Assembly (NCBI RefSeq): GCF_015910535.1
Contig: NZ_JACBJG010000013.1
Location: 62,001-126,000 of the forward strand
Source of the DNA: Saccharomonospora sp. NB11
Lineage (GTDB): Bacteria > Actinomycetota > Actinomycetes > Mycobacteriales > Pseudonocardiaceae
Length of the DNA stretch: 64,000 nt
Direction of reading: 5' to 3'
Under the pieces are notes generated by a model. It did no database searches. It was given only the letters and a program-made list of their open reading frames with translations, and had not been told where the DNA came from. Shown in pieces: positions 1 to 64,000 of the stretch (position 1 is its first letter; the number at the start of each line of letters is the position of its first letter). The translations under genes were made by a program, and so were the position numbers.

Positions 1-78
1 CGGCACGCGGCCGAGGTCGTCGCCGACTTCGCCCGTGTCCTGCCCGGTGCCGATGTTGTCGGATCAGGAAAAGGATGA
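1..78 (+). CDS. C-terminal end of an upstream protein (partial)
   Basis: Reading from base 1 gives an open frame of 25 codons ending in TGA at 76-78, four bases before the ATG of the next gene at 83. The tail reads like a real protein end (ADFARVLPGADVV), with G/C in nearly all third positions as in the neighbours. The tight spacing suggests the same operon as the hydrolase that follows. The family cannot be named from this fragment. Confidence 0.5.
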   Translation, partial: RHAAEVVADFARVLPGADVVGSGKG

Positions 79-82
79 CGCC

Positions 83-949
83 ATGTCAGCTTCGGAAACG
101 CTGGATCGCCTCGAACTCTGGTACCACGAGGACGCACCGCGCGTGCAGACCAGGGACGGCGTGGAGCTCTACTACGAGTCCCGTGGGGAAGGCCCGGCCG
201 TCACCACGCTGAACAACTTCTTCATCACCGCCCCGACGTGGCGCGTGTTCACCGAGGACCTCGCCAAGGACCACCGGGTCGTCAGCTACGACCTGTGCAA
301 CCACGGCCAGTCCTCCCACCACGACAAGGAACCGACGTGGGAGGAGCACGCGGAGGACGTCATCCGCCTGCTCGATGCGTTGGAGATCGAGTCGACCTAC
401 CTGGTCGGCACGTCGATCTCGACGGTGCTGGCCCGTGACGTCGCGCTGCGGTACCCGGACCGCGTCAAGGGTCTCGTGCTCGCCGGACCCGCTCTCGGGC
501 CGCGGGGCATGCGTCGACACCGCCAGATCCAGCGCGCGTGGCTGCTGACGTTGGAGAACCACGGCATGGCCGCGCTGTACGGCCACCTGTACCCCGAGGT
601 CTTCGGTGCCGACATGAACGAGGAACTCGGCACGCCGGGCTTCCTGGGACTGCGGGAAAGCTTCCTCGCCCTCACCACGGCCGAGGACCTCGCCAACGGG
701 CTGAACCTGGCGCTGCGGGCGGAGACCGACCCCGAGCTGTGCCGCCGCATCGAGGCGCCCACCGTCATCGTCGTCGGGGACGACGACATCCTGTTGAGCC
801 CCACCGGCGCCGCCGAACTCGCGGACATCTTCCCCAACGGCCGCCACGTGATCATGCCGAAGGCCGGGCATCTGCCGTTCATCGACGACTCCGCCCGCTT
901 CCAGCAGATCGTTCGTGAGCTCGTCGAGGAAGTCGAAGCGAATGGCTGA
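83..949 (+). CDS. alpha/beta hydrolase with atypical GxSxS nucleophile elbow
   Basis: A 288-residue cytoplasmic alpha/beta-hydrolase fold protein of the enol-lactonase/C-C hydrolase type. The nucleophile elbow reads VGTSIST, so the last Gly of the usual GxSxG is replaced by Ser. The acid (GDDDILL) and the histidine (KAGHLPF) sit where the family has them near the C terminus. ATG 83 is chosen because AAAAGGA lies about 8 bases upstream; an ATG-like start at 35 would run through the preceding frame. The stop overlaps the next gene (ATGGCTGA). It is the first complete gene of a coupled set with two carrier proteins, a PPTase and an aminotransferase-reductase, so it may act as a thioesterase or hydrolase on a carrier-bound or released intermediate. 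Substrate unknown. Confidence 0.8.
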   Translation: MSASETLDRLELWYHEDAPRVQTRDGVELYYESRGEGPAVTTLNNFFITAPTWRVFTEDLAKDHRVVSYDLCNHGQSSHHDKEPTWEEHAEDVIRLLDALEIESTYLVGTSISTVLARDVALRYPDRVKGLVLAGPALGPRGMRRHRQIQRAWLLTLENHGMAALYGHLYPEVFGADMNEELGTPGFLGLRESFLALTTAEDLANGLNLALRAETDPELCRRIEAPTVIVVGDDDILLSPTGAAELADIFPNGRHVIMPKAGHLPFIDDSARFQQIVRELVEEVEANG

Positions 950-1196
950 CGCGGCTTCCGAGGTCCGGCAGGCGATCCGCACGCTGCTGGCGAAGCTGGT
1001 CGACGACGCGAGCTTCGTCGACCGCGTGTCGGACACCGAGTCGCTGCGTCGGGCCGGGGTGTCCTCCACCGCGCTCGTCAGCCTGCTCGTCGCGATGGAG
1101 GACGAGTTCGGTTTCGAGTGGGAGGACGACGTCGAGCCGGAGGTGCTGCGCTCGATCGGCTCGTTGGCCGACCACGTCGTGGCCGTGCGGGGTTGA
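942..1196 (+). CDS. stand-alone acyl carrier protein, atypical Ser context
   Basis: An 84-residue acidic protein with the size and helix pattern of an acyl or peptidyl carrier protein. The candidate phosphopantetheine serine lies in AGVSSTALVSLL, where the usual Asp before the Ser is replaced by Ser. The ending (VLRSIGSLADHVVA) matches the last helix of carrier proteins. ATG 942 is preferred because it overlaps the hydrolase stop by 8 bases; the open frame extends 5-prime into that gene without a better start. It is followed 6 bases later by a phosphopantetheinyl transferase, its probable activator. It probably carries an acyl or aminoacyl group for the aminotransferase-reductase downstream. 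Confidence 0.7.
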   Translation: MADAASEVRQAIRTLLAKLVDDASFVDRVSDTESLRRAGVSSTALVSLLVAMEDEFGFEWEDDVEPEVLRSIGSLADHVVAVRG

Positions 1197-1202
1197 GCAG
1201 AC

Positions 1203-1841
1203 GTGTCGGCGGCTGTCGAGCTGGACGTGCTGCGTCGGGCCGTGCCGGGAGCCCGCACGGCGTGGGAACCGGTGCAGTGGCCGTACGCGGCCGTCCAGCA
1301 GACCGTCGCGGGGCGTCGGGCCGCCGCCACGGCGTTGGTCGAGGCGGGAGCGGAAAGGCGAGTGGTGCCTCGCGGGTCCGACGGCAGGCCGTGCTTCCCG
1401 CGTGGTTTCGCGGGGTCGATCGCGCACACGTCGCGCCTCGCCGTCGCGATCGTCGTCCCCGGTGCCGCCGGAGTCGGCATCGACATCGAGAGCGAGGACG
1501 TCTCGGCGAGGGTGGCGCGGTTCATCCTGCGTGAGCCGGAGCGACGAGCACTGCTGAGGCCGGCGGGCCGCTACAGCGCCCGGGACCTGTTCGCCGCGAA
1601 GGAGGCGGCGTTCAAGGCCCTGTCCGGTGCCGCGGTCTGTGACGGGCTGCCGTTCTGGCGGATCGCGTTGACCCCGGCCGGTGGCGCGCTGCTCGCCTCC
1701 TGCGGCGAGGTGTCGGCACGGGTCCGGGTCCGCTCCGGTGACGCCTCCCTCGCCGTGGCGATCCGACGACCCGACGAGCCGAGACGGGCGGTGGGTGGTT
1801 CGAGGCTCGATCAAGTGTCCGAACGAGAAGAGGAAACGTGA
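1203..1841 (+). CDS. 4'-phosphopantetheinyl transferase (Sfp/EntD type)
   Basis: A 212-residue Sfp-type phosphopantetheinyl transferase, which moves 4'-phosphopantetheine from CoA to the serine of carrier domains. Visible motifs are the basic N-terminal region ending in RPCFPRGFAGSIAHT, the Mg-binding VGIDIESED (about residues 89-97) and the KEAAFKAL helix (about residue 133). All are diagnostic of this family. The start is GTG 1203, six bases after the carrier-protein stop. Its TGA overlaps the ATG of the second carrier protein. It probably activates the two small carrier proteins and also the aryl and peptidyl carrier domains of the cluster NRPSs. Confidence 0.9.
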   Translation: MSAAVELDVLRRAVPGARTAWEPVQWPYAAVQQTVAGRRAAATALVEAGAERRVVPRGSDGRPCFPRGFAGSIAHTSRLAVAIVVPGAAGVGIDIESEDVSARVARFILREPERRALLRPAGRYSARDLFAAKEAAFKALSGAAVCDGLPFWRIALTPAGGALLASCGEVSARVRVRSGDASLAVAIRRPDEPRRAVGGSRLDQVSEREEET

Positions 1842-2101
1842 TGGACGGGAACGTATTCGAGGTCGTCGACGAGTTGTTCCGTCGCCGCCTGGCGGTGGCC
1901 GAACTCGACCCCGACGCTCCGCTCGTGAACTACGGCCTCGACTCGGTTCGGTCGATCGATTTGATCGTGGAGCTGGAGGGGATCTTCGGGTTGGAGATCT
2001 CCGACGAGCAGGCCGCGTCGATGCAGACGCTGCGCGACGTGGTGACCCAGGTGGCGGCGGCCCTGCCGGTGGAGGCGGGACGAGGGAACGCGGACCGATG
2101 A
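1841..2101 (+). CDS. stand-alone acyl carrier protein
   Basis: An 86-residue carrier protein with a textbook attachment site, YGLDSVRSIDLIVELE, in which Ser receives phosphopantetheine. It ends with a typical fourth helix (MQTLRDVVTQVAAAL). ATG 1841 is preferred over GTG 1838 because AGAGGAAAC gives a good ribosome site. It overlaps the stop of the PPTase upstream and its own stop overlaps the ATG of the aminotransferase-reductase downstream (ATGA). This coupling makes it the likely acyl donor for the reductase domain of that enzyme. Confidence 0.85.
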   Translation: MDGNVFEVVDELFRRRLAVAELDPDAPLVNYGLDSVRSIDLIVELEGIFGLEISDEQAASMQTLRDVVTQVAAALPVEAGRGNADR

Positions 2102-4806
2102 CCGACACCGCTCGTTTCGCCGCCTACGCCCGGCCGGAACTGGCCCGGCTGTTCCGGTCCCTCAACCTGGACGCGAGCTACCGGTCCGGTTCGGGCGACT
2201 ACCTGGTCCGCGACGGCGCGGACGGTGCGGTCGACCGTGTCCTGGACCTGGTCGGGGGTGCGGGCGCGTCGTTGTTCGGCCACAACCATCCGGCGCTGGT
2301 CGAGGTGGCCCGGCGTTGTCTCGACGAGAGCGTGCCCTTCAACGCGCAGGGCAGCGTGCGCACCGCCGCGGCCGAACTCGCACAGCGGCTCTCCGACGTC
2401 GTCGGCGAGGCCACCGGCGCCGCCTACGTCGTGACGCTCGGCAACTCCGGTGCCGAGGCCGTCGAGGCGGCGATGAAGCACGCGGCGGTCGAACGCAGCC
2501 GTCGGCTCGGCGCGGTGCAGGAGGAACTGGAGCGGTCGTTGCGGTCGCTGCGGCGGGACGGCACGGCGGACCTGGTCTGCGCGGACGGCCCCACCGAGGG
2601 GCGACGCTGCGAGGACGTGGTGCGGGAGTCGCTCGACACCGTGGCCCGTCTTCGCGAGGAGAGCCCGGTCTTCGTCTCGCTTCAGGACGCCTTCCACGGC
2701 AAGACCTCCGGTGCGGGCACGCTGACGCACGGCGCGAACGTGCCGTCCGATCTGCATCTCCCGGGGCCGCGACGGCACCGGTTGCACGACTGGACCCCGG
2801 CCGAGGTGGTCACCGCGCTGGACGCCGAGCGGGTCGAGATCTCCCTGGTGACCGTCGATCCCACCGGGGTCGCGCACTCCACGACCCGCGTCGTCTCCCG
2901 CGTCGCCGCCTGTTTCGCCGAACCCATCCAGGGCGAGGCCGGGGTGAGGGAGGTACCGGACGAGACGCTCGCGGCGCTGCGGGAGCTGGCCGACCGGCAC
3001 GAGGCACCGCTGGTGTTCGACGAGATCCAGTGCGGCATGGGCCGCACGGGCACGTTCCTCGCCTCGGAGCCGTCCGGGGTCGTCGCCGACTACTACCTGC
3101 TGTCCAAGTCGCTCGGCGGAGGACTCGCCAAGATCTCGGCGATGCTGGTGGCAACGCCGCGGTACGTCGCGGACTTCGGACGCCACCACACCTCCACCTT
3201 CGCCGAGGACGACTTCTCGGCGCGGATCGCCCTGAAGGCACTCGACCTCGCCCACGCGTGCCGGGACCGCATCGTCGAGCTGGGCTCGCGGTTGCGCGAC
3301 CGGCTGGTGGAGGTCGCGCGGCGCTGGCCGGACGCGATCGCCGAGGTGCGCGGTCGAGGGCTGTTGCTCGGGGTGGAGTTCCGGTTGCCCCGGCCGGAGT
3401 CGCAGTTGCTTCGCGAGGTGTTCGACTCCGAGTCGCTCGGTTACCTGATCGCGGGCCGGTTGCTGCGCACCCACGGCATCCGGGTGATTCCCACGCTGTC
3501 CGCGCCGACCACCCTGCGCGTGCAGCCGTCCGCCGTGCTGGAGTTCGCCGAGATCGACCGCATCGCCGAGGCGTTCGACGAGGTGGCGGGGCTGCTCTCC
3601 AAGGGCGACTACGCGACCCTGCTCGAACACCTGACGGTGCCCGCGCAGGTCGAGTGGCGGCCGAGGAGCCACGTTCCGGCACCGCGCAGTGGGGCGACCA
3701 GCGCCCCGCGACGGCGCGGCGGCCTCCCGCGTGCCGTCTTCCTCGCCAACCTCGACACCGCGGGCACGCTGCGGGCACTGGCACCGGAGCTGGGCGACTG
3801 GTCGGACGAGCAGTGTTCGGCGGCGATCGACCGGCTGCACGGCGAGGCCGACCCGTTCGAGGTCGTCCGTCGCCGCGTCACCTCGCCCACGGGCGCGGAG
3901 GTGGAGGTCAGCATGGTGGCGGTGCCGTTCACCGCGGCCCAGGCGGTCGAGGGTCTGCGTGCGGGACACGGGCCGTGGTTGAAGCGCACCGTGCTCGACG
4001 CTGTGGACCTGGCCGTGTCGTTGCGGGCGGACGTCATCGGGCTCGGCGGCTACACCTCGATCGTCACCGACGCCTCGCGCGCCGTGGTGGAGGACGAGGT
4101 GCGCGTCACCTCGGGCAACTCGTTGACGGCGGCGTGCGCCTACGACCTGCTGCGGTCGCGGCTGGCCGGGATCGAGCCGGGGCGACGTCGGGTCGGCCTC
4201 GTCGGCGCGATGGGCAACATCGGCGCGGTCATGGCCGAACTGATCGCGCCGTACTGCGAGTCGCTCGTGCTCGTCGGCAGGCGGGGGTCCGGGCGACGGC
4301 TCGGCACGGTTGCGAAGCGACTGGAGCACTTGACCGACGTCTCGATCAGCGAGGACTCCGCCGCGCTGCGCGACTGTCCCACCGTGGTGACCGCGACCAA
4401 CTCCGCGGAGCCGGTGATCACGGAGGCCCACCTCGCCGACGACGGGGACGTGCTCGTCTGCGACCTGGCCGTCCCGGGCGACGTCGCCCCTTCCGTGGCG
4501 CGGCGGGACAACGTCACGCTGGTCTCCGGAGGGCGCATCCAGCTCCCGGACGCGCAACGTCCGCACTTCCCGGGGATCACCCTGCCGCCGGGGATTCTCT
4601 ACTCCTGCATGGCGGAGACGATCCTGCTCGGCTTCGAACCCGACACGCCGAGCCCTTCCTACGGCGGACTGTCCGTGTCGGGAGTGCTGGCGGCCCGGGA
4701 CCTCGCCGCGCGACACGGGCTGTACCCCGCCCGCATCGTCGGCGGCACCGTCACCTCCGAACCGTGGACGCTCGACGAACCACGCCACAGACCTACCGGA
4801 CCGTGA
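2098..4806 (+). CDS. class III aminotransferase fused to acyl-ACP reductase-like domain
   Basis: A 902-residue two-domain enzyme. Residues about 1-500 are a PLP class III (ornithine/diaminobutyrate type) aminotransferase: FDEIQCGMGRTG, the PLP lysine in LLSKSLGGG (about residue 336) and a HTSTF motif. Residues about 530-902 resemble the aldehyde-forming acyl-ACP reductase of cyanobacterial alkane synthesis: LGGYTSIVT, TSGNSLTAA, a Rossmann-type VGLVGAMGNIGAVMA, and a cysteine in SCMAETILL near the end. The expected reaction is reduction of an acyl thioester to an aldehyde in one half and amination of it in the other, giving a primary amine. The ATGA overlap with the upstream carrier protein fits an acyl-ACP substrate. 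The true start is ATG 2098; the long upstream open frame is antisense-like noise over other genes. Substrate and direction are inferred. Confidence 0.85.
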   Translation: MTDTARFAAYARPELARLFRSLNLDASYRSGSGDYLVRDGADGAVDRVLDLVGGAGASLFGHNHPALVEVARRCLDESVPFNAQGSVRTAAAELAQRLSDVVGEATGAAYVVTLGNSGAEAVEAAMKHAAVERSRRLGAVQEELERSLRSLRRDGTADLVCADGPTEGRRCEDVVRESLDTVARLREESPVFVSLQDAFHGKTSGAGTLTHGANVPSDLHLPGPRRHRLHDWTPAEVVTALDAERVEISLVTVDPTGVAHSTTRVVSRVAACFAEPIQGEAGVREVPDETLAALRELADRHEAPLVFDEIQCGMGRTGTFLASEPSGVVADYYLLSKSLGGGLAKISAMLVATPRYVADFGRHHTSTFAEDDFSARIALKALDLAHACRDRIVELGSRLRDRLVEVARRWPDAIAEVRGRGLLLGVEFRLPRPESQLLREVFDSESLGYLIAGRLLRTHGIRVIPTLSAPTTLRVQPSAVLEFAEIDRIAEAFDEVAGLLSKGDYATLLEHLTVPAQVEWRPRSHVPAPRSGATSAPRRRGGLPRAVFLANLDTAGTLRALAPELGDWSDEQCSAAIDRLHGEADPFEVVRRRVTSPTGAEVEVSMVAVPFTAAQAVEGLRAGHGPWLKRTVLDAVDLAVSLRADVIGLGGYTSIVTDASRAVVEDEVRVTSGNSLTAACAYDLLRSRLAGIEPGRRRVGLVGAMGNIGAVMAELIAPYCESLVLVGRRGSGRRLGTVAKRLEHLTDVSISEDSAALRDCPTVVTATNSAEPVITEAHLADDGDVLVCDLAVPGDVAPSVARRDNVTLVSGGRIQLPDAQRPHFPGITLPPGILYSCMAETILLGFEPDTPSPSYGGLSVSGVLAARDLAARHGLYPARIVGGTVTSEPWTLDEPRHRPTGP

Positions 4807-4853
4807 CCGGTCCTCGTTGTTGTCCATCCGACCCACGAGAGGAAGAGTCAGCC

Positions 4854-5072
4854 ATGCCGAACCCGTTCGAGGACGACGACCGCACCTATCTGGCGTTGTG
4901 CAACGCCGAGGAGCAGTACTCGCTGTGGCCCGAGGACGTCGACGTGCCCGAGGGCTGGCGGGTCGTGTTCGGCCCCGACAGCCGACAGAACGTGATTGAC
5001 CACATCGAACGGTCCTGGACGGACATGCGTCCGAAGAGCCTGCGCGACGCGATGGCAGCAGCCTCGCGGTGA
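4854..5072 (+). CDS. mbtH: MbtH family protein
   Basis: A 72-residue MbtH-like protein. The family signature is clear: MPNPFEDDD at the start, NAEEQYSLWP in the middle and SWTDMRPKSLRD at the end. MbtH proteins bind NRPS adenylation domains and are often required for their solubility or activity. Likely partners are the A-PCP didomain at 6847 and the two cysteine modules. In known beta-hydroxytryptophan pathways the tryptophan A domain often depends on an MbtH partner. A ribosome site (AGAGGAAGAG) precedes ATG 4854. Confidence 0.93.
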   Translation: MPNPFEDDDRTYLALCNAEEQYSLWPEDVDVPEGWRVVFGPDSRQNVIDHIERSWTDMRPKSLRDAMAAASR

Positions 5073-5194
5073 ACTCACCGTCGATCGCTCGCGCCGTCGC
5101 CGTGACGGCGTGTGCGTTCGACCACGGCCGCGACGGCGCGATCGACAACTCCAGCTTTCCACGACCAGGAGCAGAGAATGGTTGGGGGCAGTCC

Positions 5195-5695
5195 GTGAAG
5201 GTAGACGTCGAGAACCGGGTCAAGTTCGTGCGCTGGCCCGCGGAGAGCGAGGTTCGGGAGCAATGCAAGCTGCGGCAGAATCTCTGCCTGCTGATCGTCG
5301 AGCATGGCGCTCCCCCGCCGGAGAACCTCGGCCCGTATGAGGACTGGGTCCGGCCGCCGATCGTGTCGCAGGACCTCCGGGCCAGGGTGCGCCAGTTGTC
5401 GGCACGCGCCGTGGTGAACGAGAAACCCGTGCTGGACTCCTCCGGCACGGTGTGGTTCAAGGGAGCGTCCGTGACGCTGTCGGTGATGCAGTGCGAGATG
5501 CTGACTCCCCTCATCGCCCGGTACGGCCAGCTCGTGTACCGGGCGGAGCTTCGGGAGATTCTGGAGAGGTCGGGCGCGAGCTCGTCGAGCAACGCCCTCG
5601 ACCTGCACGTCATGCGGTTGCGCCGACGGTTGCAGCCGATCGGCCTGGCGTTGCGCAACGTGTGGGGTCGCGGTTTCGTCGTGGAGCCACTCTGA
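5195..5695 (+). CDS. winged-helix transcriptional regulator (OmpR/PhoB-type DNA-binding domain)
   Basis: About 166 residues. The C-terminal half is an OmpR/PhoB-type winged helix: LSVMQCEMLTPLIARYGQLV, then a basic recognition region (NALDLHVMRLRRRLQP) and a final hairpin (VWGRGFVVEPL). The N-terminal 75 residues do not look like a response-regulator receiver and lack an obvious phospho-acceptor pattern, so it probably does not answer to a sensor kinase. GTG 5195 with GGGGG upstream fits best; the frame stays open further 5-prime. It sits between MbtH and the convergent dioxygenase gene and is a good candidate for the pathway-specific regulator. Confidence 0.7.
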   Translation: MKVDVENRVKFVRWPAESEVREQCKLRQNLCLLIVEHGAPPPENLGPYEDWVRPPIVSQDLRARVRQLSARAVVNEKPVLDSSGTVWFKGASVTLSVMQCEMLTPLIARYGQLVYRAELREILERSGASSSSNALDLHVMRLRRRLQPIGLALRNVWGRGFVVEPL

Positions 5696-5698
5696 CGG

Positions 5699-6433
5699 TC
5701 AGTCGTTGGCCATCGCGACGACGTCCACGCTGTGGCCGAGGTGAGCGCGACCGCGCAGTCGCCGCAACTCCGGGAAGGGAAGCGTGCAGTGCCTGAGCAG
5801 GTGGTTCGCCCCTTCGGTGCCCGCGGTGCCCGCGTGGTCGCCCAACACCTTGGTGATCAGACAGATGTGGCTCGTCTGCCAGCGCCAGTAGTTGTTGCCG
5901 AGGTCGAGCAGGGCGTCGATGATCCGGTAGTGGACGCCTGACTCGGTGCCGCACGGCGCCAGTTCGGTGAGGTCGAGCCCCGACCGGGCCACCCAGGCCG
6001 CGAACGACTCGTAGAGCGGTCCCTCCTTGTCGCCGTGGCCCAGCAGGTGCGAGAGCCGGTGGAACTGCGCCGACTGCGCTCCGCTGGACGTGCCGAGGAA
6101 CGCCCGGAAGGTGGCGAAGTCACGCACCGGCAGGCGGTCGAGCACGAGAATGTGGTTCTGCAGCAACGACATCGTCGCCGCCGCCCGGTGGAGTACGTCG
6201 ACGATCCAGTCCGCACTCGACGAGTCGTCGGAGGTGGTGAAGGCGTCGAGCACCGCTTCCAGGTCGAGGATCAGTTGCTGGAGCCACAGTTCGCTGGCCT
6301 GGTGCGCGACGATGAAGAACCGCTCCGACAGGACCGTGGACTCCGACGCTCCGGTTCCCGCGGTGCGGGGTGACTGCAGAGACAGCAGCGTGTCCAGTTC
6401 GAGGTAGTCCTGGTAGGTCATGTCGTCGGCCAC
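5699..6433 (-). CDS. kynA: tryptophan 2,3-dioxygenase
   Basis: A 244-residue heme enzyme that opens the indole ring of tryptophan to N-formylkynurenine. Family marks are FFIVAHQASELWLQQ with the substrate-side His (about residue 44), FRAFLGTSSGAQS, and NNYWRWQTSHICL with the heme-ligand His (about 189), followed by the AGTAGTEGANHLL loop. It is slightly shorter than housekeeping forms. The start is GTG 6433, with AAGGAGAGGG upstream. It ends 3 bases from the convergent regulator. With a P450, a halogenase and an aminotransferase nearby it probably acts on chlorinated or beta-hydroxylated tryptophan rather than in catabolism, as in quinaldate and quinoxaline chromophore pathways. Confidence 0.92.
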   Translation of the reverse strand: MADDMTYQDYLELDTLLSLQSPRTAGTGASESTVLSERFFIVAHQASELWLQQLILDLEAVLDAFTTSDDSSSADWIVDVLHRAAATMSLLQNHILVLDRLPVRDFATFRAFLGTSSGAQSAQFHRLSHLLGHGDKEGPLYESFAAWVARSGLDLTELAPCGTESGVHYRIIDALLDLGNNYWRWQTSHICLITKVLGDHAGTAGTEGANHLLRHCTLPFPELRRLRGRAHLGHSVDVVAMAND

Positions 6434-6846
6434 TGTGGTTCCCTCTCCTTGTGACGAAGTCGGGCAGGTGATGGCGAGTCGCGAACGGAGGCCGCGTGCG
6501 AGGACACCGGACCGGATCCGGCGAGTCACCTCGGATGCCCGTGGCCCGGGACGTCGGTCCTCGCGTCGGCGCCGCAATCGGACATGATCCGGTGTCGCCT
6601 GTGAGGACACGTTCCCGAAAACATCGGCCCATTGTGGGCGAATTCGTGTCACGGCGCGGAGACGAGGAAAGAGTTCTGTCACGCGGTTTTTCGGTCCACT
6701 CCGGACTGTGAGGAAACCGCACTTCGACCGCTGTCAGGACGTCCTCGGTGCGGAAAAGACTCGGGAAAGATTGCCGCTGTGCGGGGCCGGCGCATGCCTA
6801 TTCTGAGCCGATCGTGCCGGTACCTCGCGTCGAAGGCGGACCGAAG
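6434..6846. promoter_or_regulatory. divergent intergenic region (413 bp)
   Basis: This is the only stretch of more than 300 bases without a gene. It separates the dioxygenase (minus) from the A-PCP gene (plus) and must hold both promoters. A 9-bp inverted repeat is visible (GACACCGGA at 6503-6511 and TCCGGTGTC at 6588-6596), as is a CCGGATCCGG palindrome near 6513. No canonical iron box of the TTAGGTTAGGCTAACCTAA type was seen. Confidence 0.5.
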
Positions 6847-8649
6847 TTGAGAACTGTTGCTGAATTTTTCGAAGGCAGCGTCGCGACATCGCCCAGCGCT
6901 CCGGCTGTGCGTTTCGAGGACACCGTCGTGACGTACGCGGAGGTGAACGCGGAGGCGAACCGGCTGGCCAGGCGACTGCTCGCCGCGGGCGTGGGACCGG
7001 ACTCGCTGGTCGCGATCGCGCTGCCCCGTTCGCCACGGCTGGTGGTGGCGGTGCTGGCCGTGCTGAAGGCGGGAGGCGCGTACCTGCCGCTCGACCCGGA
7101 CTACCCGGCCGCGCGGTTGACCCACATGGTGGAGGACGCCCGCCCGGTGTTGCTGCTGCGGACCGGGGACGTCACGGTGCCCTGCGACGGGCTGCCCGAA
7201 CTCGTGCTGGACGCCCCCGACGTCGAGGCCGAGGTGGAGCGGGAGCGCGCCGACGACGTGACTCAGGAGGAGCGGTCGGCGCCGCTGCTGCCCGACCACC
7301 TGATGTACGTCATCTACACGTCCGGGTCGACGGGTGTGCCGAAGGGAGTCGCGGTCAGTCACGCCGGGGTGGCGGACATGGTGTCGACCCAGGCGAGGAT
7401 CTACGGGGTCGGACAGGGTGACCGCATCCTGCAGTGGGCTTCGTTCAGTTTCGACGCGTGGTTCTGGGACTTCTCGCTCGCGTTGCTGCACGGTGCGACG
7501 TTGGTGATGGCCGATCGGCACGACCTGCTGCCGGGGGAGTCGCTGCGCGAGACCATGCTCCGCCACGAGGTGAACCACGCGGTGCTGCCACCCGTGGCGC
7601 TGGGCTCGACCGACAGCGAGGGGCTGCTGGTCGGCGGAACCATCACCTCCACCGGCGACGTGTGCACCCGGGCGCTCGCGGAGCGCTGGCAGAAGGGCAG
7701 GCGGCTCTACAACGCCTACGGCCCCACCGAGGTCACGGTCGGCGCGTCGATCGGCGGGCCGTTCGAAGGCGTGCAGGACGAGGTGAGTGTCGGGACACCG
7801 TGGGACGGTGGCACGGTGTACGTCCTGGACGAGCGGTTGGAGGACCTCCGCGACGGTGGCGAGGGCGAGTTCTTCCTCGGCGGCAGTGGCGTGGCGCGGG
7901 GCTACCTGAACCGGCCCGGGCTGACGGCGAGCCGGTTCGTGGCCGACCCGTACGGTCCGCCCGGCAGCCGGATGTACCGCTCGGGCGACCGGGGGCGTCG
8001 CGACCCGAACGGCGAGTTCTACTTCACCGGTCGCGTCGACAACCAGGTGAAGATGCGCGGCTTCCGGATCGAGCTGGGCGAGATCGAGGCCAGGTTGGAG
8101 ACGCATCCCGAGGTGGAGGTCGTGGTCGCGTGCGTCGGCGGTGAGGACGCCTCCACGCAGCACGTCGTCGCCTACGTGAAGACCCCGGCCGGTGCGACCG
8201 TGACGGAGGCGGAGCTGCGCGACCACGCCAGGGTGGCGCTCCCGGAGCACATGGTGCCTTCGAACGTCGTGCTGCTGGAGTCACTGCCGACGTTGCCGAA
8301 CGGCAAGGTCGATCGCAAGGCGCTCGCGGAGCGGGCCCTGACGTCCACGGTGGGGCAGCGGGCTGACGGCGCCGACAGGACCACGAGGGAGACGGCGGAC
8401 GCCGCCGCCACGTCGTACGAGCGCGTGGTGTGCGAGCTGGTGCGCGAGACGTTGGGGGTCGACGAGGTCACGCCGCAGGACAACTTCTTCGACCTCGGCG
8501 GCCACTCGGTGCTCGCCGCGCGGTTGGTCAGCCGACTGCGCAAGGAGGTCGGGGTGGCCGTGCCGATGCGGTCGATGTTCGAGACAGCGAACCTCGCCGA
8601 GCTGGCCGAGCTGCTCGAACGACGTGACGAGGGGCCGCGCGAGGCGTGA
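6847..8649 (+). CDS. stand-alone NRPS A-PCP didomain (probable tryptophan loading)
   Basis: A 600-residue adenylation domain plus carrier domain. Core motifs are complete: YVIYTSGSTGVPKG (A3), NAYGPTEVTV (A5), YRSGDRGRRDPNGEFYFTGR (A7-A8), LPNGKVDRKAL (A10) and FFDLGGHSVLAARLV (PCP). By eye the specificity residues read D-A-W-V-T-T-A-V-G-K; an unusual sequence around GGTITSTGDVC makes the middle positions uncertain. Free A-PCP proteins of this form hold tryptophan for beta-hydroxylation by a P450 in quinoxaline and quinaldate pathways, and the neighbours fit that role. The start is placed at TTG 6847 after AAGGCGGA; GTG 6814 is an alternative without a good ribosome site. Confidence 0.85.
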   Translation: MRTVAEFFEGSVATSPSAPAVRFEDTVVTYAEVNAEANRLARRLLAAGVGPDSLVAIALPRSPRLVVAVLAVLKAGGAYLPLDPDYPAARLTHMVEDARPVLLLRTGDVTVPCDGLPELVLDAPDVEAEVERERADDVTQEERSAPLLPDHLMYVIYTSGSTGVPKGVAVSHAGVADMVSTQARIYGVGQGDRILQWASFSFDAWFWDFSLALLHGATLVMADRHDLLPGESLRETMLRHEVNHAVLPPVALGSTDSEGLLVGGTITSTGDVCTRALAERWQKGRRLYNAYGPTEVTVGASIGGPFEGVQDEVSVGTPWDGGTVYVLDERLEDLRDGGEGEFFLGGSGVARGYLNRPGLTASRFVADPYGPPGSRMYRSGDRGRRDPNGEFYFTGRVDNQVKMRGFRIELGEIEARLETHPEVEVVVACVGGEDASTQHVVAYVKTPAGATVTEAELRDHARVALPEHMVPSNVVLLESLPTLPNGKVDRKALAERALTSTVGQRADGADRTTRETADAAATSYERVVCELVRETLGVDEVTPQDNFFDLGGHSVLAARLVSRLRKEVGVAVPMRSMFETANLAELAELLERRDEGPREA

Positions 8650-8660
8650 GCCCCCATGTG

Positions 8661-8701
8661 GACGGGCCCCGGCGCGATCGCCTGCCGCGTCGGGGCCCGT
8701 C
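8661..8701. terminator. hairpin terminator between convergent genes
   Basis: A perfect 11-bp inverted repeat (GACGGGCCCCG at 8661-8671 and CGGGGCCCGTC at 8691-8701) with a 19-base loop. It lies in the 58-base gap between the A-PCP gene and the convergent monooxygenase gene and can serve both strands. Confidence 0.75.
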
Positions 8702-8707
8702 GTCGTG

Positions 8708-10291
8708 TCACGGTCTCCGTCGGTAGACCGGGTCCTTCTTGACGAGACCGAGCTTGGTCAGTGCCCTGACCACCCCGATGAACGCCGTGGCCAGGACGGT
8801 CTCGTGCACCCGGAACGTCGACGGCAGGCTCAGCACGGTGCTGCGCGCGTTCCAGTGGTCGCTGTGCGGCCCGTACAGCCGGTAGATCGTCGGGATCTGC
8901 GAACCGCTCCAGAGCCGGTAGGCGAGCTTCGGGTCGGCGAACACCGACGCCCGCCAGGGGGAGCAGCCGATCAGGTCCGCGAAATCGATCATGTAGTTGT
9001 TGTAGTGCACGAGGGTGCGTTCGTTCGGGTTGCCGAAGAACAGCTCGTCCTCGTAGGCCGCCTGCTGCTCGATGAGTTCGGTCAGCCGAGCGGGGTCGGG
9101 AAGTCTGCGCTTGCCGCTGCACAGCAGGGCGAAGTAGCGGCTCTGCATCTCGGAGCACGCGGGCACGCCACCCGCGGCGGGCCGCGCCCAGCCGATGAAG
9201 ACCATGCTGTCGCCGAGCTCCGGGTGGATCATGTGCTTGTACATCCGGCGGACGTCGCCCACGTCCACGTTCTTGAGGATGTCGAAGTTCTCCACGTAGC
9301 CCGTGTTGAGCATGATCGTGTCGATCTGCTCGCGCCGGCCGTCCTTGAACTGCACGTAGTCGCGGCCGAGCCGTTCGATGCCGGACGCGTTGACCGTCAG
9401 AGTCCCGTCGACCACCCGATGCAGGAACGACTCGTTCTTGGTGAAGAAGTGGTTGAAGAAGTACCGGTTGCGCGAGTTCCAGTCGGCCACCGCGCGTTCG
9501 ATCGGTGTCTTGCCGAACCGCTTGCCGAACTTCGCCTGCAACCGCGCGCCGAGCGTGGCGATCTGCAGCGGCACCGAGTTCAGCAGGTGGGAGGTGTAGG
9601 CGTCGTTCGGGTAACCGCGTTTGCCGGGGTTGCGCACGATGACCGGCTGGTGGCGGCGCACCGACAGCGTGCAGCTCTCGGCCACCCCGGCGATCTCGTG
9701 GACGACGTCGGCCGCGGTCTCGCCGACCCCGACGCAGAGCACTCGCTTGCCACGGAAGGGCTCGGCGTTGCGGTAGTAGGCCGAGTGCAGGATCTCGCCC
9801 TCGAACTCCTCCTGCCCCGGCAGGTCGATGTAGTTCGGAACCCGGTGGGTGCCCGTGGACACCACCACCGCGTCGAAGTGGTGGGTCGTTCGCTTCTCGG
9901 GCTCGCCCACCGGCGCGACCTCGACGAGGTAGCCGTCACCGTCCTCGCTTCTCGTCACGCTCAGCACGTCCGTGCGGTAGCGGATCGACGGTTCGAGACC
10001 GAAGTGATCGGCGAAGTCGCGGAGGTACTGCCAGTACTCGGCGGCCGACCAGTGATAGCGGCGCTGTCCCGGCGGGGGCGGGAAGCTGGAGAACGCCATC
10101 ATGTAGTTGGAGATGGTGAGCAGCGTCGAGTCGTAGTGACCCGGTTCGTCCGCGGCGGCGTTCGGCCGGAACACCCCGCCGAGCTGCGGAGCGCGGTCGA
10201 AGCACGTCACCGAGTGGTTCTCGTCCAGTAGTTCCTTCACCGCGACCAGGCCCGACGGCCCGGCACCGATGACACAGACGTTCTTTCTCAT
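8708..10291 (-). CDS. flavin-containing monooxygenase (class B)
   Basis: A 527-residue FAD/NADPH monooxygenase. It has an N-terminal FAD site (VCVIGAGPSG), the class B fingerprint FEGEILHSAYY (FxGxxxHxxxY) and a second nucleotide site (GVGETAADV) for NADPH. Start ATG 10291 places the FAD motif at residue 5 and has GAGG upstream. It lies downstream of the P450 in a minus-strand run of tailoring genes. A role in oxidising a kynurenine- or quinoline-type intermediate is plausible, since flavin monooxygenases occur in quinoxaline chromophore pathways. N- or S-oxidation of the final product is also possible. Confidence 0.88.
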   Translation of the reverse strand: MRKNVCVIGAGPSGLVAVKELLDENHSVTCFDRAPQLGGVFRPNAAADEPGHYDSTLLTISNYMMAFSSFPPPPGQRRYHWSAAEYWQYLRDFADHFGLEPSIRYRTDVLSVTRSEDGDGYLVEVAPVGEPEKRTTHHFDAVVVSTGTHRVPNYIDLPGQEEFEGEILHSAYYRNAEPFRGKRVLCVGVGETAADVVHEIAGVAESCTLSVRRHQPVIVRNPGKRGYPNDAYTSHLLNSVPLQIATLGARLQAKFGKRFGKTPIERAVADWNSRNRYFFNHFFTKNESFLHRVVDGTLTVNASGIERLGRDYVQFKDGRREQIDTIMLNTGYVENFDILKNVDVGDVRRMYKHMIHPELGDSMVFIGWARPAAGGVPACSEMQSRYFALLCSGKRRLPDPARLTELIEQQAAYEDELFFGNPNERTLVHYNNYMIDFADLIGCSPWRASVFADPKLAYRLWSGSQIPTIYRLYGPHSDHWNARSTVLSLPSTFRVHETVLATAFIGVVRALTKLGLVKKDPVYRRRP

Positions 10292-10336
10292 CCTGACCTC
10301 GTCTGTTGGTAGGGGCATGTGCGCGAACACCCGCCG

Positions 10337-11545
10337 TCAGTGGCCGAACTGCACGGGCAGGCTGTCGTAGCCGGTGAGGAAGTTCGAGTAGATCGGGTGG
10401 GGCTTGCCGGCAAGCTCCATCCGGCCCACACCGGCCACCAGGGCCGACAACAGGGCCCGCAGCTCCGCCCGCCCGAGGAAGGCACCGAGGCAGTAGTGCG
10501 GTCCGTTGCCGAAGGAGAGGTGCTTGTTGGGGGAGCGGGACAGATCGAAGCGGCGCGGCTCGGCGAAGACGGTCTCGTCGTTGTTCGCCGAGATGTTCCA
10601 CAGCGTGACGATGTCGCCGCGGCGCATCGTGACGTCGTGCAGTTCGACGTCGCGCAGGGCGGTGCGGGCCAGGTGCATTCCCGGTGTCGCCCAGCGCAGC
10701 ACCTCCTCCACGGCCGAGTTGAGGGAGACCTCGCCCGACTTCAGTGCCGTCCACTGGCCGGGGTGCTCGACGAGCGCGAGCACCGCGCAGATCGCCGACA
10801 GGCGGGAGGTCTCGTCGCCGCCGAGGATGAGGCTGTAGCAGTTGACCGCGATCTCGTCGAGCGTGAGGGGCTTGCCGTCCAGCTCCGCCGTCGCCAGCAT
10901 GCTGATGACGTCGTCGCCCGGCATCGACCGGCGCTCCTGCGCGACGTCCATGAAGTAGAGCAGGATCTCGTTGCGGGCTTCGAGCGCGTCGAGTTCGCTC
11001 GCGTCGGCGTGATCCGACGACAACGCCATCTTGTTCCACCGGAGCAGGTCCGGACGGTCCTCGGCCGGGATCGACAGCAGATCGCAGATCGTGTTCATCG
11101 GGATCTGGTCGGCGACCTGCGTGGCGAAGTCGAAGGTGCCCGCGTCGACGACGGCGGTGATCAACGCCGTGGTGCGAGCGCGCACCTTCTCGACCACGTC
11201 GGCGAGGACGCGCGGGGTGAAGGCCGTGCGCAGCAACTCCCGCATCCGGCCGTGTCGAGGCGGATCGGTGACGGCGAGCATGGTTCCGCCCGCGGAGTCG
11301 TCACCGCGTAGGACGACGTCGAGCACGTTGCCGCGCTCGGAGCTGAGGGCGTCGAGGTGGTAGAGCGCCTGGACGTCGGCGTGGCGGGACACGACCCAGA
11401 AGCCGGGGCGGTGTTCGCCGGAGTCGTGCCAGTAGACCGGGCTGGCCGCGCGCACCTCTCGCCAGAACTCGTGCGGGTCGTTGTCGACGAACGTCGCCGG
11501 GTCGGTGAGATCGAGGGAACGGACACCGAGAGCGGGCTGACTCAT
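10337..11545 (-). CDS. cytochrome P450 (probable tryptophan beta-hydroxylase)
   Basis: A 402-residue soluble bacterial P450. The heme-binding loop is FGNGPHYCLGAFLGRAEL with the Cys ligand near residue 352. The K-helix ExxR is in EEVLRW and the I-helix motif is LGGDETSR. ATG 11545 is the natural start; an in-frame extension upstream is not needed. In quinaldate and quinoxaline pathways a P450 hydroxylates the beta carbon of tryptophan held on a free A-PCP protein, and such a protein is encoded 2 kb away. That reaction would supply the 3-hydroxyl of 3-hydroxyquinaldic acid. Confidence 0.88.
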   Translation of the reverse strand: MSQPALGVRSLDLTDPATFVDNDPHEFWREVRAASPVYWHDSGEHRPGFWVVSRHADVQALYHLDALSSERGNVLDVVLRGDDSAGGTMLAVTDPPRHGRMRELLRTAFTPRVLADVVEKVRARTTALITAVVDAGTFDFATQVADQIPMNTICDLLSIPAEDRPDLLRWNKMALSSDHADASELDALEARNEILLYFMDVAQERRSMPGDDVISMLATAELDGKPLTLDEIAVNCYSLILGGDETSRLSAICAVLALVEHPGQWTALKSGEVSLNSAVEEVLRWATPGMHLARTALRDVELHDVTMRRGDIVTLWNISANNDETVFAEPRRFDLSRSPNKHLSFGNGPHYCLGAFLGRAELRALLSALVAGVGRMELAGKPHPIYSNFLTGYDSLPVQFGH

Positions 11546-11665
11546 CGGCCCACTGTGACAGTCGTCCGACCTGCGACGGCCCATCTCTTGCTGCTTCCTT
11601 TCCCGCTTTCGTCGCTCTCGCCGGGGGCTCCGGGCGACCGCCGTCCGCGCCCGTGATCGGCGGGC

Positions 11666-12220
11666 TTACGTCCGCTTCGGAATCTCCGGGTAGCGGGCGC
11701 GAAGCTGCTCACTGGCCTTGGGGCCACGGGCGAACACGTGGTGAGGGGTGTCGATCGGCTCTCCGCTCCGTCGGTCCACCACGACGGGCTCCACCTCGAC
11801 ACCGGTGCGTGCGTCGACGATCACCAGGCCGCGCTCCTCGGGTGCCAGCTCGTGGTTGCCCCACGCGGCCATGACGAGGATGAGCGGACGCAGCGCCCGA
11901 CCGCGCCGGGTCGCCCGGTACCGAGCCGCGCCGGAGGCCGGTTCCAGCAGGCCTTTCGCCACGAGCGTGTCCAACCGCTGTCGCAGCAGGTCGGGCGGCA
12001 TGTCGAGGTTGCGGGAGACGGTGTCGACGTCGGTGTTGCCGTCGAGAATTTCGTGCAGGATCTCCAACGTCCACCACGGCCCGATCGTCTGCGCGGTGCG
12101 GGCGAGGGGACAGTCGGGGATCCGTGGTCGGGGACCGTCCGACCGGACGGACCGCTCGCCGGGTCCGTCCGCGTCGGAGTGCCTGGCCTTGTCGACCGGG
12201 CTGTCCTCGGTCGTCGTCAT
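11666..12220 (-). CDS. HxlR-family winged-helix regulator
   Basis: A 184-residue DNA-binding protein. The HxlR pattern is clear: CPLARTAQTIGPWWTLEILH, then LLRQRLDTLVAKGLLEP (recognition helix and wing) and YRATRRGRAL. HxlR members often sense redox or electrophilic metabolites through the conserved Cys. Start ATG 12220 overlaps the flavin reductase stop by 4 bases, so it is cotranscribed with the halogenase-reductase pair. It has a long C-terminal extension of about 60 residues after the domain, which may bind a ligand. Confidence 0.8.
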   Translation of the reverse strand: MTTTEDSPVDKARHSDADGPGERSVRSDGPRPRIPDCPLARTAQTIGPWWTLEILHEILDGNTDVDTVSRNLDMPPDLLRQRLDTLVAKGLLEPASGAARYRATRRGRALRPLILVMAAWGNHELAPEERGLVIVDARTGVEVEPVVVDRRSGEPIDTPHHVFARGPKASEQLRARYPEIPKRT

Positions 12221-12750
12221 GACGGGACTTCGGCCAACGACCAGTAGCGGCGCATGCCGTACAGCAGTGGGTTCGCCGACCGCTCCGGTTGCGTGCGCAC
12301 CCGGTGCACCGTGCCGAAGACCACCAGGTGATCGCCGACTCGCAGGGTCTGCTCGACTGAGCAGTCGGCGATCGCGTGGGCGGCCTCGACGAGGTGGGGC
12401 ACACCGGAAACCGGTTCGCGCGACCAGGGGACGCGGTCGAACCGGTCCGCCGCGCCGGAGGCGAACAGCGTGGCCGTCGCCTCCGCCCTGTCGTGCAGCA
12501 GGTTGACGGCGAAGACGGAGCTCTCCAGCAGCGCCGCCAGGGTGGGTGACTGCTCGCGCAGACACGCCAGCAGGATCGGTGGCCGCAGCGAGACGCTGCA
12601 GATCGACGAGCACGTCATGCCCCACGGCCGCCCGTCCGGTGCGGTGGTCGTGACGACGGCGACCCCGGCGGGCAACGTCGCCATGAGCGACCGGAATTGG
12701 CCTGCGTCGACCGGCGGACGGCCGACGGCGCTGGTCAGATGATCGGTCAT
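12217..12750 (-). CDS. flavin reductase (halogenase partner)
   Basis: A 177-residue NAD(P)H:flavin reductase of the HpaC/ActVB type. It shows FRSLMATLPAGVAVVTT, PWGMTCSSICSVSLRPPILL and SVFAVNLL, which form the FMN/FAD-binding core of this family. ATG 12750 is chosen because AGGAGG lies 8 bases upstream; GTG 12756 is too close to it. It lies directly after the halogenase and very likely supplies free FADH2 to it. It may also serve other flavin enzymes in the cluster. Confidence 0.9.
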   Translation of the reverse strand: MTDHLTSAVGRPPVDAGQFRSLMATLPAGVAVVTTTAPDGRPWGMTCSSICSVSLRPPILLACLREQSPTLAALLESSVFAVNLLHDRAEATATLFASGAADRFDRVPWSREPVSGVPHLVEAAHAIADCSVEQTLRVGDHLVVFGTVHRVRTQPERSANPLLYGMRRYWSLAEVPS

Positions 12751-12775
12751 GTTCACCGCCTCCTGGCCTCGGCTG

Positions 12776-14341
12776 TCACGACCGCGTTTTCTTGCGGTGG
12801 ACGTGACCCAGGTAGTCCCAGTGGCTCGGGAGCTGGTCGACCAGCATCTTGGCCTCGTCCTTGATCGCCTGCATCTCCTTCATCGCCGCCGTGTCGTCCA
12901 TGAGCTTCAGGCCCGGAAGCGGGTGGAGGTCCAGACCACCGAGACCGAGGATCATCGCGATGTAGGAGTACGGCTCGAAGCCGTGGTAGTAGGGGAAGAC
13001 GGTTTCCTCGTCGGGAAGCTTGTACTTCCACTGCTCGATGCGCGCGGCCAGCTCATCCGGCACGCGCAGCGTCTTGGCGTCACGCCAGTAGTCGTTGTTG
13101 TTGCGGGCCGCCGCGACGTAGTGCAGCACGAGGAACTCGCGCACGCCGTCCAGCACGTTCGCGACCTGGCGGTTGTAGGACTTGCGGAGCTGGTCGTCGT
13201 CCTGGCCGCCCGGGAAGTGCTTTACGAGTTGCTCGATGCCGTTCTGGATGAAGAAGATGCCTGTCGATTCGAGCGGCTCGACGAACCCGCTGGACAGGCC
13301 GATCGCGACGCAGTTGTTCACCCACGACCGCCGCGTGCGCCCGATGCGCATGCGGATGTGGTTGGCCTCTAGGCCGTCGGCGGCCGGGCCCACGTAGGAC
13401 CGCAGCGTGCGCTCGGCTTCGTCGGGGGTGCAGTAGTCGCTGGCGTAGACGTAACCTGTCCCGATCCGACCCCACAGCGGAATGGTCCAGATCCACCCCG
13501 CGTCCTGCGCGCTCGCCCTGGTGTAGGGGCCCATGCCCTGCTCGGGCATCTCCAGCGGGACCCGCAGGGCGACGGCACTGTCGTTGGGCAGCGTGTCCTG
13601 GTACGACACGAACGGCTCGCCCAGTGCCTTGTTGATGAGCATGCCCCGGAAGCCGGTGCAGTCGATGAACAGGTCGCCCTTGAGGTCACCGTTCTCGCGG
13701 GTTCGGACGTGCGTGATGTCGCCACGCTCGTTCAGCGCCACGTCCACCACGTCGTCCAGGACGTGCCGCACGCCGCGTTCGGTGCCGTAGCGGGTGAGCA
13801 GCCGGGCCAGCAGCGTCGCGTCGAACTGGTAGGCGTACGGGAACTGGGTGGTCTGCTGGGCCATCGTCGAGCGGCCGAGCCGGGCCGGGTCGCTGTCACC
13901 GTGGTCGCGGGTCATCAGGTTGCCGTCGAAGTCGCGAGGTGCCCGCTTGGCCTCGCAGAGCGCGGCGATCACCGTGCAGTCGCGGTCGAAGTCCGCGCTC
14001 GGCCGCTTGTGCAGCCACCAGTCGGCCAGTGAGACCCCTTCGACCACGCGCGGACGCTCGAAGGGGTGGTAGAAGTGGTGCCCCTCGGCCCGCCAGTTGT
14101 CGTAACGGATGCCCAGCTTGTAGGTGGCGTGACAATCCGGCATCCAGTCGTCCTCGTCCAGGCCGAGGTAGGCGAAGAAGTGCCGGATCGTGCTGAAGGA
14201 GGCTTCGCCGACGCCGATGGTGGGGACGTTCTTCGACTCCACGAGCGTGACGGGGAGCCGGTCGCCGAACGCGGCCTTGAGATACGACGCGGTCATCCAA
14301 CCCGCGGTGCCGCCTCCGACGATGACGACGCTTCTCGCCAT
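12776..14341 (-). CDS. flavin-dependent tryptophan halogenase (PyrH-like)
   Basis: A 521-residue FADH2-dependent halogenase. Motifs are VVIVGGGTAGWMTASYLKAA (FAD site, GGGTAG at residues 9-14), the catalytic Lys75 in YKLGIRYDNW, the WIWTIP motif (WxWxIP) and the catalytic-site Glu (about residue 358) in FVEPLESTGIFF. The local text around these motifs is closer to tryptophan 5-halogenase PyrH than to PrnA/RebH as I recall them, including FYHPFERPRVV and GIEQLVKHFPG. It probably chlorinates free tryptophan at C5, though the site needs testing. It is followed by a flavin reductase and preceded by the aminotransferase. Start ATG 14341 puts the FAD motif at the N terminus. Confidence 0.93.
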   Translation of the reverse strand: MARSVVIVGGGTAGWMTASYLKAAFGDRLPVTLVESKNVPTIGVGEASFSTIRHFFAYLGLDEDDWMPDCHATYKLGIRYDNWRAEGHHFYHPFERPRVVEGVSLADWWLHKRPSADFDRDCTVIAALCEAKRAPRDFDGNLMTRDHGDSDPARLGRSTMAQQTTQFPYAYQFDATLLARLLTRYGTERGVRHVLDDVVDVALNERGDITHVRTRENGDLKGDLFIDCTGFRGMLINKALGEPFVSYQDTLPNDSAVALRVPLEMPEQGMGPYTRASAQDAGWIWTIPLWGRIGTGYVYASDYCTPDEAERTLRSYVGPAADGLEANHIRMRIGRTRRSWVNNCVAIGLSSGFVEPLESTGIFFIQNGIEQLVKHFPGGQDDDQLRKSYNRQVANVLDGVREFLVLHYVAAARNNNDYWRDAKTLRVPDELAARIEQWKYKLPDEETVFPYYHGFEPYSYIAMILGLGGLDLHPLPGLKLMDDTAAMKEMQAIKDEAKMLVDQLPSHWDYLGHVHRKKTRS

Positions 14342-14430
14342 GGTTACCTCGCTTCTCTCGGACTGACGCGACCGTGCTGTTTCAGGTCGTGGACAACGGA
14401 CGACTTCGGGAAATCGTGCGCTCAGGCCGC

Positions 14431-15675
14431 TCAGGCGGAGCGCTCGTCGCACTCCTCGACGAACTCCAGGAGTCGGCCGATCCCGTTCTCCAGCCAGGTG
14501 GGATCGACGCAGAACGCGATGCGGACAAGGTGCTGGGCCCACGGCGCGTAGTCGTGGGAGGTGACGCGGCCGTGGTCGTCGACGTGGGGGCGCATGGCGA
14601 AGCCGTTGCCCGGCACCACCGCGACGCCCTTGGCTTCGAGCAGCTTCGTGGCGAAGGTCTCCGAGTCCAGCCCCGTGCGACCCACGTCGAGCATCGCGTA
14701 CCAGCCACCGGCGGGCAGCTCCCGCAGCAGCCCGGCGTCGATCAGCGGGGGCAGGGCCACGTCCCGGTTGTGCTGCACGAGCTTGCGGTTGGCCGCCGTG
14801 CTCTGCGCGCGGCTGGCCAGGGCGGCGATGCCCGCGTACTGGGCCGGCGTGGAGGTGCCGATGATGTTGGCCTCCTGGACCACCTTCATGACGTCGGCGG
14901 CCTTGTCGTTGGCCAGCGCGACGTACCCGAGGCGGTAGCCGGTCATCGCGAAGCTCTTCGAGAACGTGAACACGCTGTGCACGATGCGCTCGGCCACGGG
15001 CACGTCCCGCTCCAGCGAGGCGACGGAGAGGTGCTCGCGGTCGTAGGTGAAGTGCTCGTACGCCTCGTCGCTGATCACGTGCCAACCGCGTTCCCGCGCG
15101 AGCTGCAACAGCGACTCGATCTCGGCCCGGTCGAGGATGGCCCCGGTCGGGTTGGCGGGCGAGTTGATGAGCAGGACCTTCGTGCGCGGGGTGGCCACGG
15201 CGGCGATCGAGTCGGCGTCGGGGTGGAAGTTCTCGTCGAGCCGGTACAGCACCGGGCGGAAACCGGCCAGCAGGCTCTGCTGGACGTGCACCGGCCAGTG
15301 CAGTTCCGGCAGCAGGATCTCGGCGCCGGGTTCGGCGAGCGTCTGCAACAGAGCGGCGAGCCCCTGACAGGAGCCCGGCGAGATCAGCAGTCGCGACACG
15401 TCGCTGTCGATGCCGTTGTCCACCCGGAGTTTCTCGACCGCGGCCTCGCGCAACGCGGTCATGCCCTCCACCCCGGTGTACTTGGTCTCACCACGCTGCA
15501 CCGCGTCGACGAACGCGGCGGCGACGTCCTCGCCCGGGTTGAAGTACGGGTCGCCGACGTGCAGTTTCATCACGTCGACCCCGGCTTGCTTCTCCTGTTC
15601 CTCGGCGGCCCGGAAGATGCCGTGCAGGCACGAGGACGGGATGGATTCGGCGGCGGAGTGGATTGCTGGAGTCAC
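14431..15675 (-). CDS. PLP-dependent class I/II aminotransferase
   Basis: A 414-residue fold-type I aminotransferase. It has the NPANPTGAI segment, the DEAYEHFTY strand and the PLP lysine in TFSKSFAMTGYRLGYV. The start is GTG 15675, with AAGGTGG seven bases upstream. It lies between the SDR and the halogenase. The likely substrate is a (chloro)(beta-hydroxy)kynurenine; deamination would let the aniline nitrogen close onto the alpha carbon to form the quinoline ring. A kynurenine aminotransferase giving kynurenic acid is the alternative, but that route would not leave a 3-hydroxyl. Confidence 0.87.
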   Translation of the reverse strand: MTPAIHSAAESIPSSCLHGIFRAAEEQEKQAGVDVMKLHVGDPYFNPGEDVAAAFVDAVQRGETKYTGVEGMTALREAAVEKLRVDNGIDSDVSRLLISPGSCQGLAALLQTLAEPGAEILLPELHWPVHVQQSLLAGFRPVLYRLDENFHPDADSIAAVATPRTKVLLINSPANPTGAILDRAEIESLLQLARERGWHVISDEAYEHFTYDREHLSVASLERDVPVAERIVHSVFTFSKSFAMTGYRLGYVALANDKAADVMKVVQEANIIGTSTPAQYAGIAALASRAQSTAANRKLVQHNRDVALPPLIDAGLLRELPAGGWYAMLDVGRTGLDSETFATKLLEAKGVAVVPGNGFAMRPHVDDHGRVTSHDYAPWAQHLVRIAFCVDPTWLENGIGRLLEFVEECDERSA

Positions 15676-15716
15676 GCTGGTACCACCTTCGACGTCGGGT
15701 CGGGTTGTCGGTTCGA

Positions 15717-16463
15717 TCAGGTCGTGCGGCCTCCGTCGACGGGGACGACCGCGCCGGTGACCCAGCCCGAGACGTCGGGGTCGAGCAGCAACCGCACCCA
15801 GGTGCCGATCTCCTCGCCGCGCCCGAACCGTCCCATCGGAGTGGACGCGGTCAGCTCGTCGCGCAGCCGGTCGGTGCCTGCGGCGTCCAGTCCGGTTTCG
15901 TTCCACATCGGAGTGTCGACCGGGCCTGGCATCAGGGCGTTGACCCGGACGTCCGGAGCGAGCTCCCGCGCCAGCGACCGGGTAAGACTGTTGAGGGCCG
16001 CCTTGGTGGCCCCGTAGAACGAGCGGCCGGGCATGGAGAGTGCGCCGCCCACCGACGAGATGTTGACGACGCTGCCGTGGTGGGCCTTGAGCTGAGGCAG
16101 CGCGCACCGGATCAGTTCGGCGGGTGCCTTGACGTTGACGGCGAACATCGCGTCGAACAGGTCGGGGTCGATCGTGTCGAGGCGGCCGAACCGGGCGAGC
16201 CCGGCGTTGTTGACCACCGAGTCGACGCCTCCGAACGCGCGGGTGGCCGCGGCGACGATGCGTTCTCCCGCGCCGGGCGCGCTGACGTCCTGGGTGACGA
16301 CGTTCACCGCGTCGCCGTACTTGTCGGCGAGCGTGCGGAGCGGTTCCTCCCGACGTCCCACGACGGTGACGTTCGCTCCGTCGGCCAGCAAGGTTTCGGT
16401 GATGCCGAGACCGATACCGGTTCCGGCCCCGGTGACGATCACGGACTTCCCGGCGAGTGTCAT
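15717..16463 (-). CDS. short-chain dehydrogenase/reductase
   Basis: A 248-residue classical SDR. It has the NAD(P) motif TGAGTGIGLG, NNAGLARFG, the catalytic Ser in VVNISSVGG and YxxxK in FYGATKAAL, and ends in the usual GAVVPVDGG. ATG 16463 overlaps the stop of the thioesterase gene (ATGA). In the proposed quinaldate branch an oxidoreductase is needed to reduce a keto group (C4) before aromatisation, and this is the best candidate. It could also act on another carbonyl intermediate. Confidence 0.88.
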   Translation of the reverse strand: MTLAGKSVIVTGAGTGIGLGITETLLADGANVTVVGRREEPLRTLADKYGDAVNVVTQDVSAPGAGERIVAAATRAFGGVDSVVNNAGLARFGRLDTIDPDLFDAMFAVNVKAPAELIRCALPQLKAHHGSVVNISSVGGALSMPGRSFYGATKAALNSLTRSLARELAPDVRVNALMPGPVDTPMWNETGLDAAGTDRLRDELTASTPMGRFGRGEEIGTWVRLLLDPDVSGWVTGAVVPVDGGRTT

Positions 16464-17176
16464 CGGACCACCTCGACGAGGTTGTCGCACACGTCGGCGA
16501 CGAGGGCGGTGGGGTCGGTGAGGTGGTGGAAGTGCCCACCGGGCCACGCCCGGACGCTGAACGGGCCGCTGGTGGCATCCGCCCAGGTGGCGAACGAGCC
16601 GTCGGGTACGAGCGGGTCGTCGGTGTTGTAGTGGCAGCGGATCGGGCAGCTCAGCGGCCGCACCGGCGGAGCGGGCCGGTAGGTCTCGTGCAGGGTGATG
16701 TCCGACCGCAGCACCGGGAGCACCAGGTCACGGATCTCGTCGTCGGCGGCGAGGGCGGAGTCGGTGCCCCCGAGCGCGAGCAGGCGCGTCCACAGTTCGT
16801 CGTCGGGGAGCGTGTGCGTGGTGCCGCCGCCCGCGAGTTCCGGCGCCGGACACCCCGACACGAACAGCAGCCGCGGGGAGAAGCCCGCGTCCGTGAGCGC
16901 CCGCGCGGTCTCGTAGGACACCAACGCGCCGAGGCTGTGCCCGAACAGGGCGACGGGAGTTCTGTCGAGCGTGGCCAGCTCCGCCGCGACGGCCGCTCCC
17001 ATCTCGGCCACGCTGCCGGCGGGAGGTTCGGCGAAGCGGTCCGCGTGCTGCGGGTACTGCACAGCGAGCAGCTCGACGCCTTCCGGCACCAGCGGTGCCC
17101 AGGAACGGTAGGTGGTCACCGAGGCGCCGGAGTGGGGGAAGCAGACCAGCCGCAGGGCAGGGTGGTCGTCCCGCAC
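16460..17176 (-). CDS. type II thioesterase
   Basis: About 238 residues, typical size for an external thioesterase. It has LVCFPHSGASVTTYRSW at the start, VALFGHSLGALVSYE (Ser nucleophile) and GGHFHHL with the catalytic His near the end. GTG 17176 is the best-placed start, but no strong ribosome site is visible and GTG 17227 is possible. It heads the minus-strand operon of thioesterase, SDR, aminotransferase, halogenase, flavin reductase and regulator. In related pathways such an enzyme releases beta-hydroxytryptophan from the A-PCP carrier. The second type II thioesterase at 33365 is better placed for editing the NRPS. Confidence 0.85.
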   Translation of the reverse strand: MRDDHPALRLVCFPHSGASVTTYRSWAPLVPEGVELLAVQYPQHADRFAEPPAGSVAEMGAAVAAELATLDRTPVALFGHSLGALVSYETARALTDAGFSPRLLFVSGCPAPELAGGGTTHTLPDDELWTRLLALGGTDSALAADDEIRDLVLPVLRSDITLHETYRPAPPVRPLSCPIRCHYNTDDPLVPDGSFATWADATSGPFSVRAWPGGHFHHLTDPTALVADVCDNLVEVVR

Positions 17177-17347
17177 GCCGCGTAGCGTCCGTAGCCAACC
17201 TCGCTCACGTGATCGTCCTGGCTTCACGCCCACAGCGTCACCAGAACCTCCGCCACCTTCGGTCAATCTGTCAAAGCTCTGTCGACTGTGCTGTGTCGAA
17301 TCGGGTTCGTGCCCGAACCTGGGGGCGTCGCAACCGAGGAGGAGACC

Positions 17348-18970
17348 ATGCTGGACGGTTTCGTGCCCTGGCCGCCCGACTTCGCCGAGCGCTACCGCCG
17401 GGCCGGTTACTGGAAAGGACTGTCGCTTCGACAGTTGCTTTCCGAGAGTGCCGAGCGCAGGCCGGACAAGGTCGCCGTGGTGGACGGGACCCGCCGGGTC
17501 TCCTACTCCGAATTGGTCGACGAGACCGACCGGATCGCAGCCGGTCTGCTCGACCTGGGTATCGGCAGCGGCGACCGCGTGATCCTGCACCTGCCCAACG
17601 TCGTGGAGTTCCTGTCGACCCTCTGCGCGATGTTCAGCATCGGCGCGATCCCGGTGCTGGCGTTGCCGGGACACCGCCGGGACGAGATCAGCCACCTCGT
17701 GCGGGCATCGGACGCGGTGGCCTACGTGGGGCCGGACCGCTTCCAGGGCTTCGACTACCGGACGCTCGCCCGCGAGGTCCGCGAGGATATCCCCGCGCTG
17801 AAGCACGTCGTCGTGGCAGGGGAGGCCGAGGAGTTCACGGCACTGTCCGAACTGGCCCGTAGCGACAAGCGGGAGCTTCCGCCGGTCGACCCGTCGACGG
17901 TGGCGTTGCTGTTGCTCTCGGGCGGGACCACCGGGGTGCCGAAGCTGATCCCCCGGACCCATGACGACTACGCGTACAACATCCGCGCGTGCGCCGAGGT
18001 GGCGGGCTTCGATGAAAACGGCGTCTACCTGGCCGCGAACCCCGTCCCCCACAACGCCGCCCTCGGCTGTCCCGGCGCGTTGGGCGCGGTGCTGCTGGGC
18101 GGCAAGGCCGTGCTGGCCGCCAACCCCAGTCCCGACGACGTGTTCCCGCTGATCGAGCGCGAAGGCGTCACCCTGACGACCCTGGTGCCCGCCTTGGCGC
18201 TGTTGTGGGCGGAGGCGGCGCAGCTCATGCCGGTCGACATGAGTGGCGTGACGATCCAGGTGGGCAGCTCGAAGTTCGGCCCGACGGCGGCCGAGCGGGT
18301 CAGCACGAACCTGGGGTGCCGCCTCATGAACGTGTACGGCATCGGCGAGGGACTCATCACCCACACCCGCCGGGACGACCCGCCGGAGGTGGTGTTCGGC
18401 ACGGAGGGCAGGCCGATCTGCCCCGACGACGAGATCAAGATCGTCGACTCCGAGGACAACGAGGTCGCCGTCGGCGAGGTCGGTGAACTCCTCACGCGCG
18501 GCCCGTACACGATCCGCGGCTACTTCGCCGCGCCGGAGCACAACCGTCGCTCGTTCACCACCGACGGTTTCTACCGCTCCGGTGACTTGGCGAGGATGAC
18601 CGAGGACGGCAACGTCGTCATCGAGGGCCGCCTGAAGGACATCATCCACCACATGGGGGAGAAGGTCTCGGCGGAGGAAGTGGAAGGACACGTCCTGACC
18701 CATCCCCGCGTGCGGGACGCCGCCGTGGTCGGCATTCCGGACGAGGAGCTGGACGAACGACTCTGTGTCTTCGTGATCCTCAAGGGACACGCCGACGGTG
18801 AGGCGGGGGAGCTGTCCCTGCGGGAGCTGCGTGACCACATCCGACAGCGCGGGCTGGCGGCCTACAAGCTGCCGGACGAGCTGGTCGTGTTGTCGGACTT
18901 CCCCCGCACACCCGTCGGGAAGATCGACAAGAAGTCACTCCGCGAGAGCCGTGGCCGCGGCGCCGAGTGA
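17348..18970 (+). CDS. aryl acid-AMP ligase (EntE/DhbE type), altered pocket
   Basis: A 540-residue stand-alone adenylate-forming enzyme that activates an aromatic acid and loads it on an aryl carrier domain. It shows LLLLSGGTTGVPKLIPRTHD, the aryl-acid motif PVPHNAALGCPGALG (about residues 230-244), VYGIGEGLITHTR and FPRTPVGKIDKKSL. The Asn that binds the carboxylate/ortho group in 2,3-DHB and salicylate ligases is kept, but the residue after it (Tyr in DhbE) is Ala, which would leave room for a bicyclic acid. The common INRGGEK segment reads IHHMGEK. ATG 17348 follows GAGGAGGAG. No salicylate or DHB synthase is present, so 3-hydroxyquinaldic acid is the proposed substrate. Confidence 0.88.
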   Translation: MLDGFVPWPPDFAERYRRAGYWKGLSLRQLLSESAERRPDKVAVVDGTRRVSYSELVDETDRIAAGLLDLGIGSGDRVILHLPNVVEFLSTLCAMFSIGAIPVLALPGHRRDEISHLVRASDAVAYVGPDRFQGFDYRTLAREVREDIPALKHVVVAGEAEEFTALSELARSDKRELPPVDPSTVALLLLSGGTTGVPKLIPRTHDDYAYNIRACAEVAGFDENGVYLAANPVPHNAALGCPGALGAVLLGGKAVLAANPSPDDVFPLIEREGVTLTTLVPALALLWAEAAQLMPVDMSGVTIQVGSSKFGPTAAERVSTNLGCRLMNVYGIGEGLITHTRRDDPPEVVFGTEGRPICPDDEIKIVDSEDNEVAVGEVGELLTRGPYTIRGYFAAPEHNRRSFTTDGFYRSGDLARMTEDGNVVIEGRLKDIIHHMGEKVSAEEVEGHVLTHPRVRDAAVVGIPDEELDERLCVFVILKGHADGEAGELSLRELRDHIRQRGLAAYKLPDELVVLSDFPRTPVGKIDKKSLRESRGRGAE

Positions 18971-19672
18971 CGAGCGCACGGCGTCCAGCACGACCGGCCA
19001 GTGCCCGGACTCCGGGTCGACGAGGTCGAAATGGTGAGCGTGGGGCAGCACCGACGACTCCGCCGGGCTGTCCTCGCTCAGCGCCACCGGGACCGTCGCG
19101 TCGTGCCTGCCGTGCATCAACAGGACGCCGGGGCTGCCGGGGGTGAGCCGTCGCCGCGGGTTCAGGGCGGCGTAGCGGTGCGGTAGTCGGCGTGGTGTCC
19201 CGCCCATCCAGGCGGCCACCGCGCCGTTCCCGAGGTTCAGCTCCACCGCGCGGTCGAGGTCGGCGACCGGGGCCAGCGCAAGCACGGCGGTGGGACGTCC
19301 GTAGGCGCGGGTCAGTGCCAGCATGCCGCCTGCCGAGTGGCCCACCCACAGCGCGGGACGCAGCCGAGCCTCGGCGAGGTCGAGGTCCGCGACCGACAGC
19401 CACGGGCGTCCGGGAACCCGTCGGTACTCCAGCAGCGCCACCCGCACGCCGAGCCGGGCGAGGGCACGCGCGGTGGAGCGAGCGTGACTGCGGTCGATCG
19501 TGGGGCGGAAGTAGCCGCCGTGGACGAACGCGACCACGGGACCCGAGTCGCCGATCAATTCGACGATCTGATCGGGATGCGGACCGTAGGAAAGCGTCTC
19601 GCCCGCGTTGCCTGCCTGCCGTTGCAGTCGGTCGAGTGTTTCCGTTTCCCGGCGTTCGAAACCGTTGGTCAT
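18935..19672 (-). CDS. alpha/beta hydrolase, probable N-formylkynurenine formamidase
   Basis: A 245-residue alpha/beta hydrolase. It has the HGGYF motif (AFVHGGYFRP) typical of kynurenine formamidases and hormone-sensitive-lipase-like esterases, the nucleophile elbow WVGHSAGGM and a late acid (HGRHDATVP) and His (PHAHHFDLVD). It would remove the formyl group made by the dioxygenase. The start at ATG 19672 has no strong ribosome site. Its 3-prime end overlaps the convergent AMP ligase by 36 bases. A carboxylesterase role cannot be excluded, but no other formamidase is visible in the cluster. Confidence 0.82.
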   Translation of the reverse strand: MTNGFERRETETLDRLQRQAGNAGETLSYGPHPDQIVELIGDSGPVVAFVHGGYFRPTIDRSHARSTARALARLGVRVALLEYRRVPGRPWLSVADLDLAEARLRPALWVGHSAGGMLALTRAYGRPTAVLALAPVADLDRAVELNLGNGAVAAWMGGTPRRLPHRYAALNPRRRLTPGSPGVLLMHGRHDATVPVALSEDSPAESSVLPHAHHFDLVDPESGHWPVVLDAVRSSLGAAATALAE

Positions 19673-19812
19673 CGAACAGGAATATCGCAATCGAGAATGC
19701 GTGCCAATCGTGTGCTCGGGCGCATGTGAAACCGTCACATCGGGCATTGAGTAATTCACGAGAACGCCGGGTGTTGCGTGGATTGCCGCCCTTGTCGAAG
19801 TGTTGGTACGGT

Positions 19813-19832
19813 CTTGTCGAAAACGTGACAAG
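19813..19832. promoter_or_regulatory. inverted repeat upstream of NRPS 1
   Basis: CTTGTCGAAAACGTGACAAG contains 6-bp arms CTTGTC and GACAAG in a divergent 277-base gap between the formamidase and the NRPS. A second partial copy (CCTTGTCGAA) lies about 20 bases upstream near 19791. It could be an operator of the pathway regulator. The gap is visibly richer in A+T than the flanking genes. Confidence 0.4.
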
Positions 19833-19949
19833 TGCGTTTTTCAGTCAATACAGTATCCCGAGTCGGCCGAACGAATTGTTATTCACGTCGGTTGTCGTCG
19901 GCGTGATGTGTGCCGCCGTGGAGTCGATCGCGCGCGAGGGAGCCGAGAC

Positions 19950-22900
19950 GTGTTACCGGAGAACAAACAGCGCGACACCGGAGCCCGCGCCGCCGCGGAA
20001 TCGTTGCTGAGTCCCGACGAGTTGCGCCGGGCCGTCGGTGAGTTGTTGGGCGTCGAGCTGTCGGAGGCCGACGACGACGCCAACCTCTTCGAACTCGGAT
20101 TGCAGTCACTGTCGCTGATGCGGCTGGCGGGCCGGCTGAACCGGGCCGGAGCCGAGATCAAGTTCGCACAGCTCTCGGAGGACCCGAGGCTGTCGGCGTG
20201 GTTCGCGTTGCTGACGCCCGGAACCGGCGAGCCGGTGACGCCGGTCGAGCCCGCGGAGGAGGCTCCGCGACCCGAGCCGGTCGGGGAGGTCGCCATCGAC
20301 CGGCCGTTCCCGCTCACCGCCGTGCAGCAGGCCTACTTCATCGGTCGGGCCGACGACCAGCCGCTCGGCGGTGTGAGTTGCCACGCCTACCTGGAGTTCG
20401 ACGCGCCCGACGTCGATCCGGATCGGCTGGAGAAGGCGGTGCGGCTGTTGGTGGAGCGGCATCCGATGTTGCGGGTGTCGTTCACCGACGACGCGACCCA
20501 GCAGGTGCTTCCCGTGTCGCCCTGGCCGGGTGTGACCGTGCACGACCACCGTGAACTCTCGGCGGAGGACGCGACGGAGGCGGCGCTGGCGCTGCGCGAG
20601 CGGCTCTCCCACCGGCGGCTGGAGGTGGAGCGGGGCGAGGTCATCGACGTCCAGATCTCCCGCCTGCCGTACGGGGTGGACCGGCTGCACTTCAACGTCG
20701 ACCTGCTCGCGGCCGACCTCGCCAGCATCCGCGTGCTGTTGGCGGACCTCGCCGTGTTCTACGGCGACACGGGTGATCTGCCAGACCTCACCTACACGTT
20801 CGACCGGTACCTCGCCGAACAGGACGCGGTTCGTGCGCGCGACCGGGAGCGGGCGAAGGCGTACTGGCAGGAACGCCTGCCGAACCTGCCGAGTGGACCG
20901 AAACTGCCGCTCGCGCTCGACCCGGAGACGGTCACCTCGCCCCGGTTCGTCCGCCGCTCGCACGAGCTGTCGGCCGAGGAGTGGGGCCGCATCGAACGCC
21001 GGGCTGCCGAGGCCGGGATCACGCCGTCGGTGGTGCTGGCCACGGCGTTCTCCCTGGTGCTGAGCCGGTGGAGCGGAAGCGACCACTTCCTGCTCAACCT
21101 GCCGCTGTTCGACCGTGACCTCGACGCGCACCCGCAGCTCGACCGGATCGTCGCCGACTTCACGGGCCTGGTGCTGCTGGAGGTCGAACTCGAACAGGAG
21201 AGCTTCACCGAGTGCGCCAAGGCCATTCAGCGGCGGATGCACTCCGACATCGGCCACGCCGCCTACTCCGGGGTCGAGGTGCTGCGCGACTTCATCCGCA
21301 CCGACCTCGACGCGCCCCGGACCGCTCCGGTGGTCTTCGCCTGTGACCTGTCCGCGCCGTTGGTGCCGGACGACTTCGTCGCGCGGTTCGGCGAGCCGAC
21401 GTGGATGTTGTCGCAGACTCCGCAGATCTGGCTCGATCACCAGGTCTACCGCACCCGCGAGGGCGGCGTGCTGCTCGTCTGGGACGCGGTCGACGAACTG
21501 TTCCCGGCCGGTGTGCTCGATGCGATGATGGCCAGCTACCAAACCCTGGTCCGGCGGTTGCTGACCGACGACTGGGACGCCGCGGTCGGTGAGCTGCCTC
21601 TGCCCGCCGAGCAACGGCAGCGGCGCACGGCGGTCAACTCGACCACTCGCCCTCTGACCGAGAACCTCCTGCACACGGTCTTCTTCGAGCAGGCAGCCGC
21701 CCGAGCGGGACGGCCCGCGTTGCTGTGGGGCGAGGCCGGCGTGACGACCCATGACGAGCTGGCCCGGCGTGCGCTGTGCGTCGCGGGCGCGCTCGCGGAG
21801 CGAGGTGTCGGGCGAGGCGACTACGTCGCCGTGACGGCACCCAAGGGAGCCGATCAGATCACTGCCGTGCTCGGGGTTCTCGCCGCCGGTGCGGCGTACG
21901 TGCCGATCGGTGTGGACCAACCCGCCGAACGACGGGCCCGCATCCTCGACCTCAGCGGCGCGAAGATTGTGCTCGACGGCACCGGCGGGTTGTCGCTCGA
22001 CGGGTTCGACGTGTTGCCGATCGACGAGGCGTCGGCGGCTCGGCCGCTTCCCGCGCCGGTACCGTCCACTCCGGACGACCCCGCGTACGTGATCTTCACG
22101 TCGGGCTCCACTGGCCTGCCCAAGGGCGTGGAGGTCAGCCATCGCGCCGCGGTGAACACGGTGGAGGACGTCAACGAACGCTTCGGCATCGGCCCGGACG
22201 ACCGAGTGCTGGCGGTGTCCGCGCTCGACTTCGACCTGTCGGTGTGGGACGTCTTCGGGTTCCTCGCCGTGGGTGGTGCGGCGGTGCTGGTCTCCGAGTC
22301 CGGACGCCGCGACGCGGTCGAATGGCTCACTCTCTGCCGGCGGCACGGCGTGACGGTGTGGAACACCGTCCCGGCGCTGCTCGACATGGTGCTGACCGCG
22401 GCCGGGGAGACCGAGTTGCCCCCGACCATGCGGTTGGCGCTGCTCTCCGGCGACTGGATCGGCCTTGACCTGCCGGGCAGGTTGGCCCGGGCCTCGAAGG
22501 GCCGCTGCCGGTTGATCGCCCTCGGCGGTGCGACCGAGGCCGCCATCTGGTCGAATGCCTTCGAAGTCACCGAGGTTCCCGGCGGCTGGCGGTCGATCCC
22601 GTACGGCACCCCGCTGCGCAACCAGAAGTTCCGCGTCGTCGACGACCAGGGCCGGGACTGCCCCGACTGGGTCCCGGGCGAGCTGTGGATCGGTGGGGCG
22701 GGTGTCGCGCTCGGCTACCGCGGCGACCCCGAGCTGACCGCGGCCCGGTTCCCGGTGGTGGACGGCGAGCGCTGGTATCGCACCGGCGACCTCGGTCGGT
22801 ACTGGCCCGACGGCAACCTGGAGTTCCTGGGACGGCTCGACCAGCAGGTGAAGATCAACGGCTTCCGGGTGGAGCTGGGTGAGATCGAGGCGTGCCTGCA

Positions 22901-24533
22901 GGCGCACCCGGCGATCTCGCAGGCCGTGGCGGTCCCGTTCACCGAGGGGCGGCGCGAGCTCGTCGCCGCCGTGGTCGAACGGGCACCGGTTCCAGAGGAG
23001 GACGCTGCCGCCGAGAGCGTGGAGCCCACCACCGACCACGCCTTCCTGCCGCCCGCGACCGAGGTCGGCGCGCAGGACGACCCCGACCGCCTCCAGCATC
23101 ACCTGGTGGAGGCCACACTCGCCGACGTCGTCGCACCCGCGTTCGCGTCGGGTGAGGGCACTCCGGCCGCGTGTGCCGAGCAGGCACCCGTGCTGGACGT
23201 CTGGCTCGACTACCTCGTGCGGCGTGACGTGGTCGAGCGCGCAGGCGTGGCGTATCGGCCCGGGTCCCGTTGGGCCGAGGTGACGTCACCGGACTGGAGG
23301 CGCGCCGTCGTCGACTCCACCGCGGGCACCCCGCTGGAGTCGGTGGCGACGGCGTTGCAGTGGGCCACCCCGCTGTTCAAGGCCGTCGTCGCTGGGGAGG
23401 CCGACGCGACGGCGCTGCTCGACGACCCGGTGTTGGCGCCTGACGCGTTGGCCGATGCGATGCCCGGCACGGCACGCTGCCTGGACGTGCTCGCGCAGGA
23501 TCTGCGCGAACAGAAGGACGGTGTCACACCGCTGACGGTCGCCGACTGGGACGCGGGCGGCCGGGGCGCGGTGCGCCTGCTCACCGCGCTCGGTGGGGCT
23601 GCGGATGCGATCGACTACACGGTGCTCGGCAGTTCTGCGGCGACGGTGACCGCCGCCGAGGCCGCCGTCCGCGAGGCCGGAGCGAAGGCCCGGACGGCGT
23701 TGCAGGGCGAGGCGGTGATCGCGAGCGACCATCTGCACGCGTTCGACGCCGTGATCGCCAACAACGTGCTGCACCGCATGGCGGACCCGGACTCGGCGGT
23801 GGCGACGACAGCGCTGCTGCTCGCCCCGGGTGGTCGGCTCTATCTCGTCGAACGCACGTACCCGGCGCCGCTCGCGCTGGTGACCGCGCTGCCGTTGGAG
23901 GCGCGGGCGGGTCGCTTCTCCGACGGACACCGGCCCGGGCCGTGGCTCTCCGGTCGGGAGCGCTGGCGGCAGGCCTGTGGGCGGGCCGGGCTGCGGAACG
24001 TGACGGTGCGGCACTCCGAGGAGACCGGCGAGGTGCTGATCAGTGCCGACCGGCCGGACACGGCGACCGCCATCGACCCGGAACAGGTGCGGCTGTGGGC
24101 CGCGGACCTGCTGCCCGAGCACATGGTTCCGGACCGGCTCGTCGTGCTGCCGACGCTGCCGCTGAGTGCGAACGGCAAGGTCGACCGGCGGCAGATCCGC
24201 ACGGTGCTCGACCAGTCCGCCGAGCGGCCCCGCGACGTGGGCGATCCCCCGCGTGGTGCCACCGAGGTGGCCGTCGCCGAACGGTGGGCGGCGTTGCTCG
24301 GACTTGCCTCCCTCGGCAGGGAGGAGAACTTCTTCCGGCTCGGCGGGGACAGCCTGCTGGCCACGCGGTTCGTCGCCGACGTGCGCGCCACGTGGAACGT
24401 GGAGCTGCCCATGCGGGAGGTCATGCGCGCGCCGACGGTCGCCGCGGTGGGCGCGTTGATCGACCACCTCGTCGCCGAGGGCGACCGGCCGGCTGACGGG
24501 ATCGACGACGGCTTCGAAGAGGGTGCGGTGTGA
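19950..24533 (+). CDS. NRPS 1: ArCP-Cy-A(Cys)-[degenerate MT/E]-PCP
   Basis: A 1527-residue pyochelin-PchE-like synthetase. The N-terminal aryl carrier has its Ser near residue 53 (LFELGLQSLSLM). The cyclisation domain starts near 116 (FPLTAVQQAYFIGR), carries DLLAADLAS (DxxxxDxxS) and TPQIWLDHQ. The A domain (TSGSTGLPKG near 716) has code D-L-W-N-L-S-L-I-W, one step from the canonical cysteine code. About 355 residues (about 1009-1364) are inserted between A8 and A9; they have a methyltransferase-like shape (FDAVIANNVLHRM) but no glycine-rich SAM motif, as in the PchE epimerase. The PCP Ser is near 1465 (RLGGDSLLA). It starts at GTG 19950 after GAGGGAG; codon 2 is TTA. It condenses the aryl acid with cysteine and cyclises to a thiazoline, probably epimerised. 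Confidence 0.92.
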   Translation: MLPENKQRDTGARAAAESLLSPDELRRAVGELLGVELSEADDDANLFELGLQSLSLMRLAGRLNRAGAEIKFAQLSEDPRLSAWFALLTPGTGEPVTPVEPAEEAPRPEPVGEVAIDRPFPLTAVQQAYFIGRADDQPLGGVSCHAYLEFDAPDVDPDRLEKAVRLLVERHPMLRVSFTDDATQQVLPVSPWPGVTVHDHRELSAEDATEAALALRERLSHRRLEVERGEVIDVQISRLPYGVDRLHFNVDLLAADLASIRVLLADLAVFYGDTGDLPDLTYTFDRYLAEQDAVRARDRERAKAYWQERLPNLPSGPKLPLALDPETVTSPRFVRRSHELSAEEWGRIERRAAEAGITPSVVLATAFSLVLSRWSGSDHFLLNLPLFDRDLDAHPQLDRIVADFTGLVLLEVELEQESFTECAKAIQRRMHSDIGHAAYSGVEVLRDFIRTDLDAPRTAPVVFACDLSAPLVPDDFVARFGEPTWMLSQTPQIWLDHQVYRTREGGVLLVWDAVDELFPAGVLDAMMASYQTLVRRLLTDDWDAAVGELPLPAEQRQRRTAVNSTTRPLTENLLHTVFFEQAAARAGRPALLWGEAGVTTHDELARRALCVAGALAERGVGRGDYVAVTAPKGADQITAVLGVLAAGAAYVPIGVDQPAERRARILDLSGAKIVLDGTGGLSLDGFDVLPIDEASAARPLPAPVPSTPDDPAYVIFTSGSTGLPKGVEVSHRAAVNTVEDVNERFGIGPDDRVLAVSALDFDLSVWDVFGFLAVGGAAVLVSESGRRDAVEWLTLCRRHGVTVWNTVPALLDMVLTAAGETELPPTMRLALLSGDWIGLDLPGRLARASKGRCRLIALGGATEAAIWSNAFEVTEVPGGWRSIPYGTPLRNQKFRVVDDQGRDCPDWVPGELWIGGAGVALGYRGDPELTAARFPVVDGERWYRTGDLGRYWPDGNLEFLGRLDQQVKINGFRVELGEIEACLQAHPAISQAVAVPFTEGRRELVAAVVERAPVPEEDAAAESVEPTTDHAFLPPATEVGAQDDPDRLQHHLVEATLADVVAPAFASGEGTPAACAEQAPVLDVWLDYLVRRDVVERAGVAYRPGSRWAEVTSPDWRRAVVDSTAGTPLESVATALQWATPLFKAVVAGEADATALLDDPVLAPDALADAMPGTARCLDVLAQDLREQKDGVTPLTVADWDAGGRGAVRLLTALGGAADAIDYTVLGSSAATVTAAEAAVREAGAKARTALQGEAVIASDHLHAFDAVIANNVLHRMADPDSAVATTALLLAPGGRLYLVERTYPAPLALVTALPLEARAGRFSDGHRPGPWLSGRERWRQACGRAGLRNVTVRHSEETGEVLISADRPDTATAIDPEQVRLWAADLLPEHMVPDRLVVLPTLPLSANGKVDRRQIRTVLDQSAERPRDVGDPPRGATEVAVAERWAALLGLASLGREENFFRLGGDSLLATRFVADVRATWNVELPMREVMRAPTVAAVGALIDHLVAEGDRPADGIDDGFEEGAV

Positions 24534-27500
24534 ACGCGGGCGAGCTGCTCGACGAGTTCGAGGATGCCGGGATCGAATTGTGGCGGGAGGGGGACCAGCT
24601 CCGCTTCCGGGCGCCCCGGGGCGCCATGACCGAGGACCGGCTGCGACGACTACGGCAGGCCAAACCGGAGCTGCTGGCCACGTTGCCCGCCGGGCGCCGC
24701 ACGGGCGACGGCGTGGGTTCGGTGTGGCGGGCGCGGCCGGAGGAGAGCGACCAGCCCTTCCCGTTGACCGACATCCAGTCGGCCTACCTGTTCGGGCGCA
24801 ACCCGGCGTTCGACTACGGCGGGGTGTCCTGCCACATCTACCAGGAGTACGAGTACCCGGCCGACCTCGATCCGGACCGGTTCCAGCGGGCGTGGGACGG
24901 GCTCGTGCGGCGGCACGACGCCCTGCGCACGGTGCTCACCGACGACGGCACCCAGCGGGTGCTGCCGGAGCTGCCGGACACCCGCATCGAGGTCGTCGAC
25001 CTGCGCGACGCGGACGCAGACGCGGTGGCGGCGGCGTCGGCGAAGGTGCGAGCGGAGCTGTCGCACAAGGTGCACCCCACCGAGGTGCGGCCGATGTACG
25101 AGCTGCGGCTGCACCTGGAGCGCGAGCGCAGCGTCCTGCACGTGTCGGTCGACTTCATGGCTCTGGACTGGCTCTCGCTGCAACAGGTGCTGTCCGAACT
25201 GGACCAGCGGTACCGCTCGCCGGACTGTGAACTTCCGCCCGTCGAGGCCACGTTCCGGGACTACGTGCTCGCTCACCGCAGGTTGCGGGAGACCGAGAGG
25301 TACGAGCGGGACCGCGCCTACTGGCTCGCCCGCGTCGACGAACTGCCGGGTGCGCCCGCGTTGCCATTGCGCGAGGACCACGACCCGGCGACGGTGCCCG
25401 CGCGCTTCCGCCGGTTGACGACGACGGTCGACCCGCAGACGTGGCGGTCGCTCAAGGCGCGCGCGGCGGAGCACGGCAGCACCCCGGCCAACGCGGTGCT
25501 GGCCGCCTACGCGGAGACCATCGGTCGGTGGAGTGCCACCGAGCGGTTCAGTCTCGCGTTGCCCGTCCTCGACCGGATGCCGCTGCACCCGCACGTCGAC
25601 CGGCTGCTCGGCGACTTCACCTCGCTCAACGTCCTTGCCGTCGACCACGACGGCAAGTCCAGCTTCGCGGAGCGGGCTCGTGCCCTCGGTGAGCGCGTCT
25701 TCGAGGACCTGGACCACCGGCTCTACAGCGGGGTCGAGGTCCTGCGCGAGCTGGCCCGGCGGCGCGGCCGGGAGGCGGCGACCGCCCCGGTGGTGTTCAC
25801 CGGCAGCATCGGGGTCGGCGGCGCGACGACCTCGGTGGCGGGCCGCAACCCCAGGCCGGTCCACGGGATCAGCCAGACGCCGCAGGTCTGGCTCGACTGT
25901 CAGGTCGGTGACCAGTTCGGCGGGCTCGACATCAACTGGGACGTGCGGGAGGGTGTCTTCCCGGACGGCGTGGTGGACGACATGTTCGCCGCGTTCGTGG
26001 GCCTGCTGCACCGACTCGCCGAGCACGACGACCCCTGGAAGGCCAGGGTGCCGCAGCCGTTGCCGGAGCGACAGCGCGCGGTTCGTGCCGAGGTGAACGC
26101 GACGTCGGCGCCGGTCCCGGAGGGGCTGTTGCACGACCCGCTGGTGGCCTACGCGCGGGCGAATCCCGATCGGACGGCCGTGATCGCCTCGTCGGGTTCG
26201 CTGACCTTCGGTCAGTGGCTGGGCCGCGCGGCCGGGCTGGCCGAGGTGCTGCGCTCCGCAGGCTGTCGACCCGGCGACTTCGTCGGGATCGTCCTCGACA
26301 AGGGGCTCGACCAGGTGGTGGCGGTGCTGGGGGTGCTGCTCGCCGGAGGCGTCTACGTCCCCGTCGACCCCGGACAGCCGGCCGTCCGCCGCGACCGCAT
26401 CCTCACCGACAGCGGCGTGCGGGTCGCGATCGTGGCCGAGGGAGTCACCGCGCCGTCGGAATTCCGCTCCGTGTGCGTCGCCGAGGCGCGGGAGGTACCG
26501 GTCGCGGACGTGCCCGACGGGCCCGCCGTGGACCCGGGCGAGCTGGCCTACGTCATCCACACCTCGGGATCGACGGGTGTGCCGAAGGGCGTCATGACCA
26601 GCCACCGCGCCGCGACGAACACGGTGCACGACATCAACCGGCGCTTCGGGGTCGGTGACTCCGACCGCGTCCTGGGGCTCGCGGCGCTGAGTTTCGACCT
26701 GTCGGTCTACGACCTGTTCGGACCTCCCGCCGTCGGGGCGGCGCTCGTGCTGCCCGATCCGGACCGCCGTGGCGACCCGTCCCACTGGGCGGCGCTGGTC
26801 GCCGAGCACGGCGTGACGGTGTGGAACTCGGTCCCCGCGCAACTGCACATGCTCCTGCACTACCTGGACGTCGAGCCCACGGAGCTGCCGAGCCTGCGGG
26901 TGGCGTTGTTGTCCGGGGACTGGATTCCGCTGGTGTTGCCGGAACACGCGGGTCGGCACCTGCCCGGTACCGAGCTCGTGAGCCTGGGCGGTGCGACGGA
27001 GGCGGCGATCTGGTCGATCCACCACCGCATCGACGGGGTCGAGCCGCACTGGCGCAGCATCCCGTACGGCAGGCCGCTGGACAACCAACGGTTCCACGTG
27101 CTCGACGCCGCGCTGCGCGAGTGTCCCGACCTGGTGACGGGCGAGCTGTACATCGCCGGGATCGGACTGGCGACCGGTTACCTCAACGACCCGGAGCGCA
27201 CGGCCGAACGCTTCCCCTTCCACCCGGAGACCGGGGAACGGCTCTACCGCACCGGTGACCTCGGTCGGTACCTGCCGAACGGCGAGATCGAGTTCCTGGG
27301 CCGGGCCGACCAACAGGTCAAGATCCGGGGCCACCGGATCGAGCTCGGTGAGATCGAGTCGGTGCTCAGCGACCATCCGGCGGTGGGGACCTGCGTGGTG
27401 CTGGCCGCGGGTGAGGAGGCGTTCGAGCGGGCCCTCGTCGCGTTCGTCCTCCCGAAGCAGCGTTCGGCGGACGTCGACACGGACGAGTTGCTGCGGTGGG

Positions 27501-28624
27501 TGGCCGACCGCCTGCCCGCGCACATGGTCCCGGCCTGGGTGCGGCCGGTCGAGGCGTTCCCGCTGACGGCCAACGGCAAGGTCGACCGCAAACGTTTGCT
27601 CTCCACGGTGACGGCAGCCCCCGCACCGCGTCCCACGCACACCGACCCACCGCGTCCGGGAGCCGAGACGCGGATCGCCGAGCTGTGGGCCGACGTGCTG
27701 GGGCGGCAACCGACGAGCCGCGACGAGAACTTCTTCGACGCGGGCGGAAACTCCCTGCTCGCCGCGCAGTTGGTCGGTCGGGTGCGCGAACACGTCGGCG
27801 AAGCCGCCGCGGTGTCGTTCGACGTCCTCTTGCGTGCGCTGCTCGACGCGCCGAGCGTCGCCGGGCTGGCGCAACGGCTGGAAGCGGCGGGCGCTCCCAC
27901 GTCGTCGGCGACGGAGCCCGCCGAGTCCCACTCGCCGTTGGTGCCGCTGTGGGTGCCGTCGGAGTCCGACTCGACGTCGGCACGGGTGCTCGTGCACGAC
28001 GCCACCGGAACGCTGGTGCCGTACCGCGATCTGGTGCCCCGGCTGGCCACCGACCGGCCGTTGTTCGGTCTCGCCGTGCTCGGCGACGGCGTTGTGGAGT
28101 CGGTCGACGCACCCGCGTCCGAGCTGGTCGAGACCCTGGCCGCCGAGCACGCCCGCACGCTGCGGGCCGCCGGGTACGACGAGATCGAGGTCGTCGGGTA
28201 CTCGCTGGGCGCGCCGGTGGCGTTCGAGCTGGCCAGGGTGCTGAGCGAGGCGGGGACGACGGTACGGCTGTCCCTCGTGTCGGGGCACCACGTCGCCGCT
28301 CCGCTGTCGGACGAGGCCGCCGACGAGCTGTTCGACCGGCTCGACGCCGAGCGGCTGGGCGAGCACGTCGCGCGGGCGCGCGAGTGGTTCGCCCGCATCG
28401 TCGACGCGGTGGCGCGGTACGAGCCGGAGCTGTACGCGGGCGACCTGACCTACCTCTGCCCGGTGGAGGCCCGACCGCCGGGTGAGGACCCGGTCGCGTT
28501 CTGGCGCGACGCGTGTCTCGGGGAGGTGACCGTGGTCGACGTCCCCGGTGACCACGTCGGCTGTCTGCGGCTTCCGCACGTCGAGCAGCTCGCCGCCGCG
28601 CTGGCCGCCGGGGACCGGGCATGA
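24530..28624 (+). CDS. NRPS 2: TubC docking-Cy-A(Cys)-PCP-TE
   Basis: A 1364-residue terminal module. Residues 1-55 are a TubC-type docking domain (GIELWREGDQLRFRAPRG). The Cy domain starts near 75 (FPLTDIQSAYLFGR) with DFMALDWLS and TPQVWLDCQ. The A domain (TSGSTGVPKG near 678) reads D-L-Y-N-L-S-L-I-W, the canonical cysteine code. The PCP Ser is near 1074 (DAGGNSLLAAQLV). The thioesterase has GYSLG near 1224 and a late GDHVG His. Unlike PchF there is no N-methyltransferase insert. GTG 24530 overlaps the NRPS 1 stop (GTGA). It adds and cyclises the second cysteine and releases the product as acid or by transfer to a nucleophile. Confidence 0.92.
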   Translation: MNAGELLDEFEDAGIELWREGDQLRFRAPRGAMTEDRLRRLRQAKPELLATLPAGRRTGDGVGSVWRARPEESDQPFPLTDIQSAYLFGRNPAFDYGGVSCHIYQEYEYPADLDPDRFQRAWDGLVRRHDALRTVLTDDGTQRVLPELPDTRIEVVDLRDADADAVAAASAKVRAELSHKVHPTEVRPMYELRLHLERERSVLHVSVDFMALDWLSLQQVLSELDQRYRSPDCELPPVEATFRDYVLAHRRLRETERYERDRAYWLARVDELPGAPALPLREDHDPATVPARFRRLTTTVDPQTWRSLKARAAEHGSTPANAVLAAYAETIGRWSATERFSLALPVLDRMPLHPHVDRLLGDFTSLNVLAVDHDGKSSFAERARALGERVFEDLDHRLYSGVEVLRELARRRGREAATAPVVFTGSIGVGGATTSVAGRNPRPVHGISQTPQVWLDCQVGDQFGGLDINWDVREGVFPDGVVDDMFAAFVGLLHRLAEHDDPWKARVPQPLPERQRAVRAEVNATSAPVPEGLLHDPLVAYARANPDRTAVIASSGSLTFGQWLGRAAGLAEVLRSAGCRPGDFVGIVLDKGLDQVVAVLGVLLAGGVYVPVDPGQPAVRRDRILTDSGVRVAIVAEGVTAPSEFRSVCVAEAREVPVADVPDGPAVDPGELAYVIHTSGSTGVPKGVMTSHRAATNTVHDINRRFGVGDSDRVLGLAALSFDLSVYDLFGPPAVGAALVLPDPDRRGDPSHWAALVAEHGVTVWNSVPAQLHMLLHYLDVEPTELPSLRVALLSGDWIPLVLPEHAGRHLPGTELVSLGGATEAAIWSIHHRIDGVEPHWRSIPYGRPLDNQRFHVLDAALRECPDLVTGELYIAGIGLATGYLNDPERTAERFPFHPETGERLYRTGDLGRYLPNGEIEFLGRADQQVKIRGHRIELGEIESVLSDHPAVGTCVVLAAGEEAFERALVAFVLPKQRSADVDTDELLRWVADRLPAHMVPAWVRPVEAFPLTANGKVDRKRLLSTVTAAPAPRPTHTDPPRPGAETRIAELWADVLGRQPTSRDENFFDAGGNSLLAAQLVGRVREHVGEAAAVSFDVLLRALLDAPSVAGLAQRLEAAGAPTSSATEPAESHSPLVPLWVPSESDSTSARVLVHDATGTLVPYRDLVPRLATDRPLFGLAVLGDGVVESVDAPASELVETLAAEHARTLRAAGYDEIEVVGYSLGAPVAFELARVLSEAGTTVRLSLVSGHHVAAPLSDEAADELFDRLDAERLGEHVARAREWFARIVDAVARYEPELYAGDLTYLCPVEARPPGEDPVAFWRDACLGEVTVVDVPGDHVGCLRLPHVEQLAAALAAGDRA

Positions 28625-29676
28625 GCGCCCCGCTGCGCGTCGTCGTGTGCGGTACGCGGTTCGGGCAGATCTACCTCGCCGCACTCGCGCGGGCGCCGGA
28701 GCGCTACCGACTCGTCGGCATCCTGGCCAGGGGCAGTGCCCGCTCACGCGCGCTCGCCGAGCAGTACGGCGTCCCGCTCTATGACGCGGTCGAGCAGCTT
28801 CCGGACGACGTGGACGCGGCCTGCGTCGTCGTGTCGAGCGCGGTCGGTGGCGGGCGTGGTGCGGACCTCGCCCGCGCCTTGCTCGAACGCGGCGTCCACG
28901 TGCTGCAGGAGCACCCGGTCCATCCGGACGAACTCGCCGACTGCCTGCGCGTGGCCCGGAGGACGGGAACCCAGTACGTGGTGAACACGTTCTACCCGTA
29001 CGTCGAACCCGTCCGCCGGTTCACCTCGGCGGCGCGAGCGCTGATCCGGCAACGTCGTCCCGTCTTCGTCGACGCGTTGTGCGCCGTGCAGGTCTCGTTC
29101 GACCTGCTCGACATCCTGGCCGACATCTTCGACGGACTCCGGCCCTGGTCGGTGACACCCGTCGGCGACTCCCGGGGCCGGCCCCTGACCGCCGTGCACG
29201 GAACGGTCGCGGGTGTGCCGCTCACGCTGCGCGTGGAGAACCGGATGAAGGAGGGGGACGACAGCAGCAGCTTGCTGCTGCACCGCATCACCGTCGGCAC
29301 GGACGCGGGCAACCTCATGCTGGCCAACACCCACGGTCCGGTGATCTGGAGCCCCGTGCTGCGGACGACGTCGGACCCGCTCGGGCTGTGGTTCACCGGA
29401 GCGGACGCCCCGGACGTCGGTGGTCCCACCGGGGCGTACGTGGGAGGTCCCGACACTCCCACCTGGTCCACGGTGGTGCGCGACGTGTGGGGCGACGGCG
29501 TCGTGTCCGCATTGGACGATCTGCGCGACCGGATCACCGCGAAGACCGATCCGTTGCGGGGCGGACAACGGATGTTGACCGTCGCGCGGGCATGGAAGGA
29601 GCTGACCGAGGGACTCGGCTATCCCGAAACGTCCACTCCGGACCCAGGCGAGCCGTTGACGGTGGCGGATCTGTAG
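28621..29676 (+). CDS. thiazolinyl imine reductase (PchG/Irp3 family)
   Basis: A 351-residue NADPH-dependent reductase of the Gfo/Idh/MocA type. The N-terminal dinucleotide motif VVVCGTRFGQIYLAAL and the LQEHPVHPDEL segment are typical of PchG, Irp3/YbtU and related enzymes, which reduce one NRPS-bound thiazoline to a thiazolidine. The late motif VENRMKEGDDSSSLLLHRI also matches that group as I recall it. ATG 28621 overlaps the NRPS 2 stop (ATGA). Because no N-methyltransferase domain exists in NRPS 2, the thiazolidine nitrogen probably stays unmethylated. Confidence 0.92.
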   Translation: MSAPLRVVVCGTRFGQIYLAALARAPERYRLVGILARGSARSRALAEQYGVPLYDAVEQLPDDVDAACVVVSSAVGGGRGADLARALLERGVHVLQEHPVHPDELADCLRVARRTGTQYVVNTFYPYVEPVRRFTSAARALIRQRRPVFVDALCAVQVSFDLLDILADIFDGLRPWSVTPVGDSRGRPLTAVHGTVAGVPLTLRVENRMKEGDDSSSLLLHRITVGTDAGNLMLANTHGPVIWSPVLRTTSDPLGLWFTGADAPDVGGPTGAYVGGPDTPTWSTVVRDVWGDGVVSALDDLRDRITAKTDPLRGGQRMLTVARAWKELTEGLGYPETSTPDPGEPLTVADL

Positions 29677-29764
29677 GTCTCGCCGCCCGTCGGCACGGCC
29701 CGTCACCGCGGGTGGACCGGGGTGCGGTTTCGTGCTGGCTCGCGGCGTTCGGCGCGAGTACGGT

Positions 29765-29782
29765 GATATTCGTACGCGTATC
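29765..29782. promoter_or_regulatory. imperfect palindrome upstream of ABC transporter genes
   Basis: GATATTCGTACGCGTATC is symmetric at 7 of 9 positions around its centre. It ends 20 bases before the ATG of the first transporter and lies in the 126-base gap after the reductase gene, so the transporters may have their own controlled promoter. It does not match the usual iron box. Confidence 0.3.
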
Positions 29783-29802
29783 AAAAAGGGGACTGGAGGG
29801 CG

Positions 29803-31641
29803 ATGAACGCGAGCGATTCCGCCGGAGTGGGGCAGCGGCCGTCGGCCGCGGAGCCCGCTGCCGACTCCGCCGCGGAACACAGCATGGGAACACTTCTGCG
29901 ACCTCACGCCGCGAGCTTCGCGGGTGTGGTCGTGCTGCAGGTCATCGGCGCCGTCGCGGGGCTGGCACCGCTGTTGGCCGTCGTGGAACTGGGCCGCACA
30001 CTGCTGTCACCTGACCCGGTCGACGAGAGCCGGGTGTGGACGATCGTCGTCGTGGGTGCCGTCGGGCTGCTCGTCCGGCTGGTGTTCACGGCCGCGTCGT
30101 CGGGGCTCGGACACGTCGTCGACGGCAAGGTCCAGTTGACGCTGCGCCGCGCGCTCGCCACGCAGCTCGGGCGGGTGCCGGTCGGCTGGTTCTCCCGACG
30201 CCGCACCGGCGAGCTCGCCAAGGTGGTGGGTGAGGACGTCGGTGCCGTCCACCCGTTCATCGCGCACACGCCCGGTGAGCTGGTCTCCGCTTTCGTGGTC
30301 CCGCTGGTGTCGCTCGTCTACCTGTTCACGGTCGACTGGCGGCTCACGCTGATCACGTTGATCCCCGTCGTGCTGGCCATCGCCCTGGTCCCGCTGATGA
30401 TGACCCCGACCCGCACGCGCGAGCAGAACGAGTTCGACGCGGCGATGGGCCGGATCTCGAACTCCGTCGTCGAGTTCGTGCAGGGCATCTCGGTCGTGAA
30501 GACCTTCAACGGCACGGGACGGGCCCACCGCAGGTTCCTCACGGCCGCCGACGAGTTCGTCGGTACCTTCACCCGGTGGGTGCGCGGCATGTCCGGCATC
30601 GCCGCGGGCATGCAGCTCGTGCTGTCGCCGCCGTTCGTGCTCGTCGCGGTGCTCGTGGGCGGGACCGCGTTGATCACCTCGGGCAGTCTCGCGCCCGCGG
30701 ACCTGTTGCCGTTCCTGCTGCTCGGCCTCGGGCTCACGGCACCGGTGGCCGCGCTGGGACACGGGTTCGACGAGATGCAGGCCGCCGGACGCGCCGTCGG
30801 CCGCATCAAGGAGGTGCTGGGGGTCGACCCGCTGCCGGAGCCGACCCGGCCTCGGCGGCCGGAGGGTCACCGGGTCGAACTGCGTGACGTCCGGTTCTCC
30901 TACGAGGACGACCACGAGGTGCTCAAGGGCATCGACCTGACGCTCGAGCCGGGCACCGTCACCGCGATCGTCGGTCCGTCGGGCAGCGGGAAGTCCACGC
31001 TGGTGCAGTTGCTGCCCCGGTTCTTCGACCCGACCCAGGGGTCGGTGCGGCTCGGTGGGGTCGACCTGCGCGAGGTCGAGAGCGCGGAGCTGTACCGCAC
31101 GGTCTCGTTCGTCTTCCAGGACGTCCGCCTGCTGCGGGCGTCCGTCGCCGAGAACATCGCGCTCGCGGTGCCGCACGCGGAACTCGACGACGTCGTGCGC
31201 GTCGCCAAGCTGGCCAACATCCACGACCGGATTCTGGAGCTGCCGCGCGGGTACGAGTCGGTGATCGGGGAGGACGCCGGACTGTCCGGCGGTGAGGCGC
31301 AGCGGATCGCGATCGCCCGCGCGTTGCTTTCCGAGGCCCCGGTGCTCGTGCTCGACGAGGCCACGGCCTTCGCCGACCCGCAGACGGAGGCGGCGGTGCG
31401 TCGTGCGTTGTCGAACCTCGGTCCGGAACAGACGGTGCTGGTCATCGCGCACCGGCTCGAAACGGTGGCCGACGCCGACACGGTGGTGATGTTGGACGGC
31501 GGGCAGATCGTCGAGCAGGGCACGCCGGCCGAACTGCTGGAGAAGGGCGGGAGGTTCGCCGAGTTCTGGCGCACCCACCGCGCGGCGGTCGCCGACGACG
31601 AGTCCGAGGAGGACGTGGTGCGAGGAGGTGGAGTTCGATGA
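29803..31641 (+). CDS. half ABC transporter (siderophore type), subunit 1
   Basis: A 612-residue half transporter: about six membrane helices (residues about 40-330) fused to one ATPase domain. The ATPase has Walker A GPSGSGKST (about residue 392), signature LSGGEAQRIAIARAL and Walker B VLVLDEATAFAD, whose D-loop deviates from the usual SALD. With the next gene it would form a heterodimer like YbtP/YbtQ, PchH/PchI or IrtA/IrtB, which take up or process metal-siderophore complexes at the inner membrane. It starts at ATG 29803 with GGAGGG upstream. No separate substrate-binding lipoprotein is encoded beside it, which fits that transporter class. Confidence 0.88.
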   Translation: MNASDSAGVGQRPSAAEPAADSAAEHSMGTLLRPHAASFAGVVVLQVIGAVAGLAPLLAVVELGRTLLSPDPVDESRVWTIVVVGAVGLLVRLVFTAASSGLGHVVDGKVQLTLRRALATQLGRVPVGWFSRRRTGELAKVVGEDVGAVHPFIAHTPGELVSAFVVPLVSLVYLFTVDWRLTLITLIPVVLAIALVPLMMTPTRTREQNEFDAAMGRISNSVVEFVQGISVVKTFNGTGRAHRRFLTAADEFVGTFTRWVRGMSGIAAGMQLVLSPPFVLVAVLVGGTALITSGSLAPADLLPFLLLGLGLTAPVAALGHGFDEMQAAGRAVGRIKEVLGVDPLPEPTRPRRPEGHRVELRDVRFSYEDDHEVLKGIDLTLEPGTVTAIVGPSGSGKSTLVQLLPRFFDPTQGSVRLGGVDLREVESAELYRTVSFVFQDVRLLRASVAENIALAVPHAELDDVVRVAKLANIHDRILELPRGYESVIGEDAGLSGGEAQRIAIARALLSEAPVLVLDEATAFADPQTEAAVRRALSNLGPEQTVLVIAHRLETVADADTVVMLDGGQIVEQGTPAELLEKGGRFAEFWRTHRAAVADDESEEDVVRGGGVR

Positions 31642-33353
31642 TCCGGACGCTGCTGCGCGTGCTCGGCGAGGAGTACGCCCGGCCGTTGCGCCGCACGGTC
31701 GCGTTGATGACGATCACCGCGATCGCCGAGGGTCTGTCGTACGCCCTGATCGTGCCCGTGCTGCGGGAGTTGTTCGGCGACACCCCCGCCGACGCCTGGC
31801 CCTGGCTGATCGCGTTCGCGGGCGCGGTGGTGCTGTACGCGGTGCTGCGTTACGTCAGCGACCTGTCGGGGTTCCGCGTGGGCGCCGCCCTGCTGCGGGG
31901 CATGTACCACCGGCTCGGCGACCACCTGGCCCGCCTGCCGCTCGGGTGGTACGACTCCGGCCGGGTCGGCGAGGTGTCCGTCCTGGCCAGCCGGGGTGTG
32001 CTGCAGGCGATGAGCGTGATCGCCCACCTGCTCGCTCCGTTCGTCTCGGCGTGCGTGACCCCGTTGACGATCGTGGTCGTCATGCTCGTCTTCGACTGGC
32101 GGCTCGGCCTGGCGGCGCTTGTCGCGGCCCCGCTGGTCGCGGCCATCCAGGTGTGGACCGGCCGCTCGATGGCCGCCGACGACGTGGAGCGGGCCCGCCG
32201 CGACAAGGACGCGACCGATCGCGTGATCGAGTACCTCCAGGCTCAGCCGGTGCTGCGCGCGGGCAACCGGACCGGCGAACGGTTCGAACTGCTCGACAAC
32301 TCGTTGCGGCAGGTCGAGCGGGCGTCCCGACGCCAGACGTTGTCGGCCATGCCCGGCGCGGTGGGGCTGACGGTCGTCGTGCAGGCGATGTTCACGGTGC
32401 TGCTCGCGCTGGGCGCGTACCTGGCGCTCGGCGGCTCCATCGGGGTGCCCGAGCTGTTGACGGTGCTCGTGCTCGCCGCGCGCTGTGCCGACCCGCTGCT
32501 GTCGCTGTCCGACATCGGCGGCAAGCTGCGGGCCGCCCGGGGCGAGCTGGCCAGGCTCGACGTGGTGCTGCGCACCGAGCCGTTGCCCGAGCCCGCCGAG
32601 CCCGTCCGGCCGGAGACCGACGACCTGACGTTCGACGCGGTCACGTTCCGCCGGGGCGACCGCACGGTGATCGACGAGCTGTCGTTGCACGTGCCCGAGG
32701 GACAGCGGCTCGCGGTGGTCGGTCCGTCCGGTGCGGGCAAGAGCACGCTGCTGGAGCTGGTGGCGCGCTTCTACGACGTGGACGGCGGCGCGGTCCGCAT
32801 GGGCGGGGTCGACGTGCGGAACATGGACGCCGAGGTCCTGATGTCGAAGGTCGCCATCGTGTTCCAGGACGTGTACCTCTTCGACGGCACCATCGAGGAG
32901 AACATCCGCCTCGGTCGGCCCGACGCCACCGACGAGGAGGTCAGGGAGGCGGCGACTGCCGCGCGGCTGGACGAGGTGATCGAGCGGCTGCCCGGTGGCT
33001 GGCAGGCGAACGTCGGTGAGGGCGGTGCGCTGCTCTCGGGCGGAGAACGCCAGCGGGTCTCCATCGCGCGAGCGCTGCTGAAGAACGCACCCGTCGTGTT
33101 GCTGGACGAGGTGACGTCGGCGCTCGACCCGGTGAACGAGACGGCCGTCCACGAGGGCATCGAACGGCTGATGGCGGGCCGGACCGTGGTGATGGTGGCG
33201 CACCGCATGCGCACTGTCCGCCGCGCCGACCGGGTCGTCTTCCTCGACGACGGACACATCGTCGAAGAGGGCACGCACGACGAGCTGGTGGCGCGCAACG
33301 GCCGGTACGCGCGCTTCTGCGATCTGTCCATGGCGTCGGTGACGAGCGAGTGA
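31638..33353 (+). CDS. half ABC transporter (siderophore type), subunit 2
   Basis: A 571-residue partner of the preceding transporter, with ATGA overlap. The N-terminal part has six hydrophobic segments. The ATPase domain has GPSGAGKST, LSGGERQRVSIARALL and VVLLDEVTSALD, all intact. The paired half-transporter architecture beside a cyclising NRPS is what is found in yersiniabactin, pyochelin and mycobactin loci. Import of the loaded metallophore is more likely than export by analogy, but direction cannot be read from sequence. Confidence 0.88.
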   Translation: MIRTLLRVLGEEYARPLRRTVALMTITAIAEGLSYALIVPVLRELFGDTPADAWPWLIAFAGAVVLYAVLRYVSDLSGFRVGAALLRGMYHRLGDHLARLPLGWYDSGRVGEVSVLASRGVLQAMSVIAHLLAPFVSACVTPLTIVVVMLVFDWRLGLAALVAAPLVAAIQVWTGRSMAADDVERARRDKDATDRVIEYLQAQPVLRAGNRTGERFELLDNSLRQVERASRRQTLSAMPGAVGLTVVVQAMFTVLLALGAYLALGGSIGVPELLTVLVLAARCADPLLSLSDIGGKLRAARGELARLDVVLRTEPLPEPAEPVRPETDDLTFDAVTFRRGDRTVIDELSLHVPEGQRLAVVGPSGAGKSTLLELVARFYDVDGGAVRMGGVDVRNMDAEVLMSKVAIVFQDVYLFDGTIEENIRLGRPDATDEEVREAATAARLDEVIERLPGGWQANVGEGGALLSGGERQRVSIARALLKNAPVVLLDEVTSALDPVNETAVHEGIERLMAGRTVVMVAHRMRTVRRADRVVFLDDGHIVEEGTHDELVARNGRYARFCDLSMASVTSE

Positions 33354-33364
33354 GGTAGAGACCG

Positions 33365-34153
33365 GTGGTATCTCCGTCCGAGAGTTCCGGCGCGTTCCGC
33401 CGGTACGCACCCCGCCCGTACGCGCGGGCTCGCATCCTGGTGTTCCCGCACGGTGGGGGGAGCGCGAGCTACCACCGGTCCTGGGCCACGGCGGCGCCGT
33501 GGGACGTCGAGCTGCTCGTCGCGCAGTATCCGGGCCGGGAGGACAGGTACTCCGAGCCCGTGCCGAGCGACATGCAGTCCCTCGCCGACTCGCTCGCCGC
33601 CGACGTGCCCCGAGACGGGTTACCCCGTCCGCTGGTCCTGTTCGGACACAGCATGGGATCGCTCGCGGCGTACGAGGTCGCGCGCCGCCTCTCGGAGGCG
33701 GGCACGCCGCCTGCGGCGTTGGTGGTCTCCGGGCATCCGGCACCGGAGCTGACCCGGCCGGGTCGGCTGCACCTGGCCACCGACGACGAGCTGGTGGAGG
33801 AACTGCGCCGCACCGAGGCCACGCACGTCGACATCCTCGACAACCCGTCGCTGGTCGCGGCGTTCCTGCCGATCATCAGGGCCGACTACCGCCTGAGCGA
33901 GACCTATCGTCCGGCTCCCGGTCCGTTGCTGAAGGTCCCGGTCACCGTGCTGTACGGCGATCGGGACCCCGAGGTTGACACTCGGGAGGCCGAGGGATGG
34001 CGGTCGGTCACCGAGGACTCGTGCGAGCTCACGGTCTTCGAGGGCGGTCATTTCTATCTGGACCGACACCGTGACGCGGTGGTGGAACTGCTCGTGTCCT
34101 GCGCACGTGCCGCGTGCGGGGCGACGACCGCGCCGTGGCCGTCGGCTCCCTGA
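33365..34153 (+). CDS. type II thioesterase (PchC/YbtT-like)
   Basis: A 262-residue external thioesterase that clears wrong or stalled groups from NRPS carriers. It has ARILVFPHGGGSASYHRSW, VLFGHSMGSLAAYE with the Ser nucleophile, YGDRDPEV and GGHFYLDRH with the catalytic His. The start is GTG 33365 with GAGG upstream, 9 bases after the transporter stop. Codon 86 (33620-33622) is TTA, a rare leucine codon here. Its position at the end of the NRPS-reductase-transporter run matches the editing thioesterases of siderophore clusters. Confidence 0.9.
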   Translation: MVSPSESSGAFRRYAPRPYARARILVFPHGGGSASYHRSWATAAPWDVELLVAQYPGREDRYSEPVPSDMQSLADSLAADVPRDGLPRPLVLFGHSMGSLAAYEVARRLSEAGTPPAALVVSGHPAPELTRPGRLHLATDDELVEELRRTEATHVDILDNPSLVAAFLPIIRADYRLSETYRPAPGPLLKVPVTVLYGDRDPEVDTREAEGWRSVTEDSCELTVFEGGHFYLDRHRDAVVELLVSCARAACGATTAPWPSAP

Positions 34154-34345
34154 CCGCGAGAATTCGTTCGCGGCAATTCGGGCGTGCGATTCTCACGTCG
34201 GTTGGGGTGGAACGAACATTGTGACTCCGGCGTCGCCATTGGCACCATGGCTGTGTTCGGCGGTTCGCTCGTGTGATTTTCGGCGAGCGACGTCGTCGTC
34301 GAATCACTGGGACGAGCGCGCAGAACTGCGAAACGGGGTTTGACA

Positions 34346-36187
34346 ATGTGCGGGATCACGGGCTGGGTGTCGTTCGAATCCGATCTGTCGCGCCGGGCCG
34401 ACGTGCTCGACGCGATGACCGAGACGATGTCCGACCGTGGCCCGGACAGCAGCGGCACGTATCTGCGACAGCGCGTGGGACTGGGCCACCGTCGCCTCGC
34501 CGTCATCGACCTGCCCGGTGGCGCGCAGCCGATGAGTGTGGACACTCCGGCGGGCGAGGTCGCGCTCGTGTATTCCGGTGAGGTCTACAATTTTCGCGAA
34601 CTGCGTGAGCAGCTCGTGTCGAATGGTCACTCGTTCCGGACGGACAGCGACACCGAGGTCGTTCTCCGCGCCTATCTGGAGTGGGGCGAGAAGCTGGTCG
34701 ACCGGCTCGTCGGAATGTACGCCTTCGCGATCTGGGATGAGCGGGAACAGCGACTGCTCCTGGTGCGCGACCGATTGGGAATCAAGCCGCTCTACTTCTA
34801 CCCGACGCCCGACGGCGTGGTCTTCGGGTCCGAGCCGAAGGCGATCCTGGCGAACCCGATGGTGCGCAACGTGGTCGACCTCGACGGGCTGCGGGAACTG
34901 TTCGCCCAGACCAAGACCCCCGGCTGGGCGTTGTGGAAGGGCATGCACGACATGCAGCCCGGCACGTTCGTCAGCGTCGACCGCGACGGCCTGCGGCAGC
35001 GGACCTACTGGAAGCTGAGCGCCACCGAGCACACCGACGGCCGGGACGAGACCGTGGCTCGCGTGCGGGAGCTGCTCACCGACATCGTCGAGCACCAGCT
35101 CATCTCGGACGTCCCGCAGTGTGTCCTGCTCTCGGGAGGGCTCGACTCCAGCTCCATCACCGCGCTGGCCGCCGAGCGGCTCGGCCTGCGGGGCGAGCAG
35201 GTACGCAGCTTCGCGGTGAACTTCGGCGAGGAGGACAACTTCGTCCCGGACGAGCTGCGGGAGACCCCCGACGCGCCGTTCGTGCGGGACGTGGTGGCGC
35301 ACGTGCGGTCGCAGCACCGGGACGTGCTGCTCGATCCGGCGGCCATCTCCGACCCCTCCGTGCGGCGAGCCACCGTCGCCGCCCGCGACATCCCGGTCGG
35401 GTTCGGCGACCTCGACAGCTCGCTTTACCTGCTGTTCAAGGGCATCCGGGAACACTCGACGGTCGCCCTGTCCGGGGAGGCCGCCGACGAGGTGTTCGGC
35501 GGTTACCCGTGGTTCCACCACGAGGCCATGCGGAACGTCGAAACGTTCCCGTGGATGGCGGCCATTCCGCCGATGGGGCTCGCCGCTCGATCCGACCACA
35601 TCGAACGCGGGCTGGCCCGACGACTCGACGTCGCCACCTACACCGCCGACCAGTACTCGACCGCGCTCGCGGAGGTCGAACACCTGGACGGCGAGTCCGA
35701 GGCGGAACGGCGGATGCGGACGCTGTGCCACCTGCACCTGACGCGATTCATGCGCACGCTGCTCGACCGCAAGGACCGGTTGTCGATGGCGGTGGGTCTG
35801 GAGGTTCGGGTTCCGTTCTGCGACCACCGGCTCGTGGAGTACGTCTACAACACGCCGTGGGAGCTGAAGGCGTTCGACGGCCGGGAGAAGAGCCTGTTGC
35901 GACACGCCGCCTCCCACGTGCTGCCGCGGTCGGTGGTGGAGCGGGTGAAGAGCCCGTACCCGTCGCCGCAGAACCCCCAGTACGCGGCGTTGTTGCAGCA
36001 GCAGATCAAGGAACTCGTCGCGGAGCCCGACGCCCCGGTGTTCGCGCTGGTCGACCGCGGCTGGGCGCAGCAGGCCGTGGAGCAGGACCCGACCACGGTG
36101 TCCATGGGCGCCCGGGCGAACCTCGAACGGGTGCTGGACCTGCACACGTGGTTGGAGCTGCACTCGCCCGAGCTCGACCTGGGCTGA
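34346..36187 (+). CDS. asnB: asparagine synthetase B-type amidotransferase
   Basis: A 613-residue glutamine-dependent amide synthetase. After removal of Met the N terminus is Cys (MCGITGW), the glutaminase nucleophile, which fixes the start at ATG 34346 and not the TTG six bases earlier. The synthetase half has LLSGGLDSSSITAL (pyrophosphate loop) and LSGEAADEVFGGY. It lies 192 bases after the thioesterase on the same strand. It could be a housekeeping asparagine synthetase, but its position at the end of the cluster suggests it may amidate a carboxylate of the product, as AsnB homologues do in several antibiotic pathways. Confidence 0.9.
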   Translation: MCGITGWVSFESDLSRRADVLDAMTETMSDRGPDSSGTYLRQRVGLGHRRLAVIDLPGGAQPMSVDTPAGEVALVYSGEVYNFRELREQLVSNGHSFRTDSDTEVVLRAYLEWGEKLVDRLVGMYAFAIWDEREQRLLLVRDRLGIKPLYFYPTPDGVVFGSEPKAILANPMVRNVVDLDGLRELFAQTKTPGWALWKGMHDMQPGTFVSVDRDGLRQRTYWKLSATEHTDGRDETVARVRELLTDIVEHQLISDVPQCVLLSGGLDSSSITALAAERLGLRGEQVRSFAVNFGEEDNFVPDELRETPDAPFVRDVVAHVRSQHRDVLLDPAAISDPSVRRATVAARDIPVGFGDLDSSLYLLFKGIREHSTVALSGEAADEVFGGYPWFHHEAMRNVETFPWMAAIPPMGLAARSDHIERGLARRLDVATYTADQYSTALAEVEHLDGESEAERRMRTLCHLHLTRFMRTLLDRKDRLSMAVGLEVRVPFCDHRLVEYVYNTPWELKAFDGREKSLLRHAASHVLPRSVVERVKSPYPSPQNPQYAALLQQQIKELVAEPDAPVFALVDRGWAQQAVEQDPTTVSMGARANLERVLDLHTWLELHSPELDLG

Positions 36188-36214
36188 CCTCGCCCCAGGC
36201 CGCCGTGCCCGGCG

Positions 36215-36901
36215 TCAGCGGAGGGCGTCGGGCACGGTCTCGGACTGCAACAACCCGGCCACGACGGCGCGCAGCCCCCACCGGTGTGTGTCGCGGGCGT
36301 TCAGGTCTTCCCAGCGGTCGGCGAGTGCCGCCAATCGGGGATGGGTGCCCGCGGTCAGGTTCGCGACGACCTCGTTCTGGTGCACCGGCGTGGTGGAGCG
36401 GGCGCGGCGCCGGGTGCGGTTCAGGCGGATGATGAGGTCGCCGACGATGTAGTACCAGATCGCGCGGTAGACGTGGAACGCCTCGTCGAGGGTGCAGCCG
36501 GCCTCGACGGCGGCGTCGATCATCTCCTCGACGATCCACAGCGCTGAAGGGCCGATCAGGTCGTCGCCGGTCAGGACGTCGACGATCCACAGATGTTCGG
36601 ACAGCAGTTCGTGGAGCAGGATCGCCGCGGCCACGAGGCGTTCGCGTGGGTCGTCGGGGAAGTCGGGCCGGGTCATCCGCCGGGCGTGGGTCTCCATCAC
36701 CAGCAGCAGCAACTCGTCCTTGTCCCGCACGTGGTGGTACAGCGCCATGGGCGTGCTGCCGAGTTCGGTGGCCAGGCGTCGCATCGACAACTTCTCCGGG
36801 CCGTCGGTGCGGAGGATGCGGTCGGCGGCGGCCACGATCGCGTCGAGCGACAGGCGCGGGGGCCGACCGACACCCCGACTGCGAGGTACCTCAGCAGGCA
36901 T
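36215..36901 (-). CDS. TetR-family repressor
   Basis: A 228-residue TetR-type regulator. The N-terminal helix-turn-helix reads LSMRRLATELGSTPMALYHHVRDKDELLLLV, a standard pattern, here in pieces: MRRLATELGSTPMALYHHV then DKDELL. The C-terminal part is a helical ligand pocket. ATG 36901 follows GGGGAGG. It lies downstream of the MFS gene on the same strand, separated by a strong hairpin. It resembles the regulator at 38582 in length and domain text, so the locus has two related repressors around one pump. Confidence 0.88.
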   Translation of the reverse strand: MPAEVPRSRGVGRPPRLSLDAIVAAADRILRTDGPEKLSMRRLATELGSTPMALYHHVRDKDELLLLVMETHARRMTRPDFPDDPRERLVAAAILLHELLSEHLWIVDVLTGDDLIGPSALWIVEEMIDAAVEAGCTLDEAFHVYRAIWYYIVGDLIIRLNRTRRRARSTTPVHQNEVVANLTAGTHPRLAALADRWEDLNARDTHRWGLRAVVAGLLQSETVPDALR

Positions 36902-36925
36902 CCTGCCATCCTCCCCGAACGGGTC

Positions 36926-36960
36926 GGGCCGCTGCCGGGCAGGGTTTCCGGCAGCGGCCC
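36926..36960 (-). terminator. strong hairpin terminator after MFS gene
   Basis: A perfect 13-bp inverted repeat (GGGCCGCTGCCGG at 36926-36938 and CCGGCAGCGGCCC at 36948-36960) with a 9-base loop, 18 bases after the stop of the MFS gene and before the TetR start. It should end the pump transcript. Confidence 0.75.
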
Positions 36961-36978
36961 GAGTCGATGAGCGAGACG

Positions 36979-38436
36979 TCAGTCGGCGCTCGCGACCGCG
37001 TCCTTCTCCGGCTCCGCCTCGTTGGTGCGAGGCAGCACGGTGAACGCGATGACAGCCGCGGCGACCAGGAGCACGGCGCAGATCGTCATGCCCAACCCGT
37101 AGCCGTCGGCGAGCGCCTGGGGCGTGGTCTGCCCGTCCGTGTGCTGGTAGGCGGCGGTGCCGAGTGCGGCCAGCCCGAGCGAGGCACCGATCTGACGAGT
37201 GCTGTTGAGCAGGCCGGAGGCGGTGCCCGTCTCGTGCGGCGCGACGCCCACGGTGGCGGTCGAGACGACCGGGCCGAGGCACAGACCGAACCCGAGGCTC
37301 GTCACGATCGACGGGCCGAGCACGTCGGCCGCGAACGAGCCGTCGGCGCTGAGCAGGCCGAACCACGCGAACCCGACCGCCGTCAGCAGACCACCGGCGA
37401 CGAGCAGGGTCCGCCGGGGAACCTTGTAGCCGAGCTTGATCGCGACGACGGAGCCGACGACCACGCCGATCGCGAACGGCAGGCACTGGAGACCGGTCAA
37501 GGCCGGGCCGCTGTCCAGGACTCGCTGCAGATAGAGCGACACGAAGTAGAAGGCCGAGGCCATCGCCGCGCCGAGCAGCAGGTTGAAGGCGTTGGCTCCG
37601 GCGACGGAGCGGTTGGCGAACAGCCCGAGCCGCACCAGCGGGTCGCGGTTGGTGGTGCGCTCGACGGCGAGGAACACGGCCAGCAGCACGACGGCCACCG
37701 CCAGCGTGACGATCGTGGTCGCCGACGTCCACGCGTACTGCTCGGTGCGCACGATGCCGAACACGAGCAACGTCATGCCCGCGGTGGCCAGCACGGCCCC
37801 GAGGACGTCGGGACGGCCCCGGCGGGTGGGCGCCGGGTCGGGTGCGACGCCACGCATGGCCAGCGCCAGCGCGCAGGCGGCCATCGGCACCATCACGAAC
37901 ATCACCCACTGCCAGCCGGCGTACTCGGTGAGCGCGCCGCCGATCAGCACGCCGAGCGCACCGCCCGCGGCGTTCATCGCGCTCCACACACCGAACGCCT
38001 TCACCCGGGCCTTGCCGCTGGGGAAGGTGGCCGTGAGCAGCGCGAGCGCGGCCGGGGCGAGTGCCGCGGCACCGATGCCCTGGACGGCCCGCGCGGCCAC
38101 CAGGTGTCCGGGGACCTGCGAGAACCCGCCGAGCAGGGAGGCGAGCGCGAAGACGGCGAGTCCGGTCAGCAGGACCCGCTTGTGGCCGTACCGGTCGGCG
38201 AGCTTGCCGCCGAGGAGGAGCAGCCCACCGAAAGTGAGGGCGTAGGCATGGATCACCCAGGTCAGGCCCACGTCACTGAAGCCGAGGGCGCGGTCGATCT
38301 CCGGGAGACCGACGTTCACCACCGTGAGGTCCACGGACACCATGAACTGCACGACCGCGACTGCGGCGAGGGTGAGACCGGGGCTCGCGCCCCGTGTCAC
38401 AGCCGACCGACCACCTGCTGACTCCGTCTGTGTCAC
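36979..38436 (-). CDS. MFS efflux transporter, DHA2 (14-helix) type
   Basis: A 485-residue major facilitator protein with about 14 hydrophobic segments. It shows the motif near the first loop (GGKLADRYGHKRVL), motif C-like GGALGVLIGGAL and late GTASGLLNSTRQIGASLG, typical of drug:H+ antiporters such as EmrB/QacA. The start is GTG 38436. It is divergent from the TetR gene at 38582, with a palindromic operator between them. It probably exports a toxic compound or antibiotic; a link to the NRPS product is possible but not shown. Confidence 0.9.
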   Translation of the reverse strand: MTQTESAGGRSAVTRGASPGLTLAAVAVVQFMVSVDLTVVNVGLPEIDRALGFSDVGLTWVIHAYALTFGGLLLLGGKLADRYGHKRVLLTGLAVFALASLLGGFSQVPGHLVAARAVQGIGAAALAPAALALLTATFPSGKARVKAFGVWSAMNAAGGALGVLIGGALTEYAGWQWVMFVMVPMAACALALAMRGVAPDPAPTRRGRPDVLGAVLATAGMTLLVFGIVRTEQYAWTSATTIVTLAVAVVLLAVFLAVERTTNRDPLVRLGLFANRSVAGANAFNLLLGAAMASAFYFVSLYLQRVLDSGPALTGLQCLPFAIGVVVGSVVAIKLGYKVPRRTLLVAGGLLTAVGFAWFGLLSADGSFAADVLGPSIVTSLGFGLCLGPVVSTATVGVAPHETGTASGLLNSTRQIGASLGLAALGTAAYQHTDGQTTPQALADGYGLGMTICAVLLVAAAVIAFTVLPRTNEAEPEKDAVASAD

Positions 38437-38470
38437 CGCTATCCAGTCCTTCTACCTTGCTACGGACACC

Positions 38471-38490
38471 TTTTCGAACGCGTTCCAAAA
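38471..38490. promoter_or_regulatory. 20-bp palindromic TetR operator
   Basis: TTTTCGAACGCGTTCCAAAA is symmetric at 9 of 10 positions. It lies 34 bases upstream of the MFS start and 91 bases upstream of the divergent TetR gene, exactly where a TetR operator controlling both would sit. Confidence 0.75.
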
Positions 38491-38581
38491 GTAGCACCGG
38501 GCGCGGCCGACTGTCGACCGCGATGGGGACGGCGGCAGTCGGTGACGCTGCCGGTCGGCGGGAGCGAGGCATGATGGAGTG

Positions 38582-39295
38582 ATGCCCCGACGCAACGAAT
38601 CCGGGCGGACCGGTCGGCCGCCGCTGACCTCGCGTGCGCAGATCCTGGCCGCGGCCCGACGGCTCATCGACCGCAACGGCTGGGAGAGCCTGACCATCCG
38701 CCAGCTCGCCGCCGAACTGGGTATCGGAGCCACGACGCTGTACCACCACGTGCGGGGCAAGGAGGATCTGCTGCTCCTGCTCATCCGGGAGTACGCGGAT
38801 CAGATCTCGCAGCCCGAGCTGCCGGAGGACCCGCGGGAGCGCATCGTCGTGGCGGCCACGGTCATCCACGACGCGCTGGCAGCCTGGCCGTGGGCGGCGG
38901 AGGTGCTCACCGCGGACGGTTTCATCGCCCGGCTCGGGGAGCCCGCGCTCCGACTGGTGGAGGCGATCGTCGGCGGGGCGGTCGCCGCGGGCTGCACGCC
39001 CGAACAGGCGGTGCACGTCTTCCGCAGCCTCTGGTACTACACGGTCGGGGAGATCCTCGTCCGGGCGCACTCGGCCCGTGGATCGGTGGGCGACGGCGAG
39101 CAGGCCGCGCGGGCGGACGCCGAGCGCGCGGACTTCTTCGGGGGCATCGACGCCGAGTCGCTGCCGCAGCTCGCCGCGCTGGGAGGGAAGTGGGCGACGC
39201 TTGCGTCGCAGGACACCTACGGTGCGGGGTTGCGGGCCTTCGTCGACGGACTACTGGCCAGGGCGGGACGACCGCAGGAGTGGGAGAGCGCGTAG
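38582..39295 (+). CDS. TetR-family repressor of the MFS pump
   Basis: A 237-residue TetR-type regulator with the helix-turn-helix LTIRQLAAELGIGATTLYHH. The C-terminal ligand domain is helical. Start ATG 38582 or GTG 38579; the first residues (PRRNESGRTGRPP) form a basic arm. It is divergent from the MFS gene and shares an intergenic palindrome with it, the classical layout of an autoregulated efflux repressor. Confidence 0.9.
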   Translation: MPRRNESGRTGRPPLTSRAQILAAARRLIDRNGWESLTIRQLAAELGIGATTLYHHVRGKEDLLLLLIREYADQISQPELPEDPRERIVVAATVIHDALAAWPWAAEVLTADGFIARLGEPALRLVEAIVGGAVAAGCTPEQAVHVFRSLWYYTVGEILVRAHSARGSVGDGEQAARADAERADFFGGIDAESLPQLAALGGKWATLASQDTYGAGLRAFVDGLLARAGRPQEWESA

Positions 39296-39304
39296 CGCGC
39301 GAAA

Positions 39305-39339
39305 CGTCCGGCGGACGCGACGCGCGCATCCGCCGGACG
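39305..39339. terminator. hairpin between convergent genes
   Basis: Perfect 11-bp inverted repeat (CGTCCGGCGGA at 39305-39315 and TCCGCCGGACG at 39329-39339) located 9 bases after the TetR stop and before the convergent lipoprotein gene. It likely terminates both. Confidence 0.7.
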
Positions 39340-39372
39340 AGGCCGCCGGTTCACCGAGCGGCCGACATCAGC

Positions 39373-40020
39373 TCACTTGGTCCAGACGATGGGGTCGTCG
39401 GAGTAGTCGTCCGAGTCGTCGAACTCGGCAGCCACGACGTCGACGCCGTCGCGCGAGGCCTGGAGCGAGCAGGACTCGTACGTGGCGCCCGCGGTGGTGA
39501 AGTCGCGGTCAGCGCTTTCGCTCTCGCACTTGCCCTCGATCTTGCCGCTGATGACGACGCCCGTGCCGCGGCCGTCGGCGGTCTGTGCGCGCAGGCGCAA
39601 CGAGCTGTAGGCGAGGTCGGTGCCCTCGACGTTCTCCACGGTGAACTTGATGTAGTAGGGCACGAGGCCCTCGGCGCGGTCGCCGAACTGGGCCAGGTCG
39701 GCGGGGTCACCCTTCTCGATGTCGGTGACGGTGATGGCGATGGTGCCGCTCTTGTCCTTGCCGTAGGTGTACGGGACGGTGGCGGTCTCGCCGACCTTCA
39801 GTTCGGTGCCGGGAGGCGTGATCTCGCCCGGAGCGGCACCGGTGTCGTCGGCGGGTTCCTCGGCGGCCGACGACTCGGGCGACTCGGCCACCGACGAGGA
39901 GGCGGAGGTGGGCATCGTGTCGGTGTCGGTCGAGCCGTCCTCGTCGCCGCCACAGGCCGCCAGGCCGAACGCGAGGGTGGTGGCGGTGACGGCGGTCAGG
40001 GCGATGCGTCGCTTCTGCAC
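39373..40020 (-). CDS. secreted lipoprotein of unknown function
   Basis: A 215-residue lipoprotein. The signal peptide is MQKRRIALTAVTATTLAFGL with lipobox LAAC, followed by an acidic Ser/Thr/Glu-rich linker to about residue 60. The rest is a beta-rich domain (GETATVPYTYGKDKSGTIAI) like the DUF4352-type immunoglobulin-like domain of actinobacterial lipoproteins. It has two Cys (KCESE and ESCSLQ) that may pair. The start is GTG 40020 with GGAAGTGA upstream. No functional link to its neighbours is visible. Confidence 0.85.
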   Translation of the reverse strand: MQKRRIALTAVTATTLAFGLAACGGDEDGSTDTDTMPTSASSSVAESPESSAAEEPADDTGAAPGEITPPGTELKVGETATVPYTYGKDKSGTIAITVTDIEKGDPADLAQFGDRAEGLVPYYIKFTVENVEGTDLAYSSLRLRAQTADGRGTGVVISGKIEGKCESESADRDFTTAGATYESCSLQASRDGVDVVAAEFDDSDDYSDDPIVWTK

Positions 40021-40211
40021 AGTGGTTCACTTCCGTTCGAACGCGAGCGAGATGTCCCGGTTCGGACTCTGCGGGGGGCCATCTCGACCCGTTCCGGCGA
40101 GATGTGTGATCCAGACCAAGTTCCCGGGTCGCCGATACGAACGCCCTGCTACAGGCCGGTGACCGAGGGAGTCGATCAGTAGCCGAAGGTGCCCGACCGA
40201 ATACGGCGTGC

Positions 40212-41306
40212 TCAGTCGTCCGGCGCCCACTCGACCCGGTGTTCGGCGTCCGGATCGGTGAAGTCCAGCAACCGGTACGCCTCGGCCTCCACGGCCGAGC
40301 GTCGCGCCGGGTCGATCGTCCGAAAGGGACGGACCGTGAGGGTGGCGAGCTTTCGGGTCGCGGTCGTCGTCCAACTCGCGGCCACGGTGCCGTCGAGCAG
40401 GACCGTCGCGGCCACGGCCGCGCCCCGACAGACGCGACGGCGCACGTCCTCGCTCATGATCCGCGTGCGGTCGGCGTGGGCGAGCAACGTCGCGTCGAAC
40501 TCCGGCAGCAGCCGAACTGGACATTCGATGTCGACGTCGGGAAGCGGCGCGCCCTCGACGTCGAACACCTCACGGCCGTGCTCGTCGGTGTGCCGGACCA
40601 ACTCCGGCCGTAGGTCCTCGAACGCTTCCGCCAGCCCGCCGATCCCCGACCACGTCCGCGCGTCGGCCACCGAGGCCGGGCCGAAGGCGTGCAGGTATCG
40701 CACCACGAGTCTGCGGGCTTCCTCGGCCGTGGGTATGGCGGGGACGCCGAGCGGCTCGGCCGAGGCGAACGGCGTGGCGCCGTGGACGTTCCAGGTACCG
40801 CTCGGAGCCGGATGCACCACCGGCAGCAGGTACTGCACCGACGTGGCGAGCACACCCGGCTCCACGGACGGCCACCGCTCGGCGAGCAGCCGACCCAGCT
40901 CGGGCCGGGTCGACACGCGCCCGTCGGCCAGGAACCGACGGGCTTCGGCGACGAGTGCGTCGAGGTCGACCTCGGCGGTCCGGCGTCCGAAGGCGTTGCG
41001 CTGCACGCGGCGCAACAGCGGTGCCACGAGCGGGCGCACCAACCGGAAGTCGGCCACCGACAGCAGGTGCTGTGTGCCTCGCAGCGACGTCGACCGCACG
41101 ACCGTTCCGTCCTCGACGGCGCGCGTGAGGTGCTCCTTGGTGAAGCCTTCGACCCGATTCCACAGCGCGAGGTACGGCGGATTCGGGTTCTGGGCGTTCA
41201 GCCCGAGGACGCGCTCGACGGCGTCGACGACCGACAGCGACTCGCGCCTCGTCAGGAGTTGGCGCGCGAGGAGGGCTCGGCCGAGGCGGCGTGCGGAGAG
41301 CCTCAC
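40212..41306 (-). CDS. winged-helix protein, YcaQ/AlkZ-type DNA glycosylase family
   Basis: A 364-residue protein of the winged-helix HTH_42 family that includes AlkZ and YcaQ, glycosylases that unhook DNA cross-links or azinomycin-type adducts. It has the N-terminal region [20 protein letters not shown] (the QxQ/NxQ position is NAQ), tandem winged-helix text and [18 protein letters not shown] near the end. GTG 41306 overlaps the epoxide hydrolase stop. Members near antibiotic clusters can be self-resistance proteins; here that is only a possibility. Confidence 0.8.
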
Positions 41307-42463
41307 GGCACGTCCGCGAGGAACTGTCGCACGTCCTGCACCAGCGCGTCCGGCTCCTCCATGGCCAGGAAGTGTCCCCCGGTGTCGAGTTCGGTCCACC
41401 GGACGATCGGGTGGTCCCGCTCGGCCCACGCGCGCACGGTCACGTCGTGGGCGGACAGGAGCACACCGGTGGGCACCGTGCTCCGTGCGGGAGCTGCGTC
41501 GTCGGGCGCCTGCGCCCAGTCCACGGCCGACATCTCCTCGTAGTACACCTGCGCGGCCGAGGCCGCAGTGCCGGTGAACCAGTAGAGGCTCACGTCGGTG
41601 AGCAGGTGGTCACGGTCCACGCACTGCTCGGGCAGGGCGACCTCCGGGTGGGTCAGCTCCTTGAACTTCTCCACGATCCAGGCCAGTTGCCCCACGGGCG
41701 AGTCCGTCAGTCCATACGCGACTGTCTGAGGTCGCTTGGCGTTGCACTGGAGGTAGGCGTCGTTGTGGTGCTGCATCCGATCCCACCGGGCGAGGTCACG
41801 CTCGTCGAGAGCGTCGAACTCGCCGTCGGCTCCGGTCGGGAAGCTGAGCATGGCGCTGACGTGCACGGCGCGAACGGACTCGGGTCGGACGCGGCCGAGG
41901 GCCAGCGCCACCCAGGAACCCGTGTCGTAGCCGTGGACGGCGTAGCGGTGGTGGCCGAGTCGGTGCATGACGGTGTCCAGCAGCTCCGCCATTCGCGTCG
42001 CGTCGACGCCCGGTCCCGCGAGCGGAGTCGAGAACCCGAAGCCGGGAAGCGACGGCACGACCACGTGGCACGCGTCGGACGCCGTGCCGCCGTGTGCGGT
42101 CGGGTTCACGAGTGGGTCGATCACGCGCAGGAAGTCGGTGACGTTGCCGGGCCAGCCGTGCAGCAACAGCAGCGGCGTCGCGTCCGGTTCGGACGAGCGG
42201 ATGTGCAGAAAGTGGATCAGTTGGTTCTCCACTGTCGTGACGAACTGGGGCAGGTCGTTGAGCGCGGCCTCGTGTCGCCGCCAGTCGTATCCGGTGCGCC
42301 AGTACTCGGCCAGGTCGCGCAGGTAGTCGACGGGTACCCCGCGAGTCCAGCCGACCCCCGGCAGCTCGCTCGGCCACCGGGTTGCGGCGAGCCGGGTGGC
42401 GAGGTCGTCGAGCTGCTCCTGGGGAACGTGCACACGGAACGGTCGGATGTCGTCATCGGTCAT
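41303..42463 (-). CDS. epoxide hydrolase (EHN-type alpha/beta hydrolase)
   Basis: A 386-residue epoxide hydrolase. The N-terminal EHN domain begins [17 protein letters not shown] and includes [13 protein letters not shown]. The oxyanion motif is [10 protein letters not shown] and the nucleophile is Asp in VHGYDTGSW, which distinguishes it from serine hydrolases. The charge-relay His is in [12 protein letters not shown]. Start ATG 42463. It is coupled to the YcaQ-like gene by a 4-base overlap. It probably detoxifies epoxides or serves a small biosynthetic step. Confidence 0.9.
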
Positions 42464-42599
42464 GCCCGGACGCTATGGAGCAAAGCGGTCAGGACCCGGC
42501 CGCATTCGACCGGTCGGTGTGGACTCGTGACGTGGTTCACGGCAGGGGAACGTGTGCCCTGGACACGCGGTCGACGACGCCGGAGCGTGATCATCCCGG

Positions 42600-42629
42600 T
42601 TGTCAAGATCACTCATAAAGGGGTATCTC
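42600..42629 (+). promoter_or_regulatory. possible promoter of the prenyltransferase operon
   Basis: TTGTCA at 42600-42605 and TATCTC at 42624-42629 are 18 bases apart, near the sigma-70-like pattern of actinomycete promoters, 92 bases before the prenyltransferase start. An inverted pair TCAAGAT (42603-42609) and ATCTTGA (42658-42664) brackets the region and may bind a regulator. Confidence 0.35.
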
Positions 42630-42720
42630 GGGGTGTGAAACGGACGTATCTTGATCACGTTTGTGACCACGACGTCTGTGGGAGTGAAGCACTCTTGTAC
42701 GCGAGCCCGTCGGAGCGAGC

Positions 42721-43836
42721 GTGAACGACATCAACGATCCCACGCTTTTCGAACACACCAGTAGGCAGTTGCGGAACCTGTGCCACGAAGCCGGTTTTCC
42801 GCCTTCCGACGACAGCCCGGTCGAGCTGCTCCGTGAGCTTCTCGGTGCCGGAGGCGACCGTCGGCTCTCCGAAGGGCCACTGTGGCCGTCCGACGTGGCC
42901 GACGACGCCACGCCCGTCGAGTTCTCCGTGGCACTGGACGACACGGGCGAGAACGCCGTCCGCGTTTTGGGCGAGGTGATCGCCGACCAACCGGGAATGG
43001 CCGCCAACATGAATGCCGCGCGGCGCTTCCTGGACTCCACGGCGCGACGTCTCGATATCCCCACGGAGCGCTTCGACGCCGTCCAGGACCTCTTTCTTCC
43101 CGAGGACCCGCAGGGCAAGTTCTCGTTCTGGTACTCGCTCATTTTCCGGCCCTCCGCGAAACCGAAGGTGAAGGTCTACTTCAACCCGGACGTTCGCGGT
43201 GAGGACCGCGGGCGGGAACTCGTCGCCGAGGGATTCCGTCGGCTCGGCATGGACGACGCCTACGACGCCGCCACCGAGCATTCGATCCACCGGGGCGACG
43301 ACGACCGGTTCACCTTCTTCGCCGTGGACCTCGACGACAGCCCCACGTCGCGCGTCAAGCTCTACATCTCGCACTACTCCGCCACGGTCGAGGAGGCGGT
43401 CCGTGCGTCGCAAGCCGTCGACGGACTCGACGGCGAGGTGATCCGCGACTTCTGCCGGGTGCTGGGCGGCGACACCGAGATCTACGGCGGTCGACCGCTG
43501 GTGTCGAGCTACTCCTTCGTCGACTCCGAGCCGAAGCGCCCCGGCAACTACAGCCTCTACCTGCCGATCCGCGACTACGTCACCGACGACGCCGAAGCGC
43601 GGGAGCGGGTGCGCGCGTACCTGGCCGCCCGGGGCAGCGATCCCGCCGGGCTGGACAGGGCGATCGCCGCTCTCACCGACCGGCCGCTCGACGCCGGTCG
43701 TGGCCTGCTCGCCCACGTGTCGCTGCGGTTGGGGCAGTTCGGGACCGGAACGACGATCTACCTGTCGTCGGAGGGCTACGAGGTGCTGCCACCTCGGGTC
43801 GGTGCCTCGGCAGCGTCGGGCTCCGTGGGAGTCTGA
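42721..43836 (+). CDS. DMATS-type aromatic (indole) prenyltransferase
   Basis: A 371-residue ABBA-fold prenyltransferase of the bacterial DMATS group, which puts a dimethylallyl unit on the indole ring of tryptophan without Mg-binding DDxxD motifs. Features include KFSFWYSLIFRPSAKPKVKV, VYFNPDVRGEDRG, RVKLYISHYSATVEE and PGNYSLYLPIRDYV, alternating strands with the Lys and Tyr residues that bind diphosphate. Length is typical of IptA, PriB or CymD. GTG 42721 follows GGAG. It is in an operon with tryptophanase, as in the 6-dimethylallylindole pathway of Streptomyces. The ring position is not predictable here. Confidence 0.9.
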   Translation: MNDINDPTLFEHTSRQLRNLCHEAGFPPSDDSPVELLRELLGAGGDRRLSEGPLWPSDVADDATPVEFSVALDDTGENAVRVLGEVIADQPGMAANMNAARRFLDSTARRLDIPTERFDAVQDLFLPEDPQGKFSFWYSLIFRPSAKPKVKVYFNPDVRGEDRGRELVAEGFRRLGMDDAYDAATEHSIHRGDDDRFTFFAVDLDDSPTSRVKLYISHYSATVEEAVRASQAVDGLDGEVIRDFCRVLGGDTEIYGGRPLVSSYSFVDSEPKRPGNYSLYLPIRDYVTDDAEARERVRAYLAARGSDPAGLDRAIAALTDRPLDAGRGLLAHVSLRLGQFGTGTTIYLSSEGYEVLPPRVGASAASGSVGV

Positions 43837-43878
43837 AGCACCGACAGCGATCATCAGCGTCCTTCGAAAGTAGGAGCC

Positions 43879-45261
43879 TTGAGGCCGTTCCCTCCCTATC
43901 GAATCCAGGTCGTCAAAGAAATCCCCATCACGACTCGGCAGCAGCGTGAGGAAGCGCTGGCCCGGGCCGCGTACAACCCGTTCAACCTGCCCTCCAGCAT
44001 GGTCACCATCGACCTGCTGACCGACTCGGGCACCGGCGCGGTCTCGGCCGCGCAGGAGGCGGGCGCGGCGCAGGCGGACCGGGCGTACGCGGGATCGGAC
44101 GCGTTCTACCGGTTCCGTCGGGCCGTGGACGAGCTGACCTCGTACCCCTTCGCCTACCCCGTGCACCAGGGGCGGGCTGCCGAGCGGGTGCTCTTCTCGA
44201 CCGTGCTCAAGCCGGGCCAGATCTCGCTGAGCAACACCCACTTCGACACCACCCGGGCCAACGTCGAACTGGTGGGTGCCGAGGCGCGCGACCTGCCGTG
44301 CCCGGAATTCGGCAATTTGGACAGTCGCGAGCCCTTCAAGGGCAACATCGATCTCGACGCGTTGGAGCAGACCCTTCGCGGACCCGACGGCAGCCGGGTC
44401 GGACAGGTGCTGATCACCATCACGAACAACGGTGGTGGCGGTCAGCCGGTGTCGATGGCGAACCTGCGCGCGGTGCGTGCGCTGTGCGACCGCTACGGTG
44501 TCCCCTTCTTCCTCGACGCCGCGCGGTTCGCGGAGAACTCCTGGCTCGTCGCGCGTCGCGAGCCGGGCTACGGTCACCTCAGCCCCCGGGAGATCGCGCG
44601 CCAGACCTTCGCGCTGGCCGACGGTTGCGTCGCAAGCCTCAAAAAGGACGGCATCGCCCCGATGGGCGCGCTGCTCGGCATCCGGAACCCGGAGCTCGCC
44701 AAGCGGTGCGAGGCCAACCTCATCGCCACGGAGGGCTTCCGCACGTACGGCGGTATGGCGGCACACGACCTGGAGCGGGTCGCGCAGGGCCTCTACGAGG
44801 TGCTCGACCCGAACTACCTGCGGTCGAGGGAGGCCGACGCCGCCCGCTTCGCCGAGCTGATCAACCAGGCCGGGGTGGACATCGTGCAGCCGGCCGGCAT
44901 GCATGCCCTCTACCTCAACGCGGGACGCCTGCTGTCCCACATCCCGGCGTACGGCTACCCCGGGCACGCGCTGGCGTCGGAGCTGTACCTCGCGGGCGGG
45001 ATCCGGGCCGCCGAGCTCGGCTCGCTCTACCTGGGCAGCTTCGACGAGAATCACAACCTCGTGAACCCCGCGCCGTTCGAGCTGGTGCGGCTGGCGATCC
45101 CGCGGCGCACGTACACGATGGCGCACCTGGAGTACGTCGCCGACGTGCTGGCCGACATCGCGAAGAACCCGCACCGCGTGGCGTCGTACCGGATCGTCGA
45201 CGCGCCGCCGCTGCTGCGTCACTTCAACCTGAAGCTCGCGCAGATCCCGGCGGGGAACTGA
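43879..45261 (+). CDS. tnaA: tryptophanase (tryptophan indole-lyase)
   Basis: A 460-residue PLP beta-eliminating lyase that splits tryptophan to indole, pyruvate and ammonia. It has PYRIQVVKEIPITTR, AYAGSDAFYRF, PVHQGRAAERVLF, ITITNNGGGGQPVSMANLRA and the PLP lysine in VASLKKDGIAPMG; the C terminus has SLYLGSF and RLAIPRRTYT. It starts at TTG 43879 after AGGAGCC, 42 bases after the prenyltransferase. Its probable substrate is dimethylallyl-tryptophan, giving a prenyl-indole. A flavin monooxygenase found in some such operons is not adjacent here. Confidence 0.93.
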   Translation: MRPFPPYRIQVVKEIPITTRQQREEALARAAYNPFNLPSSMVTIDLLTDSGTGAVSAAQEAGAAQADRAYAGSDAFYRFRRAVDELTSYPFAYPVHQGRAAERVLFSTVLKPGQISLSNTHFDTTRANVELVGAEARDLPCPEFGNLDSREPFKGNIDLDALEQTLRGPDGSRVGQVLITITNNGGGGQPVSMANLRAVRALCDRYGVPFFLDAARFAENSWLVARREPGYGHLSPREIARQTFALADGCVASLKKDGIAPMGALLGIRNPELAKRCEANLIATEGFRTYGGMAAHDLERVAQGLYEVLDPNYLRSREADAARFAELINQAGVDIVQPAGMHALYLNAGRLLSHIPAYGYPGHALASELYLAGGIRAAELGSLYLGSFDENHNLVNPAPFELVRLAIPRRTYTMAHLEYVADVLADIAKNPHRVASYRIVDAPPLLRHFNLKLAQIPAGN

Positions 45262-45279
45262 CAGCGCAGTCCAAAAGCG

Positions 45280-45315
45280 AGGGCCACCTCCCCGGAACGT
45301 CCGGGAGGTGGCCCT
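45280..45315. terminator. strong hairpin between convergent operons
   Basis: Perfect 13-bp inverted repeat (AGGGCCACCTCCC at 45280-45292 and GGGAGGTGGCCCT at 45303-45315) with a 10-base loop. It sits 18 bases after the tryptophanase stop and just before the end of the convergent cvnD gene. Confidence 0.8.
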
Positions 45316-45328
45316 TCGTGTGTCGTCC

Positions 45329-45943
45329 TCAGGCGCCGGAGGGAGCCAACTGCGGTTCGGTCGGGAGCCTGCTCATCGCGTAACGCACGAGGCGGATCAA
45401 CGCGAGCTTGCTGGACTCCCGCTGGCGGGCGTCGCAGAACAGGATCGGCACGCCGGGGGAGATGGCCAACGCCGACCTAATCTCGTCCTCGGTGTACTCG
45501 TCCGAGCCGTCGAAGCAGTTCACCGCCACGATGAACGGGATGTTGCGGCGTTCGAAGAAGTCGATGGCCGAGAAGCTGCTGTCGAGCCGACGGGTGTCCA
45601 CGAGCACGACCGTGCCGATCGCGCCCCGCGCGAGCTCGTCCCACATGTACCAGAAGCGCTCCTGGCCGGGTGTGCCGAACAGGTACAGCACGGTGTGGGG
45701 CGAGATGGTGATGCGGCCGAAGTCCAGGGCGACGGTGGTGGTCTTCTTCTGCTCGACGCCCGTGATGTCGTCGACACCGTCGCTGGCGGCCGTCATCACC
45801 TCCTCGGTGGACAGGGGCGGGATCTCGCTGACCGAGCCGACCATCGTGGTCTTGCCGGCACCGAAACCACCGGCCACGATGATCTTGACCGGAGTGGGGA
45901 CCACGGCTGTCGCCGTGCTGTCTTCAGAGCTTGGAGAGGCCAT
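45329..45943 (-). CDS. cvnD: CvnD: small Ras-like GTPase of conservon
   Basis: A 204-residue GTP-binding protein. G1 is VAGGFGAGKTTMVG, G3 is FGTPGQERFWYMW and the G4 position is AVNCFDGSD, the form seen in CvnD proteins instead of NKxD. It is last in a four-gene conservon with the DUF742, roadblock and sensor proteins, overlapping cvnC by 20 bases. These complexes sit at the inner membrane and influence development and secondary metabolism in Streptomyces. Confidence 0.93.
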   Translation of the reverse strand: MASPSSEDSTATAVVPTPVKIIVAGGFGAGKTTMVGSVSEIPPLSTEEVMTAASDGVDDITGVEQKKTTTVALDFGRITISPHTVLYLFGTPGQERFWYMWDELARGAIGTVVLVDTRRLDSSFSAIDFFERRNIPFIVAVNCFDGSDEYTEDEIRSALAISPGVPILFCDARQRESSKLALIRLVRYAMSRLPTEPQLAPSGA

Positions 45944-46289
45944 CGAGCACCGCCTGAAGTAGTTGACGATCCGGGGCTTGCAACGTCTGGGACGGAGAGC
46001 GGACGATCACTTCACCTCGTTCGATGAGGTCACCGCACAGGACCTTCACGACCGCGATCGGCACCTTCACGTGCGCTGCGATCTCGGCGACCGACAGCGG
46101 CCGGACGCAGAGATCGAGGATCGCCGTGTGTTCCGGGGTGAGGCCCATGCCGGTCCGCTTCGTCCCGGACAGCGCCATCACCTGCGTGGCGACGTCCAGG
46201 GTGATGTCCGACGCCGGTATTCGGCCCCTGGTGATGGCGTACGGCCGCACGAGTGGGCCGGCCGCCTCGTCGTACCACTGATCGTTCAT
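45924..46289 (-). CDS. cvnC: CvnC: DUF742 protein
   Basis: A 121-residue DUF742 protein. It has RPYAITRGR near the start, AILDLCVRPLSVAEIAAHV, a winged-helix-like part, and ends LLQAVLDGLSKL. It is the third gene of the conservon; start ATG 46289 lies one base after the cvnB stop. Its helix-turn-helix character suggests binding to DNA or to partner proteins. Confidence 0.92.
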   Translation of the reverse strand: MNDQWYDEAAGPLVRPYAITRGRIPASDITLDVATQVMALSGTKRTGMGLTPEHTAILDLCVRPLSVAEIAAHVKVPIAVVKVLCGDLIERGEVIVRSPSQTLQAPDRQLLQAVLDGLSKL

Positions 46290-46290
46290 C

Positions 46291-46707
46291 TCACGTCCCC
46301 GACGCGGCCGGGTTCCGCGGCGCCGCGGTCATGTAGTCCCCGACGCGCTTCACCAGCCGGTTCATCTCGTAGGCGATCATCTCGACGTCGACGGCGTCCT
46401 CCGCGAGCACGGCGAGGCACGCGCCGGCACCGGCCGCGGAGACGAACAGATAACCCTCGGTCATCTCGATGAGGGTCTGGAGCACGGGGCCGCGGTGGAA
46501 GTGGCGGCTGACGCCCTTCGCGAGACTCTGCAGGCTGGAAGCCATGGCGGAGAGCTGGTCGGAGTCGTCCTTGGACAGCGAGTTGGACTTGCCCATCAGC
46601 AGGCCGTCAGCCGACAACACGACGGCGTGTTGTGCTCCGACCACGCGGTCCACCATGTCGTCCAGCAGCCAGTTGAGATCCAACATGGAATTGCCGTTCT
46701 CATTCAT
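46291..46707 (-). CDS. cvnB: CvnB: roadblock/LC7 protein
   Basis: A 138-residue roadblock/LC7-fold protein. It starts with LDLNWLLDDMVDRVVG and contains ADGLLMGKSNSLSKDD and GAGACLAVLAED. Roadblock proteins regulate small GTPases, here the CvnD protein. Start ATG 46707; the shorter MLDLNW start 21 bases on is possible. Confidence 0.92.
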   Translation of the reverse strand: MNENGNSMLDLNWLLDDMVDRVVGAQHAVVLSADGLLMGKSNSLSKDDSDQLSAMASSLQSLAKGVSRHFHRGPVLQTLIEMTEGYLFVSAAGAGACLAVLAEDAVDVEMIAYEMNRLVKRVGDYMTAAPRNPAASGT

Positions 46708-46727
46708 CGATGAATCCGCTTCCCCTA

Positions 46728-49250
46728 TCAGTTGGCATCGGTCGATTGGGACGCGTCGTCGGCGTCACGTCCCCTGAGAGTGCCCTTGCGGAATGCCGAC
46801 AGCGTGCTCCGCGTCCGGCCCGCAAAGCGTTCGATGTCTCGCTGCTCGGACTCGGGATCGTCACGCAGCTGTTCCACGAGGTTCTCTTGTGGTCGCCGCT
46901 GCGGCAACGGTGCGCGTTGCCTCTTCCGCTGCGGCAAGCCGTTGCCCGGTGCAGCGGAGTCGGTCGTCCCCGCGTGATGTCCGGGCCTGTCCTGAGGCGA
47001 GGGCGACGAGTAGGCGTCGCGGGGCCTCGCCGGGGCCGCCTCGGTCGACGCTGACCGGGGTGACAGAGCGGGTGCGTAGCCGTTGCGCGTGGCAGGCTGC
47101 GCGTTCCGCGGTGTCGGCGTCGGCGGCTGCTGAACCGGTGCCGTGACCGGAGCCGCCTGAGGCGTGTTCTGCTGGGTCTGCTGCTGCGACTGCGGCGACT
47201 GCTGCGCCGGAGTCGTGACTGCCGGGCTGTGCACCTCGATCTCCGGTTCCATGGCCGGGGTGGCGTGGAAGCCCGAGTCGATGTCGGCGGTCTGCTCGTC
47301 GCTGGCCAGGATGTCGGTGGGCAGCAGGATCGTGGCGCGAGTGCCGCCGTAGCGCGACGAGTCGAACGTGACTTGCGCACCGAGGCGGTGCGCCAGGCGC
47401 GCCACCACGAACAGACCGAGGCTCGCGTCGGCCTTCATGGCCATGGCGTCGAACTCGGGCGGCTCCGACATCATCGAGTTCGCCCACTCGCGGACGTCGT
47501 CCTTCATCCCGAGGCCCTGGTCGGCGATGTCGACGACGACGCCACGCGCCACCTTCGTCCCCGTCATGTAGACGGGCGATCCCGGGGGCGAGAACGTCGT
47601 CGCGTTGTCCACCAGCTCGGCGACGAGGTGAATGGCGTCGGCGACCGCGGAACCCACGAGGGCCACCTCGGGGATGGGCTCGACCTCGACTCGCGAGAAG
47701 TGCTCGGTCTCGGAGATCGCGGCACGCAGGACGTCCATCAGCATGACCGGCTTGCGCCAGCGACGTCCGGGCTGCTTGCCACCGAGGATGATGAGGTTCT
47801 CGGTGGTGCGGCGGGCTCGGGTCGCGAGGTTGTCGAGCTGGAAGAGGCTCTTCAACTGAGCCGGGTTCTCCTCGCGGCTCTCCATCCGGTCGAGGATCTG
47901 GAGCTGGCGGTGCACGAGGCCCTGGTTGCGGTGGGCGATACCGAGGAACACGTTGTTCACACCGCTGCGGGCCTTCGCCTCGCTGACCGCCGCGTTGACG
48001 GCGGTGAGCTGCGCGATGTTGAACGCCTCGGCCACCTGCCCGATCTCGTCGCGGCCGTGGTCCAGTCGCGGCATCTCGGCGTTGACGTCCACCGCCTCGC
48101 CGTCCTTCAGCCGCTGCACGATGTTGGGCAGCCTGGTCCGCGCGAGCTCCAGGGAGTCGTTGCGGAGGCGTTCGAGGCGCGTCATCAGGGTCCGGTCGAC
48201 CAGGGTCCGCGACACGCGGACGGCGACCACGATCGACGCGATGGCGGCGATGAGGGTCAACGCGCTACCGAGCAGCACGTTGGTGAGGTTCTGGCCGGAG
48301 TCCTCCAGAGCCTTCGCCGAGGTCTGGTCGGCCTGCGTGATGGTGAGCGAGGCGAGTTCGTTGGCGACGCGGCTGGAGATGTCGCGCAGCTCGGCGCCCG
48401 AGAGCGAGAAGCTGTTCACGTCCATCGGGCCGGGGCCGCTCGCGATCAGCTCGTTCTCGATGCGCTGCAGCCGCCGCCAGTCGTCGCTTTCGACGAGCTC
48501 GTCGTGGAAGGCGCGCACGTCGGGCAGCGTGTTCGGGGCGCTCTCGCTGAGGCCCGACCGGTAGGCACCGACCAGTTCGGACAGCGACCGGTGCTGCGTC
48601 GCGGTGAGGCTGCCGTTGGCGAAGGCACTCGACGCGAGCGAGGCGGCCCGCGACATCTGGTCCGACACCCGGAACAGCTCGGTCGCCATCAGACCGTTCT
48701 GGGAGGCCGCGACGTCCGGGACGACACGCGCCTGGGCGTCGAACAGCCCGGTGGCGGTGTCGATCAGCTCGTTGTAGTAGTCGTTGACCTCGCTGGTCCC
48801 GATGCTGAGCAGGTTGATCTGCGAGCGGATGTCGGGAAGCTGGTCGAGGCTGGACTCCAGGTCCCGCATGCGCCCGGAGATCTCCGGGGGCAGGTCGTCC
48901 CCGATTTCCTCCATGGCCTGCCGCAGGGCACCGAGGGAGTCGTCGATGCGCTGCTGTTGCTGCTGCAGCTCGACCAGCCCGGTCTCAGGCTTCTCCAGGT
49001 AGACCAGCGACATCTGGCGTTCCTGCTGCAACGCACTCAGCGAGGTCACGGCCGGAATCGACACCTGCTGCACACTCGACGCCACCGCGCGCAGATAGAA
49101 CGCGTCGATGACGAAGTACGTGGACATGCCGATCCACAGCAGCAGCAACGCGATACTCGGCACCAGGACGGTGCCGGTCAGCCGCTTCCGGATCGACTTG
49201 TGGTGTCCTTGGTCTGGTTTGTCCTGCGTTGGCTTGTCTTCGTTGTTCAC
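46728..49250 (-). CDS. cvnA: CvnA: membrane sensor with histidine-kinase-like ATPase
   Basis: An 840-residue membrane protein. A first helix lies near residues 25-45 (VPSIALLLLWIGMSTYFVI), then a nitrate/nitrite-sensor-like extracellular domain to about 320, a second helix (LGSALTLIAAIASIVVAV), a HAMP-like linker and a HATPase (ELVDNATTFSPPGSPV, then DIADQGLGMKD). The last 200 residues are disordered, rich in Pro, Gln and Ala. GTG 49250 follows GGAG and begins VNNEDKPTQ; the frame stays open further upstream. It is the first gene of the conservon. Confidence 0.92.
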   Translation of the reverse strand: MNNEDKPTQDKPDQGHHKSIRKRLTGTVLVPSIALLLLWIGMSTYFVIDAFYLRAVASSVQQVSIPAVTSLSALQQERQMSLVYLEKPETGLVELQQQQQRIDDSLGALRQAMEEIGDDLPPEISGRMRDLESSLDQLPDIRSQINLLSIGTSEVNDYYNELIDTATGLFDAQARVVPDVAASQNGLMATELFRVSDQMSRAASLASSAFANGSLTATQHRSLSELVGAYRSGLSESAPNTLPDVRAFHDELVESDDWRRLQRIENELIASGPGPMDVNSFSLSGAELRDISSRVANELASLTITQADQTSAKALEDSGQNLTNVLLGSALTLIAAIASIVVAVRVSRTLVDRTLMTRLERLRNDSLELARTRLPNIVQRLKDGEAVDVNAEMPRLDHGRDEIGQVAEAFNIAQLTAVNAAVSEAKARSGVNNVFLGIAHRNQGLVHRQLQILDRMESREENPAQLKSLFQLDNLATRARRTTENLIILGGKQPGRRWRKPVMLMDVLRAAISETEHFSRVEVEPIPEVALVGSAVADAIHLVAELVDNATTFSPPGSPVYMTGTKVARGVVVDIADQGLGMKDDVREWANSMMSEPPEFDAMAMKADASLGLFVVARLAHRLGAQVTFDSSRYGGTRATILLPTDILASDEQTADIDSGFHATPAMEPEIEVHSPAVTTPAQQSPQSQQQTQQNTPQAAPVTAPVQQPPTPTPRNAQPATRNGYAPALSPRSASTEAAPARPRDAYSSPSPQDRPGHHAGTTDSAAPGNGLPQRKRQRAPLPQRRPQENLVEQLRDDPESEQRDIERFAGRTRSTLSAFRKGTLRGRDADDASQSTDAN

Positions 49251-49441
49251 GACGCTCCACGACGACCTGTTGAACCGCTGCCGGGCACCCGCGCATGCGG
49301 ACTTCTTCACCGAGACCGGGCGCACAGTGCCATATTCGCGCCCTTGCCACCAGTCACCCGTTAGTGCCTTGTCGAGGGGTGATCATGGCGTATGCGGTCG
49401 GTGGCCGTGCGTCGGCCCCCCTCTGGCCGCGTCGAAGCAGC

Positions 49442-50065
49442 TCAGCGACGCCCCTCCAGCGGCTCCCGCGCGGCGTCCGGAAGACGGGAGTCGTCAGCGA
49501 CCGGCCAGGCCAGCGGGTCGGGGCCGAGAGCCCGGAGCTGCTCGACCTGCAGCGCACACCACGGCGACACGCTGGTGCGGTCGGCCTCCACCTCGGCGAC
49601 GAAGTCCGACCACGGCATCCACACCGTGTCGTGGACCTCGTCCGGGTTCGGGGCGGGCACCGGTCGCCGGGTGACCGTGGCGCGGTAGACGGGACACACC
49701 TCGTTCTCGCGCACGCCGTCGGGCATGGTGGCCTCGTACCGGAACTCGGGCAGCACCAGCTCGATGCGGTCGACGGTGATGCCGAGTTCGTCGGTGAGCC
49801 GTCGCTCGATGGCGTCGGGAATGATCTCGTCGGGACCGGGGTGCCCGCAGCACGTGTTGGTGCGCACCCCGGGGAACGTCTTCTTGTGCTTGGCCCGCCA
49901 CGTGACGAGGAAGTTGCCCTCCTGGTCGAACAGGTAGCACGAGAACGCCAGGTGAAGCGGGGTGGACAGGTGATGGACCTCGGCCTTCGGTGCGTATCCG
50001 ATCCGCTCGTGCCGAGAGCCGCACAGGACGACGTACTCGACGTCGGGATCGAGTGTTGAGGTCAT
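49442..50065 (-). CDS. idi: isopentenyl-diphosphate delta-isomerase, type 1
   Basis: A 207-residue Nudix-fold isomerase that interconverts IPP and DMAPP. It has the active-site Cys motif TNTCCGHP, the Glu motif ENEVCPVY, and HLAFSCYLFDQEGNFLVTWRAK, all diagnostic. Start ATG 50065. It is separated from the prenyltransferase only by the conservon; it could raise DMAPP for prenylation as well as serve central isoprenoid metabolism. Confidence 0.95.
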   Translation of the reverse strand: MTSTLDPDVEYVVLCGSRHERIGYAPKAEVHHLSTPLHLAFSCYLFDQEGNFLVTWRAKHKKTFPGVRTNTCCGHPGPDEIIPDAIERRLTDELGITVDRIELVLPEFRYEATMPDGVRENEVCPVYRATVTRRPVPAPNPDEVHDTVWMPWSDFVAEVEADRTSVSPWCALQVEQLRALGPDPLAWPVADDSRLPDAAREPLEGRR

Positions 50066-50220
50066 TGCGGTGCTACCACCCTTCGTCCACCCTTACGTCA
50101 CACCGTCGAAGCCCTCCCCGCGCTTCGAACGTCGACTCCAGAGTTGATCATGTTTGGAGCGGGTGGGCAAGTTGTCGGGCTCCGCCAGTCGCGTGTTCCC
50201 GGTCGAGGGCGGCTCTATGC

Positions 50221-50270
50221 GTCGAGACCCGTTCGGACACGCGTCGGTGGGTGTCCGAACGGGTCTCGAC
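50221..50270. terminator. perfect 20-bp hairpin terminator
   Basis: GTCGAGACCCGTTCGGACAC at 50221-50240 is the exact reverse complement of 50251-50270, with a 10-base loop. It lies 19 bases after the last gene of the long minus-strand operon (50290-56460) and upstream of idi. It is the longest perfect stem in the window. Confidence 0.85.
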
Positions 50271-50289
50271 GCTGTCAGCAGCGGTTTCC

Positions 50290-51009
50290 CTACTTCGTCG
50301 GCAGGCCCAGCGCGCGGTCGACCCACCTGCCCAGCGGCAGCAGCAGCACCGCCACGGCCAGGGCCACGTGGACGAGCATGAACACCACGGCGGTGACCAC
50401 GCTCGGCGGGCCGCCCACGAAGACGACGATGTGCGACGCCCACGCGAGGGCGTCGGGGCGGCTGCCCGCCGACCAGACCTCGTTCAGTGCCCAGAAGGTC
50501 AGGTCGTTGATCCCGGCGATGACGAGCAGGATGCTCGCGATCCCGGTCTTCAGCACGGTCGTCGTGCGGGCCCCGCCGAGGCGGTACGCCAGCAGCGCGA
50601 ACAGCACGATGAACGTGACGATGAACAGTTCGAACTGGTACACGGGCTCGAACGCACCCGGATCGGTGTCGACCGTGCGGCCGTACTCCTGGATGCGCAA
50701 CACCATCTCGGTGTCGATGTAGCTCATGTAGGCGATCACGGCCAGCGCGAGCAACGCGGGCCCGGCCTTGACCTTCGGGAACAGGGCGACCGCGGGCACG
50801 GCGAAGAGGAACGGACTGATCTTGAACAGCCACTCGCCGACGTTGTCCAGCGTCTGGTCCGGCGGCAGCACCACCATGATGAGCAGGGCGAGCACGGCCG
50901 CCGGGACCGCGAAGACCAGCCACAGCCAGCCGCGGTGCCGGTAGAGCGCCCGGATCAGCGCGCCGCCGGTCTCCGAGGTCGCGGGCGGGGTCGGTGCGGT
51001 CGTCGTCAT
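50290..51009 (-). CDS. polytopic membrane protein of unknown function
   Basis: A 239-residue protein with about seven hydrophobic segments, for example WLWLVFAVPAAVLALLIMV and FIVTFIVLFALLAYRLGG. It has no signature I recognise. ATG 51009 overlaps the carbamoyltransferase stop (ATGA). It is the last gene of the operon and may anchor or assist the products of the other members. Confidence 0.75.
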   Translation of the reverse strand: MTTTAPTPPATSETGGALIRALYRHRGWLWLVFAVPAAVLALLIMVVLPPDQTLDNVGEWLFKISPFLFAVPAVALFPKVKAGPALLALAVIAYMSYIDTEMVLRIQEYGRTVDTDPGAFEPVYQFELFIVTFIVLFALLAYRLGGARTTTVLKTGIASILLVIAGINDLTFWALNEVWSAGSRPDALAWASHIVVFVGGPPSVVTAVVFMLVHVALAVAVLLLPLGRWVDRALGLPTK

Positions 51010-52823
51010 GCGGTCTCGTCCTCCAGGTGCGGCTTCTGGGTCCAGAACGGACCGAGGGCCAGCGCGTCGACGTCGGTCTTGAGGAAGCAGCGGATGGCGT
51101 CCTCGGGAGTCGCCACGATCGGCTCGTCGTTGTCGTTGAACGACGTGTTGACCACCATAGGCACCCCGGTGATCTCCTCGAAGTGCTTGATGAGGCGGTA
51201 GTACAACGGGTTGTCGTTCTCGCTGACGGTCTGCACGCGGGCGGTGCCGTCGACGTGGGTGATGGCGGGAACCTTCTCGCGCTGGTGTTCGAGGACGTCG
51301 AAGACCAGCAGCATCACCGGGGACGGGTAGTCGCTGGCGAAGTACTCGCCCGCCCGTTCGGCGAGGCACGAGGGCGCGAACGGACGGAAGGCCTCGCGGT
51401 GCTTCACCTTCTCGTTCATCCGGGTCTTCGACTCCGGGTCCCGCGGGTCGGCCAGCAGCGAGCGGTTGCCCAGGGCACGCGGACCGCACTCCATGCGCCC
51501 CTGCACCCAGCCCACGATGAGCCCGTCGGCGAGCTTCTGCGCCGTGTGCTTGGCGATGTCGTCGATGCGCTGGTACTCCACACCGGCGTCCTGCAGGGCG
51601 AGCTCTATCTCGGCCTCGGTGAATTCGGGACCCGTGTAGGTGAACCCGGTGCGAGGGCGGGGCAGGTTGTGCTTGCCGACGCTCACCTCCAGCGCAGCAC
51701 CGAGGGCGCAGCCGTCGTCGGCGGCGGCGGGCTGGGCGAAGAACTCCTCGAACGGGGTCTCCAGCAGGATGCGCCCGTTCATGACGCTGTTGAGCGCCAC
51801 ACCGCCCGCCATCGCCAGGCGCTTGGAGCCGGTCTGGCGCTGCAGCCAGCGCGCCAGGTGCAGGCCCGCCTCCTCCAACGTCACCTGGAGCGCGTAGGCG
51901 ATGTCCTGGTAGTGCTGGGGGATCGGGTTCTCGGCCGTCACGCGGGTGCGGGGGCGGGCGGGCCCGAACGTGTCGGTGAACTTCTTCGAGAGCTGGTGCT
52001 TGCCGGTGGTGTGGTGACGGAACCAGCTCAGGTTCAGCTCGAACCCGCCGTCGGGGTCGAGGTGGACGAGGTCACGGAACGCCTCGACGTAGGTGTCCTT
52101 GCCGAACGGCGCGAGCCCCATGACCTTGCCCTCGTCGCGCGTCGGGTAGAAGCCGAGGTACCCGGTCACCGCCGCGTACATCGCACCGAGGGAGTGCGGG
52201 AACTTGATGCGCCGCAGGTCGTGGATGCGGTTGCCGCGACCGTGGGCGAGCAGGGTGCTGGTGCCGTCGCTGCCGATGCCGTCGAGGGTGAGCACGGCCG
52301 CCTCATCCCACGGGCAGATGTAGTAAGCGCTGCCCGCGTGCGACCGGTGGTGGTCGATGAGGTGCACCTTGAACTTCGTGGGGCCCGTGTAGCCGACGGC
52401 CTCCTTGACGTCCCGTTCGAGGGTGAAGGAGCGCTTCACGTGTGCGAGCACGGCACCGCCGACGTGGTAGTCGTCCACCCCCTTGCCGCCGCCAGTGCGG
52501 AAGGTGTCGAGCAGCCCGGCCGCCTTCCCGCCGTCGTCGCCGTTCTCGTTGCGGAAGACTTCCAGCGTCTTCGGGAAGTAGCGGGCGAACACCTTCGCCG
52601 CGTGGATCGGTTCGGCCCACCGGGTCCAGTAGTAGGCCACGTGGTCGACGTCGCCGAGGGTGATACCGGCCTGGCGCAGGCAGAACTCGATGGCCTTCGC
52701 GGGCAGGCGGCCGTCGTGCTTCAAGCGCGTGAACCGTTCCTCCTCGGCGAAGGCGATGATCTCGCCATCACGAACGAGGGCGGCGGCGGAATCGTGCACC
52801 CTGCTGATGCCGAGGACGTACAT
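51006..52823 (-). CDS. carbamoyltransferase (NodU/CmcH/TobZ family)
   Basis: A 605-residue O-carbamoyltransferase. The N-terminal YrdC-like/Kae1-like part has ISRVHDSAAALV, LIDHHRSHAGSAYY and LTLDGIGSDGTST; the C-terminal part has MAGGVALNS, MECGPRALGNRSLLADPR and VNTSFNDNDEPIV. It transfers a carbamoyl group from carbamoyl phosphate through an adenylate to a hydroxyl, usually of a sugar. ATG 52823 follows GGAG. It lies in one operon with a flippase, an ATP-grasp ligase and a glycosyltransferase, so a carbamoylated glycoconjugate is likely. Confidence 0.93.
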   Translation of the reverse strand: MYVLGISRVHDSAAALVRDGEIIAFAEEERFTRLKHDGRLPAKAIEFCLRQAGITLGDVDHVAYYWTRWAEPIHAAKVFARYFPKTLEVFRNENGDDGGKAAGLLDTFRTGGGKGVDDYHVGGAVLAHVKRSFTLERDVKEAVGYTGPTKFKVHLIDHHRSHAGSAYYICPWDEAAVLTLDGIGSDGTSTLLAHGRGNRIHDLRRIKFPHSLGAMYAAVTGYLGFYPTRDEGKVMGLAPFGKDTYVEAFRDLVHLDPDGGFELNLSWFRHHTTGKHQLSKKFTDTFGPARPRTRVTAENPIPQHYQDIAYALQVTLEEAGLHLARWLQRQTGSKRLAMAGGVALNSVMNGRILLETPFEEFFAQPAAADDGCALGAALEVSVGKHNLPRPRTGFTYTGPEFTEAEIELALQDAGVEYQRIDDIAKHTAQKLADGLIVGWVQGRMECGPRALGNRSLLADPRDPESKTRMNEKVKHREAFRPFAPSCLAERAGEYFASDYPSPVMLLVFDVLEHQREKVPAITHVDGTARVQTVSENDNPLYYRLIKHFEEITGVPMVVNTSFNDNDEPIVATPEDAIRCFLKTDVDALALGPFWTQKPHLEDETA

Positions 52824-52844
52824 GGGCAGCTCCAACTTGTCTCG

Positions 52845-54197
52845 CTACTGACTTCCGGGGATCGATCCCGACGACGTGGGATTCCGGCCGGACCGGCCGG
52901 GGTGGGAACGGGCAAGGGTGCGGTGGTGCTCGGACTCGGGGTGAGCACGGCGCAGCAGTCGACGCAGCGACGCCGCTTCGGCGGTCAGGCCGAGGACGAT
53001 GGCGCTGAACCCGCCGACCGCGCCCAGCGAGGGCACGAGCGCGAACGCGCTCACCACGGTGGCGACCAGCCGCAACGCGGCGGCCGTGGCGGTGAGGGAC
53101 AGCACCTGGCTGTCGGTGTTCTCGACGAGGTAGCCGCCGTAGATGAGGGCGATCGACATGGCGATCTCCACCACGACCAGCACGGCGAGTACCACGTAGC
53201 CGACGCCGCTCGGCGGCACCTCCGACCCGGCGAGCACCGTCTCTCGCGTGGCGGGCACGAGCAGGGCCGCCCCGAGGGCGAGTCCGAACGCGAGCCCCGC
53301 GAACTCGGTGGCGCGCAACAGCCGAGCCGCCCGCAGCCGACCGGTCGCGCCCTCCGTGCCGCGCAGGTTCATCGACGTCTCGGGCTGCTTGAGCTTCAAC
53401 TGGTACAGCGCGATCGAGCACAGCACCCCGGCGGCGAGCAGGGTGAGGTGGAAGGGACCGCTGTCCACGACGCGCCCGCTGATCGCGAACACGATGAACA
53501 GCGACGAGATGGTGATGGCGTCGAGCAGCTCGGTGATGCCGAGCAGCACCGTGCTCCTGGCGAACGCGTGGGTGAGCCGTCGGCGACTGGGCAGCGGCGC
53601 GCGCACCCACTCCCTCGGCAGCACCGCGAGCGTGCCGGCGATGACCACGGCGACACCATTCACGAGGACGAGCAGGTGCGTGGTGGGCGACAGGCCGACG
53701 ACCAGGGTCACCGTGGTGGTGGCCGCGACGATCGCGGCGACGATCGTGAACGCGGTCGCGTCGAGCGAGGGACGCCCGCGCAACCGGTGCAGGCCCGCGA
53801 CGGTCATCAGCATTCCCGTGCTCGCCGACCAGGTGCCCGCGAGCAAGTACAGCGTCACCAGCGACGAGCCGGGCAGCACCAGCAGCGCCGTCACCAGCGC
53901 GGCGACGAGCACCAACACCGGCACCGCCGCGATGCGCAGCGTCAGTCCCGCCACGGCGGCGGTGGTGAGCCGGGTCCTCGGCAGGATCTTCAGTGCCGCC
54001 TTCTCCGCGGCGGTCGGCAGGAACAGCAGCCAGGAGCACGTTCCCCAGGCGTTGGCGTAGTCGCCGTAGGTGGCCGTGCCCCATGCCGTCAGCAGAGCCA
54101 CGGCCATGGCCTGCGTCCCGATGCGGAAGACACCGCGACCCGCGAGCAGGCGCAGCATCATCAGCGGGCGCAGGGGCGTCGCCATGGAGTCGGTCAA
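52845..54197 (-). CDS. polysaccharide flippase-like membrane protein
   Basis: A 450-residue protein with about 12 hydrophobic segments, resembling the MOP-superfamily (Wzx-like) flippases in layout. Examples are LYLLAGTWSASTGMLMTVAG and FGLALGAALLVPATRETVLA. The start is probably TTG 54197, coupled to the ATP-grasp stop (TTGA); ATG 54185 is possible and neither has a clear ribosome site. It ends in a basic hydrophilic tail. Its role would be to move a lipid-linked product across the membrane, inferred from context. Confidence 0.65.
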   Translation of the reverse strand: MTDSMATPLRPLMMLRLLAGRGVFRIGTQAMAVALLTAWGTATYGDYANAWGTCSWLLFLPTAAEKAALKILPRTRLTTAAVAGLTLRIAAVPVLVLVAALVTALLVLPGSSLVTLYLLAGTWSASTGMLMTVAGLHRLRGRPSLDATAFTIVAAIVAATTTVTLVVGLSPTTHLLVLVNGVAVVIAGTLAVLPREWVRAPLPSRRRLTHAFARSTVLLGITELLDAITISSLFIVFAISGRVVDSGPFHLTLLAAGVLCSIALYQLKLKQPETSMNLRGTEGATGRLRAARLLRATEFAGLAFGLALGAALLVPATRETVLAGSEVPPSGVGYVVLAVLVVVEIAMSIALIYGGYLVENTDSQVLSLTATAAALRLVATVVSAFALVPSLGAVGGFSAIVLGLTAEAASLRRLLRRAHPESEHHRTLARSHPGRSGRNPTSSGSIPGSQ

Positions 54198-55435
54198 GGC
54201 TGGGGTACCGCCAAGTCGGCCGTCTCCTGGCTGGGGTTCGCGGCGTCGAGTCGGAACTTGAGCGTCCCGCGCACGGCGTTCTCGACGGCCCGCAGCGCTG
54301 TCCTCGACTCCGCCGAGATGACGACGTAGCCGAGCTTGTACCCCGCCTGTTCGTACGGGCGCACGAGGGAACCCGGGGTGACGAACAGGTGCAGGTCCTT
54401 CACCTCGGGCATGGCCTTGACCTCGGCGAGACCCTCGATCTCGGCGAGCACCCCGGCGCGGTCGGAGGCCAGGATGTGCACGAGAGCGGGCGTGCCGGGC
54501 GTGGGGTCCACGACGGGCGCGTCACCGACGGCGAGCGACATGGTGGCGGCCATGAGGTCCACGCCGTGGCAGTGCTCCACGACCTCGGCGATGCCGTTGC
54601 CGCCCATGCGCGCGCCGACCTCGATGAGGTACAGCTCGTCGTCGCGTTGCAGCACGGCGTCGAAGGTGAGCGGGCCGTTGCGGTAGTCCAGTTCCGCGGC
54701 GACCGCGGCGAGCATGCCGGGCAACGCCTCGGCGGTCGCGGCGGGCAGCTCGACCGGCATCTCGTGCGCCGTCGTGACGAACAGCGGTGGCGGTGTGATG
54801 GTGCGGGCTGTGACCGCGTGGAAGGCGATCTCGCCGTCGACGACGAGCGCCTCGATCGTCAGGTGTTTGCCGTCGAGGTGTTCCTCCACGACGACGCGTC
54901 CGCAGGACGAGAACTCCAGCGACTCCGCGACGGCCGACGCCAGCTTGCCCGGGTTGGCGCACGACACGACGCCCCGGCTGCCGGAGGAGTCCACCGGCTT
55001 CACCAGCGCGGGGAACCGCATGTCCCGGGCAGCGTCCAGCAGCTCCGCCAGTGACGAGCCGGTGGCGCTGGCGTAGGTCGGCACACCCGCTCGTGCGCAC
55101 GCCTCGCGGAACACCGGCTTGTCCACCGACGCGGCGACGGCCTTCTCCGGCAGCGGGGACGGCAGGTTCCATCGGCGCTCCAGCCAGGCTTGGGTGGGCA
55201 GCCCGACGTCGCTGGCCGGGCAGATGACGCCCGCGATGTCGGTGCGGTCGCCGAGGGCGGCGTCGATCCGTTCGGGGGCCCGCACCGATAGCTGCAGGTA
55301 CTCGTCGGCCACCGCCGCGCCGGGCGCGTTGGGTCTGACGTCGACGCAGATGGTGTGGTAGCCCAGTTCGCGTGCGCGGAGGTAGACGCCGACGGAACCG
55401 TCGGCGCCGCCGAGCACGACGAGTGTTCGTCTCAT
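54194..55435 (-). CDS. ATP-grasp carboxylate-amine ligase
   Basis: A 413-residue ATP-grasp protein. The N-terminal preATP part begins LVVLGGADGSVGVYLRAREL; the grasp domain has ALVKPVDSSGSRGVV, VVVEEHLDGKHLTIEALV and EVGARMGGNGIAEVV with the metal-binding acidic and Asn residues. Such enzymes join an acyl phosphate to an amine, often an amino acid. Its stop is coupled to the flippase and its start (ATG 55435) to the glycosyltransferase stop. Substrates unknown. Confidence 0.88.
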   Translation of the reverse strand: MRRTLVVLGGADGSVGVYLRARELGYHTICVDVRPNAPGAAVADEYLQLSVRAPERIDAALGDRTDIAGVICPASDVGLPTQAWLERRWNLPSPLPEKAVAASVDKPVFREACARAGVPTYASATGSSLAELLDAARDMRFPALVKPVDSSGSRGVVSCANPGKLASAVAESLEFSSCGRVVVEEHLDGKHLTIEALVVDGEIAFHAVTARTITPPPLFVTTAHEMPVELPAATAEALPGMLAAVAAELDYRNGPLTFDAVLQRDDELYLIEVGARMGGNGIAEVVEHCHGVDLMAATMSLAVGDAPVVDPTPGTPALVHILASDRAGVLAEIEGLAEVKAMPEVKDLHLFVTPGSLVRPYEQAGYKLGYVVISAESRTALRAVENAVRGTLKFRLDAANPSQETADLAVPQP

Positions 55436-56460
55436 GTGGATTCCAAGCTCGGGGTCGGGTTGAAGAGGCGGTCGGCGGCGGAGACGGGGATGCTCGCCTC
55501 CCGGACGTAGAACTGCCGGGGCCGTGGTTGTCCTGCGCCGACGACGACGAGCGACCGCACGGCGAGAGCCGACGCCGCGAGCGACACGGTGAGCAGCAGC
55601 AGGACGGCGGTGTCCAGCGCTTCACCGCTGAGCAGTCCGGTGGCGCCCGCGAGTGCGGTCATCAGCCCGGCGCCACCCGCCACGACGCACGACACCGAGG
55701 CCGCGGTGCTCAACCGTCGGCTGAAGCCGACGAACAGCTCGATGGCGTGGGACGACAGAAAGCTCATGCCCACTTTGGACTTGCCGCGGGCTCGGGCGCG
55801 GTGGGCGACCGGCACGGTGGTGTAGCGGCTCGTCAGCCGGGGGACGGTCGCGAGGAAGTACGGCGTGCCCAGTTCGAGGTCGACGATGCGCCTGGCCAGC
55901 TCGGTGCGCACGAGCCGGAACGCCGTCGCGCCCTGCGGCAGTTCGATGCGCAGCAGCTTGCGGCCGATGAAGTGGAACGCGGCGGTGCCCCAGCGTCGCA
56001 GGACGGGGTCCTGACGGTTGGTCCGCACGCCGAACACCGCGTCGTACCCGGCCTTGGCCGCGGCGATGAGCTTGTGTGCCTCGGCGGCGGGGAACTGTTG
56101 GTCGGCGTCGACGTGGAGGAGCCAGGGTTTGCTGGCGTAGCGGTATCCGGCCGAGAACGCCGCTTCGAACCCGAAGTTCCTGGTGAACGACACGTACTGG
56201 ACGCGGCTGTCGGATTCGGCGAGTCGTCGGATGACGTCGAGGCTGCCGTCGGTGCTCCCGTCATCGACGTAGAGCAGTTCGAGATCGAGATCGCCGAGTT
56301 CGGAGACGATCTCGGCGTACGAGTGTTCGAGGTTGTCCACCTCGTTGTAGCAGGGAATGACGACGGTGAGGCCGGTGATATCGGGGTAGTCGGTGTCGGA
56401 CGAGTGCGCCGTTCGCAGCGCATGGGAGTAGCCGAGAGTGTTCGTAGAGCGACGAAGCAC
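55432..56460 (-). CDS. family 2 glycosyltransferase (DPM/GtrB type)
   Basis: About 342 residues. The catalytic domain has LTVVIPCYNEVDNL, LLYVDDGSTDGS (DxD region), HVDADQQFP and QGATAFRLVR; two C-terminal hydrophobic helices follow, as in polyprenyl-phosphate sugar synthases such as GtrB or ArnC. GTG 56460 has GGAG six bases upstream and is preferred; GTG 56472 is in frame but has a weaker site. It is first in the minus-strand operon and divergent from the acyltransferase operon. Confidence 0.88.
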   Translation of the reverse strand: MLRRSTNTLGYSHALRTAHSSDTDYPDITGLTVVIPCYNEVDNLEHSYAEIVSELGDLDLELLYVDDGSTDGSLDVIRRLAESDSRVQYVSFTRNFGFEAAFSAGYRYASKPWLLHVDADQQFPAAEAHKLIAAAKAGYDAVFGVRTNRQDPVLRRWGTAAFHFIGRKLLRIELPQGATAFRLVRTELARRIVDLELGTPYFLATVPRLTSRYTTVPVAHRARARGKSKVGMSFLSSHAIELFVGFSRRLSTAASVSCVVAGGAGLMTALAGATGLLSGEALDTAVLLLLTVSLAASALAVRSLVVVGAGQPRPRQFYVREASIPVSAADRLFNPTPSLEST

Positions 56461-56657
56461 GAGGGACTCCACCTGGTTTGTGCGGTGCGAGGGTGAGCGC
56501 CGCAGGCGTTGCCGAGGATGGCTGTTTATAGGCTCTGCCCCCCGGCCGCTGCCTAGGGATTCGGGGGAAGTTGCGCCGTTCAGCCCACGACCGTTCTTTG
56601 CTCAGATGAGCTGTTCGGCGCATTTCCGTCGTCGGAACCGAAAATCCGACCAATGCG

Positions 56658-57461
56658 GTGGCACACTCCGTCGCCATGTTGACTCGCAGTGCCGCAGTGC
56701 TGTGGCGCCGGGCGTACCGCCGGGTCGTGCGGTCGGCCTTCGACACCGTGCCGTTCTACCGCGAACGTTGGGCTCTCGACGGCCGCACCGAGCCCACCCT
56801 CGTACCGGGACGGACCGGGTCAGTCGACGGTGCCACGGAGCCGGAGGTGCTGCGACGCACGGTCGTCGACCTGGTGCCGTTGAGCGGCGGTTCGACTCGG
56901 CTGGACCCGACCCGGGGCCTGGGACACGTGCTGCCCCGCGCACGCGACCTGCGGACGGGCGCGTTGGTCGTGGTCGTCGACGACGCCGCGTCCGCACCGC
57001 CTTCCGACCTGCCCCGCGGGGTGCGCGGCTGCGTGGTGAACCCGGATCTCCTCGGCGACGCCGACTCCGCCGTGTCGGTGGAGGTGACCAACGCTCTGCA
57101 CCGGGGCTCGCAGGTGGTCGCCGTCGGCGGTGACAAGGAGCTGGCGCGGTTGGCCTCGGCCCTGCCGGAGTCGCTGGCGCGCAGGCTCGATCGCCTTCCC
57201 CGCCGCACACTGTCCGAACTGGACACCGGTCCCTACGGGGTGTTGCACGACCCGCTGCTGGGCTACCTCGGAGCCCTCGGCGAGTGCGGTCGATGGCACC
57301 TCGACTTCCGCCACGTCTACGCCCGGCGCACGAAGGGCGGGTTGGCCGTCACGCTGCTGACCCAGCGTTCGCCCGTGCTGGTGGACGTACTCGTGGCCGG
57401 TGGCGTGCATGCGGCCGTGGAGACCTGCCCCCGGCACGGAACCCCGGTTGTGTCGCTGTGA
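56658..57461 (+). CDS. degenerate PaaK/CapK-like protein
   Basis: A 267-residue protein without a clear full domain. The start (VVRSAFDTVPFYRERWAL) matches the opening of PaaK/CapK adenylate-forming enzymes, and the end (LGECGRWHLDFRHVYARRTK then GLAVTLLTQRSPVL) resembles their late region, but the ATP-binding core is absent. It may be a reduced, non-catalytic relic or partner. Start GTG 56658 or ATG 56676. It is first in a five-gene operon, overlapping the first acyltransferase gene by 4 bases. Confidence 0.6.
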   Translation: MAHSVAMLTRSAAVLWRRAYRRVVRSAFDTVPFYRERWALDGRTEPTLVPGRTGSVDGATEPEVLRRTVVDLVPLSGGSTRLDPTRGLGHVLPRARDLRTGALVVVVDDAASAPPSDLPRGVRGCVVNPDLLGDADSAVSVEVTNALHRGSQVVAVGGDKELARLASALPESLARRLDRLPRRTLSELDTGPYGVLHDPLLGYLGALGECGRWHLDFRHVYARRTKGGLAVTLLTQRSPVLVDVLVAGGVHAAVETCPRHGTPVVSL

Positions 57462-58510
57462 CCTTCTCGGTCGAGATCGCCGATCCACGAAGTGAGCCGG
57501 AGCCCCACGGCTGGACGGAGTTCCGGCTCCGCCGCGGCCTGCCCGCCGTGTGGGACTACGCGCTGCTGACGTTGGAGGCATGGCCGGCCCGCAACCCGCC
57601 GTTGCTGCTCGTGGTGCGACACGGTTCGCGCATCGTCGCCGGCGTGTCGGTGTTGGTCTGTCGTCCCCCGCTGCGTCCCCGGTTCGCGCCCCCACCGGGA
57701 TCTCGTTCGCTGCTGCCGCAGTGGGTGGAGGTGTCCCAGCCGTGGTTGTCGGGCTTTCCCGGAGTGGTCTTCGCCGACGAGCTGGACGACGACGCACGCG
57801 CGGCAGCGGTCCGGACCGTCGAACGGGCGCTGGTCCGCCGAGTCGGCCCGTTGCTGGCCGGGGTGCTCTACCGTGCCGTCGACGAACGCACCGCCGGTGT
57901 CCTGCGGGGGCGAGCCAGGCTGGTGCGGCAGGTGGACACGGTCTCGGTTCTGCCCGTCGACTTCCGCGACGCCGACGAGTGGATGAGCTCCCTGTCGAAG
58001 GCGCGGCGCAAGAGTCTGCGGCGGGCCCTGCGCAACGTCGACGAGCACGTCGAGGCCGGTCGACTGCGGGTGACGGTGGGCCCGGCCCGCGACGACGTGT
58101 GCGGTCACGAGGTCGCGACCCTCGTCGAGCGACACCGCACCGAGCGGGGCGTGTCGGTGCTCGACAGCCGCAGCGCGCTGCCCGGCTCCTACTTCCACGA
58201 CTTCGTCCGCCGCACCGACGTGCACACGTTGACCTACCACGACAGTGAGGGCAGATTGTTGGCGCTCAACACCTGGCTGGAGCATCCGCACGGACTCGTC
58301 AAGCAACACTGGGCGGCCCGGTCACCGGCGGACGGTGGTCTGCGGGACCTGCTCTTCGACAGCTACCTCCGCGCCGTGCGACACGTGATCGCGCGAGGCA
58401 TTCCGGAGGTGTCGGCGGGCCGCAGTCCCCACGAGGTGAAGCGCTCCCTCGGATTCGTCCCGCGGCCCGTCTACGGGGTCGCGGTGCCGCGGCCGGTGCT
58501 GGGCAGGTGA
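57458..58510 (+). CDS. FemX/GNAT-like acyltransferase, paralogue 1
   Basis: A 350-residue protein of the BioF2/FemX-like (Acetyltransf_6) GNAT superfamily. It opens with the shared element IADPRSEPEPHGWTEFR, has WDYALLTLEAW, the basic SLSKARRKSLRRALR and the late SAGRSPHEVKRSLGFVPRPV, ending in VAVPRPVLGR. FemX-like enzymes add amino acids from tRNA or acyl donors to cell-wall precursors; donor and acceptor here are unknown. The start is GTG 57458, overlapping the preceding stop. Confidence 0.75.
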   Translation: MTFSVEIADPRSEPEPHGWTEFRLRRGLPAVWDYALLTLEAWPARNPPLLLVVRHGSRIVAGVSVLVCRPPLRPRFAPPPGSRSLLPQWVEVSQPWLSGFPGVVFADELDDDARAAAVRTVERALVRRVGPLLAGVLYRAVDERTAGVLRGRARLVRQVDTVSVLPVDFRDADEWMSSLSKARRKSLRRALRNVDEHVEAGRLRVTVGPARDDVCGHEVATLVERHRTERGVSVLDSRSALPGSYFHDFVRRTDVHTLTYHDSEGRLLALNTWLEHPHGLVKQHWAARSPADGGLRDLLFDSYLRAVRHVIARGIPEVSAGRSPHEVKRSLGFVPRPVYGVAVPRPVLGR

Positions 58511-59637
58511 ACGTGATGAAACCGGTGACGTCGCTGTTGGCGCGGTCTCGGACCACGCCGCCGCCCTCCGGGGTCGAGGTGCGCATCGTCGATCCGCGCA
58601 CCGATCCCGAACCCACCGGGTGGAGCAGATTCCGCAAGACGACCGCGTGGCAGCCGATGTGGGACTACGAGCAGCTTCGCCTGGAGTCGTGGCTGTCCCG
58701 CAATCCCACCGTCCTCGGTGTGGTGAGCAAGGCGGGCAGCGTGCTCGGCGCCTGTCTGGCGATGGTGTGCACTCCGTGGCGGGGCAGCGAGTTCGGTCCG
58801 CCACGACGCCGTGGCCTCTCGCCGGGCTGGGCGGAGGTCTACCTCCCGTGGTTCTCCGGCCACTCGGCGGCCGTGTTCGTCGAGCGGGTCGACGACGCGC
58901 AGCGTCGGGAGCTGCTGCGGTCGTTCGAACGGGCACTCGCCGCGCACGTCGGGATCGGCCTGCTCGGGGTCGTGTACCGGGCGATGCCGGTCGAGGTCGC
59001 CGACGCCGCCGCCGGGCCGGGCCGGGCGGTGCGGGAGATCGACCCGACGACCGTGCTGGTGAACCGCTGGGAATCGGTCGACGACTGGCTCACCTCGCTG
59101 CGACCCCCGATGCGGGCGCTGGTCGCGGAGGCCGCCGAGACCGCGTCGACGCTCGACGTCATGGTGGGCGCGGGCCGTACCGACCTCGACGCCGCCGAAC
59201 TCGCGGGCCTGCTCAACCGCCATCGCGCCCGCCAGGACGCCAAGGCGTGGGAGTCGGGGCAGCGGGCGCGCATCGCCGGACTGCACCTCGACACCCGCAG
59301 CCCCATCCCCACGGCGTACCTGGACGCCTTCGTCCGCAAGCCGAACGTCGTGACGCGGACCTACCGCGACGGCACGGGCAGGCTCGTCGCCTTCTCCCTG
59401 CTGTTGGACGACAAGCGTGGGGTCGCGCTGCCGTACTACGCGGCACTGCCCGTGGCCGACGGCGGACGGCCCCGCCTGTACGCCGACGTCTACGCCCAGT
59501 GCGTGCGGCATCTCGTCGAACACCAGCGGCCGGAACTGACGGCCGGGCGGACACTGCTCGACCTCAAGACCGGGTTCGGCTTCACCACGCGAACGCTCAC
59601 GTCGATCGCCGTCCCGAGGCCGGTGATGGGCCGGTGA
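58507..59637 (+). CDS. FemX/GNAT-like acyltransferase, paralogue 2
   Basis: A 376-residue paralogue of its neighbours. After a 20-residue extension it has VRIVDPRTDPEPTGWSRFR, WDYEQLRLESW and TAGRTLLDLKTGFGF, ending SIAVPRPVMGR. The basic SxxKxRRxLRR segment of copies 1, 3 and 4 is replaced by SLRPPMRALVAEA, so this copy may have lost or changed its acceptor or donor site. GTG 58507 overlaps the previous stop (GTGA). Confidence 0.72.
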   Translation: MNVMKPVTSLLARSRTTPPPSGVEVRIVDPRTDPEPTGWSRFRKTTAWQPMWDYEQLRLESWLSRNPTVLGVVSKAGSVLGACLAMVCTPWRGSEFGPPRRRGLSPGWAEVYLPWFSGHSAAVFVERVDDAQRRELLRSFERALAAHVGIGLLGVVYRAMPVEVADAAAGPGRAVREIDPTTVLVNRWESVDDWLTSLRPPMRALVAEAAETASTLDVMVGAGRTDLDAAELAGLLNRHRARQDAKAWESGQRARIAGLHLDTRSPIPTAYLDAFVRKPNVVTRTYRDGTGRLVAFSLLLDDKRGVALPYYAALPVADGGRPRLYADVYAQCVRHLVEHQRPELTAGRTLLDLKTGFGFTTRTLTSIAVPRPVMGR

Positions 59638-60638
59638 GTCGCTCGGGCATCGAAATCCTCGACCCACGTCGTGATCCGGAGCCCGCCGAGTGGTCGGCGT
59701 TCCGGCTCGCCGCGGGAGGACATCCACCCTGGGACTACGGGCTGCTGGGCCGCGAGTCGCAGCACGCGCCGTTCCCGACGATGCTCGCGGTGGCGACCGT
59801 CGGCGGCAGGCTCGCCGGGGTGATGGCGGCCTCCGTCGTGCGCCTGCCGCTGGGCGCGCGGCTGCTGGAGGTGCACAACCCCTGGTTGTCCGGTGTGCCC
59901 GGCTGGTTGTTCGCCGACGACGTCGACCGGCCGATCCGGCAGCGGTTGCTGCGCCGGATGGAGCGCGCGCTGTGCCGGTTCGCCGGTCCGTTGTGTGCCG
60001 GACTGCTCTACCGATACCTCTCCGGCGAGGACCTGCCGCTGGTGTCGGGCTTCGGTCGACTGACGCGGGAGAGCGTCGGTGTCGCGGTGCTCGACAACAC
60101 CTTCTCCACCGTGGACGACTGGAACTCGTCGCTGGCCCGCAGCCGTCGGCACAGCGTGCGCGGTCAGCGGCGCAAGGTGGAGCGTGACCCCGACCTGGTC
60201 GTGCGGTTCGGCCCGGCGCGTGACGATCTCGACGGCTCCGAGCTCGCCGACCTGGTGAACCGGCACCGTGCTCGGCTCGGCAAGCCCCGCTTCGACAGCC
60301 GAGGTCCCGTGTCGGGCGACTACCTGCACGAACTGGTGCGTCGGGACGACGTGCTGACGCTCACCTACCACGACTGCCGAGGCAGACTGCTCGCGTTCGC
60401 CGACCTGCTCGACCACCCGGAGCTGCCCGTGTACCAACACTGGGCGGGGCTGCACCGCGACGAGGGTGGCCGGGCGCACCTCTACTTCGACTCCTACGCG
60501 CGGCTGATCGGCCATGTGGTCGGCACTCACCGCAAGCGATTCTCGGCGGGCAGGGGAATGCTGGAGTTGAAGAGTTCGCTGGGCTTCACACCGCAACGTC
60601 GGTGGATCGCCGCCGTCCCGAGGCCGGTGGCCGGATGA
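59634..60638 (+). CDS. FemX/GNAT-like acyltransferase, paralogue 3
   Basis: A 334-residue paralogue. It has IEILDPRRDPEPAEWSAFR, WDYGLLGRES, the basic SSLARSRRHSVRGQRRKV, VNRHRARLGKPRFDSRG and SAGRGMLELKSSLGF, ending AAVPRPVAG. GTG 59634 overlaps the previous stop and its own stop overlaps the ATG of copy 4 (ATGA). All four copies share the ADP/DPR-x-PEP-W-FR start and the SAGR-K-GF end, showing tandem duplication. Confidence 0.74.
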   Translation: MSRSGIEILDPRRDPEPAEWSAFRLAAGGHPPWDYGLLGRESQHAPFPTMLAVATVGGRLAGVMAASVVRLPLGARLLEVHNPWLSGVPGWLFADDVDRPIRQRLLRRMERALCRFAGPLCAGLLYRYLSGEDLPLVSGFGRLTRESVGVAVLDNTFSTVDDWNSSLARSRRHSVRGQRRKVERDPDLVVRFGPARDDLDGSELADLVNRHRARLGKPRFDSRGPVSGDYLHELVRRDDVLTLTYHDCRGRLLAFADLLDHPELPVYQHWAGLHRDEGGRAHLYFDSYARLIGHVVGTHRKRFSAGRGMLELKSSLGFTPQRRWIAAVPRPVAG

Positions 60639-61654
60639 GTGTCGAGGTCCTGGATCCGCGGTTCGACGCCGAACCGCCGTATTGGGCGGCGTTGCGGGCC
60701 GAGGCGGGTCTGCGCGCCGACTGGGCGTGGGACGTGTTGCGACAGCAGGCGTGGTGTGCGCGAACCCCGTGGTACGTCACGGTGCTGCTCGACCGGGGCC
60801 GCCCGCGCGGGATGGTCACCGCCGCGTGGATCGGACCACCCACGCGTCGGCATCGGTTCGCGACCTCGCGTCGGGGCGGGCGGATCGGTGGCCTCGACGT
60901 CCGGGCTCCCGGCAACAGCGCCTTTCCCGCCTGGTGGTTCGCCGACGCGCACGCCGACGGCTGTGAGGAGCTGCTGTCGGAGTACTTCCCGACGATGCGC
61001 AAGCTGCTCGGCACGGGATTGAAAGCGACCCTGATCAGGCAGCTCTCGGAGGAGGGCGCCGCCCGGGTGCGGGGCCGCTTGCGGCTCGTGCGTGAGACCG
61101 AACCGATCGCCCGCCTCTGCACGGAGCCGTTCTCGGGACGGGACGACTGGCTCGGCTCGCTCGGCGGCAAACGCCGGTCGCAGTTGCGCAAGCTCTACCG
61201 GGGCATCGACGGCGACGAGCACCTGGCGGTGGAATGGCTGATCGGTGACGCGGTCGACGTCGTGGAACTCGCTGAGCTGCTGCGCGTGAACGAGGTCAAG
61301 CACCGCGACGTGCCGATCGTGCCGCTGCCGCAGTTCGTCGGTTACCTGCGGCGTTTGGTGGCGCAGCCGGACTACCGAGTCTTGTCCTTTCGCGACACTC
61401 GAAGCGGTCGGCTGCTGGCCGCCGCCACGGTGTTCGACCATCCACAGTGGCCGTTGTGGCGGTCGTTCTCCACCGTGCCCGTGGAGCGGGGTGGCAGGGC
61501 GAATCTGTACTTCCACGTGTTCGGCGAACTGGTGCGGTGGTCGGTCGCCGAGGGGCGCCGTGGCGTGGTGCTCGGCAAGAAGATGTCCGAGGTCAAGAAG
61601 TCGTGCGGCGCTGAGCTGATTGCCCAGTACGCCGCCGCCGTGCCGCTGATCTGA
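60635..61654 (+). CDS. FemX/GNAT-like acyltransferase, paralogue 4
   Basis: A 339-residue and most divergent paralogue. It has VEVLDPRFDAEPPYWAALRA, WAWDVLRQQAW, GSLGGKRRSQLRKLYRG and VLGKKMSEVKKSCGAELIAQ. The PRPV ending of copies 1-3 is absent. ATG 60635 overlaps the preceding stop. It ends the five-gene operon 12 bases from the convergent methyltransferase gene. Confidence 0.72.
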   Translation: MSVEVLDPRFDAEPPYWAALRAEAGLRADWAWDVLRQQAWCARTPWYVTVLLDRGRPRGMVTAAWIGPPTRRHRFATSRRGGRIGGLDVRAPGNSAFPAWWFADAHADGCEELLSEYFPTMRKLLGTGLKATLIRQLSEEGAARVRGRLRLVRETEPIARLCTEPFSGRDDWLGSLGGKRRSQLRKLYRGIDGDEHLAVEWLIGDAVDVVELAELLRVNEVKHRDVPIVPLPQFVGYLRRLVAQPDYRVLSFRDTRSGRLLAAATVFDHPQWPLWRSFSTVPVERGGRANLYFHVFGELVRWSVAEGRRGVVLGKKMSEVKKSCGAELIAQYAAAVPLI

Positions 61655-61666
61655 CGCCCCGGCGCG

Positions 61667-62560
61667 TCAGAGCGCACCGGCGAGCGCGGCGATGTCCGCC
61701 GGTCGCACCCGACAGCAGCCGCCGATGACCTGGGCCCCCTCGGCCGACCAGCGGCGCGCGAGGGTCGGGTCGAACCGTGCCGGTCCGGTCCAGGCATGCC
61801 GCCGGGCGTCCCAGCCTTCGCCGCTGTTCGGGTACACGACGACGGGCTTGTCCGTGACGGCCTTGGCACATGCGATGGCGGGGGAGACCTCGTCGGGCGC
61901 ACAGCAGTTGACGCCGACGGCGGTGACGTCGGGGGAGTCGGCGGCCACGGCGAACGCCTCCGCCAACGGCTGTCCGGCGCGGGTGCGTCCTCCGGCCACC
62001 GTGAAGGACAGCCACACGGGCACGCCGACGCCGGTCAGCGCCTCGACGAGTGCCTCGGCCTCCACCACGTCGGGCACGGTCTCGACCGCGAGCACGTCGG
62101 GCTCGGCCTCGACCAGGGCGTCGAGTCGGGGGAGGTGCCAGTCGCGCAGCCGTGTGACGTCGAGTCCGTAACGGCCGCGGTACTCCGAGCCGTCGGCGAG
62201 TGCGGCGCCATAGGGGCCGACCGAGGCGGCCACGAACCGGGGCACGGTCGCGCCGTCGGTCGTGGCGGCCTCGTCCCGGGCCTGACGGGCGAGTGCCACG
62301 CTCCGGTGCAGCAGTCGGCGCGTGGCGTCGTGGTCGAGGCCGCGCGCGGCGAGTCCCTCGAAGGAAGCCTGGTAGCTGGCGGTGGTCGCGACGACGGCAC
62401 CGGCGTCGAAGAAGGCCCGATGCGCGGCGACGATCCCCTCGGGAGCGTCGAGCAGCAGCCGCGCCGACCACAGCTCGTCGGAGAGGTCGTGCCCCCGCGC
62501 CTCCAACTCGGTGGCGAGCCCCCCGTCGCTCACCATGAGCCCACCGTCGAACAGTCCCAC
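61667..62560 (-). CDS. mmuM: homocysteine S-methyltransferase
   Basis: A 297-residue cobalamin-independent methyltransferase that makes methionine from homocysteine with S-methylmethionine or SAM as donor. It has VSDGGLATELEARGHDL, the zinc-binding Cys in VGVNCCAPDEV and the paired Cys in VIGGCCRVRPADI, the family hallmark. The start is GTG 62560; ATG 62536 (MVSDGG) is an alternative. It appears unrelated to the flanking biosynthetic operons. Confidence 0.92.
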   Translation of the reverse strand: MGLFDGGLMVSDGGLATELEARGHDLSDELWSARLLLDAPEGIVAAHRAFFDAGAVVATTASYQASFEGLAARGLDHDATRRLLHRSVALARQARDEAATTDGATVPRFVAASVGPYGAALADGSEYRGRYGLDVTRLRDWHLPRLDALVEAEPDVLAVETVPDVVEAEALVEALTGVGVPVWLSFTVAGGRTRAGQPLAEAFAVAADSPDVTAVGVNCCAPDEVSPAIACAKAVTDKPVVVYPNSGEGWDARRHAWTGPARFDPTLARRWSAEGAQVIGGCCRVRPADIAALAGAL

Positions 62561-62592
62561 GCCGCCCACTGTAGGAGCGCAACCCCAACCGG

Positions 62593-62676
62593 CGTGTCCG
62601 CCAGCTGCGCACGCGTGTCCGCACCTCTCGCACGCGTGTCCGCACGCTGCGCACGTGTGTCCGCGGCCTACGCGCA
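62593..62676. repeat. four tandem 21-bp repeats
   Basis: Four head-to-tail copies of 21 bases (62593-62613, 62614-62634, 62635-62655, 62656-62676) with consensus CGTGTCCGC-N6-CGCACG; the fourth is less exact. They lie in the gap between the methyltransferase start and the MarR stop. Function unknown; a regulator-binding array or a short intergenic repeat family are both possible. Confidence 0.8.
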
Positions 62677-62708
62677 TGGCACGCCGAGCGTGCCGAGGGC
62701 TGAACGCC

Positions 62709-63182
62709 TCAGTCCTCCCGATGCGGCTGGAGCCGGGTGTGCTTCGTGGCCTCCACGGTCGCGGCGAGGAACCGGGCGATGATGCGCCGTTCGTCTTCGT
62801 CGAACTGGGCCCACGCCTGCGCGTACGCCATGCCGAGCGGGCCGAACAACTCGAAGCCCAACTTCTGCGCCGAGGGGCGGATGTGCAGCACGACCCGCCT
62901 GCGGTCGCGGGTGTCCCGGCGGCGTTCGACGTGCGCCTGTAGTCGGTCGAGCACCGACGTGGTGGCCGACGCGCTGAGTCGGAGTTGGGTCGCGAGTTCG
63001 CCCTGGCTGAGCGGGTGGCCACGACCGGCCGCGTCCATGATCGCCACCAGAGCCGCCAGATCGGAGCGGTGCAGGGCGTGAGAGTCGCCGAAGGCGTTGA
63101 CGAACCGGCTCGACTCGATCATGAGCGCACGGATGTGTCCGACGAGCGTGCTGTCGTCCACCCCGCGTGTGTCGCCGCTCAC
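62709..63182 (-). CDS. MarR-family regulator
   Basis: A 157-residue MarR-type winged-helix protein. It has LSQGELATQLRLSASATTSV (recognition helix) and the wing RRRDTRDRRRVVLHI with DxRxRR, both typical. The start is GTG 63182. It is divergent from the MMPL gene, and a palindrome lies just before that gene, so it probably represses the transporter. Confidence 0.9.
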   Translation of the reverse strand: MSGDTRGVDDSTLVGHIRALMIESSRFVNAFGDSHALHRSDLAALVAIMDAAGRGHPLSQGELATQLRLSASATTSVLDRLQAHVERRRDTRDRRRVVLHIRPSAQKLGFELFGPLGMAYAQAWAQFDEDERRIIARFLAATVEATKHTRLQPHRED

Positions 63183-63286
63183 CGCAATGTGTCCTTTCCC
63201 TCGCTTCGGGGCATTAGAGGTAGCCCAGGTCCGGGCCCGAAACGCCGTGCTCGGGGCCCGGCCTTAGTATTCCGTCCGTAAGTTCG

Positions 63287-63301
63287 TTTCGATAATCGAA
63301 A
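63287..63301. promoter_or_regulatory. palindromic MarR operator
   Basis: TTTCGATAATCGAAA is a perfect palindrome with 7-bp arms around one base. It ends 12 bases before the start of the MMPL gene in the 131-base divergent gap and fits a MarR binding site in size and position. Confidence 0.65.
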
Positions 63302-63313
63302 GATTGGAACACT

Positions 63314-64000
63314 GTGCGCACGGCTCGATGGCTGGTCCCGGCCTTGCTCATCGTCGTCTGGCTCGCCGTCGGTTCGTTCGGCGGGCAGTACGCGGGCAAG
63401 CTGAGCAGCATCTCCGAGAACAACAGTTCGTACTTCCTGCCCGAATCGGCCGAGTCGACCCGCGTGACCGAGCTGGAACGTCGATTCGCCGACACCGAGG
63501 CGATCCCCGCCATCGTGGTCGCCGAACGGGGCTCCGGCATCACGGGTGACGACCACCAGTACCTGGCGCAGAAGGGCGCGGAGGTCGCGGGCTGGGACAC
63601 CACCCTGCAAGGACCCCCTCCCATTCCGTCGGAGGACGGGCGGGCCCTGGAACTCGTCGTGCCGATCAACGGTGACCCGGGTGACGTGGTCGAGCGGATG
63701 CGGGCGATGTTCGCCGAGGACCGCCCGGACGGCCTCGCCGTGTACGTCACCGGGCCTGCCGGACAGGTCGCCGATCTGTCGGAGGCGTTCAGCGGCATCG
63801 ACGGACTGCTGCTGCTCGTCGCCGGTGCGGTGGTCGCCCTGATCCTGGTGATCGTCTACCGGAGTCCGCTCCTGCCGCTGCTGGTGCTGATTTCGTCGGT
63901 TTTCGCGCTCTCACTCGCCAGCGTGCTCGTGTACGTGCTCGCCGACTCCGACGTCATCAGCCTCAACGGCCAGAGCCAGGGCATCCTGTTCATCCTCGTC
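63314..64000 (+). CDS. MMPL/RND-family membrane transporter (partial)
   Basis: The first 229 residues of an MMPL-type protein, cut at the window end. It has an N-terminal helix (WLVPALLIVVWLAVGSF), an extracytoplasmic part with SSISENNSSYFLPESAEST and VVPINGDPGD, then helices LLLLVAGAVVALILVIVYR and LVLISSVFALSLASVLVYV. Start GTG 63314. These transporters export lipids or drugs; control by the divergent MarR protein suggests an efflux role. Confidence 0.88.
   Translation, partial: MRTARWLVPALLIVVWLAVGSFGGQYAGKLSSISENNSSYFLPESAESTRVTELERRFADTEAIPAIVVAERGSGITGDDHQYLAQKGAEVAGWDTTLQGPPPIPSEDGRALELVVPINGDPGDVVERMRAMFAEDRPDGLAVYVTGPAGQVADLSEAFSGIDGLLLLVAGAVVALILVIVYRSPLLPLLVLISSVFALSLASVLVYVLADSDVISLNGQSQGILFILV

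What the first reader, a model, noticed from the sequence alone, without database searches (positions are those of the whole stretch)
5699..34153. Hybrid pathway: halogenated quinaldate starter feeding a pyochelin-type thiazoline assembly line
The sequence shows, side by side, all enzymes of a 3-hydroxyquinaldic acid route (A-PCP, MbtH, P450, thioesterase, tryptophan dioxygenase, formamidase, aminotransferase, SDR), a tryptophan halogenase with its flavin reductase, an aryl-AMP ligase, two Cy-A-PCP modules with cysteine codes, a thiazolinyl reductase and a YbtP/Q-like transporter pair. In known pyochelin and yersiniabactin systems the starter is salicylate; here no salicylate or DHB synthase exists. 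The inferred product, a chloro-hydroxyquinaldoyl-thiazoline-thiazolidine acid, would be a new metallophore scaffold with N, O and S donors.
Basis: partly seen in the sequence, partly recalled or inferred. Interest (0 to 1): 0.92.

Follow-up and report, generated by a model that had tools for sequence, protein, structure and literature searches.

The report
Chlorinated quinoline–thiazoline assembly-line gene cluster
This actinobacterial gene cluster appears to join three known pathways (tryptophan chlorination, hydroxyquinoline-acid synthesis and a pyochelin-like cysteine assembly line) into one that should make a chlorinated quinoline chelator that we did not find in the papers searched.

Summary
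The hybrid reading is strongly supported: TDO, A-PCP, P450, aminotransferase, SDR, thioesterase, halogenase, aryl ligase, two Cy-NRPSs, thiazolinyl reductase and ABC pair recur in 8 of 8 relatives held with enough sequence (in one they lie on two contigs). A non-halogenated sister line sits on a Streptomyces plasmid. Seven relatives carry a halogenase 83-86% identical to 6NSD, recalled as taromycin's Tar14. The metallophore role is weaker: iron boxes in 0 of 23 family stretches against 8 of 16 sibling loci, and the genome has a likely DHB-siderophore locus elsewhere. Predicted core: chloro-3-hydroxyquinaldoyl-thiazoline-thiazolidine acid, [M+H]+ 396.024. New variant of a known kind; product and chlorine position unproven.

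The parts
4854..5072 (+). MbtH-like protein (A-domain partner)
   Evidence: PF03621 over cut-off at C5:66854-67009; seen in 5 of 8 full relatives, once only in part
5069..5695 (+). winged-helix regulator (Trans_reg_C)
   Evidence: relatives in 11 of 12 related clusters compared, at 70-78% in nine and 42-43% in the two non-halogenated ones; not seen in the Microbispora MAG
5699..6433 (-). tryptophan 2,3-dioxygenase (longest ORF runs to 6682)
   Evidence: PF03301; aligned to solved TDOs in two blocks; the only TDO found in the genome
6748..8649 (+). A-PCP didomain, probable Trp/Cl-Trp loader
   Evidence: orthologues 67-74% in 9 of 10 related genomes
8708..10330 (-). FMO-like flavin monooxygenase, step unknown
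   Evidence: PF00743; present in 7 of 8 full relatives, not seen in N. soli
10337..11584 (-). P450, probable beta-hydroxylase of PCP-bound Trp
   Evidence: best solved match 4L0E (474 bits; next 297), recalled as P450sky/CYP163B3
11666..12220 (-). HxlR-type regulator
   Evidence: PF01638
12217..12756 (-). flavin reductase, probable partner of the halogenase
   Evidence: PF01613
12776..14341 (-). flavin-dependent tryptophan halogenase
   Evidence: PF04820; closest solved: 5HY5 (Trp-6), 8FOV (Trp-5), 5LV9, 6NSD
14431..15675 (-). PLP aminotransferase (TioG-like role)
   Evidence: PF00155; at E 1e-90 only in the window's own genome among 394 class genomes sampled
15717..16463 (-). SDR oxidoreductase (TioH-like role)
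   Evidence: 69-79% orthologues in 8 of 8 full relatives; plasmid relative annotated SDR
16460..17179 (-). type II thioesterase, probable release of beta-hydroxy-Trp
   Evidence: PF00975
17288..18970 (+). aryl-AMP ligase with altered pocket HNAALGCPG / NVYGIGEG
18935..19672 (-). alpha/beta hydrolase, probable kynurenine formamidase
   Evidence: weak BD-FAE match; no orthologue in the 12 related clusters
19950..24533 (+). NRPS1: ArCP-Cy-A(Cys)-[MT-like insert]-PCP, PchE-like
   Evidence: (7EMY, 930 bits)
24530..28624 (+). NRPS2: TubC_N-Cy-A(Cys)-PCP-TE
28621..29676 (+). thiazolinyl imine reductase
   Evidence: PF01408 + PF21390 Irp3-like_C
29803..31641 (+). ABC transporter subunit 1 (IrtA/YbtP-like)
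   Evidence: best solved match IrtA
31638..33353 (+). ABC transporter subunit 2
33365..34153 (+). type II thioesterase (editing)
   Evidence: PF00975
36979..38400 (-). MFS exporter, possible cluster edge
   Evidence: PF07690; 77% orthologue beside the P450 in S. daqingensis
38579..39295 (+). TetR regulator, possible cluster edge
   Evidence: 66% in S. daqingensis only

Best explanation
One biosynthetic cluster (about 4.85-34.2 kb, perhaps to 39.3 kb). Inferred order: the halogenase with its flavin reductase chlorinates free Trp (C5 or C6); A-PCP with MbtH loads it; the P450 hydroxylates the beta carbon; the thioesterase releases beta-hydroxy-Cl-Trp; TDO and formamidase give beta-hydroxy-chlorokynurenine; aminotransferase and SDR give chloro-3-hydroxyquinaldic acid (6- or 7-chloro). 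The dedicated AMP ligase loads this acid on the ArCP of NRPS1; NRPS1 and NRPS2 each add and cyclise a cysteine; NRPS1's inserted domain probably epimerises; the reductase makes one ring a thiazolidine; the TE releases the acid. The core would be a benzo-fused desferrithiocin/pyochelin hybrid, C16H14ClN3O3S2, [M+H]+ 396.024 (mass), before any FMO step. It should bind metal through phenolate O, ring N and S, but its metal and role are open. Shown: genes, conservation, ligase pocket divergence. Inferred: order, regiochemistry, product.
For: Core set found in 8 of 8 other genomes held with enough sequence, in varying gene order. P450 closest to 4L0E. Ligase signature in 11 of 11 distinct members, one clade with 100/100 support. 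Test: of five genomes with related ligases only the one with the GIGEG signature (G218) has the aminotransferase, with TDO-AT-SDR-TE-P450-A-PCP around it. A plasmid cluster in Streptomyces NBC_00727 pairs the same cassette and ligase with Cys-type NRPSs, without halogenase. NRPS1 closest to PchE. Hydroxyquinaldate gene roles from passages of PMC4052310 and PMC3578932.
Against: No product known. Ligase activity on hydroxyquinaldate is inferred; the A-for-F/Y pocket change also occurs in three ligases of the GMAEG type (genomes G215, G222, G234) whose genomes lack the aminotransferase, so that change alone does not specify the acid. The formamidase is weakly matched and has no orthologue in relatives. 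FMO role unexplained. In the Microbispora MAG the assembly line and halogenase are present but the ligase is truncated and the aminotransferase absent. In Micromonospora sp. CP22 and in G218 the cassette and the NRPS genes are on different contigs. In no case was a Tio, Swb or Ecm protein compared directly.
Confidence: 0.82

Rival explanations
1. Same pathway, and the product is a classical siderophore made under iron limitation and re-imported by the ABC pair.
For: Assembly line of pyochelin type; ABC1 best matches IrtA, then eukaryotic exporters, then YbtP; thiazolinyl reductase present.
Against: Iron boxes at 5 or fewer mismatches of 19 in 0 of 23 family stretches (13 genomes) versus 8 of 16 sibling actinobacterial loci and one of two stretches of the genome's own C24 locus. 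ABC1 scores against IrtA (398 bits) and exporters (378 bits) are close.
Confidence: 0.35
2. Same pathway, but a secreted antibiotic, antioxidant or copper-active compound, under the cluster's own regulators and not metal repressors.
For: Conserved winged-helix regulator; no iron boxes; siblings L013-L016 also lack iron boxes; multicopper oxidase beside the genes in M. andamanensis and N. soli.
Against: IrtA/YbtP-like pair kept in 9 of 9 halogenated relatives whose sequence covers it, though not seen in the NBC_00727 stretch; no activity data.
Confidence: 0.45
3. The starter is another Trp-derived acid: chloro-kynurenic, 3,4-dihydroxyquinaldic or chloro-anthranilic acid.
For: Halogenase and later steps give chlorokynurenine in taromycin, and chlorokynurenic and chloroanthranilic products are proposed for the gausemycin cluster (passages of PMC12615548 and PMC12471526); FMO unexplained.
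Against: A-PCP, P450, thioesterase, AT and SDR are co-conserved in 8 of 8 full relatives and in 2 non-halogenated lines; they match the described 3-hydroxyquinaldate gene set.
Confidence: 0.12
4. Two unrelated clusters lie side by side; the quinaldate belongs to another peptide.
For: A large PKS-NRPS lies upstream at C5:20.7-50.8 kb.
Against: Whole set conserved in reshuffled order across genera; the upstream system begins with its own AMP-ligase-KS loading protein.
Confidence: 0.03

Closest known systems
Pyochelin / yersiniabactin-type assembly lines (PchE/PchF, HMWP2)
   Same: ArCP-Cy-A-[inserted domain]-PCP, Cy-A-PCP-TE, thiazolinyl reductase, dedicated aryl ligase, ABC pair
   Different: No salicylate synthase seen among the window genes examined; changed ligase pocket; no MT domain found in the second module; no iron box
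3-Hydroxyquinaldic acid route of thiocoraline / SW-163 (Tio, Swb genes)
   Same: A-PCP + MbtH + P450 + TDO + AT + oxidoreductase + AMP ligase (PMC4052310 passages)
   Different: Feeds Cy domains and not a bisintercalator peptide; adds a Trp halogenase; the passages of PMC4052310 seen mention chloro chromophores only from feeding
Taromycin / gausemycin chlorokynurenine cassette (Tar14)
   Same: Trp halogenase plus TDO, in two relatives checked also a hydrolase; in seven relatives the halogenase is 83-86% identical to 6NSD, recalled as Tar14
   Different: The window's own halogenase is of the other type (61-62% to that form); beta-hydroxylation and ring closure follow
Desferrithiocin
   Same: 3-Hydroxyaryl N-heterocycle on a thiazoline (recalled)
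   Different: Quinoline for pyridine, chlorine, second ring (inferred)
Quinolobactin
   Same: Trp/kynurenine-derived quinaldate chelator (recalled)
   Different: 8-hydroxy type, not NRPS-elongated (recalled)

Membership tests
Pyochelin-type thiazoline NRPS | Cy domains (D....D), Cys A domains, ArCP starter | tested here: met
Pyochelin-type thiazoline NRPS | Thiazolinyl imine reductase | tested here: met
   PF21390
Pyochelin-type thiazoline NRPS | Salicylate starter supply and salicylate-type ligase pocket | tested here: not met
   none of the genome's three chorismate-binding enzymes lies on contig C5; pocket HNAALGCPG/GIGEG; so a variant, not a pyochelin cluster
3-Hydroxyquinaldic acid pathway | A-PCP, MbtH, P450, TE, TDO, AT, oxidoreductase together | tested here: met
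3-Hydroxyquinaldic acid pathway | Orthology to Tio/Swb/Ecm proteins | not tested
   their sequences were not at hand
3-Hydroxyquinaldic acid pathway | Formation of 3-hydroxyquinaldate | not testable with these tools
   needs chemistry
Flavin-dependent Trp halogenase | Family match, WxWxIP and GxGxxG motifs, close solved Trp halogenases | tested here: met
   (motifs recalled)
Flavin-dependent Trp halogenase | Regiospecificity (C5 or C6) | tested here: inconclusive
   5HY5 (6) 775.5 bits, 8FOV (5) 773 bits
Iron-regulated siderophore cluster | IdeR/DmdR-type iron box | tested here: not met
   0 of 23 stretches, best 6-8 mismatches (consensus recalled)
Zinc-regulated zincophore cluster | Zur box | tested here: inconclusive
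   none at 3 or fewer mismatches of 15 in the 22 stretches scanned, one orientation of a near-palindrome, no positive control
Siderophore importer | IrtAB/YbtPQ-type pair | tested here: inconclusive
   best match IrtA, but exporters score close; second subunit not searched against solved structures

The most novel reading that the evidence does not exclude
A widespread, undescribed family of chlorinated quinoline-thiazoline chelators, made in actinobacteria by recruiting the bisintercalator chromophore route and, at least twice by different halogenases, a chlorination step into a pyochelin-type line, and regulated independently of iron, possibly acting on copper.
Probability: 0.4. Interest if true: 0.82.

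Novelty: new variant of a known kind. Interest (0 to 1): 0.68.

Why it matters
It would link the DNA-bisintercalator chromophore pathway with metallophore-type assembly lines, a link not found in the papers searched, and give a natural benzo-fused analogue of desferrithiocin, a chelator class of drug interest (recalled). The ligase signature HNAALGCPG plus GIGEG is a usable genome-mining marker, and the two halogenase types, found together in Nonomuraea soli, make chlorine position testable in culture-collection strains.

Tried and rejected
Rejected: adjacent unrelated clusters. Rejected: the upstream PKS-NRPS as the user of the quinaldate (one search shows its own AMP-ligase-KS loading protein; its two largest later genes were not run on Pfam and its specificity was not worked out). 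Considered: the A-for-F/Y pocket change as proof of hydroxyquinaldate; dropped because GMAEG-type ligases share it in genomes without the aminotransferase. Considered: iron control; not supported. Plasmid searches with the P450 (7 records; 3 besides NBC_00727 looked at) gave other contexts (one search has no annotation) and no recognisable bisintercalator cluster, so Tio/Ecm proteins were not compared; A-PCP gave no plasmid match at 1e-130.

Literature, open PMC papers only: 10 answered searches. Searches returned zero papers; in the others I saw listings only (16 of 18; 21: 1 of 1; 22: 1 of 1; 38: 40 of 42; 59: 15 of 159; 60: 15 of 480; 80: 4 of 4; 87: 15 of 37). No listed paper, by title and abstract start, joins hydroxyquinaldate with a pyochelin-type line, but longer lists were cut and subscription journals are mostly missing. 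Seven papers were opened: passages of PMC10951976, PMC3578932, PMC4052310, PMC12471526, PMC10077240 and PMC12615548, and abstract plus outline of PMC6212950. Thiazohalostatin (PMC10951976) is an Actinomadura metabolite whose name suggests thiazole and halogen; its structure I could not see, and it must be checked before any claim of chemical novelty.

Not run: structure prediction, fold search. Rows dropped: in the ligase tree I left out ten listed loci as copies of others and all matches under 450 aligned residues.
Full report
What is there. The window is G000:C5:62001-126000 of a 4.3 Mb, 29-contig genome. MbtH is at 4854-5072, just outside the given interval. NRPS1 matches PchE better than any other solved chain (7EMY, 930 bits; next 612), and a second block aligns its insert region to PchE; by eye its SAM motif looks degenerate, so epimerase is the inferred role. 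Both A domains read as cysteine codes and both condensation domains as Cy (code positions recalled).

One cluster, not two. NRPS1 was used to scan genome contigs (six short peptide patterns, so counts are lower bounds; best 80 of 123 matches kept). Ten loci resembled it at 64-71%. Window proteins were searched against these and against 20 kb extensions for eight of them. Those eight are S. daqingensis, S. halstedii, Saccharopolyspora kobensis, Verrucosispora sediminis, Micromonospora lutea, M. andamanensis, Micromonospora sp. CP22 and Nonomuraea soli. In 8 of 8 the set TDO, A-PCP, P450, flavin reductase, halogenase, AT, SDR, TE, ligase, NRPS1, NRPS2, reductase, ABC pair and TE2 is present; in CP22 the two halves lie on different contigs. 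The only stops inside the best matches of these genes lie within the last three residues of the match (S. halstedii A-PCP, S. kobensis AT). Differences: FMO in 7 of 8 (not seen in N. soli); MbtH in 5 of 8, once in part (not seen in the stretches of the others); the formamidase has no orthologue in the 12 related clusters, though M. andamanensis and N. soli have another BD-FAE-type hydrolase beside a halogenase; TDO is orthologous (60-61%) only in the two Streptomyces and a 29-31% relative in the other six. S. glaucescens is on short contigs: NRPS1 with A-PCP, TDO and MbtH on one, an 81% AT on another. The Microbispora MAG has NRPS1, NRPS2, a TDO, halogenase and transporters, but no A-PCP orthologue, no AT in the whole MAG, and only the last 87 residues of the ligase: a decayed or mis-assembled case that counts against the pattern.

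The ligase. NCBIfam places it near DHB-AMP ligases but under the cut-off (602 versus 723.55 bits); best solved match is a salicylate-AMP ligase, 5WM2. Against such enzymes HN[FY].L[AS][CS]PG becomes HNAALGCPG and QQVFGMAEG becomes xN[VW][YF]GIGEG, mostly smaller side chains. They form one clade (100/100; 12 of 47 rows, two of them identical copies from G218). Three genomes (G215, G222, G234) share HNAALGCPG but keep GMAEG. As a test, the AT was sought in five genomes with related ligases (G218, G215, G234, G222, G245): found only in G218 (52%), and the flank fetched there showed TDO-AT-SDR-TE-P450-A-PCP. In G218 the cassette lies on a different contig from ligase and NRPS, so physical linkage there is not shown. 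How common: a ligase at 76% or more was found in 5 of 298 order genomes (the window's and four of one genus; the coordinates suggest these four are the Micromonospora/Verrucosispora strains already counted); the AT at E 1e-90 in 1 of 394 class genomes, the window's own.

A second, non-halogenated line. Plasmid NZ_CP108982.1 of Streptomyces sp. NBC_00727 carries TDO, AT, SDR, hydrolase, P450 and an A-PCP with an MbtH-like N-terminus, next to Cys-type NRPSs (one clear Cy motif by my pattern), a thiazolinyl-reductase-like gene and the GIGEG ligase (57-58% identity). No match to the halogenase and no orthologue of the ABC pair were seen in its 49 kb stretch. The coupling of this cassette with thiazoline lines is thus older than chlorination or arose more than once (inference).

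Chlorination. The window halogenase is nearest to 5HY5 (annotated Trp-6) and 8FOV (Trp-5) with nearly equal scores, so C5 or C6 cannot be told. Relatives carry two halogenase types about 61-62% alike: the window's type (76-82%) in the two Streptomyces and N. soli; a type 83-86% identical to chain 6NSD (recalled as Tar14) in S. kobensis, the four Micromonospora/Verrucosispora, the Microbispora MAG and, as a second copy, N. soli. That second type sits beside a TDO, resembling the taromycin chlorokynurenine route. PMC12615548 (passages) says Tar14 chlorinates free Trp to 6-chloro-Trp, later turned into 4-chlorokynurenine. So chlorination was probably acquired at least twice (inference).

Pathway. 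Roles follow PMC4052310 and PMC3578932 (passages only): Trp loading on A-PCP with MbtH, P450 beta-hydroxylation, thioesterase release (not studied experimentally in PMC3578932), TDO, aminotransferase to 3,4-dihydroxyquinaldate, oxidoreductase to 3-hydroxyquinaldate, AMP ligase. Here the acid would load on NRPS1's ArCP. Two Cys additions with cyclisation and one reduction give C16H14ClN3O3S2, [M+H]+ 396.024 (formula by hand, mass; the same sum gives pyochelin's formula, as recalled, when salicylate and an N-methyl are used). The FMO may alter this.

Function. The first ABC subunit resembles IrtA but also exporters. Iron boxes (recalled consensus, 5 or fewer mismatches of 19) occur in 0 of 23 stretches from 13 family genomes, best 6-8 mismatches; in 8 of the 16 sibling actinobacterial loci; in 0 of 5 stretches of the three GMAEG-type clusters; in 1 of 2 stretches of the genome's C24 locus; in 0 of 2 stretches upstream of the window; and in none of 30 first-order random sequences modelled on six of the stretches. 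Stretches overlap in part and cover only the fetched flanks. Half of the siblings lack a box too, so its absence is not proof against a chelator. The Zur test had no positive control. The C24 locus has a DHB-type ligase (47%) beside a chorismate-binding enzyme, so the organism probably has a separate catechol siderophore. M. andamanensis and N. soli have a multicopper oxidase and a histidine kinase in the cluster, which leaves copper open. I therefore accept the hybrid pathway, leave the metallophore role open, and rate it a new variant of a known kind.

Limits. No direct comparison with Tio, Swb or Ecm proteins; no structure prediction; literature limited to open PMC papers and to the listings shown; thiazohalostatin's structure unseen.

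Noticed in passing
L112 (NZ_CP108982.1 144000-193000): Streptomyces sp. NBC_00727 plasmid cluster joining a hydroxyquinaldate cassette, GIGEG ligase, Cys-type NRPSs, thiazolinyl-reductase-like gene and methyltransferases, without a halogenase match.
   Followed up: partly
L037:611-3925 (S. halstedii): PrnB-like enzyme, FAD monooxygenase and LCM-type methyltransferase between ligase and FMO genes; PrnB acts on 7-chloro-Trp in pyrrolnitrin synthesis.
   Followed up: no
L090:9284-13727 and L087:10281-13996: Multicopper oxidase and histidine kinase inside the cluster in M. andamanensis and N. soli; possible copper link.
   Followed up: partly
L010:424-1971 and 7472-9016 (Nonomuraea soli): Two halogenases of different type in one cluster, suggesting a dichlorinated product.
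   Followed up: partly
L006:4648-4908: Microbispora MAG: only the last 87 residues of the ligase remain and no aminotransferase is found in the MAG; decay or misassembly.
   Followed up: partly
L105-L109: Three clusters (G222, G215, G234) with HNAALGCPG but GMAEG ligases and no aminotransferase of this type: probably another non-salicylate starter.
   Followed up: partly
window 2098-4806: Fusion of a class III aminotransferase with a shikimate-dehydrogenase-like reductase domain; no match in the 20 loci tabled, likely part of the upstream system.
   Followed up: no
window 42721-45261: Tryptophan dimethylallyltransferase followed by a beta-eliminating lyase (tryptophanase-like): a separate small prenyl-indole locus.
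   Followed up: no
window 34340-36187: Asparagine-synthase-like gene right after the cluster; no match in the 12 related clusters compared.
   Followed up: partly
L001:697-15792 and contig C5:35803-50783: Large PKS-NRPS system with an AMP-ligase-type loading domain, ending about 11 kb before the window.
   Followed up: partly
L091 (C24:124001-140000): Probable catechol siderophore locus of the same genome with two iron-box-like sites at 3 mismatches.
   Followed up: partly
window 51006-52835: Carbamoyltransferase (N- and C-terminal Pfam domains), outside the cluster.
   Followed up: no
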